Source: an uncultured Clostridia bacterium (GTDB taxonomy: Bacteria; Bacillota; Clostridia; Christensenellales; CAG-917). Taken from it: a DNA stretch of 64,000 nt. The stretch spans positions 1 through 64,000 of the forward strand of contig CALVNH010000002.1 in assembly GCA_944349635.1 (NCBI GenBank), in the 5' to 3' direction. Made by a program: the position numbers and the translations under genes. The first letter of the stretch is position 1; each line of letters begins with the position of its first letter. Of this stretch, positions 1 through 64,000 are shown one piece after another. The notes below the pieces were generated by a model, which had not been told where the DNA came from, searched no databases, and saw only the letters and a list, made by a program, of their open reading frames with translations.

Positions 1-1998
1 AAGCTTATCAAAGACGGTCTTGTGACGCACGTTGCCATGCCTGCCATTGCATATTACGACGAACACGCGAAGAAATGGATTTACGGAGACTGCGTGGAAG
101 CCGGCGAAGAAAAGTCTTTCGTAAACGTTGTGAAAATCAAAAATCTGCTTTCGCTTGTGGAGCAGGTGAATCCGTCCTTTTTTACGTTTAAAAACGTTGC
201 GGAACAGAAGGCGGCCGCAGCTGCGGTTTTCGAAAAAAACGTGGCGTATTACGGCAAAGGCCACGAATTCCCAAAGTTCTTTTTCCCTCTCAGAAGGAAG
301 TTTTCGCGAGATTTTGCCTCCATGGTAAAAAACGACCTCACGTTTCGTGCACCCGACTATACACCGCGCGACGTGTGCCGCGGCTTTTTCGAGTATATAG
401 CCGCGGTTGTGGAAGTGCAGGTCGGAAAACTTTCCAAGGAAAGAGGACTGAAATTCTCGTCCAAGAAAATTTCTCTCGTTTATCCGGCAAAGGCCGGCAA
501 ACTGTACGTCAGCGAATACACTTCGCTTGTCGAAAAGGCTTTCGAACTGAAAGTGCACAAGTCGCTGAACTCCACAAAGGCGCTCAGTATGTATGCCTAT
601 CACCGCGGTATGCTGGGCGAAGGAGAGAGTCTGCTTGCTTTCGATATGGGTGAAGAGGATATTTCCGTGGCAAAAGCGGTTTTGCTTCCGCCCGAAGGTC
701 CTTTCGACGACGCTAAACTTGTGGTCGAGGGTGCGGACGGACACAGCGCGCCCTGCGACATAGGCGGCAACGACATCGACAGTGCCATTGCAAAGTATAT
801 CGAACAGTGTATTTACAATCGCGAAACCGTGGGCACTCCGTCGCACGGCAACGAAGGACACATCTACGAATCCGGACTGGAATCCAAGCAGTATCTTTTC
901 ATGAAGGACATCAAAAAAGCCAAAATGATACTGAGTATGCCCGATTACGGTGACGGAGTCTTCGCAAGCGGCGCACCCGTTTCCCTTTGCAGGGATTTGT
1001 ACATTCAGCGGAAAATCACCAAAGACGAATTTCGCCGTTGCGCGGGTATCGCTGACGACAACGGCGTTGCGAGACAGATTGTCGATTACATAGAAGAGGA
1101 GTTGTCGCTTGCCGTCAACCGCGACGTCACGAAAGTGTTCCTTTCCGGCGGACTTGTGGAAACGTTGGACCTCGTGGATTATATCAAGAAATCCGTAAAG
1201 AAAAATCACGTAAACATATCCTTCTACACGTTTGACGACAACGTCATGGACGGCGACGATTTCGCCGTGCTCACTTACGAAGATTCCACCTATGCGCCGG
1301 CAATCGGCGGTGCGATAGTTTCCGCTATGGATTACGACGTGCGCACGGCAATCGCGCTTTCTTACGCCACGTGGATGGGATTGAATCTCAACGACGCCGC
1401 AAACACACGAGTGTTGTTCCTGGACATTTTCGTCGACAGAGGTACAATACTGCCGAAAGGAAACAGCATTTTCACTACGGGCGGCGTGGTGCGCGGAAGC
1501 GCGGCTTCTCCCATATCGCAGATTACGGGCGAAGAAATTTATTCCGCGACGGTAACGCGTGCGGACATTTCCGCGCAGCGTAACAAAGCTCAGCTGAAAG
1601 ATTTTTATCTCACCACGAAGAAGGACAACTATCTGCTCATAGGAAAGAGCGGTTCCAAGGAGAGAAAGCGGCTCGCGAAAATTATCGGAATGAAAACGGT
1701 TTCGGGCGGGGAAAACGCAAAAATCGTCTTTATGCACGGGGACAGACGAGTGCAGATTCTCGGCGATTTCGATTTTGTCGAAGGCGTAATCATAGACCCG
1801 GACGGCCGTGCAAACCCGTATATCGCAAGCGCCGCGGCACAGGTTGACGCTAAGGATACCCAGGTTTACATCAAGTATCTGGTTCCTGCGGGAAAGGATT
1901 CTTTCACCCCCGTGGGGAATGTAACAAAAGTGCCCGCAAGGGAAATAAGACCCGTGTTTGAGGGGCTCAGCGTTTTTGACGCGGAGACCGACAACTGA
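1..1998 (+). CDS. Hsp70/actin-fold ATPase-like protein (5' partial)
   Basis: The frame is open at base 1. The nucleotide-binding fold is visible from its second half: LLAFDMGEED (phosphate-2 type, near visible codon 211), CDIGGNDID (near codon 253, like the Hsp70 GGxDFD segment) and VFLSGGL (near codon 379, like the adenosine motif). A segment VDRGTILPKGN near codon 478 resembles the start of an Hsp70 substrate-binding domain. The N-terminal phosphate-1 loop is not visible, so the true start lies upstream, and the GTG at base 22 is only an internal codon. Hsp70-fold proteins use ATP to switch substrate binding; the client here is unknown. The gene is followed after 14 bases by the SNF2 helicase and is the first visible member of the accessory operon. 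The family call is fairly firm, the function is not. Confidence 0.7.
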   Translation, partial: KLIKDGLVTHVAMPAIAYYDEHAKKWIYGDCVEAGEEKSFVNVVKIKNLLSLVEQVNPSFFTFKNVAEQKAAAAAVFEKNVAYYGKGHEFPKFFFPLRRKFSRDFASMVKNDLTFRAPDYTPRDVCRGFFEYIAAVVEVQVGKLSKERGLKFSSKKISLVYPAKAGKLYVSEYTSLVEKAFELKVHKSLNSTKALSMYAYHRGMLGEGESLLAFDMGEEDISVAKAVLLPPEGPFDDAKLVVEGADGHSAPCDIGGNDIDSAIAKYIEQCIYNRETVGTPSHGNEGHIYESGLESKQYLFMKDIKKAKMILSMPDYGDGVFASGAPVSLCRDLYIQRKITKDEFRRCAGIADDNGVARQIVDYIEEELSLAVNRDVTKVFLSGGLVETLDLVDYIKKSVKKNHVNISFYTFDDNVMDGDDFAVLTYEDSTYAPAIGGAIVSAMDYDVRTAIALSYATWMGLNLNDAANTRVLFLDIFVDRGTILPKGNSIFTTGGVVRGSAASPISQITGEEIYSATVTRADISAQRNKAQLKDFYLTTKKDNYLLIGKSGSKERKRLAKIIGMKTVSGGENAKIVFMHGDRRVQILGDFDFVEGVIIDPDGRANPYIASAAAQVDAKDTQVYIKYLVPAGKDSFTPVGNVTKVPAREIRPVFEGLSVFDAETDN

Positions 1999-2012
1999 CA
2001 GGAGGTGACGCT

Positions 2013-4832
2013 ATGAATTCCGACAAGGGGAAGAGCGCCTCGAACAAGAAGTTTCACATAGAATTCGACTCGAAAGCCTTTGATAAAGAGATTCAGAGGT
2101 CCAAGTTGTCCGCAAGTGTGGAGACTTACGACAAACGTATCGCGGAGATGAACCGCATGGTCGAAGCGCTTGACCGTTACGACGACTTTGCCGCACTGAA
2201 ACTGGATAGTTCGAAATACGAAAAGGATTCCGACGCCGATTCGTACGGGATAAAGGAAGTTTTTGCCATTCATCACGGCGGCGGAGTCATTCTCAGACAC
2301 CAGAAAGAAGCGGCTCTCGCATTCATCAAAGAGCTGCGCGGGTTCGGTCTGCTCGCCGACGTTGTCGGCAGCGGCAAGACGTTCGAGGCGGGCGTTGTGC
2401 TCAGCGAACTCGCCGTGCGCGGCAAAGTGAAATCTCTGCTCATCGTTGTGCCCGAGCAAGTCTATCCCAGCTGGGTGGATGTCATGGAAATGAAATTCGG
2501 ACTGGGCAAGGGAGTTCTTCGTCATGTGGGAAAGGACTTCGATTTGACTGCCGACGAATTGGAGAGCGCGGGAGGAGAACGTCAGTTCAGTCGTCCCGTG
2601 CGTCCGCTCATCGTCACGATGGAGGATTTCGCCGAGTGGCCTGAATCCGTCGCGAAACTGCTTTTCGACGTCATCGTGGTGGACGAGGCGCACAATCTGT
2701 GCGTGGAAGAAGGTCAATATGCGAAAGCCATGAAACTGCTTTCGCTTATGATGGTGACGAAAAAACAGGCAAATATGACGTATTGTCTGCTGTTGTCGGC
2801 CACGCCTCACTCGGGTAACCTTGAAAAGATGTTCCGCCTTTGGTATTTCGTACGTTGCAAAGGCGGAAATCCGTCGGATTTCAACGAAATCGACGATTCC
2901 AGGCGTTCGGCGGACTACCGCAAGGAAAAAGCCTACTATATGACGCACGTTTGCAGGGGGGCGTCCACGGTAATGGAGTTCATCAAGAAAGTGAAAATTT
3001 TCGAAGTGGTGAACAACTATGCCGCGCAGTTTGGAGAGTATCTGAAAAAGACTGGCGACGCGGAAGCTTTTTCTTCCATGACCGAGGGCGAAAAGTTCTA
3101 TGTCGTGTGCGGCTTCCTCTCTCAAAACCCCTCTGTGGAAGACAAAGTTAACTCCAAGGTTGCGGCGGCATATCACAACGGCGTCCTGCGTTCGATAATG
3201 ATTAGACAGCCCAACGCCGCGGTCGGCAAGAAAAAGAAAGTGGAAAACGTTTTCTTCTTCCCGACGCGCAAAAAAATCGGCGAAGTCAAAGTCACGGGTG
3301 CGGACGGAGCGGAAGTCACGGTGGACTGCGCGGCGGCGCCCGACGGCAAGTGCGTTGTCAGAAAGACAAAGGCACTTACATTGAAAGAGTATCTTGACGA
3401 GACCCGCGGAGAAAGAGGATTCACGTCCGCCTATGCGGAATTCCTCGTCAGCAAGGTTCTCGGCACAATAGGTTTCGACGACGAAATCTTTACCAAAAAG
3501 GATTCTTTGAAATATTACTGGCAACAGTTCGCCTGCTTCGCTCCGGAAATCAGGACGGAAATCCGCGTCATTCCGTGCGGCGAGGAAGAAATGTTTGCCG
3601 CAAAGCTTGCAAAGACGAAAGAGATTCTGCGCGCCCACGTAAACGAACGCATTCTGGTCTTTTTCGATTACGAACTGAAAAAAGAAAAGATTCAGTTCGA
3701 CCGTTTCGAACAGGCGTTGTCGGCAGACCCTGAGTTTGCTTCGCGCGTCATTACGGGCACAAAACAGAACAAAGGCAAAGCGGACAAAGAGTTCGGCGAG
3801 AAGAGCGACGCAATCCTCATTGTCAAGGATTCGGCATTCACGGAAGGCGTAAATTTGCAGGAAAGCAACATCATTATCAACTTCCAAATCACGCCAGACC
3901 CGCTTGCGATGGACCAGAGAATAGGACGAATTTTCCGTCTGGGACAGAAAAACGACGTCACGATTTATTTGCTTGCGGATATGAGTGCGCTTGAAGGCTA
4001 CGTTCTGGCATATTTTTCCAGGATAGGACTTATGTCCAGCAACAGCGGCGACGCCACCATCATTGCCGGAAGCAACAACGAGAGAATGGTTGCCGTCAGG
4101 TGCAAGGTGTGCAAGAGTGTCAAGCTGTATTCGCAGGAAGATTACGAGGCCAAGAAACGCACGGGCGGGCTGTATTGCCGCAATACGGAACTCTGTCGGA
4201 AGGACGACCCGAAAGGCACTCTCATGGAGGAAATCAGCGTCTACGATTTCAAGTGCGACACTTGTACGGCCGTGTTCTCCCGTTCCGTCGCCGACGAAGG
4301 TTACACCTGCATGTCCGTCAACAACAGCAGAAACGGCATTATGTGCAACAGCGGCGAGTACGGCGACAGACACATGTATTGCCGCAAGATTTGCGCGTTG
4401 GACCATTGCTCGCGGTTCCTCGAAGGCGACATGAAAGGGAAGTGCGCGGCTTTGACGTACTATCGCAAGAACAGAAACGCCACCGACAGCGACCTCATGC
4501 TAATCTGCCTCAAATGCAAGAATCGCAGGAAATGTCCTCCAGAGTGTCGCATCGACAGCGGCGAACACGCCATTGCCGCCTGTACAGGTTGTGAGTTTGC
4601 GGAATGCTCTCCGAAACCGCAATCCTTCGTCTTTGACGAAAAGTGGGAAATCAGATGTCCCGTTTGTCACAAGGGGCGCATCAAGCCCGTGGTAGCGAGA
4701 ACTTTTGCGGCATATATACGCGCGGCGTGGGATTTCGCACACGACAACGGAGCCGGATTCTGTCGCAATCTCGAAGCGGAAGCCCGCAAGGTTTCGGAAA
4801 TCAAGACCATTCTCGATATGGATAATAACTGA
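2013..4832 (+). CDS. SNF2-family (RapA/HepA-like) helicase with C-terminal zinc clusters
   Basis: 939 residues with all main SF2/SNF2 motifs: Walker A ADVVGSGKT (near residue 119), DEAH box VIVVDEAHN (near 221), motif III LLLSATPHSG, and motif VI DQRIGRIFRLGQ (near 633). The ADxVGxGKT and QRIGRxxRxGQ forms are those of the RapA/HepA subfamily, which translocates on double-stranded DNA and remodels protein-DNA complexes. From about residue 693 to the end there are at least six CxxC pairs, suggesting several zinc ribbons not found in RapA itself. An AGGAGG site precedes the ATG. DISARM and related defence systems also use this helicase subfamily, but no methylase or DrmA/B partner is visible here. 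Confidence 0.85.
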   Translation: MNSDKGKSASNKKFHIEFDSKAFDKEIQRSKLSASVETYDKRIAEMNRMVEALDRYDDFAALKLDSSKYEKDSDADSYGIKEVFAIHHGGGVILRHQKEAALAFIKELRGFGLLADVVGSGKTFEAGVVLSELAVRGKVKSLLIVVPEQVYPSWVDVMEMKFGLGKGVLRHVGKDFDLTADELESAGGERQFSRPVRPLIVTMEDFAEWPESVAKLLFDVIVVDEAHNLCVEEGQYAKAMKLLSLMMVTKKQANMTYCLLLSATPHSGNLEKMFRLWYFVRCKGGNPSDFNEIDDSRRSADYRKEKAYYMTHVCRGASTVMEFIKKVKIFEVVNNYAAQFGEYLKKTGDAEAFSSMTEGEKFYVVCGFLSQNPSVEDKVNSKVAAAYHNGVLRSIMIRQPNAAVGKKKKVENVFFFPTRKKIGEVKVTGADGAEVTVDCAAAPDGKCVVRKTKALTLKEYLDETRGERGFTSAYAEFLVSKVLGTIGFDDEIFTKKDSLKYYWQQFACFAPEIRTEIRVIPCGEEEMFAAKLAKTKEILRAHVNERILVFFDYELKKEKIQFDRFEQALSADPEFASRVITGTKQNKGKADKEFGEKSDAILIVKDSAFTEGVNLQESNIIINFQITPDPLAMDQRIGRIFRLGQKNDVTIYLLADMSALEGYVLAYFSRIGLMSSNSGDATIIAGSNNERMVAVRCKVCKSVKLYSQEDYEAKKRTGGLYCRNTELCRKDDPKGTLMEEISVYDFKCDTCTAVFSRSVADEGYTCMSVNNSRNGIMCNSGEYGDRHMYCRKICALDHCSRFLEGDMKGKCAALTYYRKNRNATDSDLMLICLKCKNRRKCPPECRIDSGEHAIAACTGCEFAECSPKPQSFVFDEKWEIRCPVCHKGRIKPVVARTFAAYIRAAWDFAHDNGAGFCRNLEAEARKVSEIKTILDMDNN

Positions 4833-4841
4833 GAGGTAGTT

Positions 4842-6497
4842 ATGGGTGCTAACGTATACTACATCGGTAAAAAATACGAGGACGCCTTCAAAAGCATCTG
4901 CGCTTTGGTGAAAGAAAACTGTGTTCCCGGTGAAATCGTCACTTCGGCGAACGGCAGAGAAATTGTCACACACGCTTACCGTTTCGTCTACGACGACGCG
5001 GCGCTGGGATTTGACGACGAGTGCGCTGCGGGAATGTCGGAAGAGGGGGCGAGCTGGTTTGCGCCTCTTCGCGGAGCAAGCAAGGACAACGGCACCGCCG
5101 TATGGCTCAACCTGGTCGAAAACGTCGCGGCAAGTTATCACTCGCGCTATTCTCTGGTTGAATTCAGCAGGGAAACGCGAATCGTCACTCCCACGGAGCG
5201 CGAGCGTTACAAACTTATGGTGTCCAACGTCCTCGGACGCTTTGGGCTGCCTTATTCGGAAATAGTGCAAGGAAGTCTCGAAGACTCGACGGAAGATATT
5301 TACGGCGTTTCGCTCCGCATTGAACTCAACGGCGGAACGGGGCAGTCTCTTCCCGTGCTCTGCAAGATTTATTTCCGCAAGAAAAAGGAATTTTTCGTGC
5401 CGCTTTACAGCGAGGAAGCCACACAGATTGACGATTATCTGTTCAGCGCCGTGGAAGAAAAGTCAGACAACGTTCCGCACAACGTGGCGCAACAGACCGC
5501 GTCGGCAATCATAGACAAGGTGATGAACGCGCTGGACAGACTCATTTCCGGCGAAATGCGCGATTACGATTTCACTTCATGCATGGCTTTCAGCAATCCC
5601 GCCGACGCCGAGACCGTGGCACAGATGGTCGCAAAAGGTCCTCACGACGACGTCACTCTGGAATGCAGGTCGGTGAAAGTGCTCGGAATTTCCCGCGCGA
5701 AGTGGACAAACGTCGTCTTTGACGTAACATTGAACGGACGCAGGATTTTGCGCTCCACGATTGGCATAAACGACGCGTTCAGTCTTGTTTGTCTCAACTG
5801 CAACAGCGGCAACCTCATCGCAAACAATCTGGTGAAATGCACCGAAACGCACGAGGGAACGGGCGACGTGAGCGAAGTGTTCTATCGCATAGACCCTTCT
5901 CTCGAAGACCTCGGAATCAGCGACGCAACGCTTGAAACCATAGCGGAGCAGAGTGAACTGTCGCGACATCTCATGCCGATTAGCTGCGAAATTCCGTCCA
6001 GGACGAATATTCCCTGTTCGCGAAGAGTGTGTCCCTCGCAGACGGAGAATTTCGAAACGGCAAACGGGGAAGTGGTCAGAGTGTGCAAAAACTGTCCTTA
6101 CCCCGAAATGGTGTTTACCAAAGAGGACGGCACGAGAACGCTGACGAGAAACCTCTCCTTTGCACGCGACCTTATGACGATGACGGAAAAGGCGGACGTC
6201 AAGACGTGTTCCTGTTGCGGAAGAAAGTTCTCCGTGCTGGAAGAGGACGGAAAATGCAAGTTCTGTCACGCCGCAGTCGATATGTTTGCGGACAGAACGG
6301 CGGCGAAAAAGAATTACAAACGCTTTGCGACGATGTTGCCTCTCGGTACGAGGTTGTCGCACCTGGCGGCGAAGAAGTATTGCTTCGAGGAGGAGGACGT
6401 GCTCTTGTTCGTTCTCGGAACGGACAAATACGTTTTCGACAAACTCGGCGCAACGCGTTACGGCTATCTTGCCGCACCCCGCAAGACGGGCAGATAA
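4842..6497 (+). CDS. Cysteine-rich putative zinc-binding protein, unknown function
   Basis: 551 residues that I do not recognise as a named family. The N-terminal 300 residues look like a mixed alpha/beta domain without clear catalytic motifs. The C-terminal half carries paired cysteines: CLNC (near residue 316), CSRRVC (near 389), CKNC (near 413), CSCC (near 454) and CKFC (near 471), consistent with two or three zinc sites. It starts 9 bases after the helicase stop with an SD-like GAGAGGTAG, so the two are probably translated together. The shared zinc-cluster character with its neighbours at 2013 and 10807 suggests one complex acting on nucleic acid or protein; that is inference. Confidence 0.6.
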   Translation: MGANVYYIGKKYEDAFKSICALVKENCVPGEIVTSANGREIVTHAYRFVYDDAALGFDDECAAGMSEEGASWFAPLRGASKDNGTAVWLNLVENVAASYHSRYSLVEFSRETRIVTPTERERYKLMVSNVLGRFGLPYSEIVQGSLEDSTEDIYGVSLRIELNGGTGQSLPVLCKIYFRKKKEFFVPLYSEEATQIDDYLFSAVEEKSDNVPHNVAQQTASAIIDKVMNALDRLISGEMRDYDFTSCMAFSNPADAETVAQMVAKGPHDDVTLECRSVKVLGISRAKWTNVVFDVTLNGRRILRSTIGINDAFSLVCLNCNSGNLIANNLVKCTETHEGTGDVSEVFYRIDPSLEDLGISDATLETIAEQSELSRHLMPISCEIPSRTNIPCSRRVCPSQTENFETANGEVVRVCKNCPYPEMVFTKEDGTRTLTRNLSFARDLMTMTEKADVKTCSCCGRKFSVLEEDGKCKFCHAAVDMFADRTAAKKNYKRFATMLPLGTRLSHLAAKKYCFEEEDVLLFVLGTDKYVFDKLGATRYGYLAAPRKTGR

Positions 6498-6509
6498 CGG
6501 GAGGTTCGT

Positions 6510-9500
6510 ATGGCTGATTATTCTAACGACGCTTCGGTCATAACCGCAAGAAAGATAAGAAGTTCCAAGTGGTTTATGTTCGCCTCCGTGTTGATAGCCG
6601 CGGCGGTGGATTTGTTCGCACTCACAATTCTGGCAAAGGACGGTGCAGGTGCGGAGTTTTTGACCCCCGTGTGTCTGATGTTCGTTCTCGACGCGCTTTT
6701 TGCGGTGCTCATTCTGTTTTCCAGTTACCGCTTCAGATATTCGCGCAAACAGTGGATTATATACGTGTTTCTGACTGCGTTGCTTACTTGCGTGACCATG
6801 TTGGTTGTGTTCGTGCTTTCCGAATTCAGCGTTATGACGGTGGTTGCGGCTGTGGCATGGTGCGCAGTTCACCTCGCGGTGTGCGTCGTAACTGTTTTCA
6901 CCGCGCTTTATGCCTCGGGAAACAAAAAGGTGTCCAAGCTTCTGGGAATGGTTGCCGCCGTGGCGTTCATGCTCATTTTCGCCATAGCATACACGGGATA
7001 TACGGCAACTGCCGGTTATTTCGGGCAGGGTGAAAACGGAGAAATCCGCGCGGTGACTTACGCTTACGACGATGTGAGCGAAACTTATACCGCAACCGGC
7101 GTTCTGGACGGCAGAGGCGGCACGGTCATTATCCCCGAAACGTTCAACGGCAAAAAAGTTTCCGCCGTCGATGCCGCGCTCTTTGCCCTCGACGACATAT
7201 CCAAAATCAGTATTCCGGGAGAGTACGCCCCCGAAATAGTCAACACAGAAAAGCTTGCCTACGCTTCCGAATCGCTTGTGCTGGAAATCAGCGTCGAAAA
7301 CATCGATTCCTACCGCAAACTGTTCTACGAATGCGCGGTGAACGGCGGCAGTATAGGAGCGGTGTCGCTGGCAAATTCCGCAATTCCCTGCGGACTGGAA
7401 GAAAACGAAGTTTACGTCACGTTCGCTTACGATGCGGATTCCTATCTCAAAGCGGGACGCAAAATCATTCCCACATGGACGGGAGAGAAAGGTGAAATCT
7501 TCCGCATATCCTTTGCCTCTTCGGAGTGTTCTTACACGGCGTTCTGCGACGTGAACGACATCGAGGATTTGCACAGCGCGTACATCTACAACAACAAGTA
7601 CATAATGAACCCCGTAGCAGCCGGGAACGGTAGCGCGCTTGACGGCAGCGTCTTGAACGGCAACGTCAAAGGCGCGGAAGTGTCTTTCAGCAAAGTATAC
7701 CGTGTCAGCCTCGGAGAGGACAACGACCTGCTTTACGAGGACGACACCGATTTTGCCACTTTCACGTTGAACGGAAACGAATACGATTACACCTATGTCG
7801 TGGCTTCCACGGCAAACGCGCTTCTCGCTTCTTTCCGCAACAGAGACGGCTTCGGGCTTTCCTGGAAATATTCTTCGTCTACGGGGTCTTCGGTTTACAA
7901 TCTGAGCGATTTCGGCTATCTGCTGTCGAGTTCGACGTCGGAAAGAACTCTCGACGCGATAAAGATTTATCCCGAGTGGAAACTGAATTCTCCCGTCATA
8001 TCCTCCGTGTCCACGGAACATGCCGCAAATATGTTGATATACGGCGAGAGCATGACCCTCACAAGCACCGTTACCGCGCCTACGGACGGTTTATATCTCA
8101 CATATCAGTGGAAAAACCCCGAAAACGGCGAAATCGGCACCGACCGCGAAGTTACCCTGAGCAATATGTTGCCGTCGCAGAGCGGGCAATACGTGCTCAC
8201 GGTGACGGCGGCCTCGGACACGTTGACGTCTTTGACGTCCGTTGCCGAAAGAGGAGTCAACGTGACCGTCAACAAGCGCGAACTGGGATTTGTCTGGAAC
8301 GTCCCGGAGGAGAGCGAACTTGTGTATAAGGGCGCCGATTTCACGGTGTCCGCAGATTATGTGGAGGAGGACGTAATCAATTCCGATTCCATAACCTATC
8401 TTACGAACGGGAACACATTCCGCAATGCGGGGCAGTATACGGTGAACGTCTCCTTGCAGGGTGACGCCGCCGACAAATACATAATTGCGCAAGGACAGTC
8501 ATCCGTTACGCTCACCGTGAAAAAGTATGTCATTTCCGCTCCCGTGTGGGGAGTGACCGTGACATTCGTCTATGACGGCGAGTCGCACGCTCCCGCCGCC
8601 TCCGTCAACGGAGTGGGCGACGACGGCGAACTTGCACTCACCGTGGCGGGAGCCAAAACTTCCGTGGGAACTTATACCGCAACAGCCGTGCTTGCCGACG
8701 AGGACGCGCGCAACTACGAGTTCGAAAACGCCACGACGCAGTTTACCGTTCAGCCCAGACCCGCAACGCTGGTGTGGAACGACGTTTCGTATATGTATAA
8801 CGGCGGCGTCCAGCACCCGAGTGCGCTTTCGGCGGAAAACGTCATCGAAAAGGACTATGCCGCATTCATGCATTCCGTCATGTACATGCCTGTCACGGAT
8901 TGTGTAAACGCAGGCGAGCATACTGTCGGAGCGGAAATTGCGGGTACGTCAAATTACGTCTTCGAATCGCCGCAGACAAAGCAGTTCGTCATTATAAAAC
9001 GCACCGTGGGGGTGACGTCGTGGTCCTGGACTTCCGCGGAGTACGACGGCACGGCACAAAGACCGCAGATAAATACGGTCAGCAACGTTATTCCCGGCGA
9101 GGAAGAGTCCTTTATGCAGTCGATAACATATTCCGACGGAGAGATTTCCGTGGGCACGTATACTGTCAGGGCAACTCTTCCCGAAGTTTTCAACTACTCG
9201 TTCAACGGCAATCCGACGGTTTTTGCATCGTACAGCATAACCAAGCGTACGCTGACGCTTTCGGTCGCAAACGCATCGAAGACCTATGACGGAACGCCTT
9301 TCGAAGATTTCCGCATCGTCTGGAACGGTCTTGCGGACACGGACGTTCTCGACGAAGTGGTCACCGTAACTTTCGGCGGAAGCGCACTTACAGCGGTCAA
9401 TGCCGGCAAATACGAGTTCGAGTTCTCCTATGCAGAGGGGGCGAAAGCGGGCAATTACGACATCGACGTAGCGTCGCGACAAGCGGAGCTGACAATAGCA

Positions 9501-10805
9501 AAGAAGACGGTCGTTCCCGTCTGGAGCGAACAGCGCACCTTCGTTTACGACGGCACCGAACACGGTCCCGAAGTGCTGTCGCTCGAAGGAGTCACGGACG
9601 GCGACGTCATTGTGCCTGCCGTGTCGGGCAAGCAGACCTATGCCGGTAGTTATATCATGACCGCCTATCTTTCCGAAAACGGCAATTATACCTTTGCGGG
9701 CGGGCTGACATCCACGGTGGCGTTCGGCATAGAAAAACGCGCGCTCGTCTTGACGGCAAAGCCCGTTTCAAAGGTCTATGACGGGAGGGCATACGAATTT
9801 TCCGTTGCCGACCTCGACGCTGAAGGACTTGCACCCACGGATACCGCAGAGCAGTTTCTGCGCGTTTCGGCAAAAGGGGATGCAGTGGAATCGGCGCACG
9901 CGGGAACACGCAATTACACGCTGTCAATCGAGCCTTACGGCAACGAAAACAAGTTCGGAAGCTATGATATCACGTTTATAAACAATGCTTCCACCGTCAC
10001 CGTTCTTCCCGCACTCATAACCTCCGTGACCTGGCAAACCGTTACGTCTTTCGAGTACGACGGCACTCCCCACGGGTTGAAGGCGGTCTCCGTTGCGGGA
10101 GCCGTAAGCGGTGAAGAGGAAGCCGTGCTTGCTTTGCTGGTTTACTCCGGCGCCGAAGTGAATGCGGGTGAGTATACCGCGACAGTTGCTTTGCCGGAAA
10201 ATTCCGACTACGCATTCGCGGAAGGCGCGCAGACGACCTGCGGCTTTACCGTAAGCCGAAGAGAACTGGTGGTCAATGCCGCCGACGTCGAAAAGTCTTT
10301 CGACGGCATTCCGTATGCGGGCACCGATACAGACGTTACGGGGCTTGCCGAAGGCGACTCGCTCGGAGAGGTGCTGTCCGTCTCGCTCGGCGGAACGGCT
10401 CTCGGAGCGACAAGCGTCGGCGTCTATGACATAGTGCTGATGTTCACGACCGTCGAAGGCGGAAAGGCAGGCAACTACAATATCGTGACCGAACCCAACG
10501 CAACTTTGCAAATCGTGCCTGCAAAAATCGTGCCGCAATGGAGTGAAGAAAGGGTCTTCGTTGCCGACGGAGAGGCGAAGAGTCCTTACCTCGTCAACGA
10601 AGAACTGCTTGCGGGAGGCGACGTGACTTACGAGTATTACGTCGTTACGGAGGAAGGGGAGCAGGGAGAGAAACTGACTTCCGCACCGTCCGCGACGGGA
10701 AAGTACATGGCGGTGGCGAAGCTGGGTTCCGATTTCCATGCCGAAGAGAAAGGGCTGCAATGTGTTTTCGAAGTGATTGCCGCCGAAGAGAATCAGGAGG
10801 GGTAA
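6510..10805 (+). CDS. Polytopic membrane protein with Ig-like and tandem MBG repeats
   Basis: 1431 residues. The first 170 residues contain about six hydrophobic segments (for example near residues 21-43, 50-70, 77-98, 104-130 and 147-166). After these the chain becomes soluble and rich in Thr, Ser, Val and Asp. An Ig-like domain lies near residues 495-585. It is followed by about ten repeats of roughly 80 residues, each opening with a variant of Y-D-G-T, the hallmark of MBG/YDG bacterial surface domains. There is no LPXTG sortase signal at the C-terminus, so the N-terminal membrane bundle is the likely anchor with the repeats outside the cell. Such a polytopic anchor is unusual, because surface proteins normally have a signal peptide. 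An adhesive or scaffold role is inferred. Confidence 0.75.
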   Translation: MADYSNDASVITARKIRSSKWFMFASVLIAAAVDLFALTILAKDGAGAEFLTPVCLMFVLDALFAVLILFSSYRFRYSRKQWIIYVFLTALLTCVTMLVVFVLSEFSVMTVVAAVAWCAVHLAVCVVTVFTALYASGNKKVSKLLGMVAAVAFMLIFAIAYTGYTATAGYFGQGENGEIRAVTYAYDDVSETYTATGVLDGRGGTVIIPETFNGKKVSAVDAALFALDDISKISIPGEYAPEIVNTEKLAYASESLVLEISVENIDSYRKLFYECAVNGGSIGAVSLANSAIPCGLEENEVYVTFAYDADSYLKAGRKIIPTWTGEKGEIFRISFASSECSYTAFCDVNDIEDLHSAYIYNNKYIMNPVAAGNGSALDGSVLNGNVKGAEVSFSKVYRVSLGEDNDLLYEDDTDFATFTLNGNEYDYTYVVASTANALLASFRNRDGFGLSWKYSSSTGSSVYNLSDFGYLLSSSTSERTLDAIKIYPEWKLNSPVISSVSTEHAANMLIYGESMTLTSTVTAPTDGLYLTYQWKNPENGEIGTDREVTLSNMLPSQSGQYVLTVTAASDTLTSLTSVAERGVNVTVNKRELGFVWNVPEESELVYKGADFTVSADYVEEDVINSDSITYLTNGNTFRNAGQYTVNVSLQGDAADKYIIAQGQSSVTLTVKKYVISAPVWGVTVTFVYDGESHAPAASVNGVGDDGELALTVAGAKTSVGTYTATAVLADEDARNYEFENATTQFTVQPRPATLVWNDVSYMYNGGVQHPSALSAENVIEKDYAAFMHSVMYMPVTDCVNAGEHTVGAEIAGTSNYVFESPQTKQFVIIKRTVGVTSWSWTSAEYDGTAQRPQINTVSNVIPGEEESFMQSITYSDGEISVGTYTVRATLPEVFNYSFNGNPTVFASYSITKRTLTLSVANASKTYDGTPFEDFRIVWNGLADTDVLDEVVTVTFGGSALTAVNAGKYEFEFSYAEGAKAGNYDIDVASRQAELTIAKKTVVPVWSEQRTFVYDGTEHGPEVLSLEGVTDGDVIVPAVSGKQTYAGSYIMTAYLSENGNYTFAGGLTSTVAFGIEKRALVLTAKPVSKVYDGRAYEFSVADLDAEGLAPTDTAEQFLRVSAKGDAVESAHAGTRNYTLSIEPYGNENKFGSYDITFINNASTVTVLPALITSVTWQTVTSFEYDGTPHGLKAVSVAGAVSGEEEAVLALLVYSGAEVNAGEYTATVALPENSDYAFAEGAQTTCGFTVSRRELVVNAADVEKSFDGIPYAGTDTDVTGLAEGDSLGEVLSVSLGGTALGATSVGVYDIVLMFTTVEGGKAGNYNIVTEPNATLQIVPAKIVPQWSEERVFVADGEAKSPYLVNEELLAGGDVTYEYYVVTEEGEQGEKLTSAPSATGKYMAVAKLGSDFHAEEKGLQCVFEVIAAEENQEG
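8270..10786 (+). repeat. Tandem MBG/YDG-type domain repeats within the membrane protein gene
   Basis: About ten coding repeats of roughly 240 bases. Repeat openings read VYKG, VYDG, MYNG, EYDG, TYDG, VYDG, VYDG, EYDG, SFDG and VADG. Each is followed by a GxYT or GxYx strand about 50 residues later (VGTYTATA, VGTYTVRA, AGEYTATV). Divergence between copies is high, so this is an old array of domains, not recent DNA duplication. Confidence 0.75.
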
Positions 10806-10806
10806 C

Positions 10807-11928
10807 ATGAGGTGTGATTCCTGCAAACGCGAAGTGGAACAGCCTCTCGAACTGTACGACGGTTCGTGGGCGTGCAACTTCTGCCGCAAAAAGCTGGTCA
10901 ACGAGCAACCCGAATTCCGCATCACGAAAAAGAACGACAGTCTGTTCAAGCTGTCGGAAATTTACTATTATCAGTGGCTCACGGAGAGCGCGGCGGGAGA
11001 TTTCGCCGCTGACGTTTCTTTGATAGAGAACGCCGTCGAGCTCTGCAAGTCCGCTGCCATGACAGGGCACCCCGAGGCCATACTGAAAATGGGCTATTAC
11101 TATGACAAGGACTATGTGGAGGCCAACCGCGGCGAAGATGTGCGCTGCCGCATCGCGTATGCCTACTATTCCTCCGTGTGTTTCAACAATTCCGACACGG
11201 TGAACGTCGAAGAAGGGGCCGATTACGTCGATATACAGGCGTTGAAAATAAAGGCGGCGACTCTGATGTTGCGAATGCTGGCGGCGGCTCCTCCGGAACT
11301 CAGGATTTCTCCGTCTTTCAGGTTCGAGGATGTGAAAGCGTCGGTGCGCAACCGCCTCGGCGTGGAGGTCGAGCCCGGATTCTCGGAGCCCGTTCACATA
11401 AACAAGAGCGAGCAGACGTTCAGAATTTTGCAATCGTTCGACAACACGATGAGGGCTCCCGTCTTCGGCATATTCCGTTTGAGCGGCGCGGAGCTCAAAG
11501 CTCTGTTTTCCATACGCGACGGCAATCTCACCGCAACCAGAATGGCGGAGAAACGTCTCTGGATGGATTGCATTCCCTGTACTTCTGACGGAAGAGTGGG
11601 GCAGACGGAGAACTTCGTCGCGCTGTCCAACAACAACAGAATAAAGCAGGTTCTTTCCGGCATAGACGACGAGGATTGCCTGTATCTTCGTTTCATCAAC
11701 GACGCGGGAAATCACGTATATCTCGGCAGGCAGGACCTCAACGCCGTTTCGAGAGCGTTCAGAAAGAACGAGGACGCTCTGACAAAACGGCTTATCAACG
11801 GCGGCGGACAAATGGATTATACTCTGTTCGACGACGATTTCTATATGTATATGGAAGGTTTCAAAACGGCGAGAAAGGCAGCCGTTAAACTTGTGGAAAA
11901 CATTTGCATCGGAGGAGGCACCAAATGA
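10807..11928 (+). CDS. Zinc-ribbon protein with helical (Sel1/TPR-like) repeats
   Basis: 373 residues. The N-terminus has a rubredoxin-like knuckle pair (CDSC at residues 3-6, CNFC near 25-28). A helical stretch with Sel1/TPR flavour follows (VSLIENAVELCKSAAMTGHPEAILKMGYY split over residues 70-100). The C-terminal 200 residues show no motif I recognise. The ATG at 10807 is chosen because GGAGGGG lies just upstream; it sits 1 base after the previous stop. The gene overlaps the next one by 4 bases (ATGA), indicating translational coupling. A protein-protein adaptor role is plausible but unproven. Confidence 0.6.
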   Translation: MRCDSCKREVEQPLELYDGSWACNFCRKKLVNEQPEFRITKKNDSLFKLSEIYYYQWLTESAAGDFAADVSLIENAVELCKSAAMTGHPEAILKMGYYYDKDYVEANRGEDVRCRIAYAYYSSVCFNNSDTVNVEEGADYVDIQALKIKAATLMLRMLAAAPPELRISPSFRFEDVKASVRNRLGVEVEPGFSEPVHINKSEQTFRILQSFDNTMRAPVFGIFRLSGAELKALFSIRDGNLTATRMAEKRLWMDCIPCTSDGRVGQTENFVALSNNNRIKQVLSGIDDEDCLYLRFINDAGNHVYLGRQDLNAVSRAFRKNEDALTKRLINGGGQMDYTLFDDDFYMYMEGFKTARKAAVKLVENICIGGGTK

Positions 11929-13400
11929 CGGATATCGATTTTATCATCAGCGCAATGGAAAATGCCGGCGTGGACGTGGACAAGGACTTCAGACGGCTGG
12001 AAGCCCGCGGTTACGCCAGCGACGAGTGTCAGGCTCTTGCCGAAGAGGCTCTCAAAGATATGGAAGCGGTAATCTACCGCGGAATAAACGGCGGGTACAG
12101 CATAAGCATGAAAAAGGCGTTGTCCGACCTCATGGCGCTCGTTCTCAAACTGGGCGACAGAAAATCCGCTGCAAAAATCACGAAATACATCAACGAAAGG
12201 AGAGAAATTATGGCCGATGTTAAATATAAGTCCAAGACCAACGGATTGGGAATAAAGGCGCTGGTTACGCGCTATGCGGAGAACTCCGAACTGGCAACGG
12301 AAGTCATCGCCAGACGCGAAAGCACCTCGACGGAGCTTGCGGCGTATATGAACGAGAGCAAGGACTGGTTGCAGGCGATTCAGGTCGCCGTGGCGAACGT
12401 CATGGACGACAGTTCCAAAAAGGCGTTGGAGTGCGCCAAAACCGTCATCGCCGACATTCAGTCCTGGCGCGACTACGCCTCTCGCGGAATGGCGACGTCC
12501 AAACTTATAGATTTTCTCAAAAACGCTTACGACGAAGTTCAGGCTTGGGCGCAGTTGGACCAGACGATTTCGGTCAGAAATCCCGCTGCCGACAAGAAAG
12601 ACATTCCCGAATACGAAGTCGACACCGTCGACCACATCATAACTTCCAACGGCAACGTGGAACTCATAAGGTCGCTGAACAAGAAAGTGTCCGACTATAT
12701 CGAGCGCACGGAAAAACTCTTCTCCGTAGACGACAAAATCGCGAGGAAAAACGACTACGAGGCAAAAATCCGCGACAACGACGCGAAAATCAAAAATATT
12801 TTCATTGCCTATCAGAACGGTGAAATGGACGCCGGCTCTTCCCGTGCCGAAATCGAGAGCATCAGAGCCGAGAACGATGATTACAACGGGGAAATCGCTT
12901 ACATCAAGGATGAAATCGACGTCGCAAATTCCGAACGCAGGTTGCGCCTGGAATCCGCCAAAGAAATCAGGCGTCTTGCCGACAGACTTTCCTTCTACGA
13001 AAAAGAGAACAGCATCATGCTTTATTATGCGGCAAACAACCTCGACGTCGTGGCGCTCGTCGATATGTTGGAAGGCAACGCATCACCCGACCAGATTGAA
13101 AAGGCAGTCACAAGCATGATGCGCGTAATTTCTGCGCAGGAAGTGCTCATCGGCAATCTGCGTACGGGAAAAGCGGAGACGGACGCCATAGCGGAGCACC
13201 GTCGCAAGATGAACGAAGCCATGAAGAAGAGCTCCGTGAAACGCACTCCGGAGCAGAACAGGAGCAAACAGGAAGACGACATCAGATTCATGCAGGAACT
13301 CGGGCAGTCGCTCTCTCTTGCGGAGAAACCCAAACAGCCGCAGGAAACGGAGGGCGAGACCCTTTCCAGAATCATCAATGTCACCAACGACGACAAATAG
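11925..13400 (+). CDS. Coiled-coil protein of unknown function
   Basis: 491 residues, almost entirely helical and highly charged. The ATG at 11925 follows a GGAGGAGG site and overlaps the previous stop. A long heptad-like stretch (about residues 235-360, rich in Lys, Glu, Asp and Asn) predicts a coiled coil. The C-terminal tail (from about residue 430) is polar and Gln/Glu-rich. There are no membrane segments and no recognisable catalytic motif. Its neighbours suggest a structural subunit of the operon's complex. No family name can be given. Confidence 0.6.
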   Translation: MTDIDFIISAMENAGVDVDKDFRRLEARGYASDECQALAEEALKDMEAVIYRGINGGYSISMKKALSDLMALVLKLGDRKSAAKITKYINERREIMADVKYKSKTNGLGIKALVTRYAENSELATEVIARRESTSTELAAYMNESKDWLQAIQVAVANVMDDSSKKALECAKTVIADIQSWRDYASRGMATSKLIDFLKNAYDEVQAWAQLDQTISVRNPAADKKDIPEYEVDTVDHIITSNGNVELIRSLNKKVSDYIERTEKLFSVDDKIARKNDYEAKIRDNDAKIKNIFIAYQNGEMDAGSSRAEIESIRAENDDYNGEIAYIKDEIDVANSERRLRLESAKEIRRLADRLSFYEKENSIMLYYAANNLDVVALVDMLEGNASPDQIEKAVTSMMRVISAQEVLIGNLRTGKAETDAIAEHRRKMNEAMKKSSVKRTPEQNRSKQEDDIRFMQELGQSLSLAEKPKQPQETEGETLSRIINVTNDDK

Positions 13401-13435
13401 GTCGGGAAGTATAAAGAAAAGGGAGTGTTGTCCGA

Positions 13436-15403
13436 ATGCCTAACGTGCGGGATATACTCGGCAAAGAGAATTACGTTTACGTAAACAGTCTTGCGCCGAA
13501 GGAACTCGAAAAGAGCGTCAAGGCGCTCAACGATTTGCTGAAAGAACCTTGGTTGAACGACGCCAACAAGGACGACGCGGCGGCTTTGGTATACCGCGTC
13601 GCGACGAAAATGCTGGCGCTCAGATATTTTTGCGAAGGTTACGACGAAAAGGACTTTTCGGCATTGAATGCCTATGTCAAAAAGGCAGTTCCCGTTGCGG
13701 AGAAATACGGTTACAAAAATACGCTCAACGTCATGAACAACGTCGTGGCACTTGCAGGAACCGTGAATTCCGTTATGGGCGACGCGGCGGCAATTGCGGA
13801 CAGAGTGCGTGATTACGACTGGAACCCCGTCGCTCTGTCGGCGGAGGAATGCGCGGAAGTCGCGGGCATTTTTGACAAAAAAGCCGAAACGCTTCGCAAA
13901 GCACAGCCGGTGGCAAATCCGTTCGGAGACAAAGTCAAAGCGCCGGACTTTTTGTCGGACGCCGTCAAAGAACTGGAACGCGTGCGCGATTTCGCTTTGC
14001 AGTGCGAAAAAGAGTATCTCCGAAAGGCTGACGACGAAACTTTCAATGCGTCCGTTCAAGACGCTTCCGACCTGCTTAAAAACGAGTACGGATATTTTCA
14101 GACTTTCGACGCCGGCAACCGTACCGTTGCCAACGTACAGGTGCTGTGCACGCCGTTTTTCGACGAGGCTGAACTCTTTGTAGCCGCGCATTCTTCGAGC
14201 AACGACACTTTGGTAAGGGTTTTTGCAGGGGACCTGGAACTTCTTTCCGCAAACAGGCTGAAAAAACTTTTCGGGCAACTTGCCGAAAGGAAATGCGTCT
14301 GTATGATTTTCGGACTGACCGACTATAAGAACGAAAAGAATGAAAACGACGTGTACGACTGCATTCTGCGTTTCGGAAAAAACGGAGGCAAGGCTTATCT
14401 TGTCGATACGGACGGCGGCAGAGGAGTGTTCAACCGCGCGCTTGCTTACATCGGCACACAGAGCGACATCGGTCCCGCGGACATAGGCTTCGTTTATCTC
14501 ACAATGCCGCTCTACACGGACGTTCTGGAAATTTTCGAAAACAAGGGCATGATAGGAGTAGCAGAGGAAAAAGCGTACACCGAAATCAGAGAAAATATGC
14601 CTTTTATGGGCTTCGTTGGGCTCAACGAGGCGGTGCGGGCGTTCGACAAACATTCCTCGTGGAAAACTCTTGCGGAAGGAAGGTCGGCAAACAACGCTCT
14701 TCACGTTGCGGAATATTTCAAAAACCTGCCGTCGCAGACGTTGCTTCTGGATTCGGGTTGGGGAGATTTTTCCGACAGGATAAAGGCCGTCAAATCGCCG
14801 ACGCTCACTTTCGATTACGACGACATAAAGACCCGCAACCCCGAGAACATCAAAAAAATAATGCAAGCCAAACTCCCCGTGTACGCAAAGTGCGGCATGC
14901 TTTCCAAATACTGTTTGCTGGGAGGAACCGACAAAAGCGTCTGGCGCGGATTTTCGCGGGAGGAGATGGAGGAACGCATAGAGGAGGCCACAAAACTGGT
15001 CATGCGCGCTTTGGGGGTCAATCTCACGCCGGAAGTGGCGGTTTTGGACAATCTCAAAGAAAAGTCCGCGGGAGGATTGTGCTACAACGGCGGCAAGCGC
15101 ATCGAATACAGATACAGTTGCGTCAAGGATTACGAGTGGCTTGCAGACGCAATCTGTCACGAGTGTTTCCACGCTTTTCAGCATAAAGTGATGTATAACG
15201 CCTGGTGCGATTGGTACTGGGAAGAGTTCGGAGTGACGCGGGGCAGAATCGCCGAGTGGATTGAAAACAACAAGTGCTATTTCAACATTTCCGACAACAG
15301 AAAGGCATATACGGTGCAGGTGCTGGAATGCGAGGCGCGCGCCTTTGCGAGCGACGCGTTGAGGGCAGCCGACACTTTCTGGCATACTTTGAATATTGAT
15401 TAG
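13436..15403 (+). CDS. Putative zinc metalloprotease (HExxH) of the accessory operon
   Basis: 655 residues. A zincin signature CHECFHAFQH lies near residue 574, matching HExxH. A candidate third ligand Glu sits in VLECEARAFA near residue 630, about 55 residues downstream, as in gluzincin-like folds. The rest is mostly helical, without signal peptide or membrane segment, so the protein is predicted cytoplasmic. An SD-like AAGGGAGTG precedes the ATG. The 35-base gap before it is among the longest in the operon but contains no terminator. Proteolytic activity is inferred from the motif only; the substrate may be an operon partner. The motif is convincing, the overall family is unknown. Confidence 0.6.
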   Translation: MPNVRDILGKENYVYVNSLAPKELEKSVKALNDLLKEPWLNDANKDDAAALVYRVATKMLALRYFCEGYDEKDFSALNAYVKKAVPVAEKYGYKNTLNVMNNVVALAGTVNSVMGDAAAIADRVRDYDWNPVALSAEECAEVAGIFDKKAETLRKAQPVANPFGDKVKAPDFLSDAVKELERVRDFALQCEKEYLRKADDETFNASVQDASDLLKNEYGYFQTFDAGNRTVANVQVLCTPFFDEAELFVAAHSSSNDTLVRVFAGDLELLSANRLKKLFGQLAERKCVCMIFGLTDYKNEKNENDVYDCILRFGKNGGKAYLVDTDGGRGVFNRALAYIGTQSDIGPADIGFVYLTMPLYTDVLEIFENKGMIGVAEEKAYTEIRENMPFMGFVGLNEAVRAFDKHSSWKTLAEGRSANNALHVAEYFKNLPSQTLLLDSGWGDFSDRIKAVKSPTLTFDYDDIKTRNPENIKKIMQAKLPVYAKCGMLSKYCLLGGTDKSVWRGFSREEMEERIEEATKLVMRALGVNLTPEVAVLDNLKEKSAGGLCYNGGKRIEYRYSCVKDYEWLADAICHECFHAFQHKVMYNAWCDWYWEEFGVTRGRIAEWIENNKCYFNISDNRKAYTVQVLECEARAFASDALRAADTFWHTLNID

Positions 15404-15416
15404 GGGGAGAAAGAGT

Positions 15417-18400
15417 ATGTATCTCGATGATTACGTCATCGATTTGTTGCACATAAACGAGGGTACAAGCAACAAGCTTATCGACATCGACGCCGGCAGC
15501 CGTATGCAGACGTATCTGCTGTCGCACGAGGGTTGTTCGGCACTGGCGGAGTATGCCGTTTCCGTGATTGTCGCAAGGACGGGAAAGACGGCAAATACCG
15601 TGCTTCGCGGAAGTGCCCCCAACGCTTCGCGCGAGCAGGTGATAGGGCGGAGCCTCAATACCTTCGACTGGACAAACGCTTTGGGCGAGCGCGACCCAAA
15701 ACAATTGGACTCTTTTATCGACAACGTTTACAAAAAACTCAATTTCAAAGGCAACAATCCTTTGTTTTTGAGCGTAGGAGCCCTCAAATGGCGAATAGCG
15801 GTTTCGCAGAACGAAATCAAAGACGTGGTTTCGCCTCTGCTTATATTCCCCATCCGTCTGGTGCGTTCGAGTTCGGTAAGTCCCGTTTCGGTGGAATTCG
15901 TGGACGACGACGCATACTTCAACCCTTGCCTTTATTACCGTTTGGTGCAGGATTTGGGGGAAGAGTTCGCAAAGGCGTTTCCTCATCCTAACGGCAGAGA
16001 TGCGAATTTCGATTTTCCTCTCGACCTGAAAGTATTCAAAGAGGACAACGGAGCGGAGTATTTTGCGCAGGTGGCGCGGTTTGTGCGAGAGGCAAAGTCA
16101 GCTGCCTCCGCAGACACCCTTTTCGAATTCGACAAGGACATCGTCGCTTTTACTACATACGACCACGACGAAGTGTGTATGTATTACGACATAAAGCGCA
16201 ACGAAAACAAAATCGAAAAGCACCCTTTGGTCGAGCGTGTTTTCAAAGAGGGAACGCGTGAGCCCGCAAAGCCTTTCGGAAACAAGTGGCCCAGCCTTAT
16301 TCTTCCTGCCGACAGCGTGCAGGAGGAAATCATACGGAGGGTAGTCGAGGGTGAATCGATGATAATAAAAGGGCCTCCGGGAACGGGAAAGACTCTGACA
16401 ATCGCCAATATGATAGGTGCATTGCTCGGCGAAGGCAAACGCGTTATGCTTGCATCGAGAAAACTGTCCGCGTTGTCGGAAGTCAACGCGAAACTCCCTC
16501 CGAAACTCCGCAAGTTCGTGATGTTGATGGATTACGAAACGGAAGAGCAGGCGGCGAAAGTCAACCCCGACAACATAAAGCGTGAGCTCAAGGCTTTGCT
16601 TACCGAAAGGAAGAAACACACCCTCGGTTCCGGAGTGACGGACGATTTGCGCTCCGGAGAAACCGAAAAGGCGGAGGCATGGAACTTCCTCGGCAACTAT
16701 GCGGAGTTCATGTTCGGCAAAAAGGGCGTTGTGGGCGGCAGCTATTATGACGCGCTCAACACATATTTTGCCGACAGCACTCTTCCCGCCGTGGAGTTCG
16801 ACGACAAAGAGAAAGCGGTCAAGGTTTCCCCGGAGGAGTATTCCGCCCTCAAACGCAATGTTGAAGCCGCAGGAAAACACTTCCTTTCGCTCACCGCGAA
16901 CGGCGCGCACGGCTTTTATAAGAATCCTTGGTACGGCGTGGGATTCGCCGTCGATGCGGAGAAGGCGTATTCTCTCAACAAAGCCATTGCCGCACGGGCG
17001 GACAGACTGTTGAAGACGTTTGACGGAAAGCTTGCCGAAAACGGCGGCGCGAACCTTGACGGTGTGAGTATGCCGTCCGTGCGCTGGATGTTGAGAGGTG
17101 GCGGTACGTCGCCCGAATGCGAGGGTATCATTTCCGCCGCAAAGGATGACGACGCAAGAATCGCACCTCGGAAAAAGGTTCTGAAAAAGGCAGTTGCGGC
17201 ATATTTCGAAGCGGCAGACAAAGTGCGTTACGATTTGACGTTCAAATCCGTGGACGAGCTTTTCGCATTGCAGGAAAAACTTCTTGCCGCCGACCTTGAC
17301 AAAGAGGACGGTTTTGCCGAGTTGGAGCGCATTGCCGCAAATTCCGACGTTTTCAAGGGACCGGGCGGAGAATTCCTCAAACAGACCGAAATAGACAAAT
17401 TGCTCGCCCTGGTCGACGCCATCGACGACACCGACGAAAAAATCGCAGCCCGTCGTTTCGAAATTTTCAAGGTTTTTTCCGCAGACGCAGTGCAGAAGAA
17501 TGCAAAACGGCTTTCGGACGCAACCCGCGCCTTAGAAGCGTATTTCGGAGCACAGGCGGTCAAGCCCAGATTTTTCGATTTCGCCGCGAAATCCGCCTTT
17601 AAGAAATTGGCTCCGCAAAGCTACCTCAAAGGAGTGACGTTCGCTCAGACGGTGGACGCCGTGTACAATTTTGCGGAAGCCGCAAAACTTGCCGACGAGA
17701 GAGAGGCGCAACTGAATCTGATATATGTTTTCTTCCAAAAGGAAGTTGACGCCGACAAAATAGAGTGTTTATCCTCTGTTTTGAAAAAATGCCGCGATAA
17801 AGGACTCGACACGAAGCGTTATGTTTCAAATGCGGTTGCGGCAAAGGACACGCTTGCGGATTGCAGACGGGCGCTTGCTTCCGCGCCGGAAGATTATACC
17901 GTCGGCGACTATCTTGCTTCACTTGACGCCGCTCTCAAATCGGACACTCTCTGCAATGCGTTGAAGGGATTCAACGCGGTGTGTCACGTCGCGGACGGAA
18001 TCGATTCAACCTCGGCGCCGCGCATCGCAGCTGCGGTGTCCGCTCTTTGGGAAATCGCAGCCGTAGGAGACCTCAAATACAAACCTGCACGGGAAGTCGC
18101 GGAGTTTGTCGCTGCCATGTGCGACGAAAGCTGTGCGGCACTCATAGACGAAATGGCGACAGAGGAAAGGAAGTTTGCCGAGGAGTGTTTTGCCAATTAT
18201 TACTCCGCGTTTCCGAATTTGCTTTCTCTCGGTGACTGGCGCATATTCGCTGCCGAGGCCGACGACAGAAGCGTGCTTGCGGCGATGCTGGGTTACAACA
18301 AGATTCTGTATTCGACTGACAACGTGCTGAATCTTTCCGCGTTTTTCCGTCCTTATGAGCAGAGTAAGATTTCGCCCGTACAGGCTCCTTTCGGTGACAC

Positions 18401-19973
18401 GTTCGAGCATTCCTTCTATGCGCTTGTGGCGGCTGCCGTTTCCGACAGGATGGGAACTTTGAGAAACGGAATGGGCGACAGAGTGGCGTCCAATCTGAAC
18501 AAATACAGCGCGGCGGAAGCCACAATCCGTAAGGCAAACGTCGCTCTCATCGAGGACAGATGCATGCAACGCATCGACCCCGACGACGCCGATTTCGGGT
18601 TCCTGACCGCAGAGAGGGAATCCAACCTGACTTTGCGCAAACTCTTCAAGAAGGCGCCGGCGGGCATCATGAAACTAAAACGGTGCATAATTCTTTCGCC
18701 GTCCACGGCAAGTGTGCTTTTCCGTCCCGAAGAGTACGAAAATTTCGACGTGGTCATCATCGACGAGGCAAGCCAGCTGAAACCCGTGAGCATGATTCCC
18801 GTTCTGTTCCGCGCCAAACAGTGCGTTATAGTCGGCGACGAATGGCAGATGCCAAATATAGAGCATTTCAAAGTGAAAAAAGCAGTTGCCGGCGACGAAA
18901 CCGAGGCAATAGAAAACTCAGCTCTCACCGTTGCTTTGAAGAACAACCGCTTTGACGTCGAGGAACTGATTTGCCATTACAGAAGCAAGACGGAATCACT
19001 CATCGCGTTCTCACAAAAGAAGTTCTATCCCAAGATGAAGACTTTTCCGTCTCCCGTACCCATAAAGGAGGGGCTGGGGTTCAGGGACATATACGTCGAG
19101 AATGCTTCGACAAAAGACGGCGTCAACATAACCGAAGCATCCGTAGTGCACAAGTGTCTGAAAGAACACTTCGACAAATATTACGACGACGAGACAGGCG
19201 TGCTTTCGCAGTCGGTCGGAGTGGTCGCATTCGGAGAGAGCCAGATAAAGTGTATTCTGAGTCTTGTGGAACACGATTCGGAGTTGAAAGGCAAAATCGA
19301 CCGTGCACGCGCTGTTTTCGGCGACGTGCCCGAAAAACTCCTGTTCTTCAAGACCATCGAAACCGTGCAGGGGCAGGAGACGGCACATCTGATTTTGTCG
19401 TTGACTTACGGCAAAGACGCTTACGGCGATACGAAACAGTCGTTCGGGCAGCTTAACAACAAAGAGTTGGGACAGTGCATCTTCAACGTCGCGGTCACCA
19501 GAGCGCAATCTTCGGTCACCGTGGTGCATTCGGTGCATGCCTATGAAATCGTCAACGACAACATTTCATTCATAAGAGATTATCTGTCCGTGGCGGAGAA
19601 GTTCGGCAAGAGCGGAAAAGGCCAGTTCGTCTCCGCAGACCCCGGGAAAGGTTTTCTTGCCGACGTTGCGAAATTCGTGGTTTCGACGGGCATATCTTCC
19701 GACAGGGTCGTGCTGAATTACGGAGTCACGGACGGCTCGGTGCGTATTCCCGTGGCGATACTGTCCGAGGACAAATCTTGCGCGCTTATGGGAATTTGGT
19801 GTGAAATTCCCACCGAAAAGCAGTATAATTATCTCGATTACAACATAAGACACTTCGAAAGTCTAGAAGTCTGCGGCTGGAAATTGTTCCGTCTTTACAT
19901 ACAGGACTGGTACGACAACCGCGAAAGCGCCGAGGACAAAATCCGAAACGAATTGAAAAAATACGTCAAATAA
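15417..19973 (+). CDS. Very large SF1 (Upf1-like) helicase
   Basis: 1518 residues. Walker A GPPGTGKT lies near residue 318, Walker B IIDEASQ near 1114, motif III VGDEWQMP near 1140, and motif VI NVAVTRAQ near 1357. The order and the DEAS/GDxxQ forms are those of Upf1/DNA2-type superfamily 1 helicases. About 800 residues between Walker A and B form a long, largely helical insertion, much longer than in a minimal helicase. A C-terminal segment (after about 1400) may be a restriction-like or restriction-remnant fold, but no catalytic PD-(D/E)xK is clear. The ATG at 15417 is chosen for its GGGGGAG site. With the SNF2 protein it gives the operon two different nucleic-acid motors. Confidence 0.8.
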   Translation: MYLDDYVIDLLHINEGTSNKLIDIDAGSRMQTYLLSHEGCSALAEYAVSVIVARTGKTANTVLRGSAPNASREQVIGRSLNTFDWTNALGERDPKQLDSFIDNVYKKLNFKGNNPLFLSVGALKWRIAVSQNEIKDVVSPLLIFPIRLVRSSSVSPVSVEFVDDDAYFNPCLYYRLVQDLGEEFAKAFPHPNGRDANFDFPLDLKVFKEDNGAEYFAQVARFVREAKSAASADTLFEFDKDIVAFTTYDHDEVCMYYDIKRNENKIEKHPLVERVFKEGTREPAKPFGNKWPSLILPADSVQEEIIRRVVEGESMIIKGPPGTGKTLTIANMIGALLGEGKRVMLASRKLSALSEVNAKLPPKLRKFVMLMDYETEEQAAKVNPDNIKRELKALLTERKKHTLGSGVTDDLRSGETEKAEAWNFLGNYAEFMFGKKGVVGGSYYDALNTYFADSTLPAVEFDDKEKAVKVSPEEYSALKRNVEAAGKHFLSLTANGAHGFYKNPWYGVGFAVDAEKAYSLNKAIAARADRLLKTFDGKLAENGGANLDGVSMPSVRWMLRGGGTSPECEGIISAAKDDDARIAPRKKVLKKAVAAYFEAADKVRYDLTFKSVDELFALQEKLLAADLDKEDGFAELERIAANSDVFKGPGGEFLKQTEIDKLLALVDAIDDTDEKIAARRFEIFKVFSADAVQKNAKRLSDATRALEAYFGAQAVKPRFFDFAAKSAFKKLAPQSYLKGVTFAQTVDAVYNFAEAAKLADEREAQLNLIYVFFQKEVDADKIECLSSVLKKCRDKGLDTKRYVSNAVAAKDTLADCRRALASAPEDYTVGDYLASLDAALKSDTLCNALKGFNAVCHVADGIDSTSAPRIAAAVSALWEIAAVGDLKYKPAREVAEFVAAMCDESCAALIDEMATEERKFAEECFANYYSAFPNLLSLGDWRIFAAEADDRSVLAAMLGYNKILYSTDNVLNLSAFFRPYEQSKISPVQAPFGDTFEHSFYALVAAAVSDRMGTLRNGMGDRVASNLNKYSAAEATIRKANVALIEDRCMQRIDPDDADFGFLTAERESNLTLRKLFKKAPAGIMKLKRCIILSPSTASVLFRPEEYENFDVVIIDEASQLKPVSMIPVLFRAKQCVIVGDEWQMPNIEHFKVKKAVAGDETEAIENSALTVALKNNRFDVEELICHYRSKTESLIAFSQKKFYPKMKTFPSPVPIKEGLGFRDIYVENASTKDGVNITEASVVHKCLKEHFDKYYDDETGVLSQSVGVVAFGESQIKCILSLVEHDSELKGKIDRARAVFGDVPEKLLFFKTIETVQGQETAHLILSLTYGKDAYGDTKQSFGQLNNKELGQCIFNVAVTRAQSSVTVVHSVHAYEIVNDNISFIRDYLSVAEKFGKSGKGQFVSADPGKGFLADVAKFVVSTGISSDRVVLNYGVTDGSVRIPVAILSEDKSCALMGIWCEIPTEKQYNYLDYNIRHFESLEVCGWKLFRLYIQDWYDNRESAEDKIRNELKKYVK

Positions 19974-19987
19974 AAGGAGCGACGATT

Positions 19988-20743
19988 ATGGCAGACAACA
20001 AACAGAAACAAAACCGCGACCCGCTGAGCGCTATCGACGCCGCCGTCAACGAAAAAATGAATCAATGGCAGCAGCAGCGGCAGCTTGAGGAACTCAAAGA
20101 GAGGAGCGCGGCGCTCGACGCGAAAATCGAGGAACTCGCCGAAAAAACGGCCGATTTTACGCTGGAATACGGTGCCGACGATTTCCGCGCGCAGATGATG
20201 ATGGCATATCTCGAAGTGGCAATCGAGATGAAAGAGGCGGTCAAAATGATTCAGGGCGCAAACGACGCCATAGCCTTCATTTACGAAGCCGTGGATTTCA
20301 TCGACGAATCCATGAACTTCAATTCCACGCTTCAGAAGCAGTCGCTTAAATCAAAATACGGGTTGTTTTCGCGCATCAAAAACCGCATTCTCAACAGGAG
20401 AGTGGCGAGAAACAACATCAACCGCGTCAATCAGATGATGGACAAACTGGTTGCGCAACGCAACATCGCGCAGAATGTGATGGATTCTTTGCGCAGAGCG
20501 TGCGCCAGAATGACGAAAGCCATTGAGAAGAGCAATATCAAGCGCCAGAAAAAGCTTGACAAAGAGGCTCAGAAGCAGGGCAAGCCCCTCGCGCTTTCCA
20601 AACAGAGCACGGCGGAAAAGCTGGTTGCCGCCATCATTGCTTCAAAGAGCGGAGCGGAAAGCGCCGCCGTGACGGAGGGAAGCGCTCCTGCCGCCGCGGG
20701 TGCCGCGCCTTCCGACGTTTCGGACATCAGCGATATCACCTGA
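19988..20743 (+). CDS. Helical protein preceding the AAA ATPase, unknown family
   Basis: 251 residues, predicted helical throughout. The N-terminal 60 residues are Gln/Glu-rich and likely coiled coil. A central region is rich in Met and Ala (residues 60-100). A basic segment with many Arg and Lys (about 120-195) follows, and the C-terminal tail is Ala/Ser/Asp-rich and probably disordered. It lies directly before the VPS4-like AAA ATPase. In ESCRT systems small helical, charge-segregated proteins are the substrates of such an ATPase, so a substrate relationship is an attractive but untested inference. No signal peptide or transmembrane segment is seen. Confidence 0.55.
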   Translation: MADNKQKQNRDPLSAIDAAVNEKMNQWQQQRQLEELKERSAALDAKIEELAEKTADFTLEYGADDFRAQMMMAYLEVAIEMKEAVKMIQGANDAIAFIYEAVDFIDESMNFNSTLQKQSLKSKYGLFSRIKNRILNRRVARNNINRVNQMMDKLVAQRNIAQNVMDSLRRACARMTKAIEKSNIKRQKKLDKEAQKQGKPLALSKQSTAEKLVAAIIASKSGAESAAVTEGSAPAAAGAAPSDVSDISDIT

Positions 20744-20777
20744 CTTTATAACGGGTTTTCTTTAACAGGAGGAGAAA

Positions 20778-21968
20778 ATGGCAGGCATAGGTAAAAATGC
20801 GGGGAAGCCCAATTCCGCCGCACCCGCGGGGAAAGCCGATACCATAGAGAGTCTGGAAAAGAACTTTTCGGTTGTTGTCGGCGAGATACGCGGCATACTG
20901 AACGGCCGCAAGGATAAAAATGATTTGCGCGACGAGGAGCGCAGAACACTGCGTGCAAAATATTCGCAAGCCGCGCAGATTGCCCGCACGCTCTCGCAGA
21001 GGTGCACCGACACCGACAAGCGGGATATGTACAAGAGCCATTTCGAGAAACTCAGCGACGCCGCCGCGAGTTACGGTTCGGTCATCAACAGCAAGGTGCC
21101 GTCCACCACTTTCGACGACGTCAAAGGACTCGACAACGTCAAGAAACTGGTAAAAAGTTTCCTGTTCATGGCGCAGAATCCCGAAATCGTCAAGTATTAC
21201 AAGTTGGAAGGCGGGCTGGGAATGCTGATGTACGGAGCACCCGGTACGGGCAAGACGATGTTTGCGGAAGCCATCGCAAACGCAATGAATCTGCCTTTGT
21301 TCATCGTGACTCCCGCAGACATATACAAGTCCTATGTCGGAGAATCGGAACAAGCCGTAAAGCAGATTTTTCAGGAGTTGGAGTCCTGTCCCGACGGTGC
21401 CATATTGTTCGTCGACGAATGCGAATCCATTTTCAGCCGCAGAACGCAGGATACGAAGGATTACAAGGCCGCCGTCACGACGGAGCTTCTGCAACGCATA
21501 AACGGGTTCGGCGGCGACGGCTCAAAACGCATAATGATTGCCGCCACCAACCGTCCCGACGTAATAGACCCCGCATATCTCCGTTACAAACGATTTTCGC
21601 ATCTCGTTCACGTTACGCCCCCCGACTATGCCGCAAAAAAAGCCATAATCGAAAGCAAACTCAAGGGCATAGCGCTTGACGGAGTGACCACGGACGACGT
21701 TCTGGAGATGAGCGAAAGAAAGAAAATCACGGACGGACCCCTCGGCAAAGTCGCAGTCACGGACGCCTATTATTCTGCCGCGGATTTGTGCGGAATAATC
21801 GAAGAGGCGTGCAGGCTTGCCCTGGAAAAATTACAGGAAAAGGGTTCGTCGGAGCCGATTCCGCTCACACGCGAAATGTTTGAAGCGGCGTTTGCCAAAA
21901 TTCCTCCCGGAATTTCCGCACAGGTGCTTAGGGAGTACGAAAATTTCAGGAAAGATTCTGATTCGTAA
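20778..21968 (+). CDS. AAA ATPase of the VPS4/katanin/spastin type with MIT-like N-terminus
   Basis: 396 residues. Walker A GAPGTGKT is near residue 152, Walker B ILFVDECES near 208, and the second region of homology AATNRPDVIDPAYLR near 254, with Arg residues positioned as arginine fingers. The domain entry (TTFDDVKGLDNVKK) is typical of the meiotic AAA clade (VPS4, katanin, spastin). Residues about 15-90 form a helical segment with a length and charge pattern like an MIT three-helix bundle. A C-terminal helical extension follows. A GGAGGAG site precedes the ATG. Members of the clade thread or disassemble polymers. A stand-alone copy in a bacterial operon of this kind is uncommon. Confidence 0.8.
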   Translation: MAGIGKNAGKPNSAAPAGKADTIESLEKNFSVVVGEIRGILNGRKDKNDLRDEERRTLRAKYSQAAQIARTLSQRCTDTDKRDMYKSHFEKLSDAAASYGSVINSKVPSTTFDDVKGLDNVKKLVKSFLFMAQNPEIVKYYKLEGGLGMLMYGAPGTGKTMFAEAIANAMNLPLFIVTPADIYKSYVGESEQAVKQIFQELESCPDGAILFVDECESIFSRRTQDTKDYKAAVTTELLQRINGFGGDGSKRIMIAATNRPDVIDPAYLRYKRFSHLVHVTPPDYAAKKAIIESKLKGIALDGVTTDDVLEMSERKKITDGPLGKVAVTDAYYSAADLCGIIEEACRLALEKLQEKGSSEPIPLTREMFEAAFAKIPPGISAQVLREYENFRKDSDS

Positions 21969-21979
21969 AGGGGTTTGGT

Positions 21980-23152
21980 ATGACTCTGAAGCAAAAAAAC
22001 ATTCTTCGCGGGATATGCATGACTCTGTTGTGCATCGGAGCGGTATATTTTCTGTTCATCGTTGCCTCGTTTATTTCCGTTCTTTGCGCGATGTCCGACG
22101 AGACGGCTTACTGGACACAGTGGCAAAAGGAGCATATAGCGGCGCTTGAATCCTCCTACGCTTCGGGCGAAGCCCCTAAGGTGGACGAAAGCGTGTTTTG
22201 CGGTTTCGATTTGGAGCAGGCGACCGCAGACGGAGTCAGCCTGGCGGACTTGCGCTTTCTTGCCACGCACAACAGCTATAAGCAGGGCACTACCAAACAG
22301 ACCGACATTTTCTACAATTACGCCTTGCCCGTAATGCTCGGCAAGAAGTACGATTACGTTTTCGACACTCTCACGGAGCAGTTCAACCACGGAATACGCA
22401 GCATCGAAATCGACCTCGGCAAGGTTGAGAGCGACGACGGATTTTCCGTCAACGTCTATCACAACGCTCTCACCGAGACGGGCAGTTCCATGATTGATTT
22501 CGAGCTCGGCTTGCACGAGATGAAGATGTGGTCGGATTACAATCCCGGACATCTTCCCGTAACCGTGCTCGTGGAGCTCAAAGGCGGCTCTTTCGGCAAG
22601 TACGCGGATTTTGACGAGGAAGCCATGCTGTACGTCGACGAAACATTGCGGGAAGTTTTCGGAGAAAGTCTTTATACGCCCGCGGAAGCTCTGGAAGGAC
22701 ATTCCTCTTTCGCGGAACTCAGAGAGAGCGGTGACCTGCCGACTCTTGAAGAAACGAGAGGCAAATTCATCTTCCTTTTGCACGAAACCTCGGTGACGGA
22801 CACTTATGTCGGAATCGACCCCGAAATGCGCTCTCAGGCGATGTTTCTCGCACTCACCGTCAAGCGCGAAAAATACCGTTCTCCCGAATGGTTGGACAAC
22901 GCGCTTTACGTCATCATCAACAATGCCGCCGAAAAGAGCTACGGAAAAATGATTGAAGATGCGCTTTCGGAAAACTTTATTGTCAGAACGCGCCTCGACG
23001 AATTTGCCTTAATAAGCGACAAGCGTTTCGACGCGGCGATGAAGAGCGGAGCGCAGATTCTCAGCACGGACTATCCTCCCGCCACGGAGGACAGATACGG
23101 ATATACCGCCGATATAGGCGGAGGAAAAACAGTTCTCCTGCGCACTCGCTGA
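21980..23152 (+). CDS. Membrane-anchored PI-PLC-like phosphodiesterase
   Basis: 390 residues. One N-terminal hydrophobic helix (about residues 12-36) is followed by a soluble domain. The signature ATHNSYK (near residue 97) carries the first catalytic His of the phosphatidylinositol-specific phospholipase C fold. The strand RSIEIDLG follows near 139, and VYHN near 155 carries the second His. LVELKGG resembles the following strand. The arrangement resembles the Ca2+-dependent bacterial PI-PLC-like subgroup. The topology predicts an extracellular catalytic domain. It is the last gene of the operon, 11 bases after the AAA ATPase. Substrate specificity is not deducible. Confidence 0.7.
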   Translation: MTLKQKNILRGICMTLLCIGAVYFLFIVASFISVLCAMSDETAYWTQWQKEHIAALESSYASGEAPKVDESVFCGFDLEQATADGVSLADLRFLATHNSYKQGTTKQTDIFYNYALPVMLGKKYDYVFDTLTEQFNHGIRSIEIDLGKVESDDGFSVNVYHNALTETGSSMIDFELGLHEMKMWSDYNPGHLPVTVLVELKGGSFGKYADFDEEAMLYVDETLREVFGESLYTPAEALEGHSSFAELRESGDLPTLEETRGKFIFLLHETSVTDTYVGIDPEMRSQAMFLALTVKREKYRSPEWLDNALYVIINNAAEKSYGKMIEDALSENFIVRTRLDEFALISDKRFDAAMKSGAQILSTDYPPATEDRYGYTADIGGGKTVLLRTR

Positions 23153-23476
23153 TACGTCTCACGGGGAGCAGCCGCGCCGACCTTGCCGTCAGCCGTGTCT
23201 GCAATCCGCGAAGAAGGAAAACAGCGTCGGAATTCACGAGAAGGAGACGCTCGGCATTGAGTTTCGGATTGCTTCGGAACAGGCGGAATTTCGGTATGCC
23301 TGTAGTTTCCTGCGAAAGTAACGCCCCCGGGATAAATGCTCGCGAAAACTCAAAAAACAGATAAGTAAAAGAGCGGTTGCCCGCTCTTTTCTTTCGTACT
23401 TTTGCGGCAGAGCCGCTTTTGCTTTGGTTGCTGTGCGGCAAAACTGCCGCATTTATCCGATGCCGTAAGGCTGTGA
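23153..23476. other. Intergenic region between convergent genes
   Basis: 324 bases with no convincing gene. The only structure is the perfect hairpin at 23367-23390 and two further GC-rich inverted repeats, GCGGC/GCCGC at 23404-23416 and TGCGGCA/TGCCGCA at 23434-23451. The first 200 bases show no recognisable feature. Confidence 0.6.
23367..23394. terminator. Bidirectional intrinsic terminator between the accessory operon and the DUF1508 gene
   Basis: A perfect 10-bp stem AAAAGAGCGG / CCGCTCTTTT has a 4-base loop and T-rich flanks on both strands. It can end the 23-kb plus-strand operon and the minus-strand gene at 23477. Confidence 0.8.
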
Positions 23477-24715
23477 TTACCAGAGATTGTCGTTTCTGAC
23501 AACGGAGGAACCTTTGCAGGCTCTCGCCACGGCGGCGATACCTTTCTTAGCCGCTTCTTTGGAGAGATATCCGTCGTTGGTGGTGGCAACGATGTTGCCG
23601 TTGGAGGCTATGAGTCTGAGACGGATTTCACCCTTCTTGTCGGTGTAAATCTGCCACTTGGGGCACTTCTTTTCTTCCCACTTCTGCAGGGTCTGGTCTT
23701 CGACGGGGGCGCTCTCGGCATTGTTTCTCACGCTGTTGATGCCCGCTTTGCAGGTGGTCATCGAAGAGTATTGTTCGGCTCCGATTGCCACGACTCTGTA
23801 GTTGGAAGAATAGAGTTTGTAAACAAAATTGCCTTTTTCCGTTTTCTTGATTACGAATTTGCCGTGAGGTGCGGAGGCGTCGCCTTCCTCGATGACCTGT
23901 TCGGCAACTTCCGCTTTCTTGGTTGCGGGTTTTGCGGCTTTGGGCTCCTCGGATTTTTTGGGAGCGGATTTGCTTGCGCTCGCTTTCGCGGGAGCGGCTT
24001 TCTTCTTTTCTTCGGTTTTGGGTGTTGCCACGGTGTTCTCCTCCTGCTTTGCTTCCTCTTGGGAGAGCGCAGCGTTTTCTTTCTTCGGTTTTGATTTTGG
24101 GGTGTTTATGACGGCGTTTCCCCATACGTTGCCGTCGTCGGCCGCGCTTTGGAAAACGGTTTCCGCCGCTTTCTTGGGCTTGGCTTTCGGTTTTGCGGCG
24201 GCGTCTTCCGTTGCGGATTTTGTCGTCGCTTTCGACGTTTTTTTCTTTGCGGGTGCGGGTTTGTCGTCCTCGGATTGTTCCGAAACGGGAGCAGCGGTTT
24301 GCGGCTCCTTCTCCGCCTCGTTTGTCTCGACCTCGGGCTTGACCTCCGCTGATTCGGGAGCGGATTCCTCCGCAGCGGGAGTTTCCTGTGTTTCCTCCGT
24401 CGGGAGGGGAGTTTTTTCCGTCTCGACGGAAATCGGCTCAGCATCGCGTTCGGGCTCCGCCGCCTCCGCGACGGGAGTTTCGGCAACGGCGGGCTCTTCT
24501 TCCGTTACGGTTTCGGGTGCGGTCGCTTCTTCGGCAACGGTTTCTTCCTCGGTGGGTTCCGCTTCCGCTGCCTCTTGCGCGGGCTCGGATTCGACGGGCT
24601 TTGCCAGTCCGTCCACGTTTATGATGAGCGTGCCTACGGGGGCAGAATCGTCGTCTTCGACTATCTCGCTTTCAAGAAATTCGATTTCGTTGTAATTGTC
24701 ATAAATGTCCGCCAT
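23477..24715 (-). CDS. Tandem DUF1508 protein with long acidic and Lys/Ala-rich low-complexity region
   Basis: 412 residues. Residues 1-130 are very rich in Glu, Ala, Pro and Thr. Residues 130-270 become Lys/Ala/Pro-rich (repeats of AAKP and PKK type, reminiscent of histone H1 tails). The last 130 residues hold two DUF1508 (YegP-like) modules: GKFVIKKTEKGNFVYKLY near 285 and KWQIYTDKKGEIRLRL near 350, each ending in an Ala-rich helix (CKAGINSVRNNA, AKKGIAAVARAC). DUF1508 modules are small folds of unknown function. The mixed acidic/basic tail could contact nucleic acid or the envelope; that is inference. A GGAGG site precedes the start. The gene is transcribed alone, divergent from pcrA. Confidence 0.75.
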   Translation of the reverse strand: MADIYDNYNEIEFLESEIVEDDDSAPVGTLIINVDGLAKPVESEPAQEAAEAEPTEEETVAEEATAPETVTEEEPAVAETPVAEAAEPERDAEPISVETEKTPLPTEETQETPAAEESAPESAEVKPEVETNEAEKEPQTAAPVSEQSEDDKPAPAKKKTSKATTKSATEDAAAKPKAKPKKAAETVFQSAADDGNVWGNAVINTPKSKPKKENAALSQEEAKQEENTVATPKTEEKKKAAPAKASASKSAPKKSEEPKAAKPATKKAEVAEQVIEEGDASAPHGKFVIKKTEKGNFVYKLYSSNYRVVAIGAEQYSSMTTCKAGINSVRNNAESAPVEDQTLQKWEEKKCPKWQIYTDKKGEIRLRLIASNGNIVATTNDGYLSKEAAKKGIAAVARACKGSSVVRNDNLW

Positions 24716-24742
24716 TATTCATCCTCCGAAAGATAAATCAAT

Positions 24743-24774
24743 ATTATATTAGCACGCGCAGAGAAAATAATCAA
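24743..24774 (-). promoter_or_regulatory. Predicted promoter of the DUF1508 gene
   Basis: On the minus strand TTGATT (24774-24769) and TAATAT (24751-24746) are separated by 17 bases, with an overlapping TATAAT at 24748-24743. Transcription would start about 20-25 bases before the ATG at 24715. Confidence 0.5.
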
Positions 24775-24933
24775 CATATAGCGTTTTATATTATTATGTT
24801 TTTTGCACGTCGCGACGTGACGAGGAATTAACGTTCTCCGTAATAACTCGAAAAAGCAAAATGTCGACGTCGTCAAAACGAAAAGACAGGCGGCAAAGAG
24901 CTTTCGAAAGAGGAATCAATCTGCTTTCAAAAA

Positions 24934-24962
24934 TTGTCTTTTCCTGCGGATTGTGTTATTAT
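24934..24962 (+). promoter_or_regulatory. Predicted extended -10 promoter immediately before pcrA
   Basis: TTGTCT (24934-24939), a 17-base spacer, then TGT-TATTAT (24954-24962), an extended -10 element. The expected transcription start coincides with the pcrA ATG at 24969, so the transcript would have almost no leader. Confidence 0.5.
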
Positions 24963-24968
24963 GTTGTC

Positions 24969-27167
24969 ATGCAAAACATCTACGGACTCAACGAAATGCA
25001 ATCTGCCGCCGCACTCGACACCGAAGGTGCGATTCTGGTCATAGCGGGGGCGGGCAGCGGAAAAACGCGTGTTCTTACCGCGCGCATCTGCAATCTTGTG
25101 AAAAGCGGCGTCGACCCTTACAACATTCTCGCAATCACTTTTACGAACAAGGCCGCCAACGAGATGAAAGAGCGCATCGAAAGAGCTCTTGGCAGTGCCA
25201 TCGGCGTGTGGGCAAGCACTTTTCACTCGATGTGCGCCAAAATTCTCCGCGTCGACGGGGACAAACTGGGTTACGACTCCAACTTCACCATTTACACCGA
25301 AATGGAGAGCGAACGTGTGGTAAAGCGAGTGTGCGACACTGTGGACGGTGCCGACCCGAAGAAAAAGGGTGACTATCTCAGGCACATTTCCGCAGCAAAG
25401 ACCGCTTCGCTTTCTCCCGAAGAGTATCACGAAGAAATCAAGGGATTCGTGCGTGACGCCGCTACCGTGACAGCCGTTTACGCCGCATACGAACGTGAGC
25501 TCAAAAAGAGCAATTCTATGGATTTCGACGACTTGCTGTTGAAAACGGAAGAGCTTTTCCGCAAGTTCCCCGACGTACTGTCCAAATACAGCAGGCGGTT
25601 CAGATACATCAATGTCGACGAATTCCAGGACACCAACCGCATACAATACAACCTTGTCAGAATGCTCGCTTCGGAGTGGGGAAATCTTTTCGTCGTCGGC
25701 GACGAGGACCAGAGCATTTACAGCTGGCGCGGAGCGGAAATCCGCAACATTCTGGATTTCCCCAAGGATTACCCGCAGGCGAAAGTATATAAGCTGGAAC
25801 AGAACTACCGAAGCACTTCGGAGATTCTGAACGCCGCCAACAACGTCATCAAAAACAACTCCGCCCGCAACGCAAAAACTCTTTGGAGCGATAAGACGGA
25901 CGGTGACGCCGTGGAGTATTACGAAGCCTACGGTGACCGCGACGAGGCGGGATTCGTCAGCAGAAAGATAACTGCGCTGGTTGCCCGCGGCGCTTCGTAC
26001 CGTGATATGGCGGTGCTTGTCAGAGTCAATTCGCTCACGCGACTCTTCGAAGAAGATTTCAATTTGCACGGCATTCCGTATAAAGTATTCGGCGGATTCA
26101 GATTCTTCGAACGCAAGGAAATCAAGGACACGCTGGGATATGTGCGTCTGGCTCTCAATCCTAGCGACAACGACAGCCTGTTGAGGATAGTCAATTACCC
26201 GCGCCGCGGCATAGGTCAGAGCACCGTTGCGGAACTCGTGCAGAAGGCGAATGAGAGCGGAATATCCTATTTCGAGGTGCTGCGTCACCCTGAAATGCTT
26301 TCCGCGGGGACGGCAAGGAAACTTGCCCCGTTCACGCAGATAGCCGAGGACATCGCCGCCGCGCTTGCGGAGAAAAAACCCGTGGAATTCATGGAATACG
26401 TCATCGAACACAGCGGACTTGAAAACACGCTGCGTTTCAGCGATGACGCCGAAGAGCGCAACCGCTACGAAAACATAGCGGAGCTTGTGAACGCCGTCAG
26501 CGGTTTCTTGCAGGATAATCCCGACGCCACGATGTCGGATTTCATGCAATCGGTGGCGCTGGTGTCCGACAGCGACGAAATGGACGACGACAACTACGTC
26601 ACGGTGGCAACCGTTCACGCCGTAAAAGGACTGGAATTCGACACGGTGTTTCTTGTGGGATTGGAGGAGGGGGTATTCCCCGTCTCCATAGCCGTATCTG
26701 GCGGCGACGTTGAGGAAGAAAGACGGCTGATGTATGTGGCTATAACCCGCGCGAAAAACAAACTTTTCGTGCTTTCGTCCCGTTCGCGTTTTCGTTTCGG
26801 AGAAACCGTCTATAATCCAAAAAGCAGGTTTATTACGGAAATGCGCGGTGAAAAACCCCCGATTCGTGTCGGTGGAGCCTATTATGACAATCACGCGAAA
26901 GAGCGTCTCGACGCTTTGGAGAACCTGGCTAAAAAAGCTCCCGCCACGCAGCTTTCCTCTCGCAGCAAAAACTCTTCCGACGTCAATTTCGACGAGTTCG
27001 AAAAAGACGTTCTGGTGGAGCATACGAAGTTCGGACGAGGTATAATAATCTCCACAGTGGGCGAGGGAGAGGACAAGACGGCGGCAATCGCGTTCAAGGG
27101 ACTGGGAGTAAAGCGTTTTTCCCTCGCAATCGCCGTCAACAGCCTGAAAATAGTAAAGGATAAGTGA
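24969..27167 (+). CDS. pcrA: ATP-dependent 3'-5' DNA helicase PcrA/UvrD
   Basis: 732 residues. It begins MQNIYGLNEMQ, the usual PcrA entry, followed by Walker A AGAGSGKT, VGDEDQSIYSWRGAE (motifs II-III), VATVHAVKGLEFDTVF (motif V) and MYVAITRAK (motif VI). The C-terminal 50 residues (VEHTKFGRGIIIS) form the Tudor-like domain that in PcrA contacts RNA polymerase. The enzyme unwinds DNA in repair and removes RecA or stalled polymerase. The start at 24969 is set by homology. No SD lies before it, and an in-frame upstream ATG at 24861 would add 36 poorly conserved residues. It is followed after 3 bases by ligA, a common Firmicutes pair. Confidence 0.95.
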   Translation: MQNIYGLNEMQSAAALDTEGAILVIAGAGSGKTRVLTARICNLVKSGVDPYNILAITFTNKAANEMKERIERALGSAIGVWASTFHSMCAKILRVDGDKLGYDSNFTIYTEMESERVVKRVCDTVDGADPKKKGDYLRHISAAKTASLSPEEYHEEIKGFVRDAATVTAVYAAYERELKKSNSMDFDDLLLKTEELFRKFPDVLSKYSRRFRYINVDEFQDTNRIQYNLVRMLASEWGNLFVVGDEDQSIYSWRGAEIRNILDFPKDYPQAKVYKLEQNYRSTSEILNAANNVIKNNSARNAKTLWSDKTDGDAVEYYEAYGDRDEAGFVSRKITALVARGASYRDMAVLVRVNSLTRLFEEDFNLHGIPYKVFGGFRFFERKEIKDTLGYVRLALNPSDNDSLLRIVNYPRRGIGQSTVAELVQKANESGISYFEVLRHPEMLSAGTARKLAPFTQIAEDIAAALAEKKPVEFMEYVIEHSGLENTLRFSDDAEERNRYENIAELVNAVSGFLQDNPDATMSDFMQSVALVSDSDEMDDDNYVTVATVHAVKGLEFDTVFLVGLEEGVFPVSIAVSGGDVEEERRLMYVAITRAKNKLFVLSSRSRFRFGETVYNPKSRFITEMRGEKPPIRVGGAYYDNHAKERLDALENLAKKAPATQLSSRSKNSSDVNFDEFEKDVLVEHTKFGRGIIISTVGEGEDKTAAIAFKGLGVKRFSLAIAVNSLKIVKDK

Positions 27168-27170
27168 GCC

Positions 27171-29120
27171 ATGGACAACTATTTCAGAATGAAAGAGCTG
27201 GTCGAGCAGCTCAACAAATATGCTGCTCTGTACTATGACGAGGACGCGCCTTCCGTGTCCGACGCGGAGTACGACGCACTCTACGACGAACTGCTGGCGC
27301 TTGAAGCCTCGGAAGGATATTCGCTGAAAAATTCGCCCACGCACCGCGTCGGCGGCAACGTGCAGAAAAAGTTCGAGCAGTCCGCACATCTTCTGCGGCT
27401 TTACAGCCTGGACAAATGCCGTTCCGAAGAGGAGCTGGGGGAGTGGTATTCCAAGGTGGCGAAAGCGACGGGCAGGAACCCCGTTTTGTCCGCCGAGTAC
27501 AAGTTCGACGGACTGACTCTCAACATCCTTTACGAAAACGGACGCATCATCAAAGCGGCAACGCGCGGCGACGGCGTCGTGGGTGAAGTGGTGACCGCTC
27601 AGGTAAAGACGATTAAAAAACTGCCGCAGAAAATCTCTTATACGGGCAGAATCGAAATTCAGGGCGAGGGAATCATGCGCCTTTCGGCACTCGAAAAGTA
27701 CAATTCGACCGCTTCCGAACCCTTGAAAAACGCCCGCAACGGAGCGGCGGGGGCGATTCGCAACCTCGACCCCGCGGTGACGGCGGAACGCAACCTGTCC
27801 TTCATGGCGTACAACATAGGTTACAGCGACAGGCATTTTGCTTCGCAGGAAGAAATGCACGCCTTCCTGAAAGACGAAGGTTTCGAAACGGAGAGCGATT
27901 TCACTCTCGTGCCCGACGCAGAAGGCGCGTTCGCCTTTGCGGAGCGGGTGGACGGAATCAGGTCTTCGTTGGATTTTCTCATCGACGGTGTGGTTTTCAA
28001 AGTCAACGACACAGCATTGAGGGAAGAGATTGGCTATACCGACAAATTCCCGAAATGGGCGATGGCGTACAAATTCAAAGCCGACGAAATGACCACCGTG
28101 CTCAAAGACGTGGTGTGGCAGGTGTCGCGCAGTTCCAAACTCAACCCGCTTGCCGTGCTTGAACCTGTCGACATAGGCGGCGTCACGGTCAAGCGCGCCA
28201 CTCTCAACAACTACGGCGATATACTGAAAAAGAAAGTGCGCATAGGAGACAGGGTTTTCATACGTCGCAGCAACGACGTCATTCCCGAAATCACGGGCGT
28301 TGCGCAAGAGGCGGAAGACGCTAAAAACGTCGAGAAACCCACCGTGTGTCCGGCGTGCGGAGCACCCGTGCGCGAGGCGGGAGCATTCCTCTATTGCACG
28401 GGCGAGCACTGTGCGCCGCAGGTGATTTCCGCTCTGGACCATTTTGCTTCCAAAGACGCAATGGACATAGAGGGCTTTTCGGAAAAGACGGCGGAGCAGT
28501 TCTATAACGAACTGGGTGTAAAAACTCCCGTAGATTTGATGTCTCTCTCCGTTGAAGACATTGTGAATCTTGACCGCTTCGGCGACAAAAAAGCCGACAA
28601 TCTGATAAAATCAATAGACAAGGCCAAGCACACGACTCCCGACAGATTGTTGTTTGCTCTCGGCATAGACGGAATCGGCAAGAAAACGGCAAAAGATTTG
28701 ATGAAACGTTTCCGCGCTTTGGACGCTCTTTCCGCCGCCTCTCGCGAAGAGTTGCTTTCCGTGGACGGAATAGGAGACGTACTTGCCGACAACATAATCG
28801 CCTTCTTCGCCGATGCGGAAAACCGCGCCCTTCTCGACGCGCTTTTCGCCTGCGGAGTAACCATGGAAGAAGAGGCACGCAAAGAAGGCGCTTTCAGCGG
28901 AATGAGGGTGGTTCTCACAGGGTCGTTGCCGACATACAAACGCGGCGAAGCCACGCGCCTCATCGAAGAAAACGGCGGTGAAGTGGCTGCTTCGGTATCA
29001 AAAACCGTCGATTTGGTGATTGCCGGAAGCGACGCGGGAAGCAAACTGGACAAGGCGCAAAAACTCGGAATCCGCATAATAGACGAAGCCGAATTCAAAA
29101 AAATCATCGGTGCGGAGTGA
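27171..29120 (+). CDS. ligA: NAD+-dependent DNA ligase LigA
   Basis: 649 residues. The N-terminal Ia domain is followed by the adenylation domain with YKFDGLTL (nucleotidyl Lys in KxDG) and ATRGDG. The OB fold is next, then a four-Cys zinc site (CPACG and CTGEHC near residues 387-408). Helix-hairpin-helix repeats follow (GIGKKTAKDL, VDGIGDVLADNI), and a C-terminal BRCT domain (GMRVVLTGSLP to the end). Length and order are normal for the family, about 650-670. It seals nicks in replication and repair using NAD+. It is co-transcribed with pcrA and ends at the terminator at 29154. Confidence 0.97.
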   Translation: MDNYFRMKELVEQLNKYAALYYDEDAPSVSDAEYDALYDELLALEASEGYSLKNSPTHRVGGNVQKKFEQSAHLLRLYSLDKCRSEEELGEWYSKVAKATGRNPVLSAEYKFDGLTLNILYENGRIIKAATRGDGVVGEVVTAQVKTIKKLPQKISYTGRIEIQGEGIMRLSALEKYNSTASEPLKNARNGAAGAIRNLDPAVTAERNLSFMAYNIGYSDRHFASQEEMHAFLKDEGFETESDFTLVPDAEGAFAFAERVDGIRSSLDFLIDGVVFKVNDTALREEIGYTDKFPKWAMAYKFKADEMTTVLKDVVWQVSRSSKLNPLAVLEPVDIGGVTVKRATLNNYGDILKKKVRIGDRVFIRRSNDVIPEITGVAQEAEDAKNVEKPTVCPACGAPVREAGAFLYCTGEHCAPQVISALDHFASKDAMDIEGFSEKTAEQFYNELGVKTPVDLMSLSVEDIVNLDRFGDKKADNLIKSIDKAKHTTPDRLLFALGIDGIGKKTAKDLMKRFRALDALSAASREELLSVDGIGDVLADNIIAFFADAENRALLDALFACGVTMEEEARKEGAFSGMRVVLTGSLPTYKRGEATRLIEENGGEVAASVSKTVDLVIAGSDAGSKLDKAQKLGIRIIDEAEFKKIIGAE

Positions 29121-29153
29121 GAAAAAATCCCTTTTATGAGAGTATCGTGCAAA

Positions 29154-29191
29154 ATCCCGTCGGCAAAACTATTGTCAACGGGATATTTTTT
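29154..29191 (+). terminator. Intrinsic terminator after ligA
   Basis: Stem ATCCCGT (29154-29160) with ACGGGAT (29178-29184), inner pairing of GGCAA with TTGTC, followed by ATTTTTT. It overlaps the yicC -35 element. Confidence 0.75.
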
Positions 29192-29201
29192 ATGATATAA
29201 T
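29172..29201 (+). promoter_or_regulatory. Predicted promoter of the yicC-rpe operon
   Basis: TTGTCA (29172-29177), 18-base spacer, TATAAT (29196-29201) preceded by TGA as an extended -10. The -35 lies inside the ligA terminator stem. It is the only strong promoter seen for the operon that runs to 39518. Confidence 0.7.
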
Positions 29202-29230
29202 CTATAAAATTATTTCAGGCAGGTGCGTAT

Positions 29231-30106
29231 ATGCGCAGTATGACCGGTTACGGCAAGGGACAGGCTTGTGCGGACGGAAGAACGGTTACGGTGGAAATCA
29301 AGACCGTAAATCATAAGTTTTTCGATTGGAGCATGAAAATGCCGAAAGGCTTTCTTTTCGTCGAAGACGACGTAAAAAAAGCCGTTGCCGCAGTTGTAAA
29401 CAGAGGGCATGTCGACCTCTTTCTCACCTATGAACAGGAGACGGCGAAAGCGGCGGATTTTGCCGCAGACGAAGAACTTGCGGAAAAGTTCGTTGCCGCA
29501 GCGAGGCGTCTTTCCGAAAAAACGGGTGTTCCGTTCGACGTCACCGCGTGTACGCTTGTCAAGAACCCCGACATTTTCGGTTTGAAAACCGCCGACGTCG
29601 ACGACGAACAGTTGCGCTCTCTCGTGTTGCAAGCCACGGACGGCGCACTGACAGAACTCGTTGCCATGCGCGAAAGAGAGGGGGTGTCGCAAGTCGCCGA
29701 CATCACGGAGAAACTGGATTCCGTGCGCGCTTCTCTGGACGCCGTGGCGTCATTCGCTCCTTCCGTCGTTTCGGATTACCGCGCAAAGCTTAACGCACGC
29801 ATATCCGAAGTTCTGGGCAAGGACGTTGCGGACCCCAACAGAATCGCCGCGGAAGTGGCACTGTTTGCCGACAAGTGCGCAATCGACGAGGAAATCACCC
29901 GTCTGGGTGCACACATAGAAACCATGCGTTCGTACCTCGCACTGTCGGAGCCGGTGGGAAGAAAACTCGATTTTCTGGTTCAGGAAATGAACCGCGAAGC
30001 CAACACCATAGGCTCCAAAGCCAACGATTTGCGCATCACCGAAAAAGTGCTGGCAATGAAAAACGATATAGAAAAAATCCGCGAACAGTCGCAGAACGTG
30101 GAGTGA
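29231..30106 (+). CDS. yicC: YicC/YloC family endoribonuclease
   Basis: 291 residues. The family N-terminus MRSMTGYGKG is followed by VEIKTVNHKFFDW, and the conserved C-terminal block reads FLVQEMNREANTIGSKAND. YicC proteins are ring-forming endoribonucleases involved in RNA turnover. The start ATG is 29 bases downstream of the -10, with GGCAGGTG as ribosome site. In Bacilli yloC is followed by remA and gmk; here remA is missing and gmk follows directly. Confidence 0.93.
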   Translation: MRSMTGYGKGQACADGRTVTVEIKTVNHKFFDWSMKMPKGFLFVEDDVKKAVAAVVNRGHVDLFLTYEQETAKAADFAADEELAEKFVAAARRLSEKTGVPFDVTACTLVKNPDIFGLKTADVDDEQLRSLVLQATDGALTELVAMREREGVSQVADITEKLDSVRASLDAVASFAPSVVSDYRAKLNARISEVLGKDVADPNRIAAEVALFADKCAIDEEITRLGAHIETMRSYLALSEPVGRKLDFLVQEMNREANTIGSKANDLRITEKVLAMKNDIEKIREQSQNVE

Positions 30107-30107
30107 G

Positions 30108-30722
30108 ATGCTTATGAACGAAAGAGGAATGCTCGTCGTTATATCGGGTTTCAGCGGCGTGGGTAAGGGCACCGTAATTCAGATGGTTCTGGACGAACTG
30201 CCTTCTCTCCGCTTTTCGGTATCCTGCACGACGCGGGCTCCGCGTTACGGCGAAGAAAACGGGGTGAACTATTATTTTCTTTCCGAAAAGGAGTTCGAGA
30301 AGAAGATAGAGCAGGACGCTTTCGTGGAGTACACAAAGACGTTCACCAATTATTACGGCACGCTCAAAAGCGAAATCGACGCACCCATTGCGGCAGGCGG
30401 CGACGTTTTGCTGGAACTCAACGTGGTGGGCGCCAGAAACATAAAGAAGCTGTATCCCGACTGTATAACCGTGTTCGTCGTCCCGCCCTCTCTCGAAGCC
30501 CTCAAAGCCCGTCTGGTGGGCAGGGGAACGGAGAGCGAAGAGAGCCTGGAAAGACGTCTGCGCGAAATCGAAACGGAGAGCAAGGACATAAAGAACTACG
30601 ATTATGTGGTGACAAACAACGTGGCGCGCAACTGTGCCGCGGAAATCGTGGGAATTATCAGGAGCGAACACCTGCGTCCCGCAAGACAGAATCTGAACAA
30701 TCTTTTTCCTTCGGAGGAATGA
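30108..30722 (+). CDS. gmk: Guanylate kinase
   Basis: 204 residues. The P-loop is GFSGVGKGT (usually GPSGAGKST), the GMP-binding region is SCTTRAPRYGEENGVNYYF, and VEYTKTFTNYYGT precedes the lid. The enzyme phosphorylates GMP/dGMP to GDP/dGDP. The start could be 30108, 30114 or 30129, since all are in frame near a GGAG; conservation begins at about residue 8. The P-loop departs from the usual sequence at two positions but keeps GxxGxGK. Confidence 0.93.
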   Translation: MLMNERGMLVVISGFSGVGKGTVIQMVLDELPSLRFSVSCTTRAPRYGEENGVNYYFLSEKEFEKKIEQDAFVEYTKTFTNYYGTLKSEIDAPIAAGGDVLLELNVVGARNIKKLYPDCITVFVVPPSLEALKARLVGRGTESEESLERRLREIETESKDIKNYDYVVTNNVARNCAAEIVGIIRSEHLRPARQNLNNLFPSEE

Positions 30723-30726
30723 ATAT

Positions 30727-30921
30727 ATGATGATTGACCCCCCAATCGACAAACTTATCAAAAAGGCGGAATGCCGCTATGCGCTCACTTGCGCGGTTGC
30801 GAAAAGGACGAGAGAACTGCTGACCAGCGACAGTGCCTATCTCGAAAAGAGCGGCGAAAAGCCCGTCACGCTTGCCTGTAAGGAGATTTACGAAGGCAAA
30901 TACAAAATCGTCCGCGACTGA
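30727..30921 (+). CDS. rpoZ: RNA polymerase omega subunit
   Basis: 64 residues, at the short end of the family. It shows PPIDKLIKKAECRYALTCAV, the conserved omega helix that clamps the beta-prime C-terminus, and KPVTLACKEIYEGK near the end. It starts 4 bases after gmk with GGAGG upstream and overlaps coaBC (TGATG). Position between gmk and coaBC is the standard Firmicutes order. Omega assists beta-prime folding and assembly of RNA polymerase. Confidence 0.93.
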   Translation: MMIDPPIDKLIKKAECRYALTCAVAKRTRELLTSDSAYLEKSGEKPVTLACKEIYEGKYKIVRD

Positions 30922-32120
30922 TGCTTTACGGCAAGAATATCGTCCTGGGCGTTTCGGGAGGAATCGCCGCCTATAAGAGTTGCGAAATCGTTTCGCGGTT
31001 TGTCAAACTCGGTGCAAACGTCGATGTCATAATGACGGAACACGCCGAGCATTTCGTCACGCCTTTGACGTTCGAAACACTTTCGGGCAACAAAGTAGTC
31101 CGCGGAATGTTCGAAGAGCGCACGGAATTCGACGTGCGTCACGTTTCTCTCGCAAAAAAAGCGGACGTTCTGCTTGTAGCTCCCGCAACCGCCAACGTGA
31201 TTGCCAAATTTGCGGGCGGCATTGCCGACGATATGCTGTCCACGACATGGCTTGCCTGCGGGAAAGGGCACAAAGTCGTCGCTCCCGCGATGAATACCGC
31301 CATGTACGACGACCCCGCCACAATGAGCAATTTGCAGATTCTCCGTTCCAGAGGCGTCACCGTCATAGAGCCAGCCACCGGCAGACTTGCCTGCGGTGAT
31401 ACCGGCAAAGGCAAGATGGCGGAGCCCGTCGACATCGTGGAAGCGGTTAAGGAGCTTTTGCAACCGGTTAGAGACTGGGAGGGCAAACGCGTGCTTGTCA
31501 CCGCGGGTGCAACCGAAGAGGACATCGACGGAGTGCGGTTCATCACCAACCGCTCCAGCGGGAAGATGGGCTGCGCAATTGCCGAGGCAGCCGCGCAACG
31601 CGGAGCCGAAGTGGTGTTGGTGCACGGCAATCTCGCCGTTCCCGTGCCGTCCGGCGTTGCCTCCTGCATAAAAACGGCTTCCACTGCGGAGATGTACGAC
31701 GCGGTCATGGCAGAGGCGGAACGCGGTTGCGACGCATTCATAATGGCGGCAGCTCCCGCGGACTATCGCCCCAAACACCGCTATGAACAGAAAATCAAGA
31801 GCAAAGAGCTGACAATCGAGTTCGAAAAGAATCCCGACATCGCCGCAGCCGTCGGCAGAATCAAAAATGACGCGGTGCTGGTCGTGTTTTCTGCGGAAAC
31901 GGAAGAACTGCTTGTCAACGCAAAAACGAAACTGAAAAACAAGAATGCGGATTTCGCCGTTGCAAACGATGTCACGAAAGAGGGTGCCGGGTTCAACGTC
32001 GACACGAACATAGTCACAATCATAGACAAAAACGGCAAAATCGAGCCTCTCGAAATGATGCCCAAACGCGTGCTGGCGGACGTGATTCTCGACAAGGCGA
32101 AAGAATTCTATGGTGCTTGA
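30921..32120 (+). CDS. coaBC: Bifunctional phosphopantothenoylcysteine decarboxylase / phosphopantothenate-cysteine ligase
   Basis: 399 residues. The N-terminal CoaC flavoprotein domain has VSGGIAAYK, APATANVIAKFAGGIADDM and the PAMNTAMY substrate motif. The C-terminal CoaB domain begins near residue 190 with VTAGATEEDIDGVRFITN and RSSGKMG, and later AAPADYRPK. Together the domains add cysteine to 4'-phosphopantothenate and decarboxylate the product, two steps of coenzyme A synthesis. It overlaps rpoZ by one base and priA by 11. Confidence 0.96.
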   Translation: MLYGKNIVLGVSGGIAAYKSCEIVSRFVKLGANVDVIMTEHAEHFVTPLTFETLSGNKVVRGMFEERTEFDVRHVSLAKKADVLLVAPATANVIAKFAGGIADDMLSTTWLACGKGHKVVAPAMNTAMYDDPATMSNLQILRSRGVTVIEPATGRLACGDTGKGKMAEPVDIVEAVKELLQPVRDWEGKRVLVTAGATEEDIDGVRFITNRSSGKMGCAIAEAAAQRGAEVVLVHGNLAVPVPSGVASCIKTASTAEMYDAVMAEAERGCDAFIMAAAPADYRPKHRYEQKIKSKELTIEFEKNPDIAAAVGRIKNDAVLVVFSAETEELLVNAKTKLKNKNADFAVANDVTKEGAGFNVDTNIVTIIDKNGKIEPLEMMPKRVLADVILDKAKEFYGA

Positions 32121-34281
32121 AGTTATCGTAGACATTTCAACGTCGGAAATCGACCGTCCCTTCGATTACGAGGGCGACGACGTGCCTGTCGGAAGCAGAG
32201 TCGCCGTCGGCTTCGGGAACAAGAGAACGGTGGGGTTCGTGGTCGGGAAAAAGGCCGAATCCGACTATCCGAACCTGAAACGCGCCGAATACCTCGACAC
32301 TCCCGTAAGTGCGGAACAACTCCGCCTTATGGAATACATGCGTGAAAACTACAACCTCAGGCATATAGATGTTTTGAGGCTGTTTGTTCCCTCGAAACTT
32401 CGCGACGAGCGCGACCCCGAAACAAAAAAACTCTTTCTGGCGCTCAATCCCGAACTGAGCGGGGAAGCGTTGTCGAAAGCCGTCTCCCGTGCAAAAAAAC
32501 AGGCGCAAACGGTGGAATATCTGAAATCTTCGGGCGGAGAATACAACTCTGTTTTATCCGACAAATTCGGTGCGGCGGCAGTCAAAGCCCTGCGCGATAA
32601 AGGCGTTTTGACAGAAAGCGCCGTTCACGAAACCAGAGTCCCGCTCAAAACGCTTGCGGGAAAAAAGAAGGACGTGGTGCTCACCGACGAACAGAGAGCC
32701 GCCGTCGACGGAATTTGCACTCACAAGGGAGTGTGCCTTCTTCACGGCGTGACGGGAAGCGGTAAAACCGAAGTGTATCAGGCAGTGATAGAGCGCACTC
32801 TCGCCGAGGGAAAAACCGCGATTATGCTTGTGCCGGAAATCTCTCTGACCCCGCAGATGCTGGGCATATTCAGAGCCAGATTCGGCGACAATGTCGCCGT
32901 GTTGCACTCCGGGCTCAACGCTTCGGAGCGTTACGACGAATGGAAACGCCTCCGCGACGGCAGGGCAAAAATCGCCATCGGAGCACGTTCTGCCGTTTTT
33001 GCACCGCTTGCGGATATAGGAGCGATAATCATCGACGAAGAGCACGATTCCAGTTACATAAGCGAATCCAACCCCCGCTACGACACGAAAACGGTTGCGG
33101 AATTCCGCGCCGCGGCGTGTAATGCGGTGTTGGTGCTCGGTTCGGCGACTCCCGACATAGAGACTTATCTCAAAGCCACGCAGGGAAAATACCGCCTGTT
33201 CAGCTTGAAAAACAGAATTTCCTCGCACAAATTGCCCGAAATGGAAATCGTGGACATGACGCGGGAATTCCGCTACGGCAATCGTTCCGTCTTTTCCGCC
33301 GCGCTTGCCGACGCCATGCGTGGCGCGCTCGAAAGAAAAGAGCAGATTATGATTTTTTTGAACCGTCGCGGCTTTTCTTCCTTCATTATGTGCAAGGAGT
33401 GCGGCTATGTCGCGAAATGCGAGGACTGCGACGTTTCGCTGACCTACCACAAGGCGGAAAACGTTCTGAAATGCCACTGTTGCGGCAGGCGTTATCACGC
33501 TCTGTCCAAGTGTCCGCAGTGCGGCTCGACATCCATAAAACAAGGAAAGGTGGGGACGGAAAAAATCGTCGAGGAGCTTCACAACCTCTTTCCCGACGCA
33601 CGCGTCCTCAGAATGGACAACGACACAACCTCCCGCAAGGACAGCTATTTTGCCATTCTTGATAAGTTCGCGGCGGGGAAAGCCGACATTCTCGTCGGCA
33701 CACAGATGATTGCAAAGGGGCACGATTTTCCCAACGTCACGCTGGTGGGAATTCTGGAAGCCGATTCCGCGCTGTATTTCAGCGATTACCGTTCCTCGGA
33801 GCGCACGTTTCAGTTGGTTACGCAGGTTGCCGGAAGAGCGGGAAGAGCGGACAAAAAAGGAAGGGTCGTGTTGCAGACTTTCGCACCGCGCCACTACGTT
33901 TTCGCCTTTGCCTCGCAGTACGATTACGAGGGATTCTGGCGGAAGGAAAACAATACCCGTATGGTGACGAAGTTTCCGCCTTATACAAAAGTGGTGAGAG
34001 TGCTGGTGGCGGCGGCGGACGAGCAGGCGGTTGCCGACTGCACACGGGCGATTTACAAGGGTATCAAAGAGTTGGAGGGCAGACTGGGCGGATTCGTCTA
34101 CACCGGCGCCGCCAAATCTCCCGTCACGAGAATGCACGGTCTGGTGCGCTATCAGGTGCTTATGCGCATTCAACCCGAGATATTCGACGAGGCAATGAAG
34201 ACCGTCTACCGTCTCGTCAACGAAAACAAACCGACAAAAGGAAGCAGCTTTGCGGAAATCAATCCGCAGAGCCTGATTTGA
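32110..34281 (+). CDS. priA: Primosomal replication restart helicase PriA
   Basis: 723 residues. The N-terminal DNA-binding domain is followed by Walker A GVTGSGKTEVY, DEEHDSSY (motif II), GSATPD (motif III), and a zinc-binding insertion with CKECG, CEDC, CHCC and CPQCGS between residues about 428 and 477. The late motif QVAGRAGR is present. PriA recognises collapsed forks and reloads the replisome. Length and zinc cysteines are complete. Translationally coupled to coaBC, with def after 3 bases. Confidence 0.96.
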   Translation: MVLEVIVDISTSEIDRPFDYEGDDVPVGSRVAVGFGNKRTVGFVVGKKAESDYPNLKRAEYLDTPVSAEQLRLMEYMRENYNLRHIDVLRLFVPSKLRDERDPETKKLFLALNPELSGEALSKAVSRAKKQAQTVEYLKSSGGEYNSVLSDKFGAAAVKALRDKGVLTESAVHETRVPLKTLAGKKKDVVLTDEQRAAVDGICTHKGVCLLHGVTGSGKTEVYQAVIERTLAEGKTAIMLVPEISLTPQMLGIFRARFGDNVAVLHSGLNASERYDEWKRLRDGRAKIAIGARSAVFAPLADIGAIIIDEEHDSSYISESNPRYDTKTVAEFRAAACNAVLVLGSATPDIETYLKATQGKYRLFSLKNRISSHKLPEMEIVDMTREFRYGNRSVFSAALADAMRGALERKEQIMIFLNRRGFSSFIMCKECGYVAKCEDCDVSLTYHKAENVLKCHCCGRRYHALSKCPQCGSTSIKQGKVGTEKIVEELHNLFPDARVLRMDNDTTSRKDSYFAILDKFAAGKADILVGTQMIAKGHDFPNVTLVGILEADSALYFSDYRSSERTFQLVTQVAGRAGRADKKGRVVLQTFAPRHYVFAFASQYDYEGFWRKENNTRMVTKFPPYTKVVRVLVAAADEQAVADCTRAIYKGIKELEGRLGGFVYTGAAKSPVTRMHGLVRYQVLMRIQPEIFDEAMKTVYRLVNENKPTKGSSFAEINPQSLI

Positions 34282-34284
34282 GCC

Positions 34285-34737
34285 ATGGCAAAGAGAATCA
34301 TTGTACAATCACCGGACCCAATTCTTTTCAAGAAATGCAGACCCGTTGAGGTTTTCGACGAGCGCCTGCACACCTTGCTGGACGACATGAAAGAAACTCT
34401 CGACGACGCCGACGGAGCGGGGCTTGCCGCGCCGCAGGTTGCCGTGCTGAAACGCGCGTGCGTCGTAAAGACGGAGGACGGTTACTTCGAACTGATAAAT
34501 CCCGAAATCAAGTCCCATTCGGGGGAGCAGACCGGCATAGAAGGTTGTCTTTCCGTAAAGGACAAATACGGCAACGTGACAAGATTCGACAAAATCACCG
34601 TCATAGCACAGGACCGCTTCGGCAAAAAGAAGAGATACAGAGTGGACGGATTCACTTCCCGTGCCTTCCAGCACGAGATGGACCATCTGGACGGGGTGCT
34701 TTATACCTCAAAATGCACCGATTTGCGGGACGAATGA
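34285..34737 (+). CDS. def: Peptide deformylase
   Basis: 150 residues with all three family motifs: GAGLAAPQV (motif 1), EGCLSV (motif 2, metal Cys) and QHEMDHLDG (motif 3, HExxH-type metal ligands). It removes the formyl group from nascent N-terminal methionine. Directly followed by fmt, whose product adds that formyl group, a conserved pairing. Confidence 0.96.
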   Translation: MAKRIIVQSPDPILFKKCRPVEVFDERLHTLLDDMKETLDDADGAGLAAPQVAVLKRACVVKTEDGYFELINPEIKSHSGEQTGIEGCLSVKDKYGNVTRFDKITVIAQDRFGKKKRYRVDGFTSRAFQHEMDHLDGVLYTSKCTDLRDE

Positions 34738-34744
34738 TGGAACT

Positions 34745-35665
34745 ATGAAAACAATTTTTTTGGGTACACCCGATTTCTCAGCCGCCGTACTCGAAAAACT
34801 CGTCGCAAGGCACGACGTTGCCGCCGTTGTGACGGGATTGGACAAGCCCGTGGGCAGAGGATACGAACTGCGGCCTTCGCCACTCAAAGAGCGCGCGCTC
34901 GCGCTCGGCATTCCCGTTTTGCAATACGAGAAAGTTTCCCGCGACGGAATAGACGAAATTTCCGCCATCGGTGCGGACGTTGCGGTCACCGCCGCTTTCG
35001 GGCAGATTCTGTCCGAAAAGTTCATTTCGGTGTTTCCGTACGGTGTCCTCAACGTTCACGCTTCCCTTCTTCCGAAATATCGGGGAGCGTCGCCCATTCA
35101 GTGGGCTTTGCTCAACGGCGACGAATATACGGGTATAACGATTATGAAGACCGTAAAAGCCGTGGATGCGGGCGACATTCTTCTGCAACGCAGGCTGCGC
35201 ATCGGGGAAAAGGAGACGGCGGGAGAACTTTTCGACCGACTTGCCGTTCTCGGCGGCGAATGCATTTGCGACGCACTCGACCTCGTGGAGAGAGGGGAAG
35301 CCGTATTTACTCCGCAGAACGAAGCGGAAGCCACACGTTGCGGCATGATAAGCAAGGGGGACGGCGTGATTGATTTCAATTCTTCAGCGGCGGAAATAGA
35401 CTGCTTTGTGAGAGCAATGACGCCCTGGCCGTCCGCATTCTGCACGCTGAACGGGAAGCGAATCAAGGTTCTCGGAGTGCTTCCCGGAGAACTGCGGGGC
35501 GAAGCGGGTTCAGTGCTTGCGGCAGACGAATCACACGGGCTTACCGTAGGCTGCAATGGCGGTTCCGTGCGTCTTGCCGACATTCGTCCCGAGGGCAAAG
35601 GTAGAATGCGCGACGTCGATTTTCTGCGCGGAAACAAGGTCGAAAAAGGAGCAAAACTGCAATGA
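34745..35665 (+). CDS. fmt: Methionyl-tRNA formyltransferase
   Basis: 306 residues. The ATG at 34745 begins MKTIFLGTPDFSA, the typical family start, so in-frame starts inside def are rejected. It shows NVHASLLPKYRGASPIQWALLNG, which carries the catalytic Asn-His region of 10-formyl-THF transferases, and TGITIMK. It formylates initiator Met-tRNA. The C-terminal OB-like domain is complete. It overlaps rsmB by 4 bases. Confidence 0.96.
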   Translation: MKTIFLGTPDFSAAVLEKLVARHDVAAVVTGLDKPVGRGYELRPSPLKERALALGIPVLQYEKVSRDGIDEISAIGADVAVTAAFGQILSEKFISVFPYGVLNVHASLLPKYRGASPIQWALLNGDEYTGITIMKTVKAVDAGDILLQRRLRIGEKETAGELFDRLAVLGGECICDALDLVERGEAVFTPQNEAEATRCGMISKGDGVIDFNSSAAEIDCFVRAMTPWPSAFCTLNGKRIKVLGVLPGELRGEAGSVLAADESHGLTVGCNGGSVRLADIRPEGKGRMRDVDFLRGNKVEKGAKLQ

Positions 35666-36909
35666 GGCACCATTTCGCCGCGGCGTGCAGAATTCTGGAC
35701 GGGGTTTTCGCAGGCGGAGCCTACGTCGACCGCGCTTTCGACGGCGAAAACGCTTCGGATATGACGGCGAAACTGGTTTACGGCGTTCTGGAACAGAATG
35801 TCAGAATCGAATACATACTTTCTTCTTTTCTGGATAAAAAACCTCAAAGAACGGTTTACAACGTGCTTAAAGTCGGCGTTTACGCGCTACTTTATCTCGA
35901 CAACGTTCCCGATTTCGCGGTTGTCAGCGAATGCGTGGAATGTGTAAAAATTCTCGGCAAAGGTGCGCTTGCGGGACTCGTAAACGCCGTTCTGAAAAAG
36001 GTTGCGAAGAGAGAGTTTTCCCTGCCGAAGGAAGGAGAAGCAGATTATATTTCCGTCAAATATTCCTTGCCCGCATGGTTTGTCGACGCCGTGGAGAAAG
36101 AGTACGGCAAAAAGGCTGCGGAAGAAATTTTCGCCGCACCCGCGTGCGAAGAGGTTCACGCAAGAGTCAATGCGAGGCTTTCTTCTCCCGATGAGGTTAA
36201 AAGAATTTTCGACGCGCAGAAGGTGCCGTACAGACTATCGTCCGCAGGAGGTTTTCTCGTGCGCCCCACCAACATCGTCAAATCCCTGTTTGCGCAGGGC
36301 GTCATCACGTTTCAGTCGCCTTCTTCCGTGCTTGCCGTGCGCGCGCTCGCGCCTCGCGACGGAAGTGCCGTTCTGGACCTTTGTTCGGCTCCCGGAGGCA
36401 AAGCGGTGCTGATTGCGGAATCGTGCCCGTCGTCGGTAATAACGGCTTGCGACATTCATCCTCACAGACTGGCTCTCATTGAAAAATATGCGGCAAGAAT
36501 GCATGCAACCAACGTAAAACCCGTGCTTTCCGACGCTACGGTGTTCAATTTCGATTTTGCGGAAAAATTCGATTTTGTTCTCGTGGACGCTCCTTGCAGC
36601 TGTTTCGGAACCTACAAAAAACACCCCGACGTATTTTTGCAACACGGATTGCAGGAATCGGCAAGACTTGCCGCGACGCAGAAAAAAATTCTCACGAATG
36701 CCGCGAAATATCTGAAAAAAGGCGGTGTTCTCGTGTATTCAACCTGCACAATATTCAACCGCGAAAACGGTGCAAACGCGGATTTTGCACAGAGCAAACT
36801 CGGGCTCATTCCCGACAACCTTCCCGAATCGGCGGGAGAAGGCACACGCATTACGGTGTTCCCTCACGAGGAGTGGGACGGATTTTTCATTGCGAGGTTC
36901 GTAAAATGA
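35662..36909 (+). CDS. rsmB: 16S rRNA (cytosine-967-C5)-methyltransferase RsmB
   Basis: 415 residues. The N-terminal NusB-like helical domain (about residues 1-130) is followed by a Rossmann methyltransferase: LDLCSAPGGKA (motif I), VDAPCSCFGT with the PC motif Cys, and VYSTCTIF with the catalytic Cys. It methylates C967 of 16S rRNA with SAM. Overlaps of 4 bases on both sides (ATGA) show translational coupling with fmt and rlmN. Confidence 0.95.
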   Translation: MRHHFAAACRILDGVFAGGAYVDRAFDGENASDMTAKLVYGVLEQNVRIEYILSSFLDKKPQRTVYNVLKVGVYALLYLDNVPDFAVVSECVECVKILGKGALAGLVNAVLKKVAKREFSLPKEGEADYISVKYSLPAWFVDAVEKEYGKKAAEEIFAAPACEEVHARVNARLSSPDEVKRIFDAQKVPYRLSSAGGFLVRPTNIVKSLFAQGVITFQSPSSVLAVRALAPRDGSAVLDLCSAPGGKAVLIAESCPSSVITACDIHPHRLALIEKYAARMHATNVKPVLSDATVFNFDFAEKFDFVLVDAPCSCFGTYKKHPDVFLQHGLQESARLAATQKKILTNAAKYLKKGGVLVYSTCTIFNRENGANADFAQSKLGLIPDNLPESAGEGTRITVFPHEEWDGFFIARFVK

Positions 36910-38021
36910 GCAACGATGCCATCGAAAAAATGTCCTGTGAGGATAAAATCCCGTTGTTGGGGCTCTCCGCAGAAGAGATTTCCGCTCTTATTCCCGACGC
37001 GCCTTCGTATACTTCGAGACAAATCCGTTCGTTTTGCACGGACGGGAAGAGCATTGACGAAATGACGTCCGTATCAAAAAAAATGCGGGCTGAGCTCGCC
37101 GAAAGATTCGTTGCCAATCCCGTGGAAATATACCGCGTGTTCGCCTCTTCCGACGGCAGCAAAAAATATCTGTTCCGCCTGACCGACGGAAACCTTATCG
37201 AGGGCGTCTATATGCCTCACGACTACGGCAATACGGTGTGCGTATCCACGCAGATAGGGTGCCGCATGAACTGTGCCTTCTGTGCCTCGGGCTTGGACGG
37301 TCTCGTCCGCAATCTGACGTGGCAGGAGATTCTGGGTCAGGTGACTGCCGTCAATCGCAACGAAGGAGGAACGGCGGCAAAACGTGCCGTTACAAACATC
37401 GTTCTTATGGGGAGCGGCGAACCTTTCGACAACTACGACAACGTAATGCGCTTTTTGGACGAAGTGAACGCGAAAGACGGGCTGAACGTGTCGGAACGCA
37501 ACATTTCGCTTTCCACGTCGGGACTTGCTGATAAAATGAGAATGTTCGCCGACAGCGGCAAAAAAATCACGCTTTCCGTGAGTCTGCACGCGCCGTTCGA
37601 CGAAATGCGGAGCAAGCTTATGCCGGTAAACAGGAAATTCCGCATAGCCGACGTGGTTTCCGCGGCGAGATATTATTTCGAGAAGACGGGCAGGCGCGTG
37701 ATTTTCGAATATACCCTGATTGCGGGCGAAAACGACAGCGACGCCTGCGCCGAAAGGCTTGCGGAGCTTACGGCGGGATTTCCCGCGCACATAAATCTCA
37801 TTCGTCTGAACGAGGTGAAAGAGCGAGGCATGAAACGTCCCGACGCGAAAGCCGCCGAACGCTTTTTGGCAAAGCTCACGGATTACGGTGTTTCGGCTAC
37901 TTTGCGCAGAAGTTTCGGCGCCGACATAGAAGGTGCCTGCGGACAGTTGCGGCGCAGAGTGCTTTCCGAAAACAACGCCGCAGGCACGGCTGACTCAAAC
38001 GGGACGGGAGGTGAGCAATGA
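36906..38021 (+). CDS. rlmN: Dual-specificity 23S rRNA A2503 / tRNA A37 methyltransferase RlmN (radical SAM)
   Basis: 371 residues. The radical-SAM cluster motif is CRMNCAFC (C-x3-C-x2-C), the SAM-binding GSGEP follows, and the C-terminal GACGQL supplies the second catalytic cysteine that forms the methyl-bearing thioether. The ATG at 36906 is chosen because it overlaps the rsmB stop and begins the conserved N-terminal helical domain. In Bacilli the next genes are prpC and prkC; here rsgA follows with a 4-base overlap. Confidence 0.95.
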   Translation: MSNDAIEKMSCEDKIPLLGLSAEEISALIPDAPSYTSRQIRSFCTDGKSIDEMTSVSKKMRAELAERFVANPVEIYRVFASSDGSKKYLFRLTDGNLIEGVYMPHDYGNTVCVSTQIGCRMNCAFCASGLDGLVRNLTWQEILGQVTAVNRNEGGTAAKRAVTNIVLMGSGEPFDNYDNVMRFLDEVNAKDGLNVSERNISLSTSGLADKMRMFADSGKKITLSVSLHAPFDEMRSKLMPVNRKFRIADVVSAARYYFEKTGRRVIFEYTLIAGENDSDACAERLAELTAGFPAHINLIRLNEVKERGMKRPDAKAAERFLAKLTDYGVSATLRRSFGADIEGACGQLRRRVLSENNAAGTADSNGTGGEQ

Positions 38022-38881
38022 ACTCGCGAACTTTTGACGGACGCGTCGTCAAGGCCGTCGCTTCCAAATTTTTCGTCGACACCGCCGACGGCGTCAAAGT
38101 CTGTTTCGCGCGGAAAAAACTCAAAGCCGACGGAATAATTTTCGTGGGTGATTACGTTTGCGCGGAAAAGGACAGGGACGCCTATGTCATAGACAAGGTA
38201 TATCCGCGCAAAAACGCCCTGGTGCGTCCTTACGTTTCCAACGTCGACGTGTGTGTCATAGTGGTTGCTCCGGAGCCCGAACCCGATTTTCTTCTGGTAG
38301 ACAAAATCATCGTAAATTGCCTTGAACAGGGCATAAAACCGGTGATTGCCGCAAACAAATCCGATATTGCAACTCTCTCTTTGAGCGAGTATAATAATGT
38401 CTGCAAGGTGGTTTCCTGCAGTGCGGAAACAGGTGCTGGAATCGATTCCCTCGTCAGCGAACTGAAAGGAAATACCGCTTGTTTTTCGGGACAGTCCGCC
38501 GTGGGAAAAAGCTCTATAATCAACGCCGTCTTGGAAAACCCCGTGTTGCAGGTCGGCGCCTTGGCGGGGAAAATCAAAAGAGGACGCCATACAACGCGCA
38601 AAACGGAAATTATTTCTCTCGGAGAGGACACCTATCTCGTGGATACCTGCGGATTTTCCATGCTTGACACCGTGGACGTTCCGCCCGAAGAACTGCGCCT
38701 TTATTACGACGATTTCGAGGCATTCAGAAGGCAGTGCCGTTTCAACACCTGCACGCACACCGACGAGCCCGATTGCGCCGTGAAGAGCCGCGTCGGCAAG
38801 GAAATCGGCGAAGGTCGTTACAACAGATACAAGCTGATATACATGGAGCTTGATGAAAGGAGGAAAAACAAATATGATTAA
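38018..38881 (+). CDS. rsgA: Ribosome small-subunit GTPase RsgA (circularly permuted)
   Basis: 287 residues. The N-terminal OB fold (VVKAVASKFFVDTADG) is followed by permuted GTPase motifs in the order G4 (ANKSD), G1 (GQSAVGKSS), G3 (DTCGF). A C-terminal zinc site with CRFNTCTHTDEPDC follows. It matures the 30S subunit and releases late assembly factors. Overlap of 8 bases with rpe. Confidence 0.95.
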   Translation: MNSRTFDGRVVKAVASKFFVDTADGVKVCFARKKLKADGIIFVGDYVCAEKDRDAYVIDKVYPRKNALVRPYVSNVDVCVIVVAPEPEPDFLLVDKIIVNCLEQGIKPVIAANKSDIATLSLSEYNNVCKVVSCSAETGAGIDSLVSELKGNTACFSGQSAVGKSSIINAVLENPVLQVGALAGKIKRGRHTTRKTEIISLGEDTYLVDTCGFSMLDTVDVPPEELRLYYDDFEAFRRQCRFNTCTHTDEPDCAVKSRVGKEIGEGRYNRYKLIYMELDERRKNKYD

Positions 38882-39518
38882 AGTCGCACCGTCCATACTT
38901 TCGGCGGATTTCGGCAAAATGGCGGAGGCGGTCGGCAATGTCGAACGCTGGGGAGCAGACATCGTCCATTGTGACGTTATGGACGGGGTTTACGTGCCAA
39001 ACATCACCTTCGGAATGCCGATGATAAAGTCTCTTCGCAAATACACGGACATGCCTCTCGACGTTCACCTCATGATTACGCGTCCCGAAAAATACGTCGG
39101 GCAGTTCTGCGATGCGGGAGCGGATTGGGTGACTTTTCACCCCGAGGCCTCGGAAGACGTGCGCGGTGCGTTGAACGAAATCAAATCAAAGGGTGTGAAA
39201 TGCGGGCTTGTGGTCAACGCAGACCAACCGTTTGAAATTGTGGAGCCGTATCTCGATTCTATAGATATGTTGTTGATAATGACGGTTCAAGCGGGGTTCG
39301 GAGGACAGAGTTTCAAACACGATTGTCTCGAAAAAGTCCGTGCGGGTTACAAAGCCAAGATTGAAAACGGCTACGGTTACGAAATCGAAATCGACGGCGG
39401 AGTGTCTCCCGAAAACATCGAACTCTGCAAAGAAGCGGGTGCAACAATAGTCGTTGCGGGAAGTTCGGTTTTCAAGGCGCAGGACCCCGCGTCGGCGGTA
39501 AAAGCCATGCAAATCTGA
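38874..39518 (+). CDS. rpe: Ribulose-phosphate 3-epimerase
   Basis: 214 residues. The start at 38874 (MIKVAPSILSADFGKM) follows AAGGAGG. Visible motifs are VHCDVMDGVYVPNITFG with metal and substrate residues, DVHLMI, GFGGQSFK and the phosphate-binding IEIDGGV / VVAGSSVF strands of the TIM barrel. It interconverts ribulose-5-P and xylulose-5-P in the pentose phosphate pathway. It is the last gene of the long operon. Confidence 0.96.
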   Translation: MIKVAPSILSADFGKMAEAVGNVERWGADIVHCDVMDGVYVPNITFGMPMIKSLRKYTDMPLDVHLMITRPEKYVGQFCDAGADWVTFHPEASEDVRGALNEIKSKGVKCGLVVNADQPFEIVEPYLDSIDMLLIMTVQAGFGGQSFKHDCLEKVRAGYKAKIENGYGYEIEIDGGVSPENIELCKEAGATIVVAGSSVFKAQDPASAVKAMQI

Positions 39519-39580
39519 ACCCGACACTCACGATTCGTTTGTTCTGCGGCATTGCCGCAGCGCAATGAAAGAGTTGAAAA

Positions 39581-39605
39581 ACACCGTGTAGGCACGGTGT
39601 TTTTT
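39581..39605 (+). terminator. Intrinsic terminator after rpe
   Basis: Perfect 8-bp stem ACACCGTG / CACGGTGT with a TAGG loop followed by TTTTT. Preceded by a second GC hairpin (CTGCGGC / GCCGCAG, 39544-39560). Confidence 0.9.
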
Positions 39606-39673
39606 GTTTTTGGACGATAGTTCTCACAACGCGGATTTCGATTTCATATTATATACAAAATCGGGAGGGAAAC

Positions 39674-39781
39674 ATGAAAATAATCTGTATAAATCCGCCT
39701 AAATTTCTGAAACGTTTTTTCCGACTGTTCAAAAGAAACAACAAAAAGCCCGCCGAAACCGACGGGCGCGACGTTGATTGA
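39674..39781 (+). CDS. spoVM: SpoVM-like small amphipathic spore-coat anchoring peptide
   Basis: 35 residues, preceded by a strong GGGAGGG site 5 bases before ATG. The sequence opens MKIICINPPKFLKRFFRLFK. B. subtilis SpoVM is MKFYTIKLPKFLGGIVRA and so on, so the alignment without gaps matches Met1, Lys2, Ile6, Pro9, Lys10, Phe11, Leu12 and Arg17. Pro9 is the residue needed for curvature sensing. The position between rpe and rpmB/asp23/fakA is exactly where spoVM lies in B. subtilis. SpoVM recognises the convex forespore surface and recruits SpoIVA. This copy has a polar C-terminal extension of about nine residues beyond the usual 26. Conservation plus synteny make the call strong despite its length. 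Confidence 0.85.
   Translation: MKIICINPPKFLKRFFRLFKRNNKKPAETDGRDVD
39743..39767 (-). terminator. Intrinsic terminator of rpmB (inside the spoVM coding sequence)
   Basis: On the minus strand GCCCGTCG / CGCCGGGC-type stem (39767-39748, one mismatch) is followed by TTTTTGTTGTTTC. It lies downstream of rpmB and overlaps antisense to codons near the end of spoVM. Confidence 0.75.
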
Positions 39782-39791
39782 CGATATTACG

Positions 39792-39983
39792 TTACGCTCT
39801 GTCTAATTTATTGGTGCGCAGGCAACGAGTGCACACATAAACTTCCTTGACACCGCCCGTGGGGGTGTTGACTTTGACTTTCTGGACGTTGGGAGCCCAG
39901 CTGCGTCTGGTTTTTCTGTGCGAGTGGCTGACCTGGTTGCCGCTCATTCTGCCTTTTCCGCATACGCTGCAAACTCTGGACAT
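39792..39983 (-). CDS. rpmB: Ribosomal protein L28
   Basis: 63 residues, MSRVCSVCGKGRMSGNQVSHSH, with the two N-terminal CxxC cysteines and a second CTRC pair near the C-terminus (zinc-binding form of L28). The ATG at 39983 is chosen because an AGGAGG site lies 7 bases upstream; a longer reading from 40019 has no such site. It is the only minus-strand gene in this neighbourhood and converges on spoVM. Confidence 0.97.
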   Translation of the reverse strand: MSRVCSVCGKGRMSGNQVSHSHRKTRRSWAPNVQKVKVNTPTGGVKEVYVCTRCLRTNKLDRA

Positions 39984-40056
39984 TTTGCTACCTCCTGTAT
40001 AACGCGAATATATTAGCAAATTTTACCCTCGTTGGCAACCGATTGAAGACATTTAG

Positions 40057-40085
40057 TTGCAAAAATTTTTCCATTATAGTAAAAT
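40057..40085 (+). promoter_or_regulatory. Predicted promoter of asp23-fakA-recG
   Basis: TTGCAA (40057-40062), 17-base spacer, TAAAAT (40080-40085). The predicted start is about 14 bases before the asp23 ATG, in the divergent region with rpmB. Confidence 0.6.
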
Positions 40086-40104
40086 CTACAAAGAAAGGTG
40101 TTAT

Positions 40105-40455
40105 ATGTCACTTACCACGTCCAACAAGTACGGTAAAATATCCATTTCCGACGAGGCTGTCGCGGCGGTTGCAAGTCAGGTTGCTTCCGAGTGCTACGGC
40201 GTCGTCGATATGGTTTCACGCCGTTTCAGCGACAATATAGGCAACCTCTGGGGCAAGCAGAAGCTGGGCAGAGGTGTCAAAGTCGCTACCGTCGACAATC
40301 TCATTTACGTTGAGGTTTTCGTCGTGTTGAAAGTTGGCGTCAATATCGAAGCGGTCAAGAAGTCCATTGCCGATATGGTCAGATTCGCGTTGGAGAGCTT
40401 TACGGGTATGCGAGTCAAAAACGTTCACGTCAACGTCGTCGGCATAAGGGTCTGA
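40105..40455 (+). CDS. Asp23/Gls24 family envelope stress protein
   Basis: 116 residues beginning MSLTTSNKYGKISISDEAV, then GVVDMVSR and the C-terminal VKNVHVNVVGIRV typical of Asp23/DUF322 (YloU-like) proteins. The family is linked to cell-envelope homeostasis. It is the usual partner directly upstream of fakA/yloV, here with a 12-base gap. The ATG at 40105 follows AAAGGTG. Confidence 0.92.
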   Translation: MSLTTSNKYGKISISDEAVAAVASQVASECYGVVDMVSRRFSDNIGNLWGKQKLGRGVKVATVDNLIYVEVFVVLKVGVNIEAVKKSIADMVRFALESFTGMRVKNVHVNVVGIRV

Positions 40456-40467
40456 TGGGTATTTATA

Positions 40468-42117
40468 ATGGAGAAGATAGACGGAAATTTTTATAAACAA
40501 ATACTTGCCGGGGGAGTAAAAGCGCTGGAAATCAACCGACCCGTGATAGACGAACTCAACGTCTTTCCCGTGCCGGACGGCGACACGGGCACGAATATGT
40601 CCCTCACTCTCGCGTCGGCATTGCGCGAAGCCGCGCCGGTCTCCGACAACGACCTCGGGGAAATCGCAATAGCATTTTCCAAGGGTGCGCTCAAAGGCGC
40701 ACGCGGAAACAGCGGCGTCATCCTTTCGCAGATATTCAAAGGCTTTGCCGTCGAACTCGACGGGCAGGCAGAACTCGACAGAAAGATTTTTGCGGCGGCT
40801 CTGAAACGCGGCACGGAAATCGCATACAGCGCGGTTACCAAACCGAAAGAAGGCACGATTCTGACCGTCGTTCGCGTCATGGCCGAGAATGCCGCCATTC
40901 TCGCAAAGAAACGCAATCTTTCGTTCGAGGACTTTTTCAAAGGCGTGATTGACGCAGGCGAGACAATACTCCAAAAAACGCCCGAAATGTTGCCGGTTCT
41001 CGCAAAAGCGGGCGTTGTGGATGCAGGCGGACGCGGGCTCATCACCATACTTGAAGGTATGTACGCCGTGCTTACCGGCGGCGAAATTCCCGTCCTGGAC
41101 GCATCCCGTTCCGCTACGGAAGAAAGCGTACCCGTCGGCACCAAAGAGTTCGAATCCCTGGACAACGACTACGAAAACATCACTTTCCAGTATTGCACGG
41201 AATATTTCATCACTCATCTCAACAGTGTCGTAACGGAATCGGACGTGGACAAATACCGCGACTATCTGATGACGATAGGCGATTGCGTGCTGGTTATCGG
41301 CGACCTTGACCTTGTCAAGACGCACGTTCACACCAATCAACCCGACAAAGCTCTCAAAGCCGCGTTGAAACTGGGTGAACTTGACAACATCAAAATAGAG
41401 AATATGATGGAACAGCACCGCAAACTCGTCGGTGAGACCTCCGAATCGAAAAAAGCGGAGCTGAAACCTTACGCCATGGTGGCGGTCTGCGCCGGAGAAG
41501 GAATGGCTGCGATTTTCCGTGACCTTGCCGTCGACATCACCATCGAGGGCGGACAGACAATGAATCCCAGCGTTTACGACATACTCAATGCGGTGAATAA
41601 CGCGAAAGCGGAAAACGTGTTTATCCTGCCCAACAACTCGAATATCATACTTGCCGCAGAGCAAGCAAAGGAACTTGCCGACGTCAACGTGTTCGTGATT
41701 CCCACCCAGTGCATGCCGGAAGGAATCTCCGCGGCACTCGCGTTCTCCGGCGATGCCACTCCGGAAGAAAACATGGAAGCCATGTCGGGTGCGTTCTCTT
41801 CAATAAAAACCGCCGAAATCACCCACGCAGTACGTTCAACCAGAATGAACGGTTTTTCCGTAAAAGAGGGCGACATAATCGGCATCTCGAACAAGAACAT
41901 CATCGTAAAGAGCGCGTCCATACAGGAAGCCGCGTTGACTGTGGCAGGAAAACTTGCCGAAAACGCCGAAATGCTCACGCTTTATTACGGCGCGGACGTA
42001 GGAGAAGCCGACGCCGAAAGACTAATTGAAAAGATTTCCGCAAAATACCCCGATTTGGAAGTCGCGGCATATTCGGGCGGACAACCTCACTACTACTATA
42101 TAATGGCGGCCGAATAA
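40468..42117 (+). CDS. fakA: Fatty acid kinase catalytic subunit FakA-like (DAK2/YloV family)
   Basis: 549 residues. The N-terminal DhaL/DAK2 nucleotide-binding domain has VFPVPDGDTGTNMS with the Mg-binding aspartates, then ARGNSGVILSQ and DAGGRGL. A middle domain and a C-terminal DegV-like-partner domain (GGQTMNPS, FILPNNSN) follow. In Firmicutes FakA phosphorylates fatty acids bound to FakB (DegV family) proteins for phospholipid synthesis. Followed by recG after 5 bases. Confidence 0.9.
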   Translation: MEKIDGNFYKQILAGGVKALEINRPVIDELNVFPVPDGDTGTNMSLTLASALREAAPVSDNDLGEIAIAFSKGALKGARGNSGVILSQIFKGFAVELDGQAELDRKIFAAALKRGTEIAYSAVTKPKEGTILTVVRVMAENAAILAKKRNLSFEDFFKGVIDAGETILQKTPEMLPVLAKAGVVDAGGRGLITILEGMYAVLTGGEIPVLDASRSATEESVPVGTKEFESLDNDYENITFQYCTEYFITHLNSVVTESDVDKYRDYLMTIGDCVLVIGDLDLVKTHVHTNQPDKALKAALKLGELDNIKIENMMEQHRKLVGETSESKKAELKPYAMVAVCAGEGMAAIFRDLAVDITIEGGQTMNPSVYDILNAVNNAKAENVFILPNNSNIILAAEQAKELADVNVFVIPTQCMPEGISAALAFSGDATPEENMEAMSGAFSSIKTAEITHAVRSTRMNGFSVKEGDIIGISNKNIIVKSASIQEAALTVAGKLAENAEMLTLYYGADVGEADAERLIEKISAKYPDLEVAAYSGGQPHYYYIMAAE

Positions 42118-42122
42118 CGTCT

Positions 42123-44126
42123 ATGCGTGCGCTTGACGGAATAAAAGGAATAGGCAAAGCAACTCTCGCCAAACTGGCTCAACTCGGCATTTACACGGTG
42201 GAAGAGTTGCTTTTCTTTTTGCCGTCCAAATACGTCGACTTGAAATCTCCCGTGGCAGTGCTCGACGCCGAACCGGGGCAGCTTTCTCTGTTTGAAGGCG
42301 AGGTTACGTCGGTATCGGCTCCGTCAAAGAGGGGAGCGAAAGCCTTTTCCGTTTCATTTCGCGACACGCTTTCCGACAAACAGACCGGATTCAAAGCCAC
42401 ATTTTTCAATCAACCGTATTTTCACGACTCGTTTTACGAGGGCGGTATTTACAGAATTCTCGGAAAGACCGCAATCGGAGAGGCGACTCTGGTCAATCCC
42501 GTGTTCGAACCCGCGGACAAAATCCGCAGATTGGACGGAGTGATGACGGTCTATCCGTTGAAGGGGTTGATAGGGCAGACCACATTTGCAAAACTTGTCG
42601 GCGAATGTATTGCCGAATTCCGCGCCGAAAAAGGCGAAAACGGAAACTTCTTTGCCGATGTGTTGTCAAAAGCTCATTTTCCTTCAACATACGAAGAGGC
42701 GGAAACAGCCGTCTCCGCATTGGCTTCGTACGATGTCGCGACTGCGATAAAAATCTACAAAAATGCCGTAAGCAGAGGAGATAATGCACGAAAAGTATTA
42801 TATAATTTGCAGAAAAATATAATACTTTCCTTCGAAAATGCTCTTTCCGTCACCCCTACCCCCTCACAGAGAAGAGCTTTCGAAGAAATACTTGCCGACC
42901 TCACTTCGCCTTTGGATATGTCCCGCATTGTCAGCGGTGATGTCGGCAGCGGTAAAACCCTGGTTGCTTTTTTTGCATGCGTTGCGGTTGCAAGCGCGGG
43001 CGGTCAATGCGCCGTCATGGCACCCACGGAATTGCTTGCACGGCAGCATTACGAAAAATTTGTTCCGTTGGCAAAAGCTTTCGGAATCGAAGCTGCGTTG
43101 CTGACGTCGTCAACTCCTGTTGCCGAGGCAAACAAAATCCGAAACAGTCTTGCCGATGGAAAAACCCGCGTCGCATTCGGAACGCAATCATTGCTGTCAC
43201 ATAGGATTTCTTTCCGTTCGCTCACGCTCGCCGTTATCGACGAACAGCACAAATTCGGAGTCAACGAGAGGGCGGAACTTCAAAACAAAGGCGCGTCCGA
43301 CGTCCTGACTCTCACGGCAACCCCCATTCCCAGGTCTTTGGCCCTTGCGTTTTACGACGATATCAGTATTTCTGCAATCCGCAAAAGAGAGGACGCGAAA
43401 ACCTGCGTCAAGACCTCCGTTGTGTCCGATTCCAAACTCGAAGAGATGCTGTCATATGTGGTAAACGAATGCAAGCGCGGCAGAAAGGCGTTCGTGGTTT
43501 GTCCGTCAATCAGGGACTACGAAGGTTTCGAAACATTGTCCGTGAACGGATTCACCGAACAGTACAGCAACATTTTGTCGGAAGTCCCTTTCGGAGTTTT
43601 GCACGGCAGATTGTCGTCGGAAGAAAAAAACGCAATCATGGACGCTTTTTCGGGAGGAAAAATCCGTCTGTTGGTTGCCACTTCCGTGGTCGAGGTGGGT
43701 ATAGACACGGACGCGACGATTATGTGCGTGCTTGCCGCCGACAGGTTCGGACTTGCTTCGCTCCATCAGCTTCGCGGAAGAATAGGGCGCAAGGGCGAGC
43801 CCTCGCAATGCTTTCTGCATGTCAAAAACACTACGCCGCGCGCATTGGCACGCCTCAAAGTACTGACGGAATGCACGGACGGGGCTTTGATTGCCGAACG
43901 CGACTTCGAATTGCGCGGAGCAGGCGACGTTCTGGGCACCAGACAGAGCGGAGAAACGCTCACGCCCTGTCTCGGATTGCCGTTGACTCCTTCGGTTTTG
44001 CGTGCCGCAAAACATCTGCCGCAAAAGGAGGAAGCGTTTGTGACCGAGCTTTTCCGTGACGAATTTGCCCCGGACGTATTTGCCGCTTTTACCGAAAAAA
44101 TATGCGGACTTACTCTCAACAGTTGA
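42123..44126 (+). CDS. recG: ATP-dependent DNA helicase RecG
   Basis: 667 residues. The N-terminal wedge/OB domain (residues about 1-240) includes the HhH-like GIKGIGKATLAKLAQLGI. Helicase motifs are GDVGSGKT (I), DEQHKFG (II), TATPIPRS (III) and QLRGRIGRKG (VI). RecG regresses stalled forks and branch-migrates junctions. Length is normal. It ends 49 bases before the OLE RNA promoter and has no clear terminator after it. Confidence 0.96.
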   Translation: MRALDGIKGIGKATLAKLAQLGIYTVEELLFFLPSKYVDLKSPVAVLDAEPGQLSLFEGEVTSVSAPSKRGAKAFSVSFRDTLSDKQTGFKATFFNQPYFHDSFYEGGIYRILGKTAIGEATLVNPVFEPADKIRRLDGVMTVYPLKGLIGQTTFAKLVGECIAEFRAEKGENGNFFADVLSKAHFPSTYEEAETAVSALASYDVATAIKIYKNAVSRGDNARKVLYNLQKNIILSFENALSVTPTPSQRRAFEEILADLTSPLDMSRIVSGDVGSGKTLVAFFACVAVASAGGQCAVMAPTELLARQHYEKFVPLAKAFGIEAALLTSSTPVAEANKIRNSLADGKTRVAFGTQSLLSHRISFRSLTLAVIDEQHKFGVNERAELQNKGASDVLTLTATPIPRSLALAFYDDISISAIRKREDAKTCVKTSVVSDSKLEEMLSYVVNECKRGRKAFVVCPSIRDYEGFETLSVNGFTEQYSNILSEVPFGVLHGRLSSEEKNAIMDAFSGGKIRLLVATSVVEVGIDTDATIMCVLAADRFGLASLHQLRGRIGRKGEPSQCFLHVKNTTPRALARLKVLTECTDGALIAERDFELRGAGDVLGTRQSGETLTPCLGLPLTPSVLRAAKHLPQKEEAFVTELFRDEFAPDVFAAFTEKICGLTLNS

Positions 44127-44174
44127 CAAGCATTCATACTGCAACGTAGTTTTTTTACCATTTTGCCGCCTTTG

Positions 44175-44202
44175 TTGACTTTTTTTGATACATGTATATA
44201 AT
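44175..44202 (+). promoter_or_regulatory. Predicted promoter of OLE RNA
   Basis: TTGACT (44175-44180), 16-base spacer, TATAAT (44197-44202). The expected start is near 44210, just where the structured RNA begins. This is one of the best sigma-A matches in the window. Confidence 0.75.
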
Positions 44203-44209
44203 ATATATG

Positions 44210-44826
44210 TGCTGGCGCAGTATTCTAGTCAGTTTTCGCCGACCCGAAGGCGGGGGTAAAATATCGCCAAAGGGCATATCGATGAAGTTTCTGGTGATGG
44301 CTTTGGTTGCCCAAACCGGGGCTGTTGCTGGGAGTTAAGACTCTTGGGCGGTTCGTAACGGCATACGAAACCCGACCCATTTGTCGCGGAGACCCGTCTC
44401 GGTGGCTGTTCAGGCCGCTACTGAACGGGGTGAAACCTGCTATGCGGTGCTAAAACGCTGTGTGCAGTGTAGCCTGCCTTGAGTGGATTTTCAGGGATTG
44501 AGGAACTACGTTTTCCGCAGTTGGCCGACTGCGGGCGGCGATCGCCTCGTGAAATGTTGTCTGCAAAAAAGGATTAGGGCGGACGGAAACTGCAAAGGAA
44601 ATCTTCTAGACTGTTCTTTGAGGCAGCTTGGGGATTATAGTGTGCTCTAAGTGGCGATTCGGTTGTGCAGAGGGAGACCCTGCATTCTGCGGTGTAATCG
44701 GAAACGTCTCGGACGGCGACGACGAGTTTCCGCAGAGGGAAAGCCTACCGAACCTGATGGCGCAAGGTTTACTCAGGCTGTTGCCAGCATAAAACCGATT
44801 TGCGGCGGTTGCGTTGCGCAACCGCA
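44210..44826 (+). ncRNA. ole: OLE RNA (ornate large extremophilic RNA)
   Basis: About 617 nt without a conserved reading frame and with many stems, for example TTCGTA/TACGAA (44352-44369), GAGAC/GTCTC (44389-44400), GTTCAG/CTGAAC (44408-44426), CCGCAGT/ACTGCGG (44515-44534), and a 9-bp hairpin at 44805-44825 closing the 3' end. OLE RNAs are about 600 nt, occur in Firmicutes, and lie next to the gene for their membrane partner OapA and near tlyA-argR-recN. All these conditions hold here. OLE-OapA complexes sit at the membrane and affect responses to alcohols, cold and Mg2+. The 3' end is estimated. The identification rests on size, structure, promoter and synteny, not on an alignment to the consensus. 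Confidence 0.85.
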
Positions 44827-44958
44827 AAAGTTTATTCGGCCGTCGGTGACAATCCGACGACGGACTGCCGACAAACGGACTGCATACGGGCGCGTTGCGC
44901 ACAAACCGTGCCGACATTTCGCGTCCGTTTGCATATACTGCATTTCGAGGAACATATT

Positions 44959-45954
44959 TTGACGGAAAACGATTCACGAAAACATTTGCAAGAAAAACGC
45001 CGTACCGACGCGGCGGATTCAGACTGCAATTCCGAACAGGCGCAGACGGCGTCCGCCGAAACCGCGGACGAATGCAACCAACCGACGTCCGGTGCTGTTC
45101 AAACTCAGAAATCCAGGAAAAAATCCAAAAAGAAACGCAATCTCTGGGCTCTCAAAATCACGATAGTCACTTTGTTTTTGTCGGCATTCATCAGTTTTTT
45201 GACGGAGATAACTTCTTCCGCCGACAACATCATCGTAACGGTCATACTTCTGCTTTTCCTGATTGTCGCAAGCATTCTGTTCGACGGCATAGGCGTTGCC
45301 GTAACTTCGTGCGACATAACGCCGATTGTTTCCATGGCGTCGAAAAAAGTCTACGGCGCAAAGACAGCCATGTGGCTTGTCAAAAACAACGAAAAGGTTG
45401 CAAACGTCTGCAACGACGTAATCGGTGACATTTTCGGCATTATATCAGGTGCCTGCGGTGCCGCCATAGTCGTGAAACTCGTCATGACGCTGGACGAAAG
45501 CTGGCAGAGATGGCTGACAATCGCTATGTCCAGCATCATATCCGCGCTGACAATCGGCGGCAAAGCCTTCCTCAAAAACATAGCAATAAGCAATTCGAAA
45601 GAATTCGTGATGTTCGTTGCGCGGATAATCGGCGTGTTTCATCCCGAAGAACGCAAACGCAAAAAAAAGCAGGCGGAAAAAAAGAAGAAATATGCGGCGA
45701 CGGAAAACGGAAAAACCGACGACCGTTCCGCCTCCGTACAATCCACAACCGATGCCAAGAACCGTCCCGTGCAAAAACACGCCGTCGTGTTCAACGGATA
45801 CGCCTCAAACGAATCCCTGAAACCCGAGTCCGTGACGGCAAAGCCCGACGTCGCAGTAGCGAACGACGATACACGGGCAGGGGACGGGCAACCCGCGGCT
45901 TCCGATGTCGGCGGTACGGCGGACAAGAATACGTCTGACGATGAGATTAGATAA
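44959..45954 (+). CDS. oapA: OLE-associated membrane protein OapA, extended form
   Basis: 331 residues from a TTG start at 44959, chosen because GAGGAA lies 6 bases upstream and the earlier frame is in OLE-adjacent non-conserved sequence. It has a polar N-tail (1-50), a basic patch KSRKKSKKKR (51-60), about four membrane helices (near 64-82, 91-113, 156-176, 184-202), a conserved-looking LFDGIGVAV block (107-115) and a DxxxD motif DVIGD (153-157) as described for OapA. A second basic patch follows (ERKRKKKQ, about 231-238), then a long polar tail. Known OapA proteins are nearer 180-200 residues, so both tails are extra. OapA binds OLE RNA and holds it at the membrane. It overlaps tlyA by 14 bases. 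Confidence 0.8.
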   Translation: MTENDSRKHLQEKRRTDAADSDCNSEQAQTASAETADECNQPTSGAVQTQKSRKKSKKKRNLWALKITIVTLFLSAFISFLTEITSSADNIIVTVILLLFLIVASILFDGIGVAVTSCDITPIVSMASKKVYGAKTAMWLVKNNEKVANVCNDVIGDIFGIISGACGAAIVVKLVMTLDESWQRWLTIAMSSIISALTIGGKAFLKNIAISNSKEFVMFVARIIGVFHPEERKRKKKQAEKKKKYAATENGKTDDRSASVQSTTDAKNRPVQKHAVVFNGYASNESLKPESVTAKPDVAVANDDTRAGDGQPAASDVGGTADKNTSDDEIR

Positions 45955-46663
45955 GTTTTTGCAGAAAAAATTCGATTTGCGTTCACGCACTTATGCCGAA
46001 AATCTGATTTTGAAAGGGCAGGTTTTGTTGAACGGCAAGGTGATGCGCAAACCTTCATTCGACGTCGACGTCGATGCAGAAAACGACGTTCGTATCGAAA
46101 ACGATTTGAATTTCGCGTCTCAGGGGGCCTACAAACTGCTGGAAGCGCTTACGGTATTCGGGATTTCCGTGAACGGTTCAACATGTGTCGACATAGGTTG
46201 TTCTAACGGAGGATTTACGGACTGCCTGTTGCGCTCCGGCGCAAAAAGCGTGCTTGCCGTAGACGTTGCGGAATGCGCTTTGCCCGAAAGCATCGCAAGC
46301 GACCCCCGTGTGACTTTTTTGCGCGCAAACGCGAGAAATCTCGCGCTGAACGAGAAATACGATTTCGTGTGCGGCGACGTGAGCTTCATCTCGTTGACCC
46401 TCGTATTGCCTTCCGCGTTCGGTCTGACCAAAGAGGGCGGGGAGTGCGTTTTTCTGATAAAACCTCAATTCGAACTCGACAAATCGTCACTGGGAAAGAG
46501 AGGTGTTGTGCTTTCCGAACGCGACCGCGCTAAAGCCGTCGAAAAAGTCAGGAGTTTTGCCGTGCAGACGGGTTTTGCGGTGAAAGGAGTCACGCCCGCC
46601 CCCGTATATTATGAAGAAAAAAACGTGGAATATCTCATATATCTCGAAAAGCCACTTCGCTGA
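45941..46663 (+). CDS. tlyA: TlyA family rRNA methyltransferase (S4 domain + FtsJ-like)
   Basis: 240 residues from ATG 45941 (MRLDKFLQKKF). The N-terminal S4 RNA-binding domain (residues 1-60) is followed by a Rossmann methyltransferase with CVDIGCSNGGFTDCL (SAM motif) and CGDVSFISL. TlyA enzymes 2'-O-methylate rRNA. In species carrying OLE RNA, tlyA regularly lies in the same cluster, and this one overlaps oapA. Starts inside oapA upstream of 45941 are rejected because the S4 domain begins exactly here. Confidence 0.92.
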   Translation: MRLDKFLQKKFDLRSRTYAENLILKGQVLLNGKVMRKPSFDVDVDAENDVRIENDLNFASQGAYKLLEALTVFGISVNGSTCVDIGCSNGGFTDCLLRSGAKSVLAVDVAECALPESIASDPRVTFLRANARNLALNEKYDFVCGDVSFISLTLVLPSAFGLTKEGGECVFLIKPQFELDKSSLGKRGVVLSERDRAKAVEKVRSFAVQTGFAVKGVTPAPVYYEEKNVEYLIYLEKPLR

Positions 46664-46790
46664 AAAAGCCGATAACATTGCATTAAGAAACACCGTTTTC
46701 GGAAAATTCTGCATAAATATGCCGTTTTATCGCATTCGTTCTCATTTTACTCAAAAAATATAAATCGGCGGAAAATTCTTTCCTTATCGC

Positions 46791-46819
46791 TTGAAATATA
46801 TTATCCGTCAATGTATAAT
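46791..46819 (+). promoter_or_regulatory. Predicted promoter and leader hairpin of nadK-argR-recN
   Basis: TTGAAA (46791-46796), 17-base spacer, TATAAT (46814-46819). A 6-bp hairpin GACGGC/GCCGTC (46829-46844) followed by GGTTTT lies at the 5' end of the resulting leader. The region 46664-46862 has no other feature. Confidence 0.65.
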
Positions 46820-46862
46820 TATTTATCGGACGGCGAATGCCGTCGGTTTTCGGACTCGGATT

Positions 46863-47657
46863 ATGAATATCGTATCTTTGACAAAACCTTCTTTGACGGG
46901 ACATCCTTCCAGGTTGTCCGTTCTCGACGGACTCCGCAAGCGCGGAGACGTTTCCGTTGTCGAAATCGGGCTTGGCGACGCTTTGCCGAAAGATTGCGAC
47001 GCTTTGCTTGTGTTCGGCGGCGACGGCACGATGCTGGAAGCCGCGGTCAAAACCGCGGGCAAAAGCATTCCCGTTGTGGGGGTGAACCTCGGCAACCTCG
47101 GCTTTTTGTCCCTTTTCGAAGCTTCCGCAACGGCAGACGACATAATCGACGCTCTTAAAAAAAGCAAAGTTTCCGAGCGTATGTTGCTGAAGAGCGTCGT
47201 AAACGGCGAAATTCTGCTTGCTCTCAACGATTTCGTGCTCAAAAGTTCCGACACCAGACCCGTCACGTTCGATTTGCGTGTGGGCGGTCATTTTGCCGAT
47301 TCTTACAGGAGCGACGGAGTCATCGTTGCCACTCCGACGGGTTCCACTGCGTACTCTCTGTCTGCGGGCGGTCCCGTGATGGCTCCCGACCTCAACGCCA
47401 TTATCGTCAATCCCGTGTGCCCGCATTCTCTGCATTCCAGACCTCTTGTCGTCGGCGGCGACGAAAAGGTGACTCTCGACGTGGCGTCCGGAAATGCCGT
47501 TCTCGTGGTGGACGGAAGACGCGTGACTGAACTTTCGGAAGGGAGCAGTCTCACGGTGGAAAAAGCGGCGGAGTTCGTCACTCTCGTGACCGCCGAAAAC
47601 AACGATTTTTACGAAAAACTCCTTAACAAAATGAACAGGTGGGGCACAACGCCTTGA
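46863..47657 (+). CDS. nadK: NAD kinase
   Basis: 264 residues from ATG 46863. It shows the GGDGTMLEA signature, NLGNLGFLS, and the SDGVIVATPTGSTAYSLSAGGP block with NAD-binding and active-site residues. It phosphorylates NAD to NADP. Weak SD. It lies between tlyA and argR, a common clostridial position. argR follows after 13 bases. Confidence 0.94.
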   Translation: MNIVSLTKPSLTGHPSRLSVLDGLRKRGDVSVVEIGLGDALPKDCDALLVFGGDGTMLEAAVKTAGKSIPVVGVNLGNLGFLSLFEASATADDIIDALKKSKVSERMLLKSVVNGEILLALNDFVLKSSDTRPVTFDLRVGGHFADSYRSDGVIVATPTGSTAYSLSAGGPVMAPDLNAIIVNPVCPHSLHSRPLVVGGDEKVTLDVASGNAVLVVDGRRVTELSEGSSLTVEKAAEFVTLVTAENNDFYEKLLNKMNRWGTTP

Positions 47658-47670
47658 CGGAAGGTGAATT

Positions 47671-48126
47671 ATGGGAAGAGAGACACGCCAGCTGAAAATT
47701 CTCGAAATCATTGCAAAAAACAATGTCGACACGCAGGAAGAGCTCGTCGCAAGACTGTGTGACGAAGGTTTTCGCGTTACACAGGCTACGGTATCCCGAG
47801 ACATCAAGGATATGGGCATCATAAAAACCCTGTCCGAAGACGGAAAGAAATACAAATACACCGCTCAACAGCCCAAAGACAACACGTCCGAACGCTTCCT
47901 CAGCATTTTCAGAAATACCGTTCTGTCCATACGCACGGCGGAAAACCTAGTCGTTATCAAAACGGAAACCGGTGCGGCAAACGCCGCCGCGGAGACCATC
48001 GACAGAATGAACCTCGACTGCATATTGGGTGTAATCGCGGGAGACAACACCATTTTCGTTGCCGTGGACAATGTCGACAACACGGCTTACGTTGCCGAAA
48101 AGCTGGAGGACATTCTGGATAAATGA
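47671..48126 (+). CDS. argR: Arginine repressor ArgR/AhrC
   Basis: 151 residues. The N-terminal winged helix has TQATVSRDIKDMGIIK (recognition helix), and the C-terminal hexamerisation domain has LDCILGVIAGDNTIFVAV, the arginine-binding GxxAGDDT block with Asn for one Asp. It represses arginine synthesis and activates catabolism with arginine as co-repressor. The SD is GGAAGGTG. It overlaps recN by 4 bases. Confidence 0.95.
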   Translation: MGRETRQLKILEIIAKNNVDTQEELVARLCDEGFRVTQATVSRDIKDMGIIKTLSEDGKKYKYTAQQPKDNTSERFLSIFRNTVLSIRTAENLVVIKTETGAANAAAETIDRMNLDCILGVIAGDNTIFVAVDNVDNTAYVAEKLEDILDK

Positions 48127-49817
48127 TTGCTTCTTTGCACGTCAAAAACATTGCTCTAATCGAAGACCTGGAGCTGGAACTCGGACAGGGACTCAACATT
48201 CTGAGCGGAGAAACGGGAGCGGGAAAATCCATAATCATCGACTCGTTGAATTTCGTTCTCGGCGAGCGCGCAGACAAATCGCTCATCAGATACGGCACGG
48301 ATTCCGCAGTGGTGGAAGCCGTGTTTTCCGATTACGCCGTTCCCACCGCAACCGCCTATCTCGAAGACGTCGGCATCGAGCCCGAAGAGGTCTTGATTCT
48401 GCGCAGAAAGATGAGTGCGGACGGAAAAAACGAATGCAGAATAAACGGAAGAACGGTCACTCTGTCCGTCTTGAAAGGTCTTACGGAACTGCTTGTGGAC
48501 ATTCACGGTCAACACGAGCATCAGTCCTTGATGAAGGTTGCCAATCACATAGGGATGCTTGACGCGTTGGGGGCGGCGAAAACTTTGCCGCTAAGAACGG
48601 AAGTCGGCGAATTGCACGAAAAATATCTGGCTCTCAAAAGCGAATATTCCTCTTTCGGCAACGAAAGCGAGCGCGAACGCAGACTGGACGTCCTTAACTT
48701 CCAGATAGACGAAATACGTCGTGCGGCGGTTTTCGACGGTGAGGAAGAGGAATTGCTGGAAAAACGCAAACGCATACGCAACACGGAAAAAATCCTTTCC
48801 GCATTGACGTCGGCACGCAGTATGTTGGACGGTTATGACGGAAGCGCGGTTACGGGCAACCTCAAATCGGCATCTTCCACACTTTCGGCAGTAACCGCAT
48901 ACGACGCACGCGTTTCAGAACTTTGCGACCGCCTGGACGCCGCAAAGACGGAAGTAAGCGACGTTGCCGAAACGCTTTCCGACCTCGTGAACGAACTGGA
49001 TTTCGATTCAAGAAGCGCCGATTCGTTGGAGGACCGCCTCGAAACCGTCAGGAACATACTTCGTAAATACGGCGGCAGCTATCGGAGGGTGGAGGAATTC
49101 CTCGAATCTGCAGAGAAAGAAGTGTACTTGCTTTCCAATGCCGCGGAGCGGGTGGCGGAAATAGAAAAAGAACTGAGCACCGTCGCGCGTCAGCTTGTGT
49201 CGGCGTCGGACAAACTCGGCGAGATTCGGTCTGAGGTCGCGGGCGAATTCGAAAGAGAAATGACGTCGGAACTCAAAGACCTCGGTATGTCTGGCACCAC
49301 TTTCAAAGTGCAAATCGTTCACACGGACGACGTAGAAAAAATCTCGGCGAATGGCGGTGACAGCGTGGAATTTCTGATTTCTCCAAACGTCGGAGAACCT
49401 TTGAAACCTCTTGCCAAAATAATTTCCGGCGGCGAAATGTCCAGATTTATGCTCGCTCTCAAAAACATTGCCGCGGAATCCGACAGCATAGGCACCATGG
49501 TTTTCGACGAAATCGATACGGGTATTTCGGGACATATCTCCGCCGTCGTATCCGAGAAAATGTGCAATATTTCACGCCGACGTCAGGTCATTGCGGTGAC
49601 GCATATGCCGTCGCTTGCAGCCATGGCGGACAATCATTATCTCATCAGCAAGAGCGTCCGCGACGGAAAGACGGTGACGGAACTTAACTTGCTTTCCGAC
49701 AACGTACCCGAAATCGCACGGCTTGTGGGCGGAGGGGATTATTCGGCACACGCGCTTCCGCACGCTGCGGAGATGAAACAGTGGGCGGACACCTACAAAA
49801 AATCTTTGGCAAAGTGA
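48123..49817 (+). CDS. recN: DNA repair protein RecN
   Basis: 564 residues. Walker A GETGAGKS near residue 30 is followed by a long coiled coil interrupted near its centre. The C-terminal ABC signature region reads ISGGEMSRFMLALK and Walker B MVFDEIDTGISG. This SMC-like protein gathers double-strand break ends. Translationally coupled to argR. The usual Firmicutes partner order argR-recN is kept. Confidence 0.95.
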   Translation: MIASLHVKNIALIEDLELELGQGLNILSGETGAGKSIIIDSLNFVLGERADKSLIRYGTDSAVVEAVFSDYAVPTATAYLEDVGIEPEEVLILRRKMSADGKNECRINGRTVTLSVLKGLTELLVDIHGQHEHQSLMKVANHIGMLDALGAAKTLPLRTEVGELHEKYLALKSEYSSFGNESERERRLDVLNFQIDEIRRAAVFDGEEEELLEKRKRIRNTEKILSALTSARSMLDGYDGSAVTGNLKSASSTLSAVTAYDARVSELCDRLDAAKTEVSDVAETLSDLVNELDFDSRSADSLEDRLETVRNILRKYGGSYRRVEEFLESAEKEVYLLSNAAERVAEIEKELSTVARQLVSASDKLGEIRSEVAGEFEREMTSELKDLGMSGTTFKVQIVHTDDVEKISANGGDSVEFLISPNVGEPLKPLAKIISGGEMSRFMLALKNIAAESDSIGTMVFDEIDTGISGHISAVVSEKMCNISRRRQVIAVTHMPSLAAMADNHYLISKSVRDGKTVTELNLLSDNVPEIARLVGGGDYSAHALPHAAEMKQWADTYKKSLAK

Positions 49818-49959
49818 CTGTGCGGGGTGTTCTGTAGGAAAACGTGTAGCAGTGTTCCGGTCTCATCGCACACAGACCTTCTGTTCGTCGAGCGACACAC
49901 TTCGTAACGCGGGCAAAATTTACAGCCGAATTATAAACCTGCGGCAAATCACTCAAAAG

Positions 49960-49992
49960 AAAAAAGAAAAACGGACGCTCTTGCGCGTCCGT
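49960..49992 (-). terminator. Intrinsic terminator of RNase P RNA
   Basis: On the minus strand an 8-bp perfect stem ACGGACGC / GCGTCCGT (49992-49985 with 49978-49971) with a 6-base loop is followed by TTTTTCTTTTTTC. It lies just past the 3' end of rnpB and faces recN. Confidence 0.85.
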
Positions 49993-50000
49993 TTTCCGTA

Positions 50001-50316
50001 TGCGAGAATAGTCTGTAAGCCGAGTTCTGTCTTGAATGGCCATCTATCTAGACCGCAAGTTGCCTTACGGTTCGAGCGAACGGGAGCTTGCGGGCAGCAT
50101 TTCACGCTCCTTTCTTGCACCGAGTGGGGTTTACATCGCGCCTCGTCGCCGATTTGCGGGTGAGCTCTTACCTCGCCTTTCCATCCTTACCCTTGCGGGC
50201 GGTATTTTTCTGTTGCACTTTCCTTGAAGTCGCCTTCACAGGTAGTTAGCCTGCACTCTTGCCCTGTGGTGCTCGGACTTTCCTCATGTTTCCATGCGAC
50301 CATCCGGCTATCTCGC
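50001..50316 (-). ncRNA. rnpB: RNase P RNA, bacterial class A
   Basis: Read on the minus strand, it contains the universally conserved GAGGAAAGTCCGAGCACCAC segment (P4/CR-I), then AGGGCAAGAGTGCAGG, AGTGCAACAGAAA (CR-II/III), a GGTAAGAGCTCACC-type helix, and near the 3' end ACAGAACTCGGCTTACAG (CR-V/P4 partner). The ends pair as P1 (GCGAGATAG with CTATTCTCGC). It is the catalytic RNA that trims tRNA 5' leaders. It is transcribed from its own promoter and ends at the terminator at 49960. Confidence 0.95.
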
Positions 50317-50322
50317 GAAAAC

Positions 50323-50351
50323 ATTAAAGCACAGGAATGGAAAAAATGCAA
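50323..50351 (-). promoter_or_regulatory. Predicted promoter of rnpB
   Basis: On the minus strand TTGCAT (50351-50346), 17-base spacer, TTTAAT (50328-50323). The predicted start is near 50316, which is the P1 5' strand. It constrains the start of the divergent plus-strand gene to about 50353 or later. Confidence 0.65.
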
Positions 50352-50430
50352 GCGTATGTGCGGATTCGGGAAACATTGCAAACGGCAGGGCATACGTATA
50401 TGCGCGGAATACTTTGTCAAAAATCCGTTT

Positions 50431-51840
50431 ATGGAATATGCCGTTGCTGCGGGAGTGACGATATTTTTCGTCTTTTTGTACCTGCTCACGAGAAAAAAGC
50501 CGCGTGAAAGCGCGGAAGAGGTTTGCGACGAAGAAACTTTCGCAAAAAGAGCGGAGGAGTTTGCGTCCGGTCTGCCCGCGCCTCAAAACGGCGGAAAGAG
50601 CATATCCGTAAAACCTTTCGCGAAACAGATTTCCAAGGCCATGCGCGTGCTTGACTCGGAGGATTCCGAAAAGCAGTTTGCGACTTTTGCACGAACGCTG
50701 AAAGAAAAACGCAAGGAAATAGAAGAAATCTGCGCCGTCGACTACGCTTTTTCGGCGGACTTGCCGTCGGTAGGTTCCGTCCCCAGAATATACGCCGTGG
50801 CGAAAACCGTGCTTTCACATTCGCGTTATATTTTTTGTGCCGACCGTTGCGACACCGTATTCGACGCCGTGAACCGACGCAGAACGCTGACTTTTGCCGA
50901 GACCGATTTCGCACGCTCGGCGTTCTACGCCGTGCTGATGGAGAAACTGGGCTTTTTGTGTGCCGACATGTGCACGCTCGTAAAAATCAGAAAACACGCA
51001 AAGCGCATTGCCGCTCACCCCTCGCTGCATAAAAACAGCCTGCTTTTCAAACGCCTGAAAAACAGTGCGGTGTTTTCCAGATTCTGCGCCGCGGAACTTT
51101 ACTACGAAACGGAAAAGTTCGACGAGACATTTTACGGAATTACGGACGGACTGATATCTTGCCTCAACAACGTACTGGATTCTTTCGACAACGTACGGGC
51201 TTTTGATTTTTCGTCGTATTACACGCCTCTTGAAATCCTTTCGAAATTTCAGGTTTTCGTCAATGCCGACTGCGAGTGCAAGCGAAAATTTCTGGATACG
51301 GTGAGCAAGTTGTCCGAAAAGGAAAATCTCGACGAAACCGCATACGCTTTACGGCTTGCGGAATATGCAGAACGCGACCGCGTGCCGCCTACGGACACTC
51401 TGTGTCTCAGCACGTACGGGAAGAGAGCGGTAATTGCCGTATTCAGGGAAGACATGTTGCTTGCGGCAAGAGCGCTGACGTCCGAAACCATGATGCAAAT
51501 GTTGTTTGGCGCGTCGCAAAAACGCAAAAGTATTATAAAAAAGACAAAAATCAAGAATAGTTTTGTGCCCAAAATCAAACAGTGTACCGCAAATTTCGGC
51601 ATCAGTGTAAACAACGACCGTCTGCGAATTAACCCGCGCTTTCCCGCGGAAGTCGTGCGGGCGGGCGTTGAACTCAGCCACAAAGGCGTGCGGCACACCG
51701 TTACGATAGAAGCAGGAGAAGAGTGCCTCATAGTGAACGGAACGGTTATGAAAGGCGTGCCGGAGGTCAGACTCGGAGACGAGCCGCTGGAAATCAAGGT
51801 CTGCGTTCCGTTCGGTGATGAGCATTCCGGGACTGTCTGA
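50431..51840 (+). CDS. Membrane-anchored protein, possibly a reduced relative of cyclic beta-glucan synthase N-termini
   Basis: 469 residues from ATG 50431 (alternative ATG 50353; neither has a good SD). One N-terminal transmembrane helix (about residues 2-20) is followed by a basic patch, then a mostly helical domain. The block PRIYAVAKTVLSHS (near 117) and the following helices resemble the N-terminal region of NdvB-type cyclic beta-1,2-glucan synthases. The C-terminal segment GVRHTVTIE with VNGTVMKGV resembles the end of GH65/GH94-type beta domains. No glycosyltransferase or hydrolase catalytic motifs remain. It may be a degenerate or repurposed family member. I am unsure of the family. 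Confidence 0.5.
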   Translation: MEYAVAAGVTIFFVFLYLLTRKKPRESAEEVCDEETFAKRAEEFASGLPAPQNGGKSISVKPFAKQISKAMRVLDSEDSEKQFATFARTLKEKRKEIEEICAVDYAFSADLPSVGSVPRIYAVAKTVLSHSRYIFCADRCDTVFDAVNRRRTLTFAETDFARSAFYAVLMEKLGFLCADMCTLVKIRKHAKRIAAHPSLHKNSLLFKRLKNSAVFSRFCAAELYYETEKFDETFYGITDGLISCLNNVLDSFDNVRAFDFSSYYTPLEILSKFQVFVNADCECKRKFLDTVSKLSEKENLDETAYALRLAEYAERDRVPPTDTLCLSTYGKRAVIAVFREDMLLAARALTSETMMQMLFGASQKRKSIIKKTKIKNSFVPKIKQCTANFGISVNNDRLRINPRFPAEVVRAGVELSHKGVRHTVTIEAGEECLIVNGTVMKGVPEVRLGDEPLEIKVCVPFGDEHSGTV

Positions 51841-52007
51841 CCTGCGCAATTTCCGCGGCATCACGAATGCGTGCGGCACGTTCCGTCTTTAAGGTGTTCC
51901 TTCGTTTGCATCGACTCCGTGGGCGAATCCGAGCGTGTCGGCTTTTTCAGGTGCGGATGTGAGGTTGCCGCATTTCGTCTTTATTTCTGTCAATGCGCGC
52001 GCTCTCC

Positions 52008-52036
52008 TTTACAATTCATCCTTAAAGCTATATAAT
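52008..52036 (+). promoter_or_regulatory. Predicted promoter of rarA
   Basis: TTTACA (52008-52013), 17-base spacer, TATAAT (52031-52036). A 6-bp hairpin CGGACG/CGTCCG with a GTCA loop (52050-52065) occupies the short leader. The rest of the 51841-52081 gap shows nothing further. Confidence 0.65.
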
Positions 52037-52081
52037 CAAAGCGGAGAGGCGGACGGTCACGTCCGTTTCTTGCGGTGAAGT

Positions 52082-53374
52082 ATGGATTTGTTCGACTATC
52101 AGAATAACATCGAGAAAATGGCGCCTCTTGCCGAAAGAATGCGTCCACGTTCCCTTGACGAGTTCATCGGACAGAACAAAATCGTGGGAGAGGGTTCTTT
52201 GTTGCGTCGCGCGATTTCCGCAGACAGACTGGGAAGTTGTATCTTTTACGGACCTCCCGGTACGGGTAAAACCACGCTTGCCCATATCATAGCGCAGAAC
52301 ACCAACGCGAATTTCGTCAAACTGAACGCCGTGACGTCGGGCGTTGCCGACGCAAAAAAAGTCATCGAAGAGGCAAAAGATTTGTTGCGTATGTACGGAA
52401 AACGCACATATTTGCTTCTGGACGAATGTCACAGGTGGAATAAGGCGCAGTCGGACAGCGTGTTGCAGGCGATAGAGCAAGGGTACATAATTTTCATCGG
52501 TTCCACAACGGAAAATCCCTATGCCGCGATGACAAGAGCCATTGTGTCCAGGTGCCGTGTGTTCGAGTTTTCACGCCTCACCGACACCGATATCGAAAAA
52601 GGTCTGAAAGCCGCGCTTTCCGACCGCGAACGCGGGTTGGGCGACATGAACCTTGAAGTTTCCGACGAGGCGGTCAAGCATCTTGCATGGGCTGCGGGAG
52701 GAGATTTGCGCACCGCGCTCAATGCGCTGGAACTTGCCGCAATCACCACTCACCCCGACACCGACGGCGTGGTGAGGGTTGACAAACAAGTGGCGGAACA
52801 GTCGATTCAACGCAAAGCGTTGGGGTTTGACGAAAGCATGTATTACGACATCATTTCCGCCTTTATAAAGAGCATGCGCGGCAGTGACTCCAACGCCGCC
52901 GTCTACTGGGCGGAACGGCTCATAGAAGCTGGCGCCGACCCCATGCTCATTGCACGTCGCGCCGTGATTCACGCCGCGGAGGATGTCGGTATGGCAGACC
53001 CCCAAGCTCTCGTCGTTGCCGTGTCCGCAATGCACGCCTTTGAAAAAATCGGTTTGCCAGAAGGCAGAATTCCGCTCACGGAAGCCATAATTTACGTTTC
53101 GGAAGCCCCGAAATCCAACCGCGTCGTGGTTGCGCTGGAAAGAGCGGAGAAGGCGGTCAAAGAAATCAGACACGAGAGCGTGCCGGTTTATCTCAGGGAC
53201 CCGAACTACAAGAAGGAGAAAATCGGCGGATACAAGTATCCGCACGATTACGGCGGCTGGGTGGAGCAGCAGTACCTCCCCGACGAAATCAAGGACAAGG
53301 TCTTTTACGAGCCTACGGACCACGGTTACGAAAAGATTGTACAGGAGAGGAGAAAGGCGCGCAAAGGCAAATAG
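52082..53374 (+). CDS. rarA: Replication-associated recombination ATPase RarA (MgsA)
   Basis: 430 residues. It begins with PLAERMRPRSLDEFIGQ, Walker A YGPPGTGKTTLA, Walker B LLLDECHRWNKAQSD, sensor IGSTTENPY, and a C-terminal tetramerisation region with YKYPHDYGGWVEQQYLPDE, which is diagnostic for the MgsA/RarA family. It acts at stalled replication forks. It is a monocistronic unit from its own promoter. Confidence 0.95.
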   Translation: MDLFDYQNNIEKMAPLAERMRPRSLDEFIGQNKIVGEGSLLRRAISADRLGSCIFYGPPGTGKTTLAHIIAQNTNANFVKLNAVTSGVADAKKVIEEAKDLLRMYGKRTYLLLDECHRWNKAQSDSVLQAIEQGYIIFIGSTTENPYAAMTRAIVSRCRVFEFSRLTDTDIEKGLKAALSDRERGLGDMNLEVSDEAVKHLAWAAGGDLRTALNALELAAITTHPDTDGVVRVDKQVAEQSIQRKALGFDESMYYDIISAFIKSMRGSDSNAAVYWAERLIEAGADPMLIARRAVIHAAEDVGMADPQALVVAVSAMHAFEKIGLPEGRIPLTEAIIYVSEAPKSNRVVVALERAEKAVKEIRHESVPVYLRDPNYKKEKIGGYKYPHDYGGWVEQQYLPDEIKDKVFYEPTDHGYEKIVQERRKARKGK

Positions 53375-53480
53375 ACGTTTCGGTTCCGTTCGGGTTTAAC
53401 ACCGATTAAGCGCACTCACGCGAAAGTTGTCGCACCATGACGAAACGAATTGCAGGACAACGCAAATTTATATTACGGCT

Positions 53481-54260
53481 ATGTTGGAAATAAACAATCT
53501 CACGAAAACTTACAGCGGAAATTCCGTTCCCGCCGTCGACAACCTCACGCTCTCGGTGGGCGCGGGAGAAATTTTCGGGTTTATCGGTCCGAACGGTGCG
53601 GGTAAATCCACCACGATAAAATGCGTTACGGGCATCGTGTCCTTTGAACAGGGCAGCATTCAGATTGACGGAAAAGATTTGAAGTCCGACCCAATCGGCG
53701 CGAAGAAACAAATCGGTTACGTTTCCGACGACCACGTGCTCTACGAGGGATTGACAGGCGCGGAATTCGTCAATTTCATGTGCGACGTCTTCGACGTACC
53801 CGAAGGCGTGCGCAAAGAAAGGTTGGATAAATATGTTTCTTTGTTCTCGTTGCAGGACGCGATAGGCAAACAAATCAAGTCCTATTCCCACGGAATGAAA
53901 CAGAAACTCAACATCATAGGCGCACTCGTTCACGAACCGAAAGTGTGGATTCTCGACGAACCCATGACGGGACTCGACCCCAAGTCGTCATACAACCTCA
54001 AACAGCTGATGCGCGAACACGCGGCAAAAGGCAACTGCGTGTTTTTCAGCTCTCACATTCTGGATGTGGTTGAAAAAGTCTGCGACAGAGTAGGGATTAT
54101 CGACGACGGGAAGCTTGTGACGGCCTGCACCATTGCCGAATTGAAGGAGAGAGGACTTGACAATTCTCTCGAAGAACTGTTCCTGAAAATAACTTCCGAC
54201 CCTGAATCCGATACGGAAACGGCAAGCGCGACAAAGACAACCCCCGATGACAATGGCTGA
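53481..54260 (+). CDS. ABC transporter ATP-binding protein (ABC-2 type exporter)
   Basis: 259 residues from ATG 53481 (MLEINNLTKTYSG). Walker A GPNGAGKST, Q-loop KQIGYVSDDH, signature SYSHGMKQKL (a divergent LSGGQ), Walker B VWILDEPMTGLDPKS and the switch His (SSHI) are all present. It pairs with the downstream permease through a 14-base overlap. Substrate unknown. The divergent signature is common in ABC-2/antibiotic-export type ATPases. Confidence 0.9.
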   Translation: MLEINNLTKTYSGNSVPAVDNLTLSVGAGEIFGFIGPNGAGKSTTIKCVTGIVSFEQGSIQIDGKDLKSDPIGAKKQIGYVSDDHVLYEGLTGAEFVNFMCDVFDVPEGVRKERLDKYVSLFSLQDAIGKQIKSYSHGMKQKLNIIGALVHEPKVWILDEPMTGLDPKSSYNLKQLMREHAAKGNCVFFSSHILDVVEKVCDRVGIIDDGKLVTACTIAELKERGLDNSLEELFLKITSDPESDTETASATKTTPDDNG

Positions 54261-56007
54261 AAAACACAGAGCGAAAACAGGCGATTTTATCCTTATATTC
54301 CGCGTTTTGCACAAGAATCAGACGTCCGTGGAAATGGACGTCAACACGGGCAGACGCAGATTTCCTAAATCGGCGGCAATGGTGCTTTCGGCAATACCGC
54401 TGATGGTTATGTTCTGCGTGATTCTGGGTTTTGTGACGACGGGAATCAAAGACGCGGCGTCTCTTTCGGTTTTGCTGACCGCGGTGGTTTCGGCGGTGCA
54501 GATTTTCATTTTGTTCACGGCGGTAAACGGCATTCTCAATTCCCTGTATCTGTCACGCGACAACGCTTTTCTTGCGTCTCTTCCCGTGTCGCCCACCTCA
54601 ATCTATCTTGCAAAATTCACTCTGCTTTACGTCAACACGCTGAAAGTGTCCGGGGTATTGCTCGTTCCTACTTTGCTCACGGTTTCCGTCACCTATGCCG
54701 CAGGCGGCAACCACGTGTTTTACGGATTTTATCCTCTTACGCTGCTGATTGCGGCAGTCGCGCCGGCATTGCCGCTCTTTGTCATAACCCTGCTTACCAT
54801 GCCCATTCTCTGGCTGGGCTCATTCTTCAAAGGGCGTTCGGTGTTCAAGACCGTGTTCTCGATAGTTTTCTATATTCTGCTCATGACGGCGTATCTTTGC
54901 GCCGTGGCGTACTTCAATACGCTTGACGCGTCGGGCTTCGGGCAGTCGGGCACAATGGGATTTCTGACCGCACTTGCAAAAGTCATGTATCCGGACGCGG
55001 CGCTGATAAACATGTGTCTCGGAGTGAACGCAGGGGTCAATTCCGGCATTGCGCTGGCTTGCTGGCTCGGGCTCACTGCAATCACCGTTCTGCTTTCGGC
55101 ACTCTTTTACAGAAGAATTACCTCCCGCAATACCGAAGCGAGAGCGGAGGAGACTGTCGGGAAAACCTCATTCCGCCGTCACAATCTGATTTTTTCGCTC
55201 GTAAAAAAAGATTTTCTCTCCATTGTCAGAACGCCGTCGCTCGCGCTCGGAACTTTCGCAAACATCATAATGGCGCCGGTTATCATTATCGTAATGCGTT
55301 TTGCCGTCGACACCTCATCGCAAGAAGGCAGCGCCCTTACGGGAGAACTCACGATGACTGCGTTTCTGCTGATGTATTCGCTGGCATTTCTGTGCTGCTC
55401 CAACATGATAGCGATGACCGCATACACGAGAGAGGGCGAAGCGTTCGTACTGTCGAAAAATCTTCCGATTAAACCTGTGGAATCCGTAGTCGCAAAGCTG
55501 CTGTTCGCAGTGCTCGTGCCGGCTGCAATGGCGGTGATAATCTTCTTCCTTGCGGTTTTTCTTTACAAAATTTCATTCTTGTCCGCACTGGGAGTTCTGT
55601 TGACCACGATGCTTTTCTGCGCGGGGAGTAGCGGACTTCACATCTATTTCGACATCAAAAAAGGCAACATTCACTGGAAAACGCAGGCCGACATGCGCAA
55701 CAACATGCGCGGGAATCTGTCCGCGATTATCGGCGTTATGGTCTGCATAATTCCCGCATGCGGCTTTCTGATAGCGGGATTTATGCTTTCGCCGCTCGAA
55801 GGACAAATCGGCTCGGCAGGCGTACTGGGCATATTCTGGAGCATGGTTTCGGTGATTTCGGTTGCCGTTGCCGTCGCGGGTTTTTACATACTCTTTGAAA
55901 AAGGAGTTCCGCTTTACGACAAAATCGGAGAAACGCGTCACGTTTCGACGAACCGCGGCAAAGGGTTCTTCGGAAATAGCGGCGGGGGCAATTTTCTCGG
56001 CAGATAA
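54247..56007 (+). CDS. ABC-2 type exporter permease, large
   Basis: 586 residues with about 12 hydrophobic segments, several in pairs (for example residues 39-61, 66-100, 140-190, 205-230, 330-350, 375-400, 425-470, 495-520, 525-550). It begins with a cytoplasmic segment. The size is that of full-length permeases in which two six-helix halves are joined. It overlaps the ATPase gene. No substrate can be inferred. Confidence 0.85.
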   Translation: MTMAEKHRAKTGDFILIFRVLHKNQTSVEMDVNTGRRRFPKSAAMVLSAIPLMVMFCVILGFVTTGIKDAASLSVLLTAVVSAVQIFILFTAVNGILNSLYLSRDNAFLASLPVSPTSIYLAKFTLLYVNTLKVSGVLLVPTLLTVSVTYAAGGNHVFYGFYPLTLLIAAVAPALPLFVITLLTMPILWLGSFFKGRSVFKTVFSIVFYILLMTAYLCAVAYFNTLDASGFGQSGTMGFLTALAKVMYPDAALINMCLGVNAGVNSGIALACWLGLTAITVLLSALFYRRITSRNTEARAEETVGKTSFRRHNLIFSLVKKDFLSIVRTPSLALGTFANIIMAPVIIIVMRFAVDTSSQEGSALTGELTMTAFLLMYSLAFLCCSNMIAMTAYTREGEAFVLSKNLPIKPVESVVAKLLFAVLVPAAMAVIIFFLAVFLYKISFLSALGVLLTTMLFCAGSSGLHIYFDIKKGNIHWKTQADMRNNMRGNLSAIIGVMVCIIPACGFLIAGFMLSPLEGQIGSAGVLGIFWSMVSVISVAVAVAGFYILFEKGVPLYDKIGETRHVSTNRGKGFFGNSGGGNFLGR

Positions 56008-56047
56008 ACAGCGTCGGCGCGACATGCGGACGACAAAAGGGTAGTAT

Positions 56048-56476
56048 ATGCAAAAAAGAAAGATAGCACTCGACGTAGGCGACGTCAGGATAGGCGTTGC
56101 GGTAAGCGACCTTATGGGGCTTTGCGCCAATCCGCGCGAAACCTATGTCAGGAAAAAGGACGACGAAGCCGCAGATATAGCGTACTTTACGGAGTATGCG
56201 GAAAGAGAGGATGCCGACGCGTTCATTGTCGGACTGCCGAAAAACATGGACGGAACGGAAGGCGACAGAGCTCTTCTCACAAGACGTTTCGGCGAACTTC
56301 TGCGCGAAAAAAGCGGGCTTGACGTCATTTACGTTGACGAAAGACTGACAACCGTTTCCGCGGAAAGAATGTTAATCGACGCGGACGTCAGGCGGGAAAA
56401 GCGCAAGAAAGTCATCGACAAGGTTGCGGCAACCATAATTTTGCAATCCTATCTTGACGGCAAGAGCAGGACATAG
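56048..56476 (+). CDS. ruvX: Putative pre-16S rRNA nuclease RuvX/YqgF
   Basis: 142 residues with LDVGDVRIGVAVSD (metal-binding Asp of the RNase H fold), FIVGLPKNMDG, and the late VDERLTTVSAERML with a catalytic Glu/Asp. YqgF proteins process the 16S rRNA 5' end. It is followed by the DUF1292 gene, as is usual in Firmicutes. Weak SD (GGGTAG). Confidence 0.9.
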   Translation: MQKRKIALDVGDVRIGVAVSDLMGLCANPRETYVRKKDDEAADIAYFTEYAEREDADAFIVGLPKNMDGTEGDRALLTRRFGELLREKSGLDVIYVDERLTTVSAERMLIDADVRREKRKKVIDKVAATIILQSYLDGKSRT

Positions 56477-56489
56477 TATCATATTCACA

Positions 56490-56510
56490 CGGCGTACGGA
56501 CGGTACGCCG
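56490..56510 (+). promoter_or_regulatory. Hairpin between ruvX and the DUF1292 gene
   Basis: Perfect 8-bp stem CGGCGTAC / GTACGCCG with a GGACG loop. The following bases (AGTTTATCTT) are only moderately T-rich, so it may be a weak terminator or a leader element. Confidence 0.4.
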
Positions 56511-56550
56511 AGTTTATCTTGACCCGAAAGGGCAGCATTCAGGAGTTATC

Positions 56551-56874
56551 ATGGCAGACTTTTTCAAAGACCAGAACGACGCAACCGAAGAGGACGACAT
56601 CATTACCCTCTACAACGAAGCCACCGACAGCGACGAAGATTTCTATCATCTCGCCACCATCGACGTCGACGACAGATGGTTCGTGGTCATGAAGCCCGTC
56701 GAACAACTTCCGGACATCGCGGACGACGAAGTTCTGATTTACGAACTTGCCGAGGACGACGACGGAAACGACGTGTTTGTTCCCATCGAGGACGACGCTT
56801 TGCTCGACAAGGTTTTCGACGAATTCATGGCGGAAGTGGAAAAGTATGAGGCGGAACATCCCGACGAAGAATAG
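56551..56874 (+). CDS. DUF1292 family protein (YrzB-like)
   Basis: 107 residues, very acidic, with TLYNEATDSDEDFYHLATIDVDDRW-type strands (residues 15-45) and LIYELAEDDDGNDVFVPIEDDALLDKVFDEF at the C-terminus, which define DUF1292 (each listed here by its start at residue 15 or 62). AGGAGT precedes the start. The function is unknown. Its position after ruvX is the usual one. Confidence 0.88.
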   Translation: MADFFKDQNDATEEDDIITLYNEATDSDEDFYHLATIDVDDRWFVVMKPVEQLPDIADDEVLIYELAEDDDGNDVFVPIEDDALLDKVFDEFMAEVEKYEAEHPDEE

Positions 56875-56931
56875 GTGTTTGCGTTAAACGGATTTTTTCT
56901 CGTCGGCAGCAAAAAATCTGCTTTATTTTAA

Positions 56932-56960
56932 TTGCAAAAATAAATTTAATATAATATAAT
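56932..56960 (+). promoter_or_regulatory. Predicted promoter of rpsB-tsf
   Basis: TTGCAA (56932-56937), 17-base spacer, TATAAT (56955-56960). The expected start is near 56967, giving an untranslated leader of about 92 bases. Confidence 0.75.
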
Positions 56961-56966
56961 CACTTT

Positions 56967-57050
56967 TGCACCGCACACCCCGGTGGAGTCGAGGTTGTTC
57001 CGCAAGGTAGCCTCACGCTGATGCCGGGGGAGGTAAAAACAAATCAAGGA
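56967..57050 (+). promoter_or_regulatory. Structured leader of rpsB (candidate S2 autoregulatory element)
   Basis: The leader folds as a long-range stem CCCCGG (56978-56983) with CCGGGG (57024-57029). This encloses a hairpin GAGG/CCTC (56991-57014) capped by CC-GCAA-GG, a GNRA-type tetraloop. The AGGAGG ribosome site follows at once. Ribosomal-protein operons are often controlled by such protein-binding leaders. No U-run follows, so control would be at translation. The regulatory role is inferred. Confidence 0.55.
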
Positions 57051-57058
57051 GGCCAAAT

Positions 57059-57874
57059 ATGGCAGTAACTTCAATGAAAGCCCTGCTGGAAGCAGGCGTG
57101 CACTTCGGTCATCAGACCAAGCGCTGGAACCCCAAGATGGCAAAGTATATCTACGCCACCAGAAACGACATTCACATCATCGACCTTCAGATTTCCGTCG
57201 ACCATGTGGAAGCGGCGTACAACTTTGTCAAGAGCGTTGCCGCGGAAGGCAAATCAGTTCTTTTCGTCGGCACCAAGAAACAGGCTCAGGACGCCATCAA
57301 GCAGGAAGCCGAGCGTTGCGACATGTTCTACATCAACCAGAGATGGCTGGGCGGAACGCTCACCAACTTCAAGACCATTCGCACCCGCATCGACAGACTG
57401 AACAAAATCAACCAGATGGAAATCATCGGCGAATTCGAGCTTCTTCCCAAAAAGGAAGTTCTCAAGCTCAAAGCCGAACGCGACCAGCTGGAAAAGAACC
57501 TCGGCGGCATTAAGAACATGCGCACCCTTCCCGGTTGCCTCTTTGTGGTCGACCTCAAGAGAGAAGAGAACGCCGTCAGAGAAGCCCGCAAGCTCAATAT
57601 CCCCATCGTCGCCGTCGTCGACACCAACTGCGACCCCGACCTTGTGGATTACGTCATCCCCGGCAACGACGACGCAATCCGTGCGATTCAGCTGTTCGCA
57701 TCCGTAATCGCCGACGCCGTCATCGAAGCAAAGCAGGGTGAATCTTTCACCGCCGCCAAACAGGAATCCGAAAACGCCGCAACGGAAGATTCCGCGGCAA
57801 TGGAAGAAGCCGTCGTTTCCCCCGAAGACGCCCTTGAAAAGGCAATCGCGGAAAAGGAAAGCGAAGAGGAATAA
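57059..57874 (+). CDS. rpsB: Ribosomal protein S2
   Basis: 271 residues starting [19 protein letters not shown], with [20 protein letters not shown] and [27 protein letters not shown] split around the central coiled-coil domain. The C-terminal tail of about 40 residues is acidic and Ala/Glu-rich and longer than in many S2 proteins. Preceded by an optimal AGGAGG. Followed by tsf after a hairpin. Confidence 0.98.
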
Positions 57875-57894
57875 TCTTCGGATAAAATTTTCGT

Positions 57895-57913
57895 CCGCGC
57901 ACATTGTGCGCGG
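57895..57913 (+). terminator. Attenuator-like hairpin between rpsB and tsf
   Basis: Perfect 8-bp stem CCGCGCAC / GTGCGCGG with an ATT loop, followed by GCTTTCG. The short T-run suggests partial termination or an RNA stability element. Confidence 0.45.
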
Positions 57914-57946
57914 GCTTTCGATAATCGGAATAAAAGGAGAATTATT

Positions 57947-58606
57947 ATGGCATTCACAAGCAAAGACGTTATGGAACTCCGTCAGCGCACCGGTGTCGGT
58001 ATGATGGACTGCAAAAAGGCTCTCGTCGAAACGGACGGCAACATGGAAAAAGCCATCGACTACCTTCGTGAAAAAGGCATTGCTTCCGCCGCGAAGAAAC
58101 AGGGCAGAATCGCCTCTCAGGGTATTGTTGACAGCTACATTCACATGAACGGCAAAATCGGCGTCATGCTCGAAGTCAACTGCGAAACCGACTTCGTCGC
58201 TATGAGCCCCGTTTTCAAGGAACTGGTCCACAACATCGCAATGCACATCGCCGCCGCGGCTCCCAGCTACGTCACAAAAGAGGAAGTCCCTTCCGCCGAA
58301 CTCGAAAAGGAAAGAGAAATCCTCATCGCCCAGGCCAAGAACGAGCCCAATCCCAAGCCCGACGCAATCATCGAAAAAATGGTTGACGGCAGAATTCAGA
58401 AATATTACAAAGACGTCTGCCTCATGGAACAGGTGTACGTCAAGGACAGCTCCAAGACCATTTCTCAGATTGTCACGGAAGCCATCGCTTCCATCGGCGA
58501 AAAGATTACGGTCAGAAGATTCGTCCGCTATCAGATGGGCGAAGGTCTGCAAAAGAGAGAAGACGACTTCGTCGGCGAAGTAATGGCACAAGCCGGTCTC
58601 AAATAA
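57947..58606 (+). CDS. tsf: Elongation factor Ts
   Basis: 219 residues. It shows the [12 protein letters not shown]-type N-terminal UBA-like motif (here [12 protein letters not shown]), [17 protein letters not shown] and a C-terminal [12 protein letters not shown]. It exchanges GDP for GTP on EF-Tu. It is shorter than the E. coli protein (283), as is usual in Firmicutes with one core subdomain reduced. Ends at the strong terminator at 58615. Confidence 0.97.
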
Positions 58607-58614
58607 CGCATTCG

Positions 58615-58641
58615 AGGAACGCGCAAGCGTTCCTTTTTTTT
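58615..58641 (+). terminator. Intrinsic terminator after tsf
   Basis: Perfect 8-bp stem AGGAACGC / GCGTTCCT with a GCAA loop, followed by seven further T residues. Confidence 0.93.
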
Positions 58642-58704
58642 CAGGCACGTTTAAGGTGCGTTTATTACGCTGTTACGGCAAACGTAGGCGTTACGGAGGA
58701 AAAC

Positions 58705-59424
58705 ATGGGAAAACTCAAATACCGCAGAGTAATAATCAAGCTGTCCGGCGAGGCTCTCGCCTGTGATAACGGCAACGGAATCGACCACGCCAAACTCACT
58801 GCCGTTGCCGAACAGATTGTCGAGGTGCAGAAACTCGGCGCAGAAGTCGGTATCGTCATCGGCGGAGGAAACTTCTGGCGCGGCAGACAGGCAGACAGCC
58901 AGATGAACAGAACAACGGCGGACCACATGGGAATGCTGGCAACCGTCATCAACGCGCTTGCAATTCAGGACCAGCTGGAAAGACTGGGAGTCGAAGTCAG
59001 AGTTCAGACCGCACTCACAATAACCAAAGTGGCGGAGCCTTACATTCTTCGTAAGGCAATGCGTCACCTGGAAAAGGGCAGAATAGTCGTCTTTGCCTGC
59101 GGCACGGGCAATCCTTACTTTTCCACCGACACGGGCGCAGCGCTCCGCGCGGCGGAAATCGGCGCAAACGCGCTCCTTTTAGCCAAGAACGTGGACGGAG
59201 TATACGACAGTGACCCCAAGACCAACCCTGACGCGGTGAAGTTCGATTCGCTGACTTATATGCAGGTCATTTCCAAAGGACTTAAAGCCATGGATACCAC
59301 GGCAATAACCATGTGCATGGACAACGAAATTCCGATAATCGCTTTCAGTCTCAACGAAAAAGACAGCATAAAGCGCGCAATTACGGGTGACAACATCGGC
59401 ACCTACATCGGCAACGCGAAATAA
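58705..59424 (+). CDS. pyrH: UMP kinase
   Basis: 239 residues with KLSGEAL (phosphate binding), VIGGGNFWRG, TAD-HMGMLAT, and NVDGVYDSDPKTNPDA near residue 170. It phosphorylates UMP and is regulated by GTP/UTP. AGGAGG-like GGAGG precedes the ATG. It stands between the tsf terminator and its own terminator. No clear sigma-A promoter was found in the 63-base gap. Confidence 0.97.
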   Translation: MGKLKYRRVIIKLSGEALACDNGNGIDHAKLTAVAEQIVEVQKLGAEVGIVIGGGNFWRGRQADSQMNRTTADHMGMLATVINALAIQDQLERLGVEVRVQTALTITKVAEPYILRKAMRHLEKGRIVVFACGTGNPYFSTDTGAALRAAEIGANALLLAKNVDGVYDSDPKTNPDAVKFDSLTYMQVISKGLKAMDTTAITMCMDNEIPIIAFSLNEKDSIKRAITGDNIGTYIGNAK

Positions 59425-59482
59425 GTTTTCACGGAATTTGACACAATGTGTCCGTGCGACTCCGCACAAAGCTGCATTTACA

Positions 59483-59512
59483 AGCGCACCCGAACGGGTG
59501 TGCTTTGCTTTA
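59483..59512 (+). terminator. Intrinsic terminator after pyrH
   Basis: 9-bp stem AGCGCACCC / GGGTGTGCT (one G-T pair) with a GAAC loop, followed by TTGCTTT. Confidence 0.75.
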
Positions 59513-59551
59513 TGCGGCGACGCTATTTGGTTATCAGTCTTGCTATTAGTC

Positions 59552-59580
59552 TTGATTTACGTTATTATCTTTGATATAAT
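59552..59580 (+). promoter_or_regulatory. Predicted promoter of frr-uppS-cdsA-dxr-rseP
   Basis: TTGATT (59552-59557), 17-base spacer, TATAAT (59575-59580) preceded by TGA as an extended -10. The start would be about 24 bases before the frr ATG. Confidence 0.75.
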
Positions 59581-59610
59581 AATTAAAAATATATTTCAGG
59601 AGGCATAACA

Positions 59611-60186
59611 ATGTCATACGGCATCGACGAAGTCGATTTAATTTTCGAAGAAATGAATGAGAAATATCAGAAAACCATTCACAATTTCTCCAACGAACTC
59701 AAATCCATTCGCGCCGGCCGCGCCAATCCTCATATTCTCGACAAAATTCTCGTGGATTATTACGGAACGCCCACGCCTATCAACAATATGGCAAACATAA
59801 CCGTGCCCGAGGCGCGCCTGCTTGTTATTTCCGTGTGGGATAAAAGCGCTCTCAAAAGCGTGGAAAAGGCCATTCTCGCCGCAAATATCGGCATTACGCC
59901 CAACAACGACGGCAACGTAATCAGACTCATTTTCCCCGAACTCACGGAAGAGCGCAGAAAGAGTCTTGTCAAGGACCTCAAAAACAATTCCGAGAGCACC
60001 AAAGTCGTTTTACGCAACGCGAGACGCGACGCCATCGACGCCCTCAAAAAGCTTGAAAAGGATTCCGCAATCACGGAAGACGACCTCAAAGACTTCACCG
60101 CCGACGTCGACAAGGCGCTTGCAAAGCAGATTGAGGACGTCGACAAGTTGACCAAGGACAAAGAACAGGAGATTCTGTCCGTCTGA
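59611..60186 (+). CDS. frr: Ribosome recycling factor
   Basis: 191 residues (family about 185). Visible are SIRAGRANPHILDKILVDYYG, TPTPINNMANI, PNNDGNVIRL and the three-helix bundle C-terminus with RRDAIDALKKLEKD. It releases ribosomes after termination together with EF-G. CAGGAGG precedes the start. Its last base overlaps the first base of uppS. Confidence 0.97.
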   Translation: MSYGIDEVDLIFEEMNEKYQKTIHNFSNELKSIRAGRANPHILDKILVDYYGTPTPINNMANITVPEARLLVISVWDKSALKSVEKAILAANIGITPNNDGNVIRLIFPELTEERRKSLVKDLKNNSESTKVVLRNARRDAIDALKKLEKDSAITEDDLKDFTADVDKALAKQIEDVDKLTKDKEQEILSV

Positions 60187-60839
60187 TGATTCCCCGTCAC
60201 GTTGGAATTATTATGGACGGCAACGGCAGGTGGGCGCAAAAGCGCGGGCTTCCTCGCACGGAAGGTTACAAAGCCGGACTTGCCGCCATGGAAAGAGTGC
60301 TGAAAGCTCTGTCCCTTGCAGGTGTCGAAGCAGTCACGGTTTATGCTTTCTCCACCGAAAATGCGGCTCGCCCCGCAGAAGAAATTTCCGCGATTGCCGA
60401 CGTTGTCGTCGGTTGGAACAATTCCTACGGCGGCAATATGCGTGTTAGATATTCGGGCGACATCGATTCTCTGGGAAAAAGACTTTCCGACAGCGTGTGT
60501 CGCGTCGCCGAACGTACTGCCCGCAACAACGGTATGCAGTTGAACATTCTGCTGAACTACGGCGGCAGGGCGGACATTCTGAAAGCCGCATCCGTTTGCG
60601 CTGAATGCGGAAAAATCTCGGAGGAAGTTTTTTGCGGCGCCCTGGCAAGCGCGGGTATGCCTCCGCTCGACCTCATCGTCAGAAGCGGAGGAGAAAAACG
60701 GCTTTCGGGGTTTATGTTGTACGAAGCCGCCTATGCGGAGCTTTATTTTTCCGAAAAACTATGGCCGGACTTCGACGCGGACGACGTGAAAGATTTTCTC
60801 GACGACTTTTCCCGCCGCATTCGCAAGTTCGGAGCATAA
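60186..60839 (+). CDS. uppS: Undecaprenyl diphosphate synthase
   Basis: 217 residues, somewhat shorter than the usual 230-260. The conserved regions are present: VGIIMDGNGRWA (with the catalytic Asp), AFSTENAARP (usually FSTENWKRP), LNYGGRADI, and DLIVRSGGEKRLSGFMLYEA with ELYFSEKLWPDF. It condenses isopentenyl diphosphate onto FPP to make the C55 carrier for peptidoglycan. The shortening lies in the helical region around residues 75-140. Confidence 0.94.
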   Translation: MIPRHVGIIMDGNGRWAQKRGLPRTEGYKAGLAAMERVLKALSLAGVEAVTVYAFSTENAARPAEEISAIADVVVGWNNSYGGNMRVRYSGDIDSLGKRLSDSVCRVAERTARNNGMQLNILLNYGGRADILKAASVCAECGKISEEVFCGALASAGMPPLDLIVRSGGEKRLSGFMLYEAAYAELYFSEKLWPDFDADDVKDFLDDFSRRIRKFGA

Positions 60840-60911
60840 CCTCTTGCCGCCGTTTAACCTTCGTTTAAGCGCGCGGCAAAATCATATTGTTTATTGAAAA
60901 GGATTGGGCCT

Positions 60912-61787
60912 ATGTTGAAAAGAACGGTTACGGCAATTCTTTTGATAGGTGCGCTGGTCGGCGTGTTGCTGATTGGCTATTTTTGCAAAACACACATCGC
61001 AATAGACCTCTTCATTTGGTTGTTGCTCCTCATAGCCGTGCGCGAAATGTATTTTTGCATGCAGGAAGCTGGCTATAAGGTATTCAGAGTGCCGCTTGCA
61101 ATCGCCATGCTTGCAACCTATCCCGTGACTTATCTGATGGAAGAATACATGGGACAGGGATATGCGGGTATAGCCTTGTCAATCGGAGTGTCGGTGTTGT
61201 CCGCGCTGTTGATTTTCACCTTCGCAGACCCCGAAAGAAATCAGACGAAAGATTTGTTCGCAACCGTTTTCGTGCTGATTTATCCCGTGTTTTTCATCTC
61301 GCTGGCGTGGATTCTGACGTCAAGATACGCCGTGCTGTTCTCCGTGCTGTTCGCCGTCTTCCTTCCCGTGGGAGCGGACACATTCGCTTACTGGTTCGGC
61401 AGTATGATAGGTGGCAAAAAGCTTTGCCCGTCAATCAGCCCGAAAAAGACCGTTGCCGGTTTTGTGGGAGGAATCCTTGGCGGCATGGTGGTATCCGTGG
61501 TGTTCTTCCTCGTCTTCGAGATGTTCGCCTTGATTCCCGACAGCGGGTACGTGCCTTTTACCGACGCCGTGTGGAAATCCGCTTTGATATACCTTGCAAT
61601 AGGTTTCATCGGTGCCTTGGCGGGGCAGTTGGGCGACCTTGCCGCGTCCAGAATCAAGCGCGCACTCGGAACCAAAGATTTCGGCAAAATCTTCCCGGGT
61701 CACGGCGGAGTGATGGACAGATTCGACAGCATTATCACGGGAATAACGATTCTTCTGATTTCGCTTTCCGCGATTTACGGTGCATAA
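60912..61787 (+). CDS. cdsA: Phosphatidate cytidylyltransferase
   Basis: 291 residues from ATG 60912 (after AAGGA; an in-frame TTG at 60894 is an alternative). About eight transmembrane helices. The C-terminal family signature is complete: SRIKRALGTKDFGKIFPGHGG followed by MDRFDS (start near residue 243). It makes CDP-diacylglycerol, the branch point of phospholipid synthesis. It lies between uppS and dxr as in most Firmicutes. Confidence 0.95.
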   Translation: MLKRTVTAILLIGALVGVLLIGYFCKTHIAIDLFIWLLLLIAVREMYFCMQEAGYKVFRVPLAIAMLATYPVTYLMEEYMGQGYAGIALSIGVSVLSALLIFTFADPERNQTKDLFATVFVLIYPVFFISLAWILTSRYAVLFSVLFAVFLPVGADTFAYWFGSMIGGKKLCPSISPKKTVAGFVGGILGGMVVSVVFFLVFEMFALIPDSGYVPFTDAVWKSALIYLAIGFIGALAGQLGDLAASRIKRALGTKDFGKIFPGHGGVMDRFDSIITGITILLISLSAIYGA

Positions 61788-61803
61788 GCGAGGAGCTTTC
61801 TCT

Positions 61804-62970
61804 ATGACAGATAAAAAACACATTACGGTAACCGTGCTGGGCAGCACGGGTTCGGTGGGCAAACAGGTGCTTGCATCCATCGACAAATATCCCGACCGGT
61901 TCAAAGTGGTCGGACTGTCGGCTTTTACCAACGAAAAACTTTTGCGCGACCAGATTGACAAGTACGCGCCGAAGCACTATTACTATCCCGCAGGAGGAGT
62001 GGAAATCCAGTCCAGTCTTTTCGACTTCCTGGACGACGAAAAGTTTTCTTCGAAATGCGTGGGAAGCCTCGAAGAACTTGCGGAATATCCCTGCGACATT
62101 CTTGTATCCGCCGTCAGCGGCATTGCGGGCCTGTGGGCGGCTGTCGCGACACTCAAACGGGGCGGAATCCTCGCAATCGCCAACAAAGAAACAATCGTAT
62201 GTGCCGGACGTCACCTGAAAGCGCTGGAGAAGAAATACGGCGGTAAAATACTTCCTCTCGATACGGAACATTCGGCAATTCAACAATGCCTTGCGGGAGA
62301 GGACGAAAAGTATGTAAAGAACGTAATCCTCACGGCAAGCGGCGGCGCTTTGCGCGACCTTCCCGTCGAAAAACTGGCAAAAGTTACGGCAAAAGACGCG
62401 CTCAATCACCCGGTATGGAATATGGGCAAAAAGGTTACAATCGATTCGGCGACTCTCTTCAACAAGGGATTGGAAGTCATCGAAGCGATGCACCTTTTCT
62501 CTTTACCGCCCGAAAAAATCAAAGTTGTCATGCACCGCGAAAGCATCATTCACGGAATGGCGGAATTTTCGGACGGCAGCGTCAAAGCTCTCCTCAGCGT
62601 GCCCAGTATGTCTCTCGCCATCGAAAGCGCACTGTTCTATCCGCACAAAGCAAAGGACTCCGTGCCCGAACTCGACCTTGCCAAAATCGGGGAACTGAAT
62701 TTTTCCGCTCCCGACACGGAACGCTATCCTTGTCTCGCTCTTGCAATGAAAGCCGCCCGTATGGGCGAAGGAGCCTGCATAGCGCTTTCCGCCGCCGACG
62801 AAGTTCTGGTGGACGCATTCCTTAACGGCTCGCTGCGCTTCAACGACATTCCGACGACTCTCGAAAAGGTGCTTGCGAAATTCGGCAAAGTCAAGGAAGC
62901 GGCTCTGGAAGACATATATGGCATAGACGCCGAAGCCCGCAAATACACTTATTCCGTAGGAGTAAAATAG
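61804..62970 (+). CDS. dxr: 1-deoxy-D-xylulose 5-phosphate reductoisomerase
   Basis: 388 residues from ATG 61804 with GAGGAG upstream. NADPH-binding VLGSTGSVGKQ, then GILAIANKETIV, DTEHSAIQQC (catalytic Asp and Glu), and LFNKGLEVIEAMHLF. It performs the first committed step of the MEP isoprenoid pathway. The neighbouring uppS uses the product isoprenoids. The stop overlaps the GTG start of rseP by one base. Confidence 0.96.
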   Translation: MTDKKHITVTVLGSTGSVGKQVLASIDKYPDRFKVVGLSAFTNEKLLRDQIDKYAPKHYYYPAGGVEIQSSLFDFLDDEKFSSKCVGSLEELAEYPCDILVSAVSGIAGLWAAVATLKRGGILAIANKETIVCAGRHLKALEKKYGGKILPLDTEHSAIQQCLAGEDEKYVKNVILTASGGALRDLPVEKLAKVTAKDALNHPVWNMGKKVTIDSATLFNKGLEVIEAMHLFSLPPEKIKVVMHRESIIHGMAEFSDGSVKALLSVPSMSLAIESALFYPHKAKDSVPELDLAKIGELNFSAPDTERYPCLALAMKAARMGEGACIALSAADEVLVDAFLNGSLRFNDIPTTLEKVLAKFGKVKEAALEDIYGIDAEARKYTYSVGVK

Positions 62971-64000
62971 TGTTTTCAGCAACGTGTGCCACTGCGAGTG
63001 AGATTTTCACTTATATAGGCTATATACTGCTTGCCCTCGTCGCTTTGATGATTATGATTGTCATTCACGAACTGGGGCATTATCTCGCAGGGAAATTGCT
63101 CGGATTCAAAATCGACGAATTCGGCATAGGTTTCGGCCCCGCGATTTTCAAGCATACCAACAAAAAGAACGGAGAAGTCTTCTCGTTGCGTCCGTTTCCC
63201 ATAGGCGGATTCTGCGCCTTTCACGGCGAGGACGAAGAAGGAAACGGAGACGAACACGCTTTCAACAATCAAAAACCCTGGAAACGGCTGATAGTGCAGT
63301 TTTCGGGCGCGCTTTTCAATTTTCTCAGCGCTATTCTGATTATCACGATTTATTTCACGGCATACGGGCAAATTCTGCCCACAGTCGTGGCGGCATACGA
63401 CGTAAACGGCGCTCCAAACGCATTCGTGGCCGGAGACGTGATTCTCAACGTCGACGGAAAACAAGTCAACGTAATGACCACGGACGACGTCAATCTGGTG
63501 TTTTCCAAGGCGCAGGACGGGGTGAAAGTCCGCGTGCTTCGCGACGGCGAAGTGGTGGAACTTGTCGTCACGCGAGGCGATTACACCATAACCGACGACG
63601 AATACCTGGAAGAAGGCGAATCGCCTGAGCACAACGGTCTCGGCATAGTTTACGGACTGACCAACGCAAAACTCGGCTTTTTCCGTGCTCTCGGGCGTTC
63701 GTTCGGTTTCAGCTTTTTCATAGTTTTCAAAATACTGGCGTCGATAGGAGCACTGCTCACGGGAGCAATAGGACTGGAAAGCGCGGGAGGCACGATTACC
63801 GTTATAAAAACAATGGCGGAAGTGAGTGCCGCCGGATTCGGCAGCTTCCTGTACGTCATGGCGGTGATTTCGGCAAACCTTGCCGTTATGAATCTCTTGC
63901 CGATACCGGCTTTGGACGGTTCGCGAATGGTATTCACCCTTATCGAAATGATTTTCCGAAAACCGGTGCCGCGCAAAGTGGAAGCGGTGATACACGCCGT
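62970..64000 (+). CDS. rseP: Site-2 zinc metalloprotease RseP (3' partial)
   Basis: At least 343 residues; the gene continues past the window. The GTG at 62970 overlaps the dxr stop and follows TAGGAG at 7 bases. The first membrane helix carries the HELGH zinc motif (residues 33-37). One PDZ-like domain spans about residues 128-185 (AGDVILNVDGKQV). The late membrane motif NLLPIPALDGSRM (near 307) supplies the third metal ligand Asp. The enzyme cleaves anti-sigma factors and signal-peptide remnants within the membrane. The gene order dxr-rseP is standard. Confidence 0.95.
   Translation, partial: MFSATCATASEIFTYIGYILLALVALMIMIVIHELGHYLAGKLLGFKIDEFGIGFGPAIFKHTNKKNGEVFSLRPFPIGGFCAFHGEDEEGNGDEHAFNNQKPWKRLIVQFSGALFNFLSAILIITIYFTAYGQILPTVVAAYDVNGAPNAFVAGDVILNVDGKQVNVMTTDDVNLVFSKAQDGVKVRVLRDGEVVELVVTRGDYTITDDEYLEEGESPEHNGLGIVYGLTNAKLGFFRALGRSFGFSFFIVFKILASIGALLTGAIGLESAGGTITVIKTMAEVSAAGFGSFLYVMAVISANLAVMNLLPIPALDGSRMVFTLIEMIFRKPVPRKVEAVIHA

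Follow-up and report, generated by a model that had tools for sequence, protein, structure and literature searches.

A ten-gene operon of patchy distribution joining Hsp70-like, helicase, AAA ATPase and metallopeptidase proteins: a possible conflict machine at the membrane

Several described bacterial defence systems contain components that resemble those of the operon analysed here. PDC-S37 and Hhe are single-gene systems. DISARM is recognised by DrmD at equivalog score together with other Drm proteins and a methylase. The core of BREX consists of BrxC, PglX and PglZ, and the IetS protease is subtilisin-like. In the CoCoNuTs, as described, an Hsp70-like component with degenerate nucleotide motifs stands as a protein of its own, as does a coiled-coil component, and the UPF1-like helicase carries a Vsr-like PD-(D/E)xK domain and a large insertion after Walker A (PMC11090510).

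The window, a stretch of 64,000 nucleotides from an uncultured Clostridia bacterium, carries tandem frames from 1 to 23152, all on the plus strand (window coordinates). Ten genes, g1 to g10, form the operon unit (Table 1). No named system for the ten-gene set was found in Pfam, NCBIfam, PADLOC or the open-licence literature searched; comparison of eleven proteins with the three family collections agrees on this point with an earlier note on this DNA, whose domain calls (Hsp70, RapA/SNF2, Upf1-type SF1, AAA, zincin and MBG) were also borne out by Pfam, by profile and structure matches and by motifs.

Table 1. Genes of the operon unit, in window coordinates
Gene	Coordinates	Strand	Product	Basis or remark
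g1	1..1998	+	Hsp70-like protein	DnaK profile alignment, weak Pfam HSP70; 5' end on contig C14
g2	2013..4832	+	RapA-like SNF2 helicase, cysteine-rich zinc-finger-like C-terminal region	Pfam, structures
g3	4842..6497	+	Zinc-ribbon protein, family unassigned; marker gene	Invariant Cys pairs
g4	6510..10805	+	Membrane protein, MBG/Ig-like domains	Hydropathy scan, Pfam MBG_2
g5	10807..11928	+	N-terminal zinc ribbon and Sel1-like repeats	Cys alignment, Sel1 structures
g6	11925..13400	+	Fast-evolving, helix-rich protein (judged by eye)	Ortholog Pfam scan
g7	13436..15403	+	Zincin-type metallopeptidase	HExxH motif
g8	15417..19973	+	UPF1-like SF1 helicase (DUF4011), degenerate MTES_1575 nuclease domain	Pfam, structures; alternative TTG start at 15396
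g9	19988..20743	+	Small helix-rich protein (judged by eye)	Ortholog Pfam scan
g10	20778..21968	+	Single-domain Cdc48/Vps4-like AAA ATPase, slowest-evolving member	Pfam AAA, VCP-like structures

The edges of this unit differ from those of the earlier note, which had drawn eleven genes on one strand with small gaps. The tandem plus-strand frames stand; the eleventh gene, for a PI-PLC-like protein (g11, 21980-23152), is a host flank gene. It had no match at 1e-5 in the operon loci searched, and the close relative G006 carries PLC-DUF1508-pcrA-ligA without the operon; on these two results PI-PLC was rejected as a part. Successive spacings from g1 to PI-PLC, computed from coordinates and translations and varying with the choice of start codon, are 14, 9, 12, 1, -4, 35, -8 or 13, 14, 34 and 11 bases. 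The window's g1 is cut short where the contig ends, and the gene begins on contig C14 (locus L003, position 182 or 191, minus strand), which overlaps the start of the window by exactly 77 identical bases, and the nearest gene upstream of g1 is about 380 bases away. A pattern scan of positions 1-20000 found 28 terminator-like sites where 29.2 are expected by chance, so the absence of an internal terminator is beyond the reach of such a scan. Between 20000 and 25000, 15 sites were found and 8.5 expected, and a GC-rich hairpin with a short T-run follows g11 at 23404-23416 on the plus strand.

HMM mapping showed one gene order in the loci of 38 genomes, with one locus permuted and some without parts. 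Junctions of 50 bases or less make up 244 of 259. The g1-g2 and g2-g3 junctions each occur in 36 genomes, more often than by chance, the g3-g4 junction in 34, and g9 adjoins g10 in all 25 genomes where g9 was found. The same 20 genomes carry both g7 and g8; g3 was also present with g7 in 13 of 13 genomes, and g7 was never seen without the operon. Two natural subtypes can be distinguished, with g7-g8 (complete sets of the Borkfalkia type) and without them (g78 type), which provide a built-in contrast for asking which part is the effector. The linkage of the products proposed earlier is upheld: g1 to g10 evolve and move as a single unit.

The distribution is patchy. Of 396 genomes of the order, 30 carry the marker g3, and these fall in 13 of 142 genera; within the window's genus, g1 is present in 4 genomes out of 10. 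None was seen in other orders in the class and phylum genome samples. Among viruses, g2 as query gave three generic SNF2 matches at 25-30%; among plasmids, g3 gave none, and the g8 matches were all below 60% identity, at 25-28% in the 25 listed.

Insertion sites differ between lineages and lie at housekeeping genes. The concatenated operon tree rejects two family groupings of the LigA tree (AU p 7.9e-5 and 1.9e-4); the operon has passed between families. This transfer is demonstrated for lineages other than the window's own, because the g2-only test does not reject that genus as a clade (p 0.444) and the concatenated tree holds it together (support 100/99); neither result points to transfer into the window's own genus. 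Several genomes of genus g78, and also of g49, have a common site together with the operon, as in vertical descent. Mean identity between families is 67.8% for g10, 52.3% for LigA and 19.7% for g6, and every part except the AAA motor g10 diverges faster than LigA.

The NBD profile of g1 is colinear with DnaK over 349 columns (probability 91 local, 97 global), and eight unrelated operon profiles used as a control against DnaK gave a probability of 0.5 or less. Pfam HSP70 matches 8 of 18 g1 orthologs (E up to 10; best 1.2e-4), and the phosphate-2 loop is degenerate, reading F[DN]xGE in 28 of 36 copies. On these profiles and motifs, g1 is assigned to the Hsp70 superfamily as a predicted degenerate Hsp70 with the NBD motifs in order. 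The g2 protein matches Pfam Helicase_C (4e-9) and SNF2 (4.4e-8) and the RapA structures (1.7e-22), and has 20 invariant Cys from residue 697 onward in 19 sequences. Four Cys pairs are invariant in 18 sequences of g3 (C317/320, C415/418, C456/459 and C472/475), which has no significant match in Pfam, NCBIfam or PADLOC, and C3, C6, C23 and C26 are invariant in 16 sequences of g5, which also matches Sel1 structures (5.8e-6). For 12 orthologs of g6, among 25 of 26 Pfam families listed, each matched one member only (best 6.8e-5). In g7, HExxH is present in 20 of 20 copies and H575, E576, H579 and E631 are invariant in 16 aligned rows, with no significant family match in Pfam, NCBIfam or PADLOC. Fifteen orthologs of g9 gave nothing better than 0.003 among 25 of 40 Pfam families listed. 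For g3, g6, g7 and g9, four members of the ten, there is no usable family.

The g4 protein has five N-terminal hydrophobic segments within residues 23-162, followed by about 1260 aa predicted to lie outside (both by hydropathy scan only), and matches Pfam MBG_2 at 5.8e-7. Five segments are present in 26 of 33 copies and three or four in 7, and the predicted outside part ranges from 713 to 1575 aa across 16 genomes. These features, with the recurrent g3-g4 junction and the prevalence of housekeeping flanks, would fit an envelope machine serving surface variation or adhesion in the gut, with cytoplasmic motors and chaperones in charge of the assembly, quality control or turnover of g4. Such a machine is unlikely: it leaves both nucleic-acid helicases, and the three proteins with zinc ribbons or zinc-finger-like regions, unaccounted for, and no secretion ATPase or sortase appears among the Pfam matches of the operon proteins.

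The g8 protein matches Pfam AAA_11, AAA_12 and DUF4011 and the structures of SEN1, DNA2, SMUBP-2 and UPF1, with about 790 residues separating motifs I and II. The earlier note had reported no nuclease; the C-terminus of g8 matches MTES_1575 (PD-(D/E)xK) at 29.8 bits, below the Pfam cut-off of 38.2. At the position that is Asp in 6 of the 7 paralogs used for comparison, every full-length copy of g8 (19 of 19) has Pro. An active restriction nuclease in g8 is unlikely in view of this loss, and no active nuclease was seen among the operon proteins. Not every DUF4011 helicase is a defence gene: the operon-less G006 has a host copy, and in P. aeruginosa one such helicase is among the core genes and borders a defence hotspot (PMC10250203).

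The g10 protein matches Pfam AAA at 4.9e-32 and VCP-like structures at 2.8e-75 by profile. Across the operon, ATPase and protease motifs are intact. NCBIfam CDC48 (188 bits) and CdvC (123 bits) both fall below cut-off, as does a weak Vps4_C match. The best solved-structure match of its N-terminus is a 14-3-3 protein (0.0025), with no MIT. Neither Snf7 nor PspA is among the Pfam families listed for g9 (25 of 40) and g6 (25 of 26), and an ESCRT-like reading of g9 and g10 thus gained no support.

Read by eye, the operon flanks are mostly housekeeping genes and not defence islands. The flanking by defence genes suggested for checking was found in part, at a few loci: a TIR-methyltransferase near the window's operon, ThiF and JAB (the latter just below cut-off) at G002, MmeI and AbiH at L029, and PDDEXK_4 at G013. 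PADLOC was run on 112 of 178 flank proteins, and the 25 of 35 families listed each matched one protein only. The housekeeping neighbourhoods, among them an operon fragment in G013 about 1.1 kb upstream of hrcA-grpE-dnaK-dnaJ (by eye), would suit a lineage-specific stress or ribonucleoprotein quality-control complex, in which the Hsp70, the Cdc48-like unfoldase, the protease and the UPF1-like and RapA-like motors would work on stalled RNP or transcription complexes, and which moved as useful but dispensable. Its parts resemble a chaperone, unfoldase and protease triage, and the closest structures are p97, RapA and UPF1-type helicases. The complex is nevertheless rather improbable, given the patchy presence and transfer and a membrane-anchored g4 that it leaves unaccounted for. 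Nor was a CIRCE-like operator found upstream of g1 when 300 bases were scanned at each of 31 loci (best 7-9 mismatches in 18), by which a heat-shock operon under HrcA was rejected.

We tentatively favour, at slightly less than even chances, a horizontally mobile, membrane-anchored conflict machine of ten genes, most likely anti-phage or anti-plasmid, with a protease effector. We infer the defence role, as well as every functional step of the mechanism below. The reading is preferred because of the one gene order, the patchy presence, the varied insertion sites, the transfer between families and the fast divergence of all parts except g10, and because the best PADLOC matches of g8 and g2, and the best NCBIfam matches of g8, are defence models, g7 is tied to the operon and conflict genes occur at some flanks. 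Counting against it are the housekeeping flanks, the failure to see an active nuclease, the shared sites in g78 and g49, the coherence of the window's genus in the trees and the non-defence DUF4011 copies. In this conflict machine, g4 would anchor the complex in the membrane and expose its large, variable part on the outside. Recognition of foreign nucleic acid or nucleoprotein, or movement along it, may fall to the SNF2 helicase g2 together with g3 and g5, the two zinc-ribbon proteins. The Hsp70-like g1 and the AAA motor g10, with the helical adaptors g6 and g9, would remodel or unfold a protein once it is bound. The complete version would add a further step: the UPF1-like g8, its nuclease domain retained for binding only, would license the metalloprotease g7, which would cut the target.

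A more specific form is doubtful: a new kind of immune machine, anchored in the membrane, in which an Hsp70-like chaperone and a Cdc48/Vps4-like unfoldase, guided by two nucleic-acid motors, feed invader nucleoprotein to a metalloprotease, so that protein rather than nucleic acid is attacked. If the role is defence, chaperone, unfoldase and protease would be joined to helicases at the membrane, a combination that to our knowledge belongs to no named system. Families of gut bacteria with LigA roughly half identical keep the gene order, yet the set matches no system in the family collections searched.

Comparison with known systems shows partial likenesses. The best NCBIfam matches of g8, anti-phage ProA (380.8 bits over residues 115-1522, cut-off 1500) and Hhe (264.4 bits, cut-off 2000), lie far below cut-off, and its best PADLOC match is the candidate PDC-S37 (4.5e-113, 377.4 bits, in two stretches, best 958-1522); unlike these, g8 belongs to a linked set of ten genes and seems to have an inactive nuclease. 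The best PADLOC matches of g2 are BrxHI, DrmD and HmaA, and a RapA-like SNF2 core is common to g2, DISARM DrmD, BREX BrxHI and RapA (NCBIfam DrmD 119.6 bits, cut-off 610). No other DISARM part matched, the Drm names (DrmA and DrmD models) coming from g2 alone in PADLOC, and no BREX core part matched, g2 alone meeting the BREX models BrxHI/BrxHII. An AAA motor and a protease are in common with IetAS; the match of g10 to PADLOC IetA (105.4 bits) is a general family match, CDC48 scoring higher, and the IetS protease, unmatched among the operon proteins in PADLOC, is replaced here by an HExxH zincin, with eight further genes.

Judged by the defining parts among its predicted proteins, the operon is not DISARM, BREX or CoCoNuT, and several part types are common with CoCoNuT Type III-B. 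A McrBC-less relative of this RNA-targeting restriction, with g10 replacing the CnuB GTPase, is very unlikely: the Hsp70-like, UPF1-like/Vsr-like, Walker A insertion and coiled-coil parts described in PMC11090510 would agree with it, whereas no Pfam match to McrB-like GTPase (CnuB) or McrC (CnuC) was found in any of the eleven proteins up to E = 1 (for g10, among 25 of 26 families listed), DUF2357 is unlinked, present in 5 of the 30 genomes that carry the operon (4 above cut-off) but on contigs other than that of the operon, and the loss of the g8 Asp and the extra SNF2, zincin and membrane parts also argue against it. With Type III-B, a Type IV restriction system, as described, the operon would have in common an Hsp70-like protein standing alone (here g1), a large insertion after Walker A (g8), helix-rich partners and a probable ring-forming NTPase (g10), the likeness of g1 and g8 being to published descriptions of CnuD and CnuH (PMC11090510). 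The fusion of the UPF1-like helicase to a Vsr-like PD-(D/E)xK domain may be shared as well, g8 having a fold match below cut-off with the Asp replaced. The present operon differs in its Cdc48/Vps4-type AAA motor, in place of McrB GTPase or McrC, and in the lost nuclease Asp of g8, and its SNF2, zincin, zinc-ribbon and membrane Ig proteins are additional.

Profiles of the ten operon genes (g1 to g10) were searched in the operon loci, from which six duplicates had been excluded, and one shared order was found: g1-g2-g3-g4-g5-g6-(g7-g8)-g9-g10. Counted once per genome, the loci of 38 genomes contained 259 neighbour junctions, and 244 of these spanned 50 bases or less. The junctions were seen in 36 (g1-g2), 36 (g2-g3), 34 (g3-g4), 31 (g4-g5), 26 (g5-g6), 18 (g6-g7), 20 (g7-g8), 18 (g8-g9) and 25 (g9-g10) genomes; none was visible in all 38 because many loci stop at contig ends. 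The gene set is kept together in other genomes, a point that the earlier note had proposed to test, with some exceptions. The order is permuted in G334, where g6-g9-g10 precede g1-g2-g3-g4; in G013 and G248, g1-g5 are followed by other genes; and in G260 unscored frames occupy the places of g6 and g9. Extra frames occur in G039 (two g7), G073 (two g10-like) and G267 (two g9-like), and g1 is split into two frames in G064. In a search of 18 whole genomes at 1e-60, g10 was present in 14 and not found in G004, G013, G021 and G065.

The g7 and g8 genes occur in the same 20 genomes. In seven others (G069, G142, G196, G267, G277, G330 and G334) g6 lies directly before g9, and in G352 the pair is not recognisable. 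The g2 tree includes six genomes without the pair, of which five form one clade with G334 (98/99). A small number of losses, or of gains elsewhere, may therefore account for the distribution of the pair.

Eleven open frames run head to tail on the plus strand up to 23152, in agreement with the earlier note, which had also counted the last one, the PI-PLC gene, as part of the operon. That gene had no match in the operon loci searched. In G006, the relative with the full-length LigA closest to the window's (80%), PLC stands next to DUF1508, pcrA and ligA. The sequence there covers 2.1 kb on the upstream side of PLC, and no g1 or g3 match was found anywhere in this genome. The PI-PLC gene was therefore rejected as a further member: the operon consists of g1-g10 and stops 11 bases before a PLC gene of the host. 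The DUF1508 protein beyond it aligns in several congeneric genomes only by its C-terminal part (80-83%), so its N-terminal part is variable. The window spans 64 kb from the beginning of contig C2, in a genome of 1.35 Mb and 17 contigs, and lacks the start of g1; this is carried by contig C14 (3459 bases), whose end overlaps the window's start by exactly 77 identical bases. About 380 bases upstream of the operon on C14 lie a TIR-plus-methyltransferase gene, whose product weakly matches PADLOC ThsB (3.6e-4), and then an M29 peptidase gene.

Locations of operon neighbours and other features (e, genes named by eye from translations)
Feature	Location	Strand	Remark
PLC-pcrA-ligA	window		operon neighbour
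DUF1508 protein	window:23477-24715	minus	
TIR domain fused to SAM methyltransferase	L003:571-1941 (contig C14)	minus	immediately upstream of operon in window's genome
rpsF-ssb-rpsR	G142, G196, G330, G069		operon neighbour (e)
carB	G039		operon neighbour (e)
pgk	G303		operon neighbour (e)
recR	G170		operon neighbour (e)
rpsB-tsf	L026		operon neighbour (e)
uvrA	L027		operon neighbour (e)
g1-g5 fragment upstream of hrcA-grpE-dnaK-dnaJ	G013, L017:12936-17695 and L018		operon neighbour hrcA-grpE-dnaK (e)
JAB-like and ThiF (E1-like) genes	L013:13583-19900 (G002)		downstream of g10
MmeI-type restriction-modification enzyme and AbiH gene	L029:3185-7024		upstream of one operon copy
Three related frames	L043:37-3690 (Bacilli-labelled genome)		downstream of g10; one scanned, 10 Sel1 repeats
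Second, host-encoded MTES_1575 protein	G000:C1:309721-310002 (L150)		open frame 1887 aa; KID kept

The named relatives are metagenome-assembled Clostridia, mostly labelled animal gut, and one genome labelled Bacilli, whose LigA is 41% identical to the window's. The earlier note had proposed to test whether close relatives differ in having the block, and they do: counting the window's genome, g1 was found in 7 of 60 relatives and in 4 of 10 genomes of the window's genus. Among 396 genomes of the order, 30 carried g3 (7 family codes, 13 of 142 genera); draws from the class and the phylum gave 2/391, both of the window's family, and 1/398, the window's own genome. All 13 of the 297 genomes of the order with g7 are among these 30. 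A scan of one genome per species (84,980 species) with two peptide patterns, which misses divergent copies, yielded 20 loci.

Insertion sites vary between genomes. In a tree of six concatenated operon proteins from 16 genomes, G039 groups with copies of the type of Candidatus Borkfalkia, which NCBI places in Christensenellales, and G013 with G067 and G068; in the LigA tree they group with genus g78 (100/99) and the window's genus (88/99), respectively. Constraining the LigA groups was rejected (AU 7.9e-5 and 1.9e-4). The four operon copies of the window's genus, however, form one clade in the concatenated tree (100/99), which counts against transfer there, and with g2 only this clade was not rejected (p 0.444). 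Even so, congeneric copies of g1 and g2 are 39-52% identical, whereas LigA is 75-79%; the window's g2 is 60-62% identical to Borkfalkia-type copies and 50-51% to congeneric ones. Mean between-family identities (16 genomes; 12 for g7 and g8) were 67.8% for g10, 52.3 LigA, 49.1 g2, 40.6 g1, 40.5 g8, 32.6 g3, 32.5 g7, 29.6 g5, 29.1 g4, 25.5 g9 and 19.7 g6. The AAA motor g10, with Walker A and B patterns in 28/28 copies, is the conserved engine of the operon.

The nucleotide-binding domain profile of g1 matched DnaK at probability 91-97, of Hsp70 type, and eight control profiles reached at most 0.5. The DnaK rows have YDLGGGTFD at the phosphate-2 loop, where 28 of 36 g1 copies have F[DN]xGE, so ATP turnover may be weak. 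The g2 protein has a RapA-like SNF2 core and a cysteine-rich tail, with GxGK[ST] and DEAH together in 34/37 copies (partial copies counted). CxxC pairs are conserved in g3; g5 combines a zinc ribbon with Sel1-like repeats; g4 contains MBG domains and hydrophobic N-terminal segments (five in 26/33 copies), its N-terminal part being no better conserved than the remainder (27.8 vs 29.4%). Family searches with g6 and g9, both helix-rich by eye, gave no family. HExxH is present in all 20 copies of g7, and GPPG[TS]GKT and DEAS in all 19 of the UPF1-like helicase g8. In the MTES_1575 domain of g8, a Pro (RIP, KIP, RMP, RVP, KLP) occurs in 19/19, 17 by pattern and 2 read from the alignment, at the position where six of seven compared paralogs have KID and one ISV; the Asp of KID is presumably the catalytic residue. 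A host MTES_1575 protein similar to that of G000 is also carried by G006, which lacks the operon. Because the nuclease site of g8 looks dead and the zincin is intact, proteolysis by g7 would be the likeliest chemistry of operons with g7-g8, and the helicase would probably serve this protease, as the two co-occur.

The earlier note had proposed a check for flanking defence genes: conflict genes stand at some flanks, but most flanks are housekeeping genes, which counts against a defence role. PADLOC at 1e-20 on 112 of 178 flank proteins gave 35 families, and the 25 of these that were listed each matched one protein. The JAB-like/ThiF stretch in G002, with a possible E2-like frame before it and a long frame after it that is FtsK/EssC ATPase-like by eye, is a ubiquitin-like conflict locus beside the operon. 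Judged from sequence, a conflict role is favoured by the patchiness, the transfer between families, the fast divergence, these conflict genes and the resemblances of g2 and g8. The resemblance of g8 to the anti-phage ProA, Hhe and PDC-S37 is weak evidence for such a role, because the scores are far below cut-offs and DUF4011 helicases also occur as ordinary host genes.

The g2 protein resembles BrxHI and DrmD (PADLOC); neither DISARM nor BREX was identified in the NCBIfam/PADLOC family matches, consistent with the earlier note. No McrBC was found among the operon proteins, so that the operon lacks the defining pair of CoCoNuT. The Type III-B CoCoNuT description nevertheless has several part types in common with the operon (PMC11090510). 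Each single domain is of a known kind, and what appears new is the set of genes taken as one system; if trees showed kinship with CoCoNuT, it would be a variant instead.
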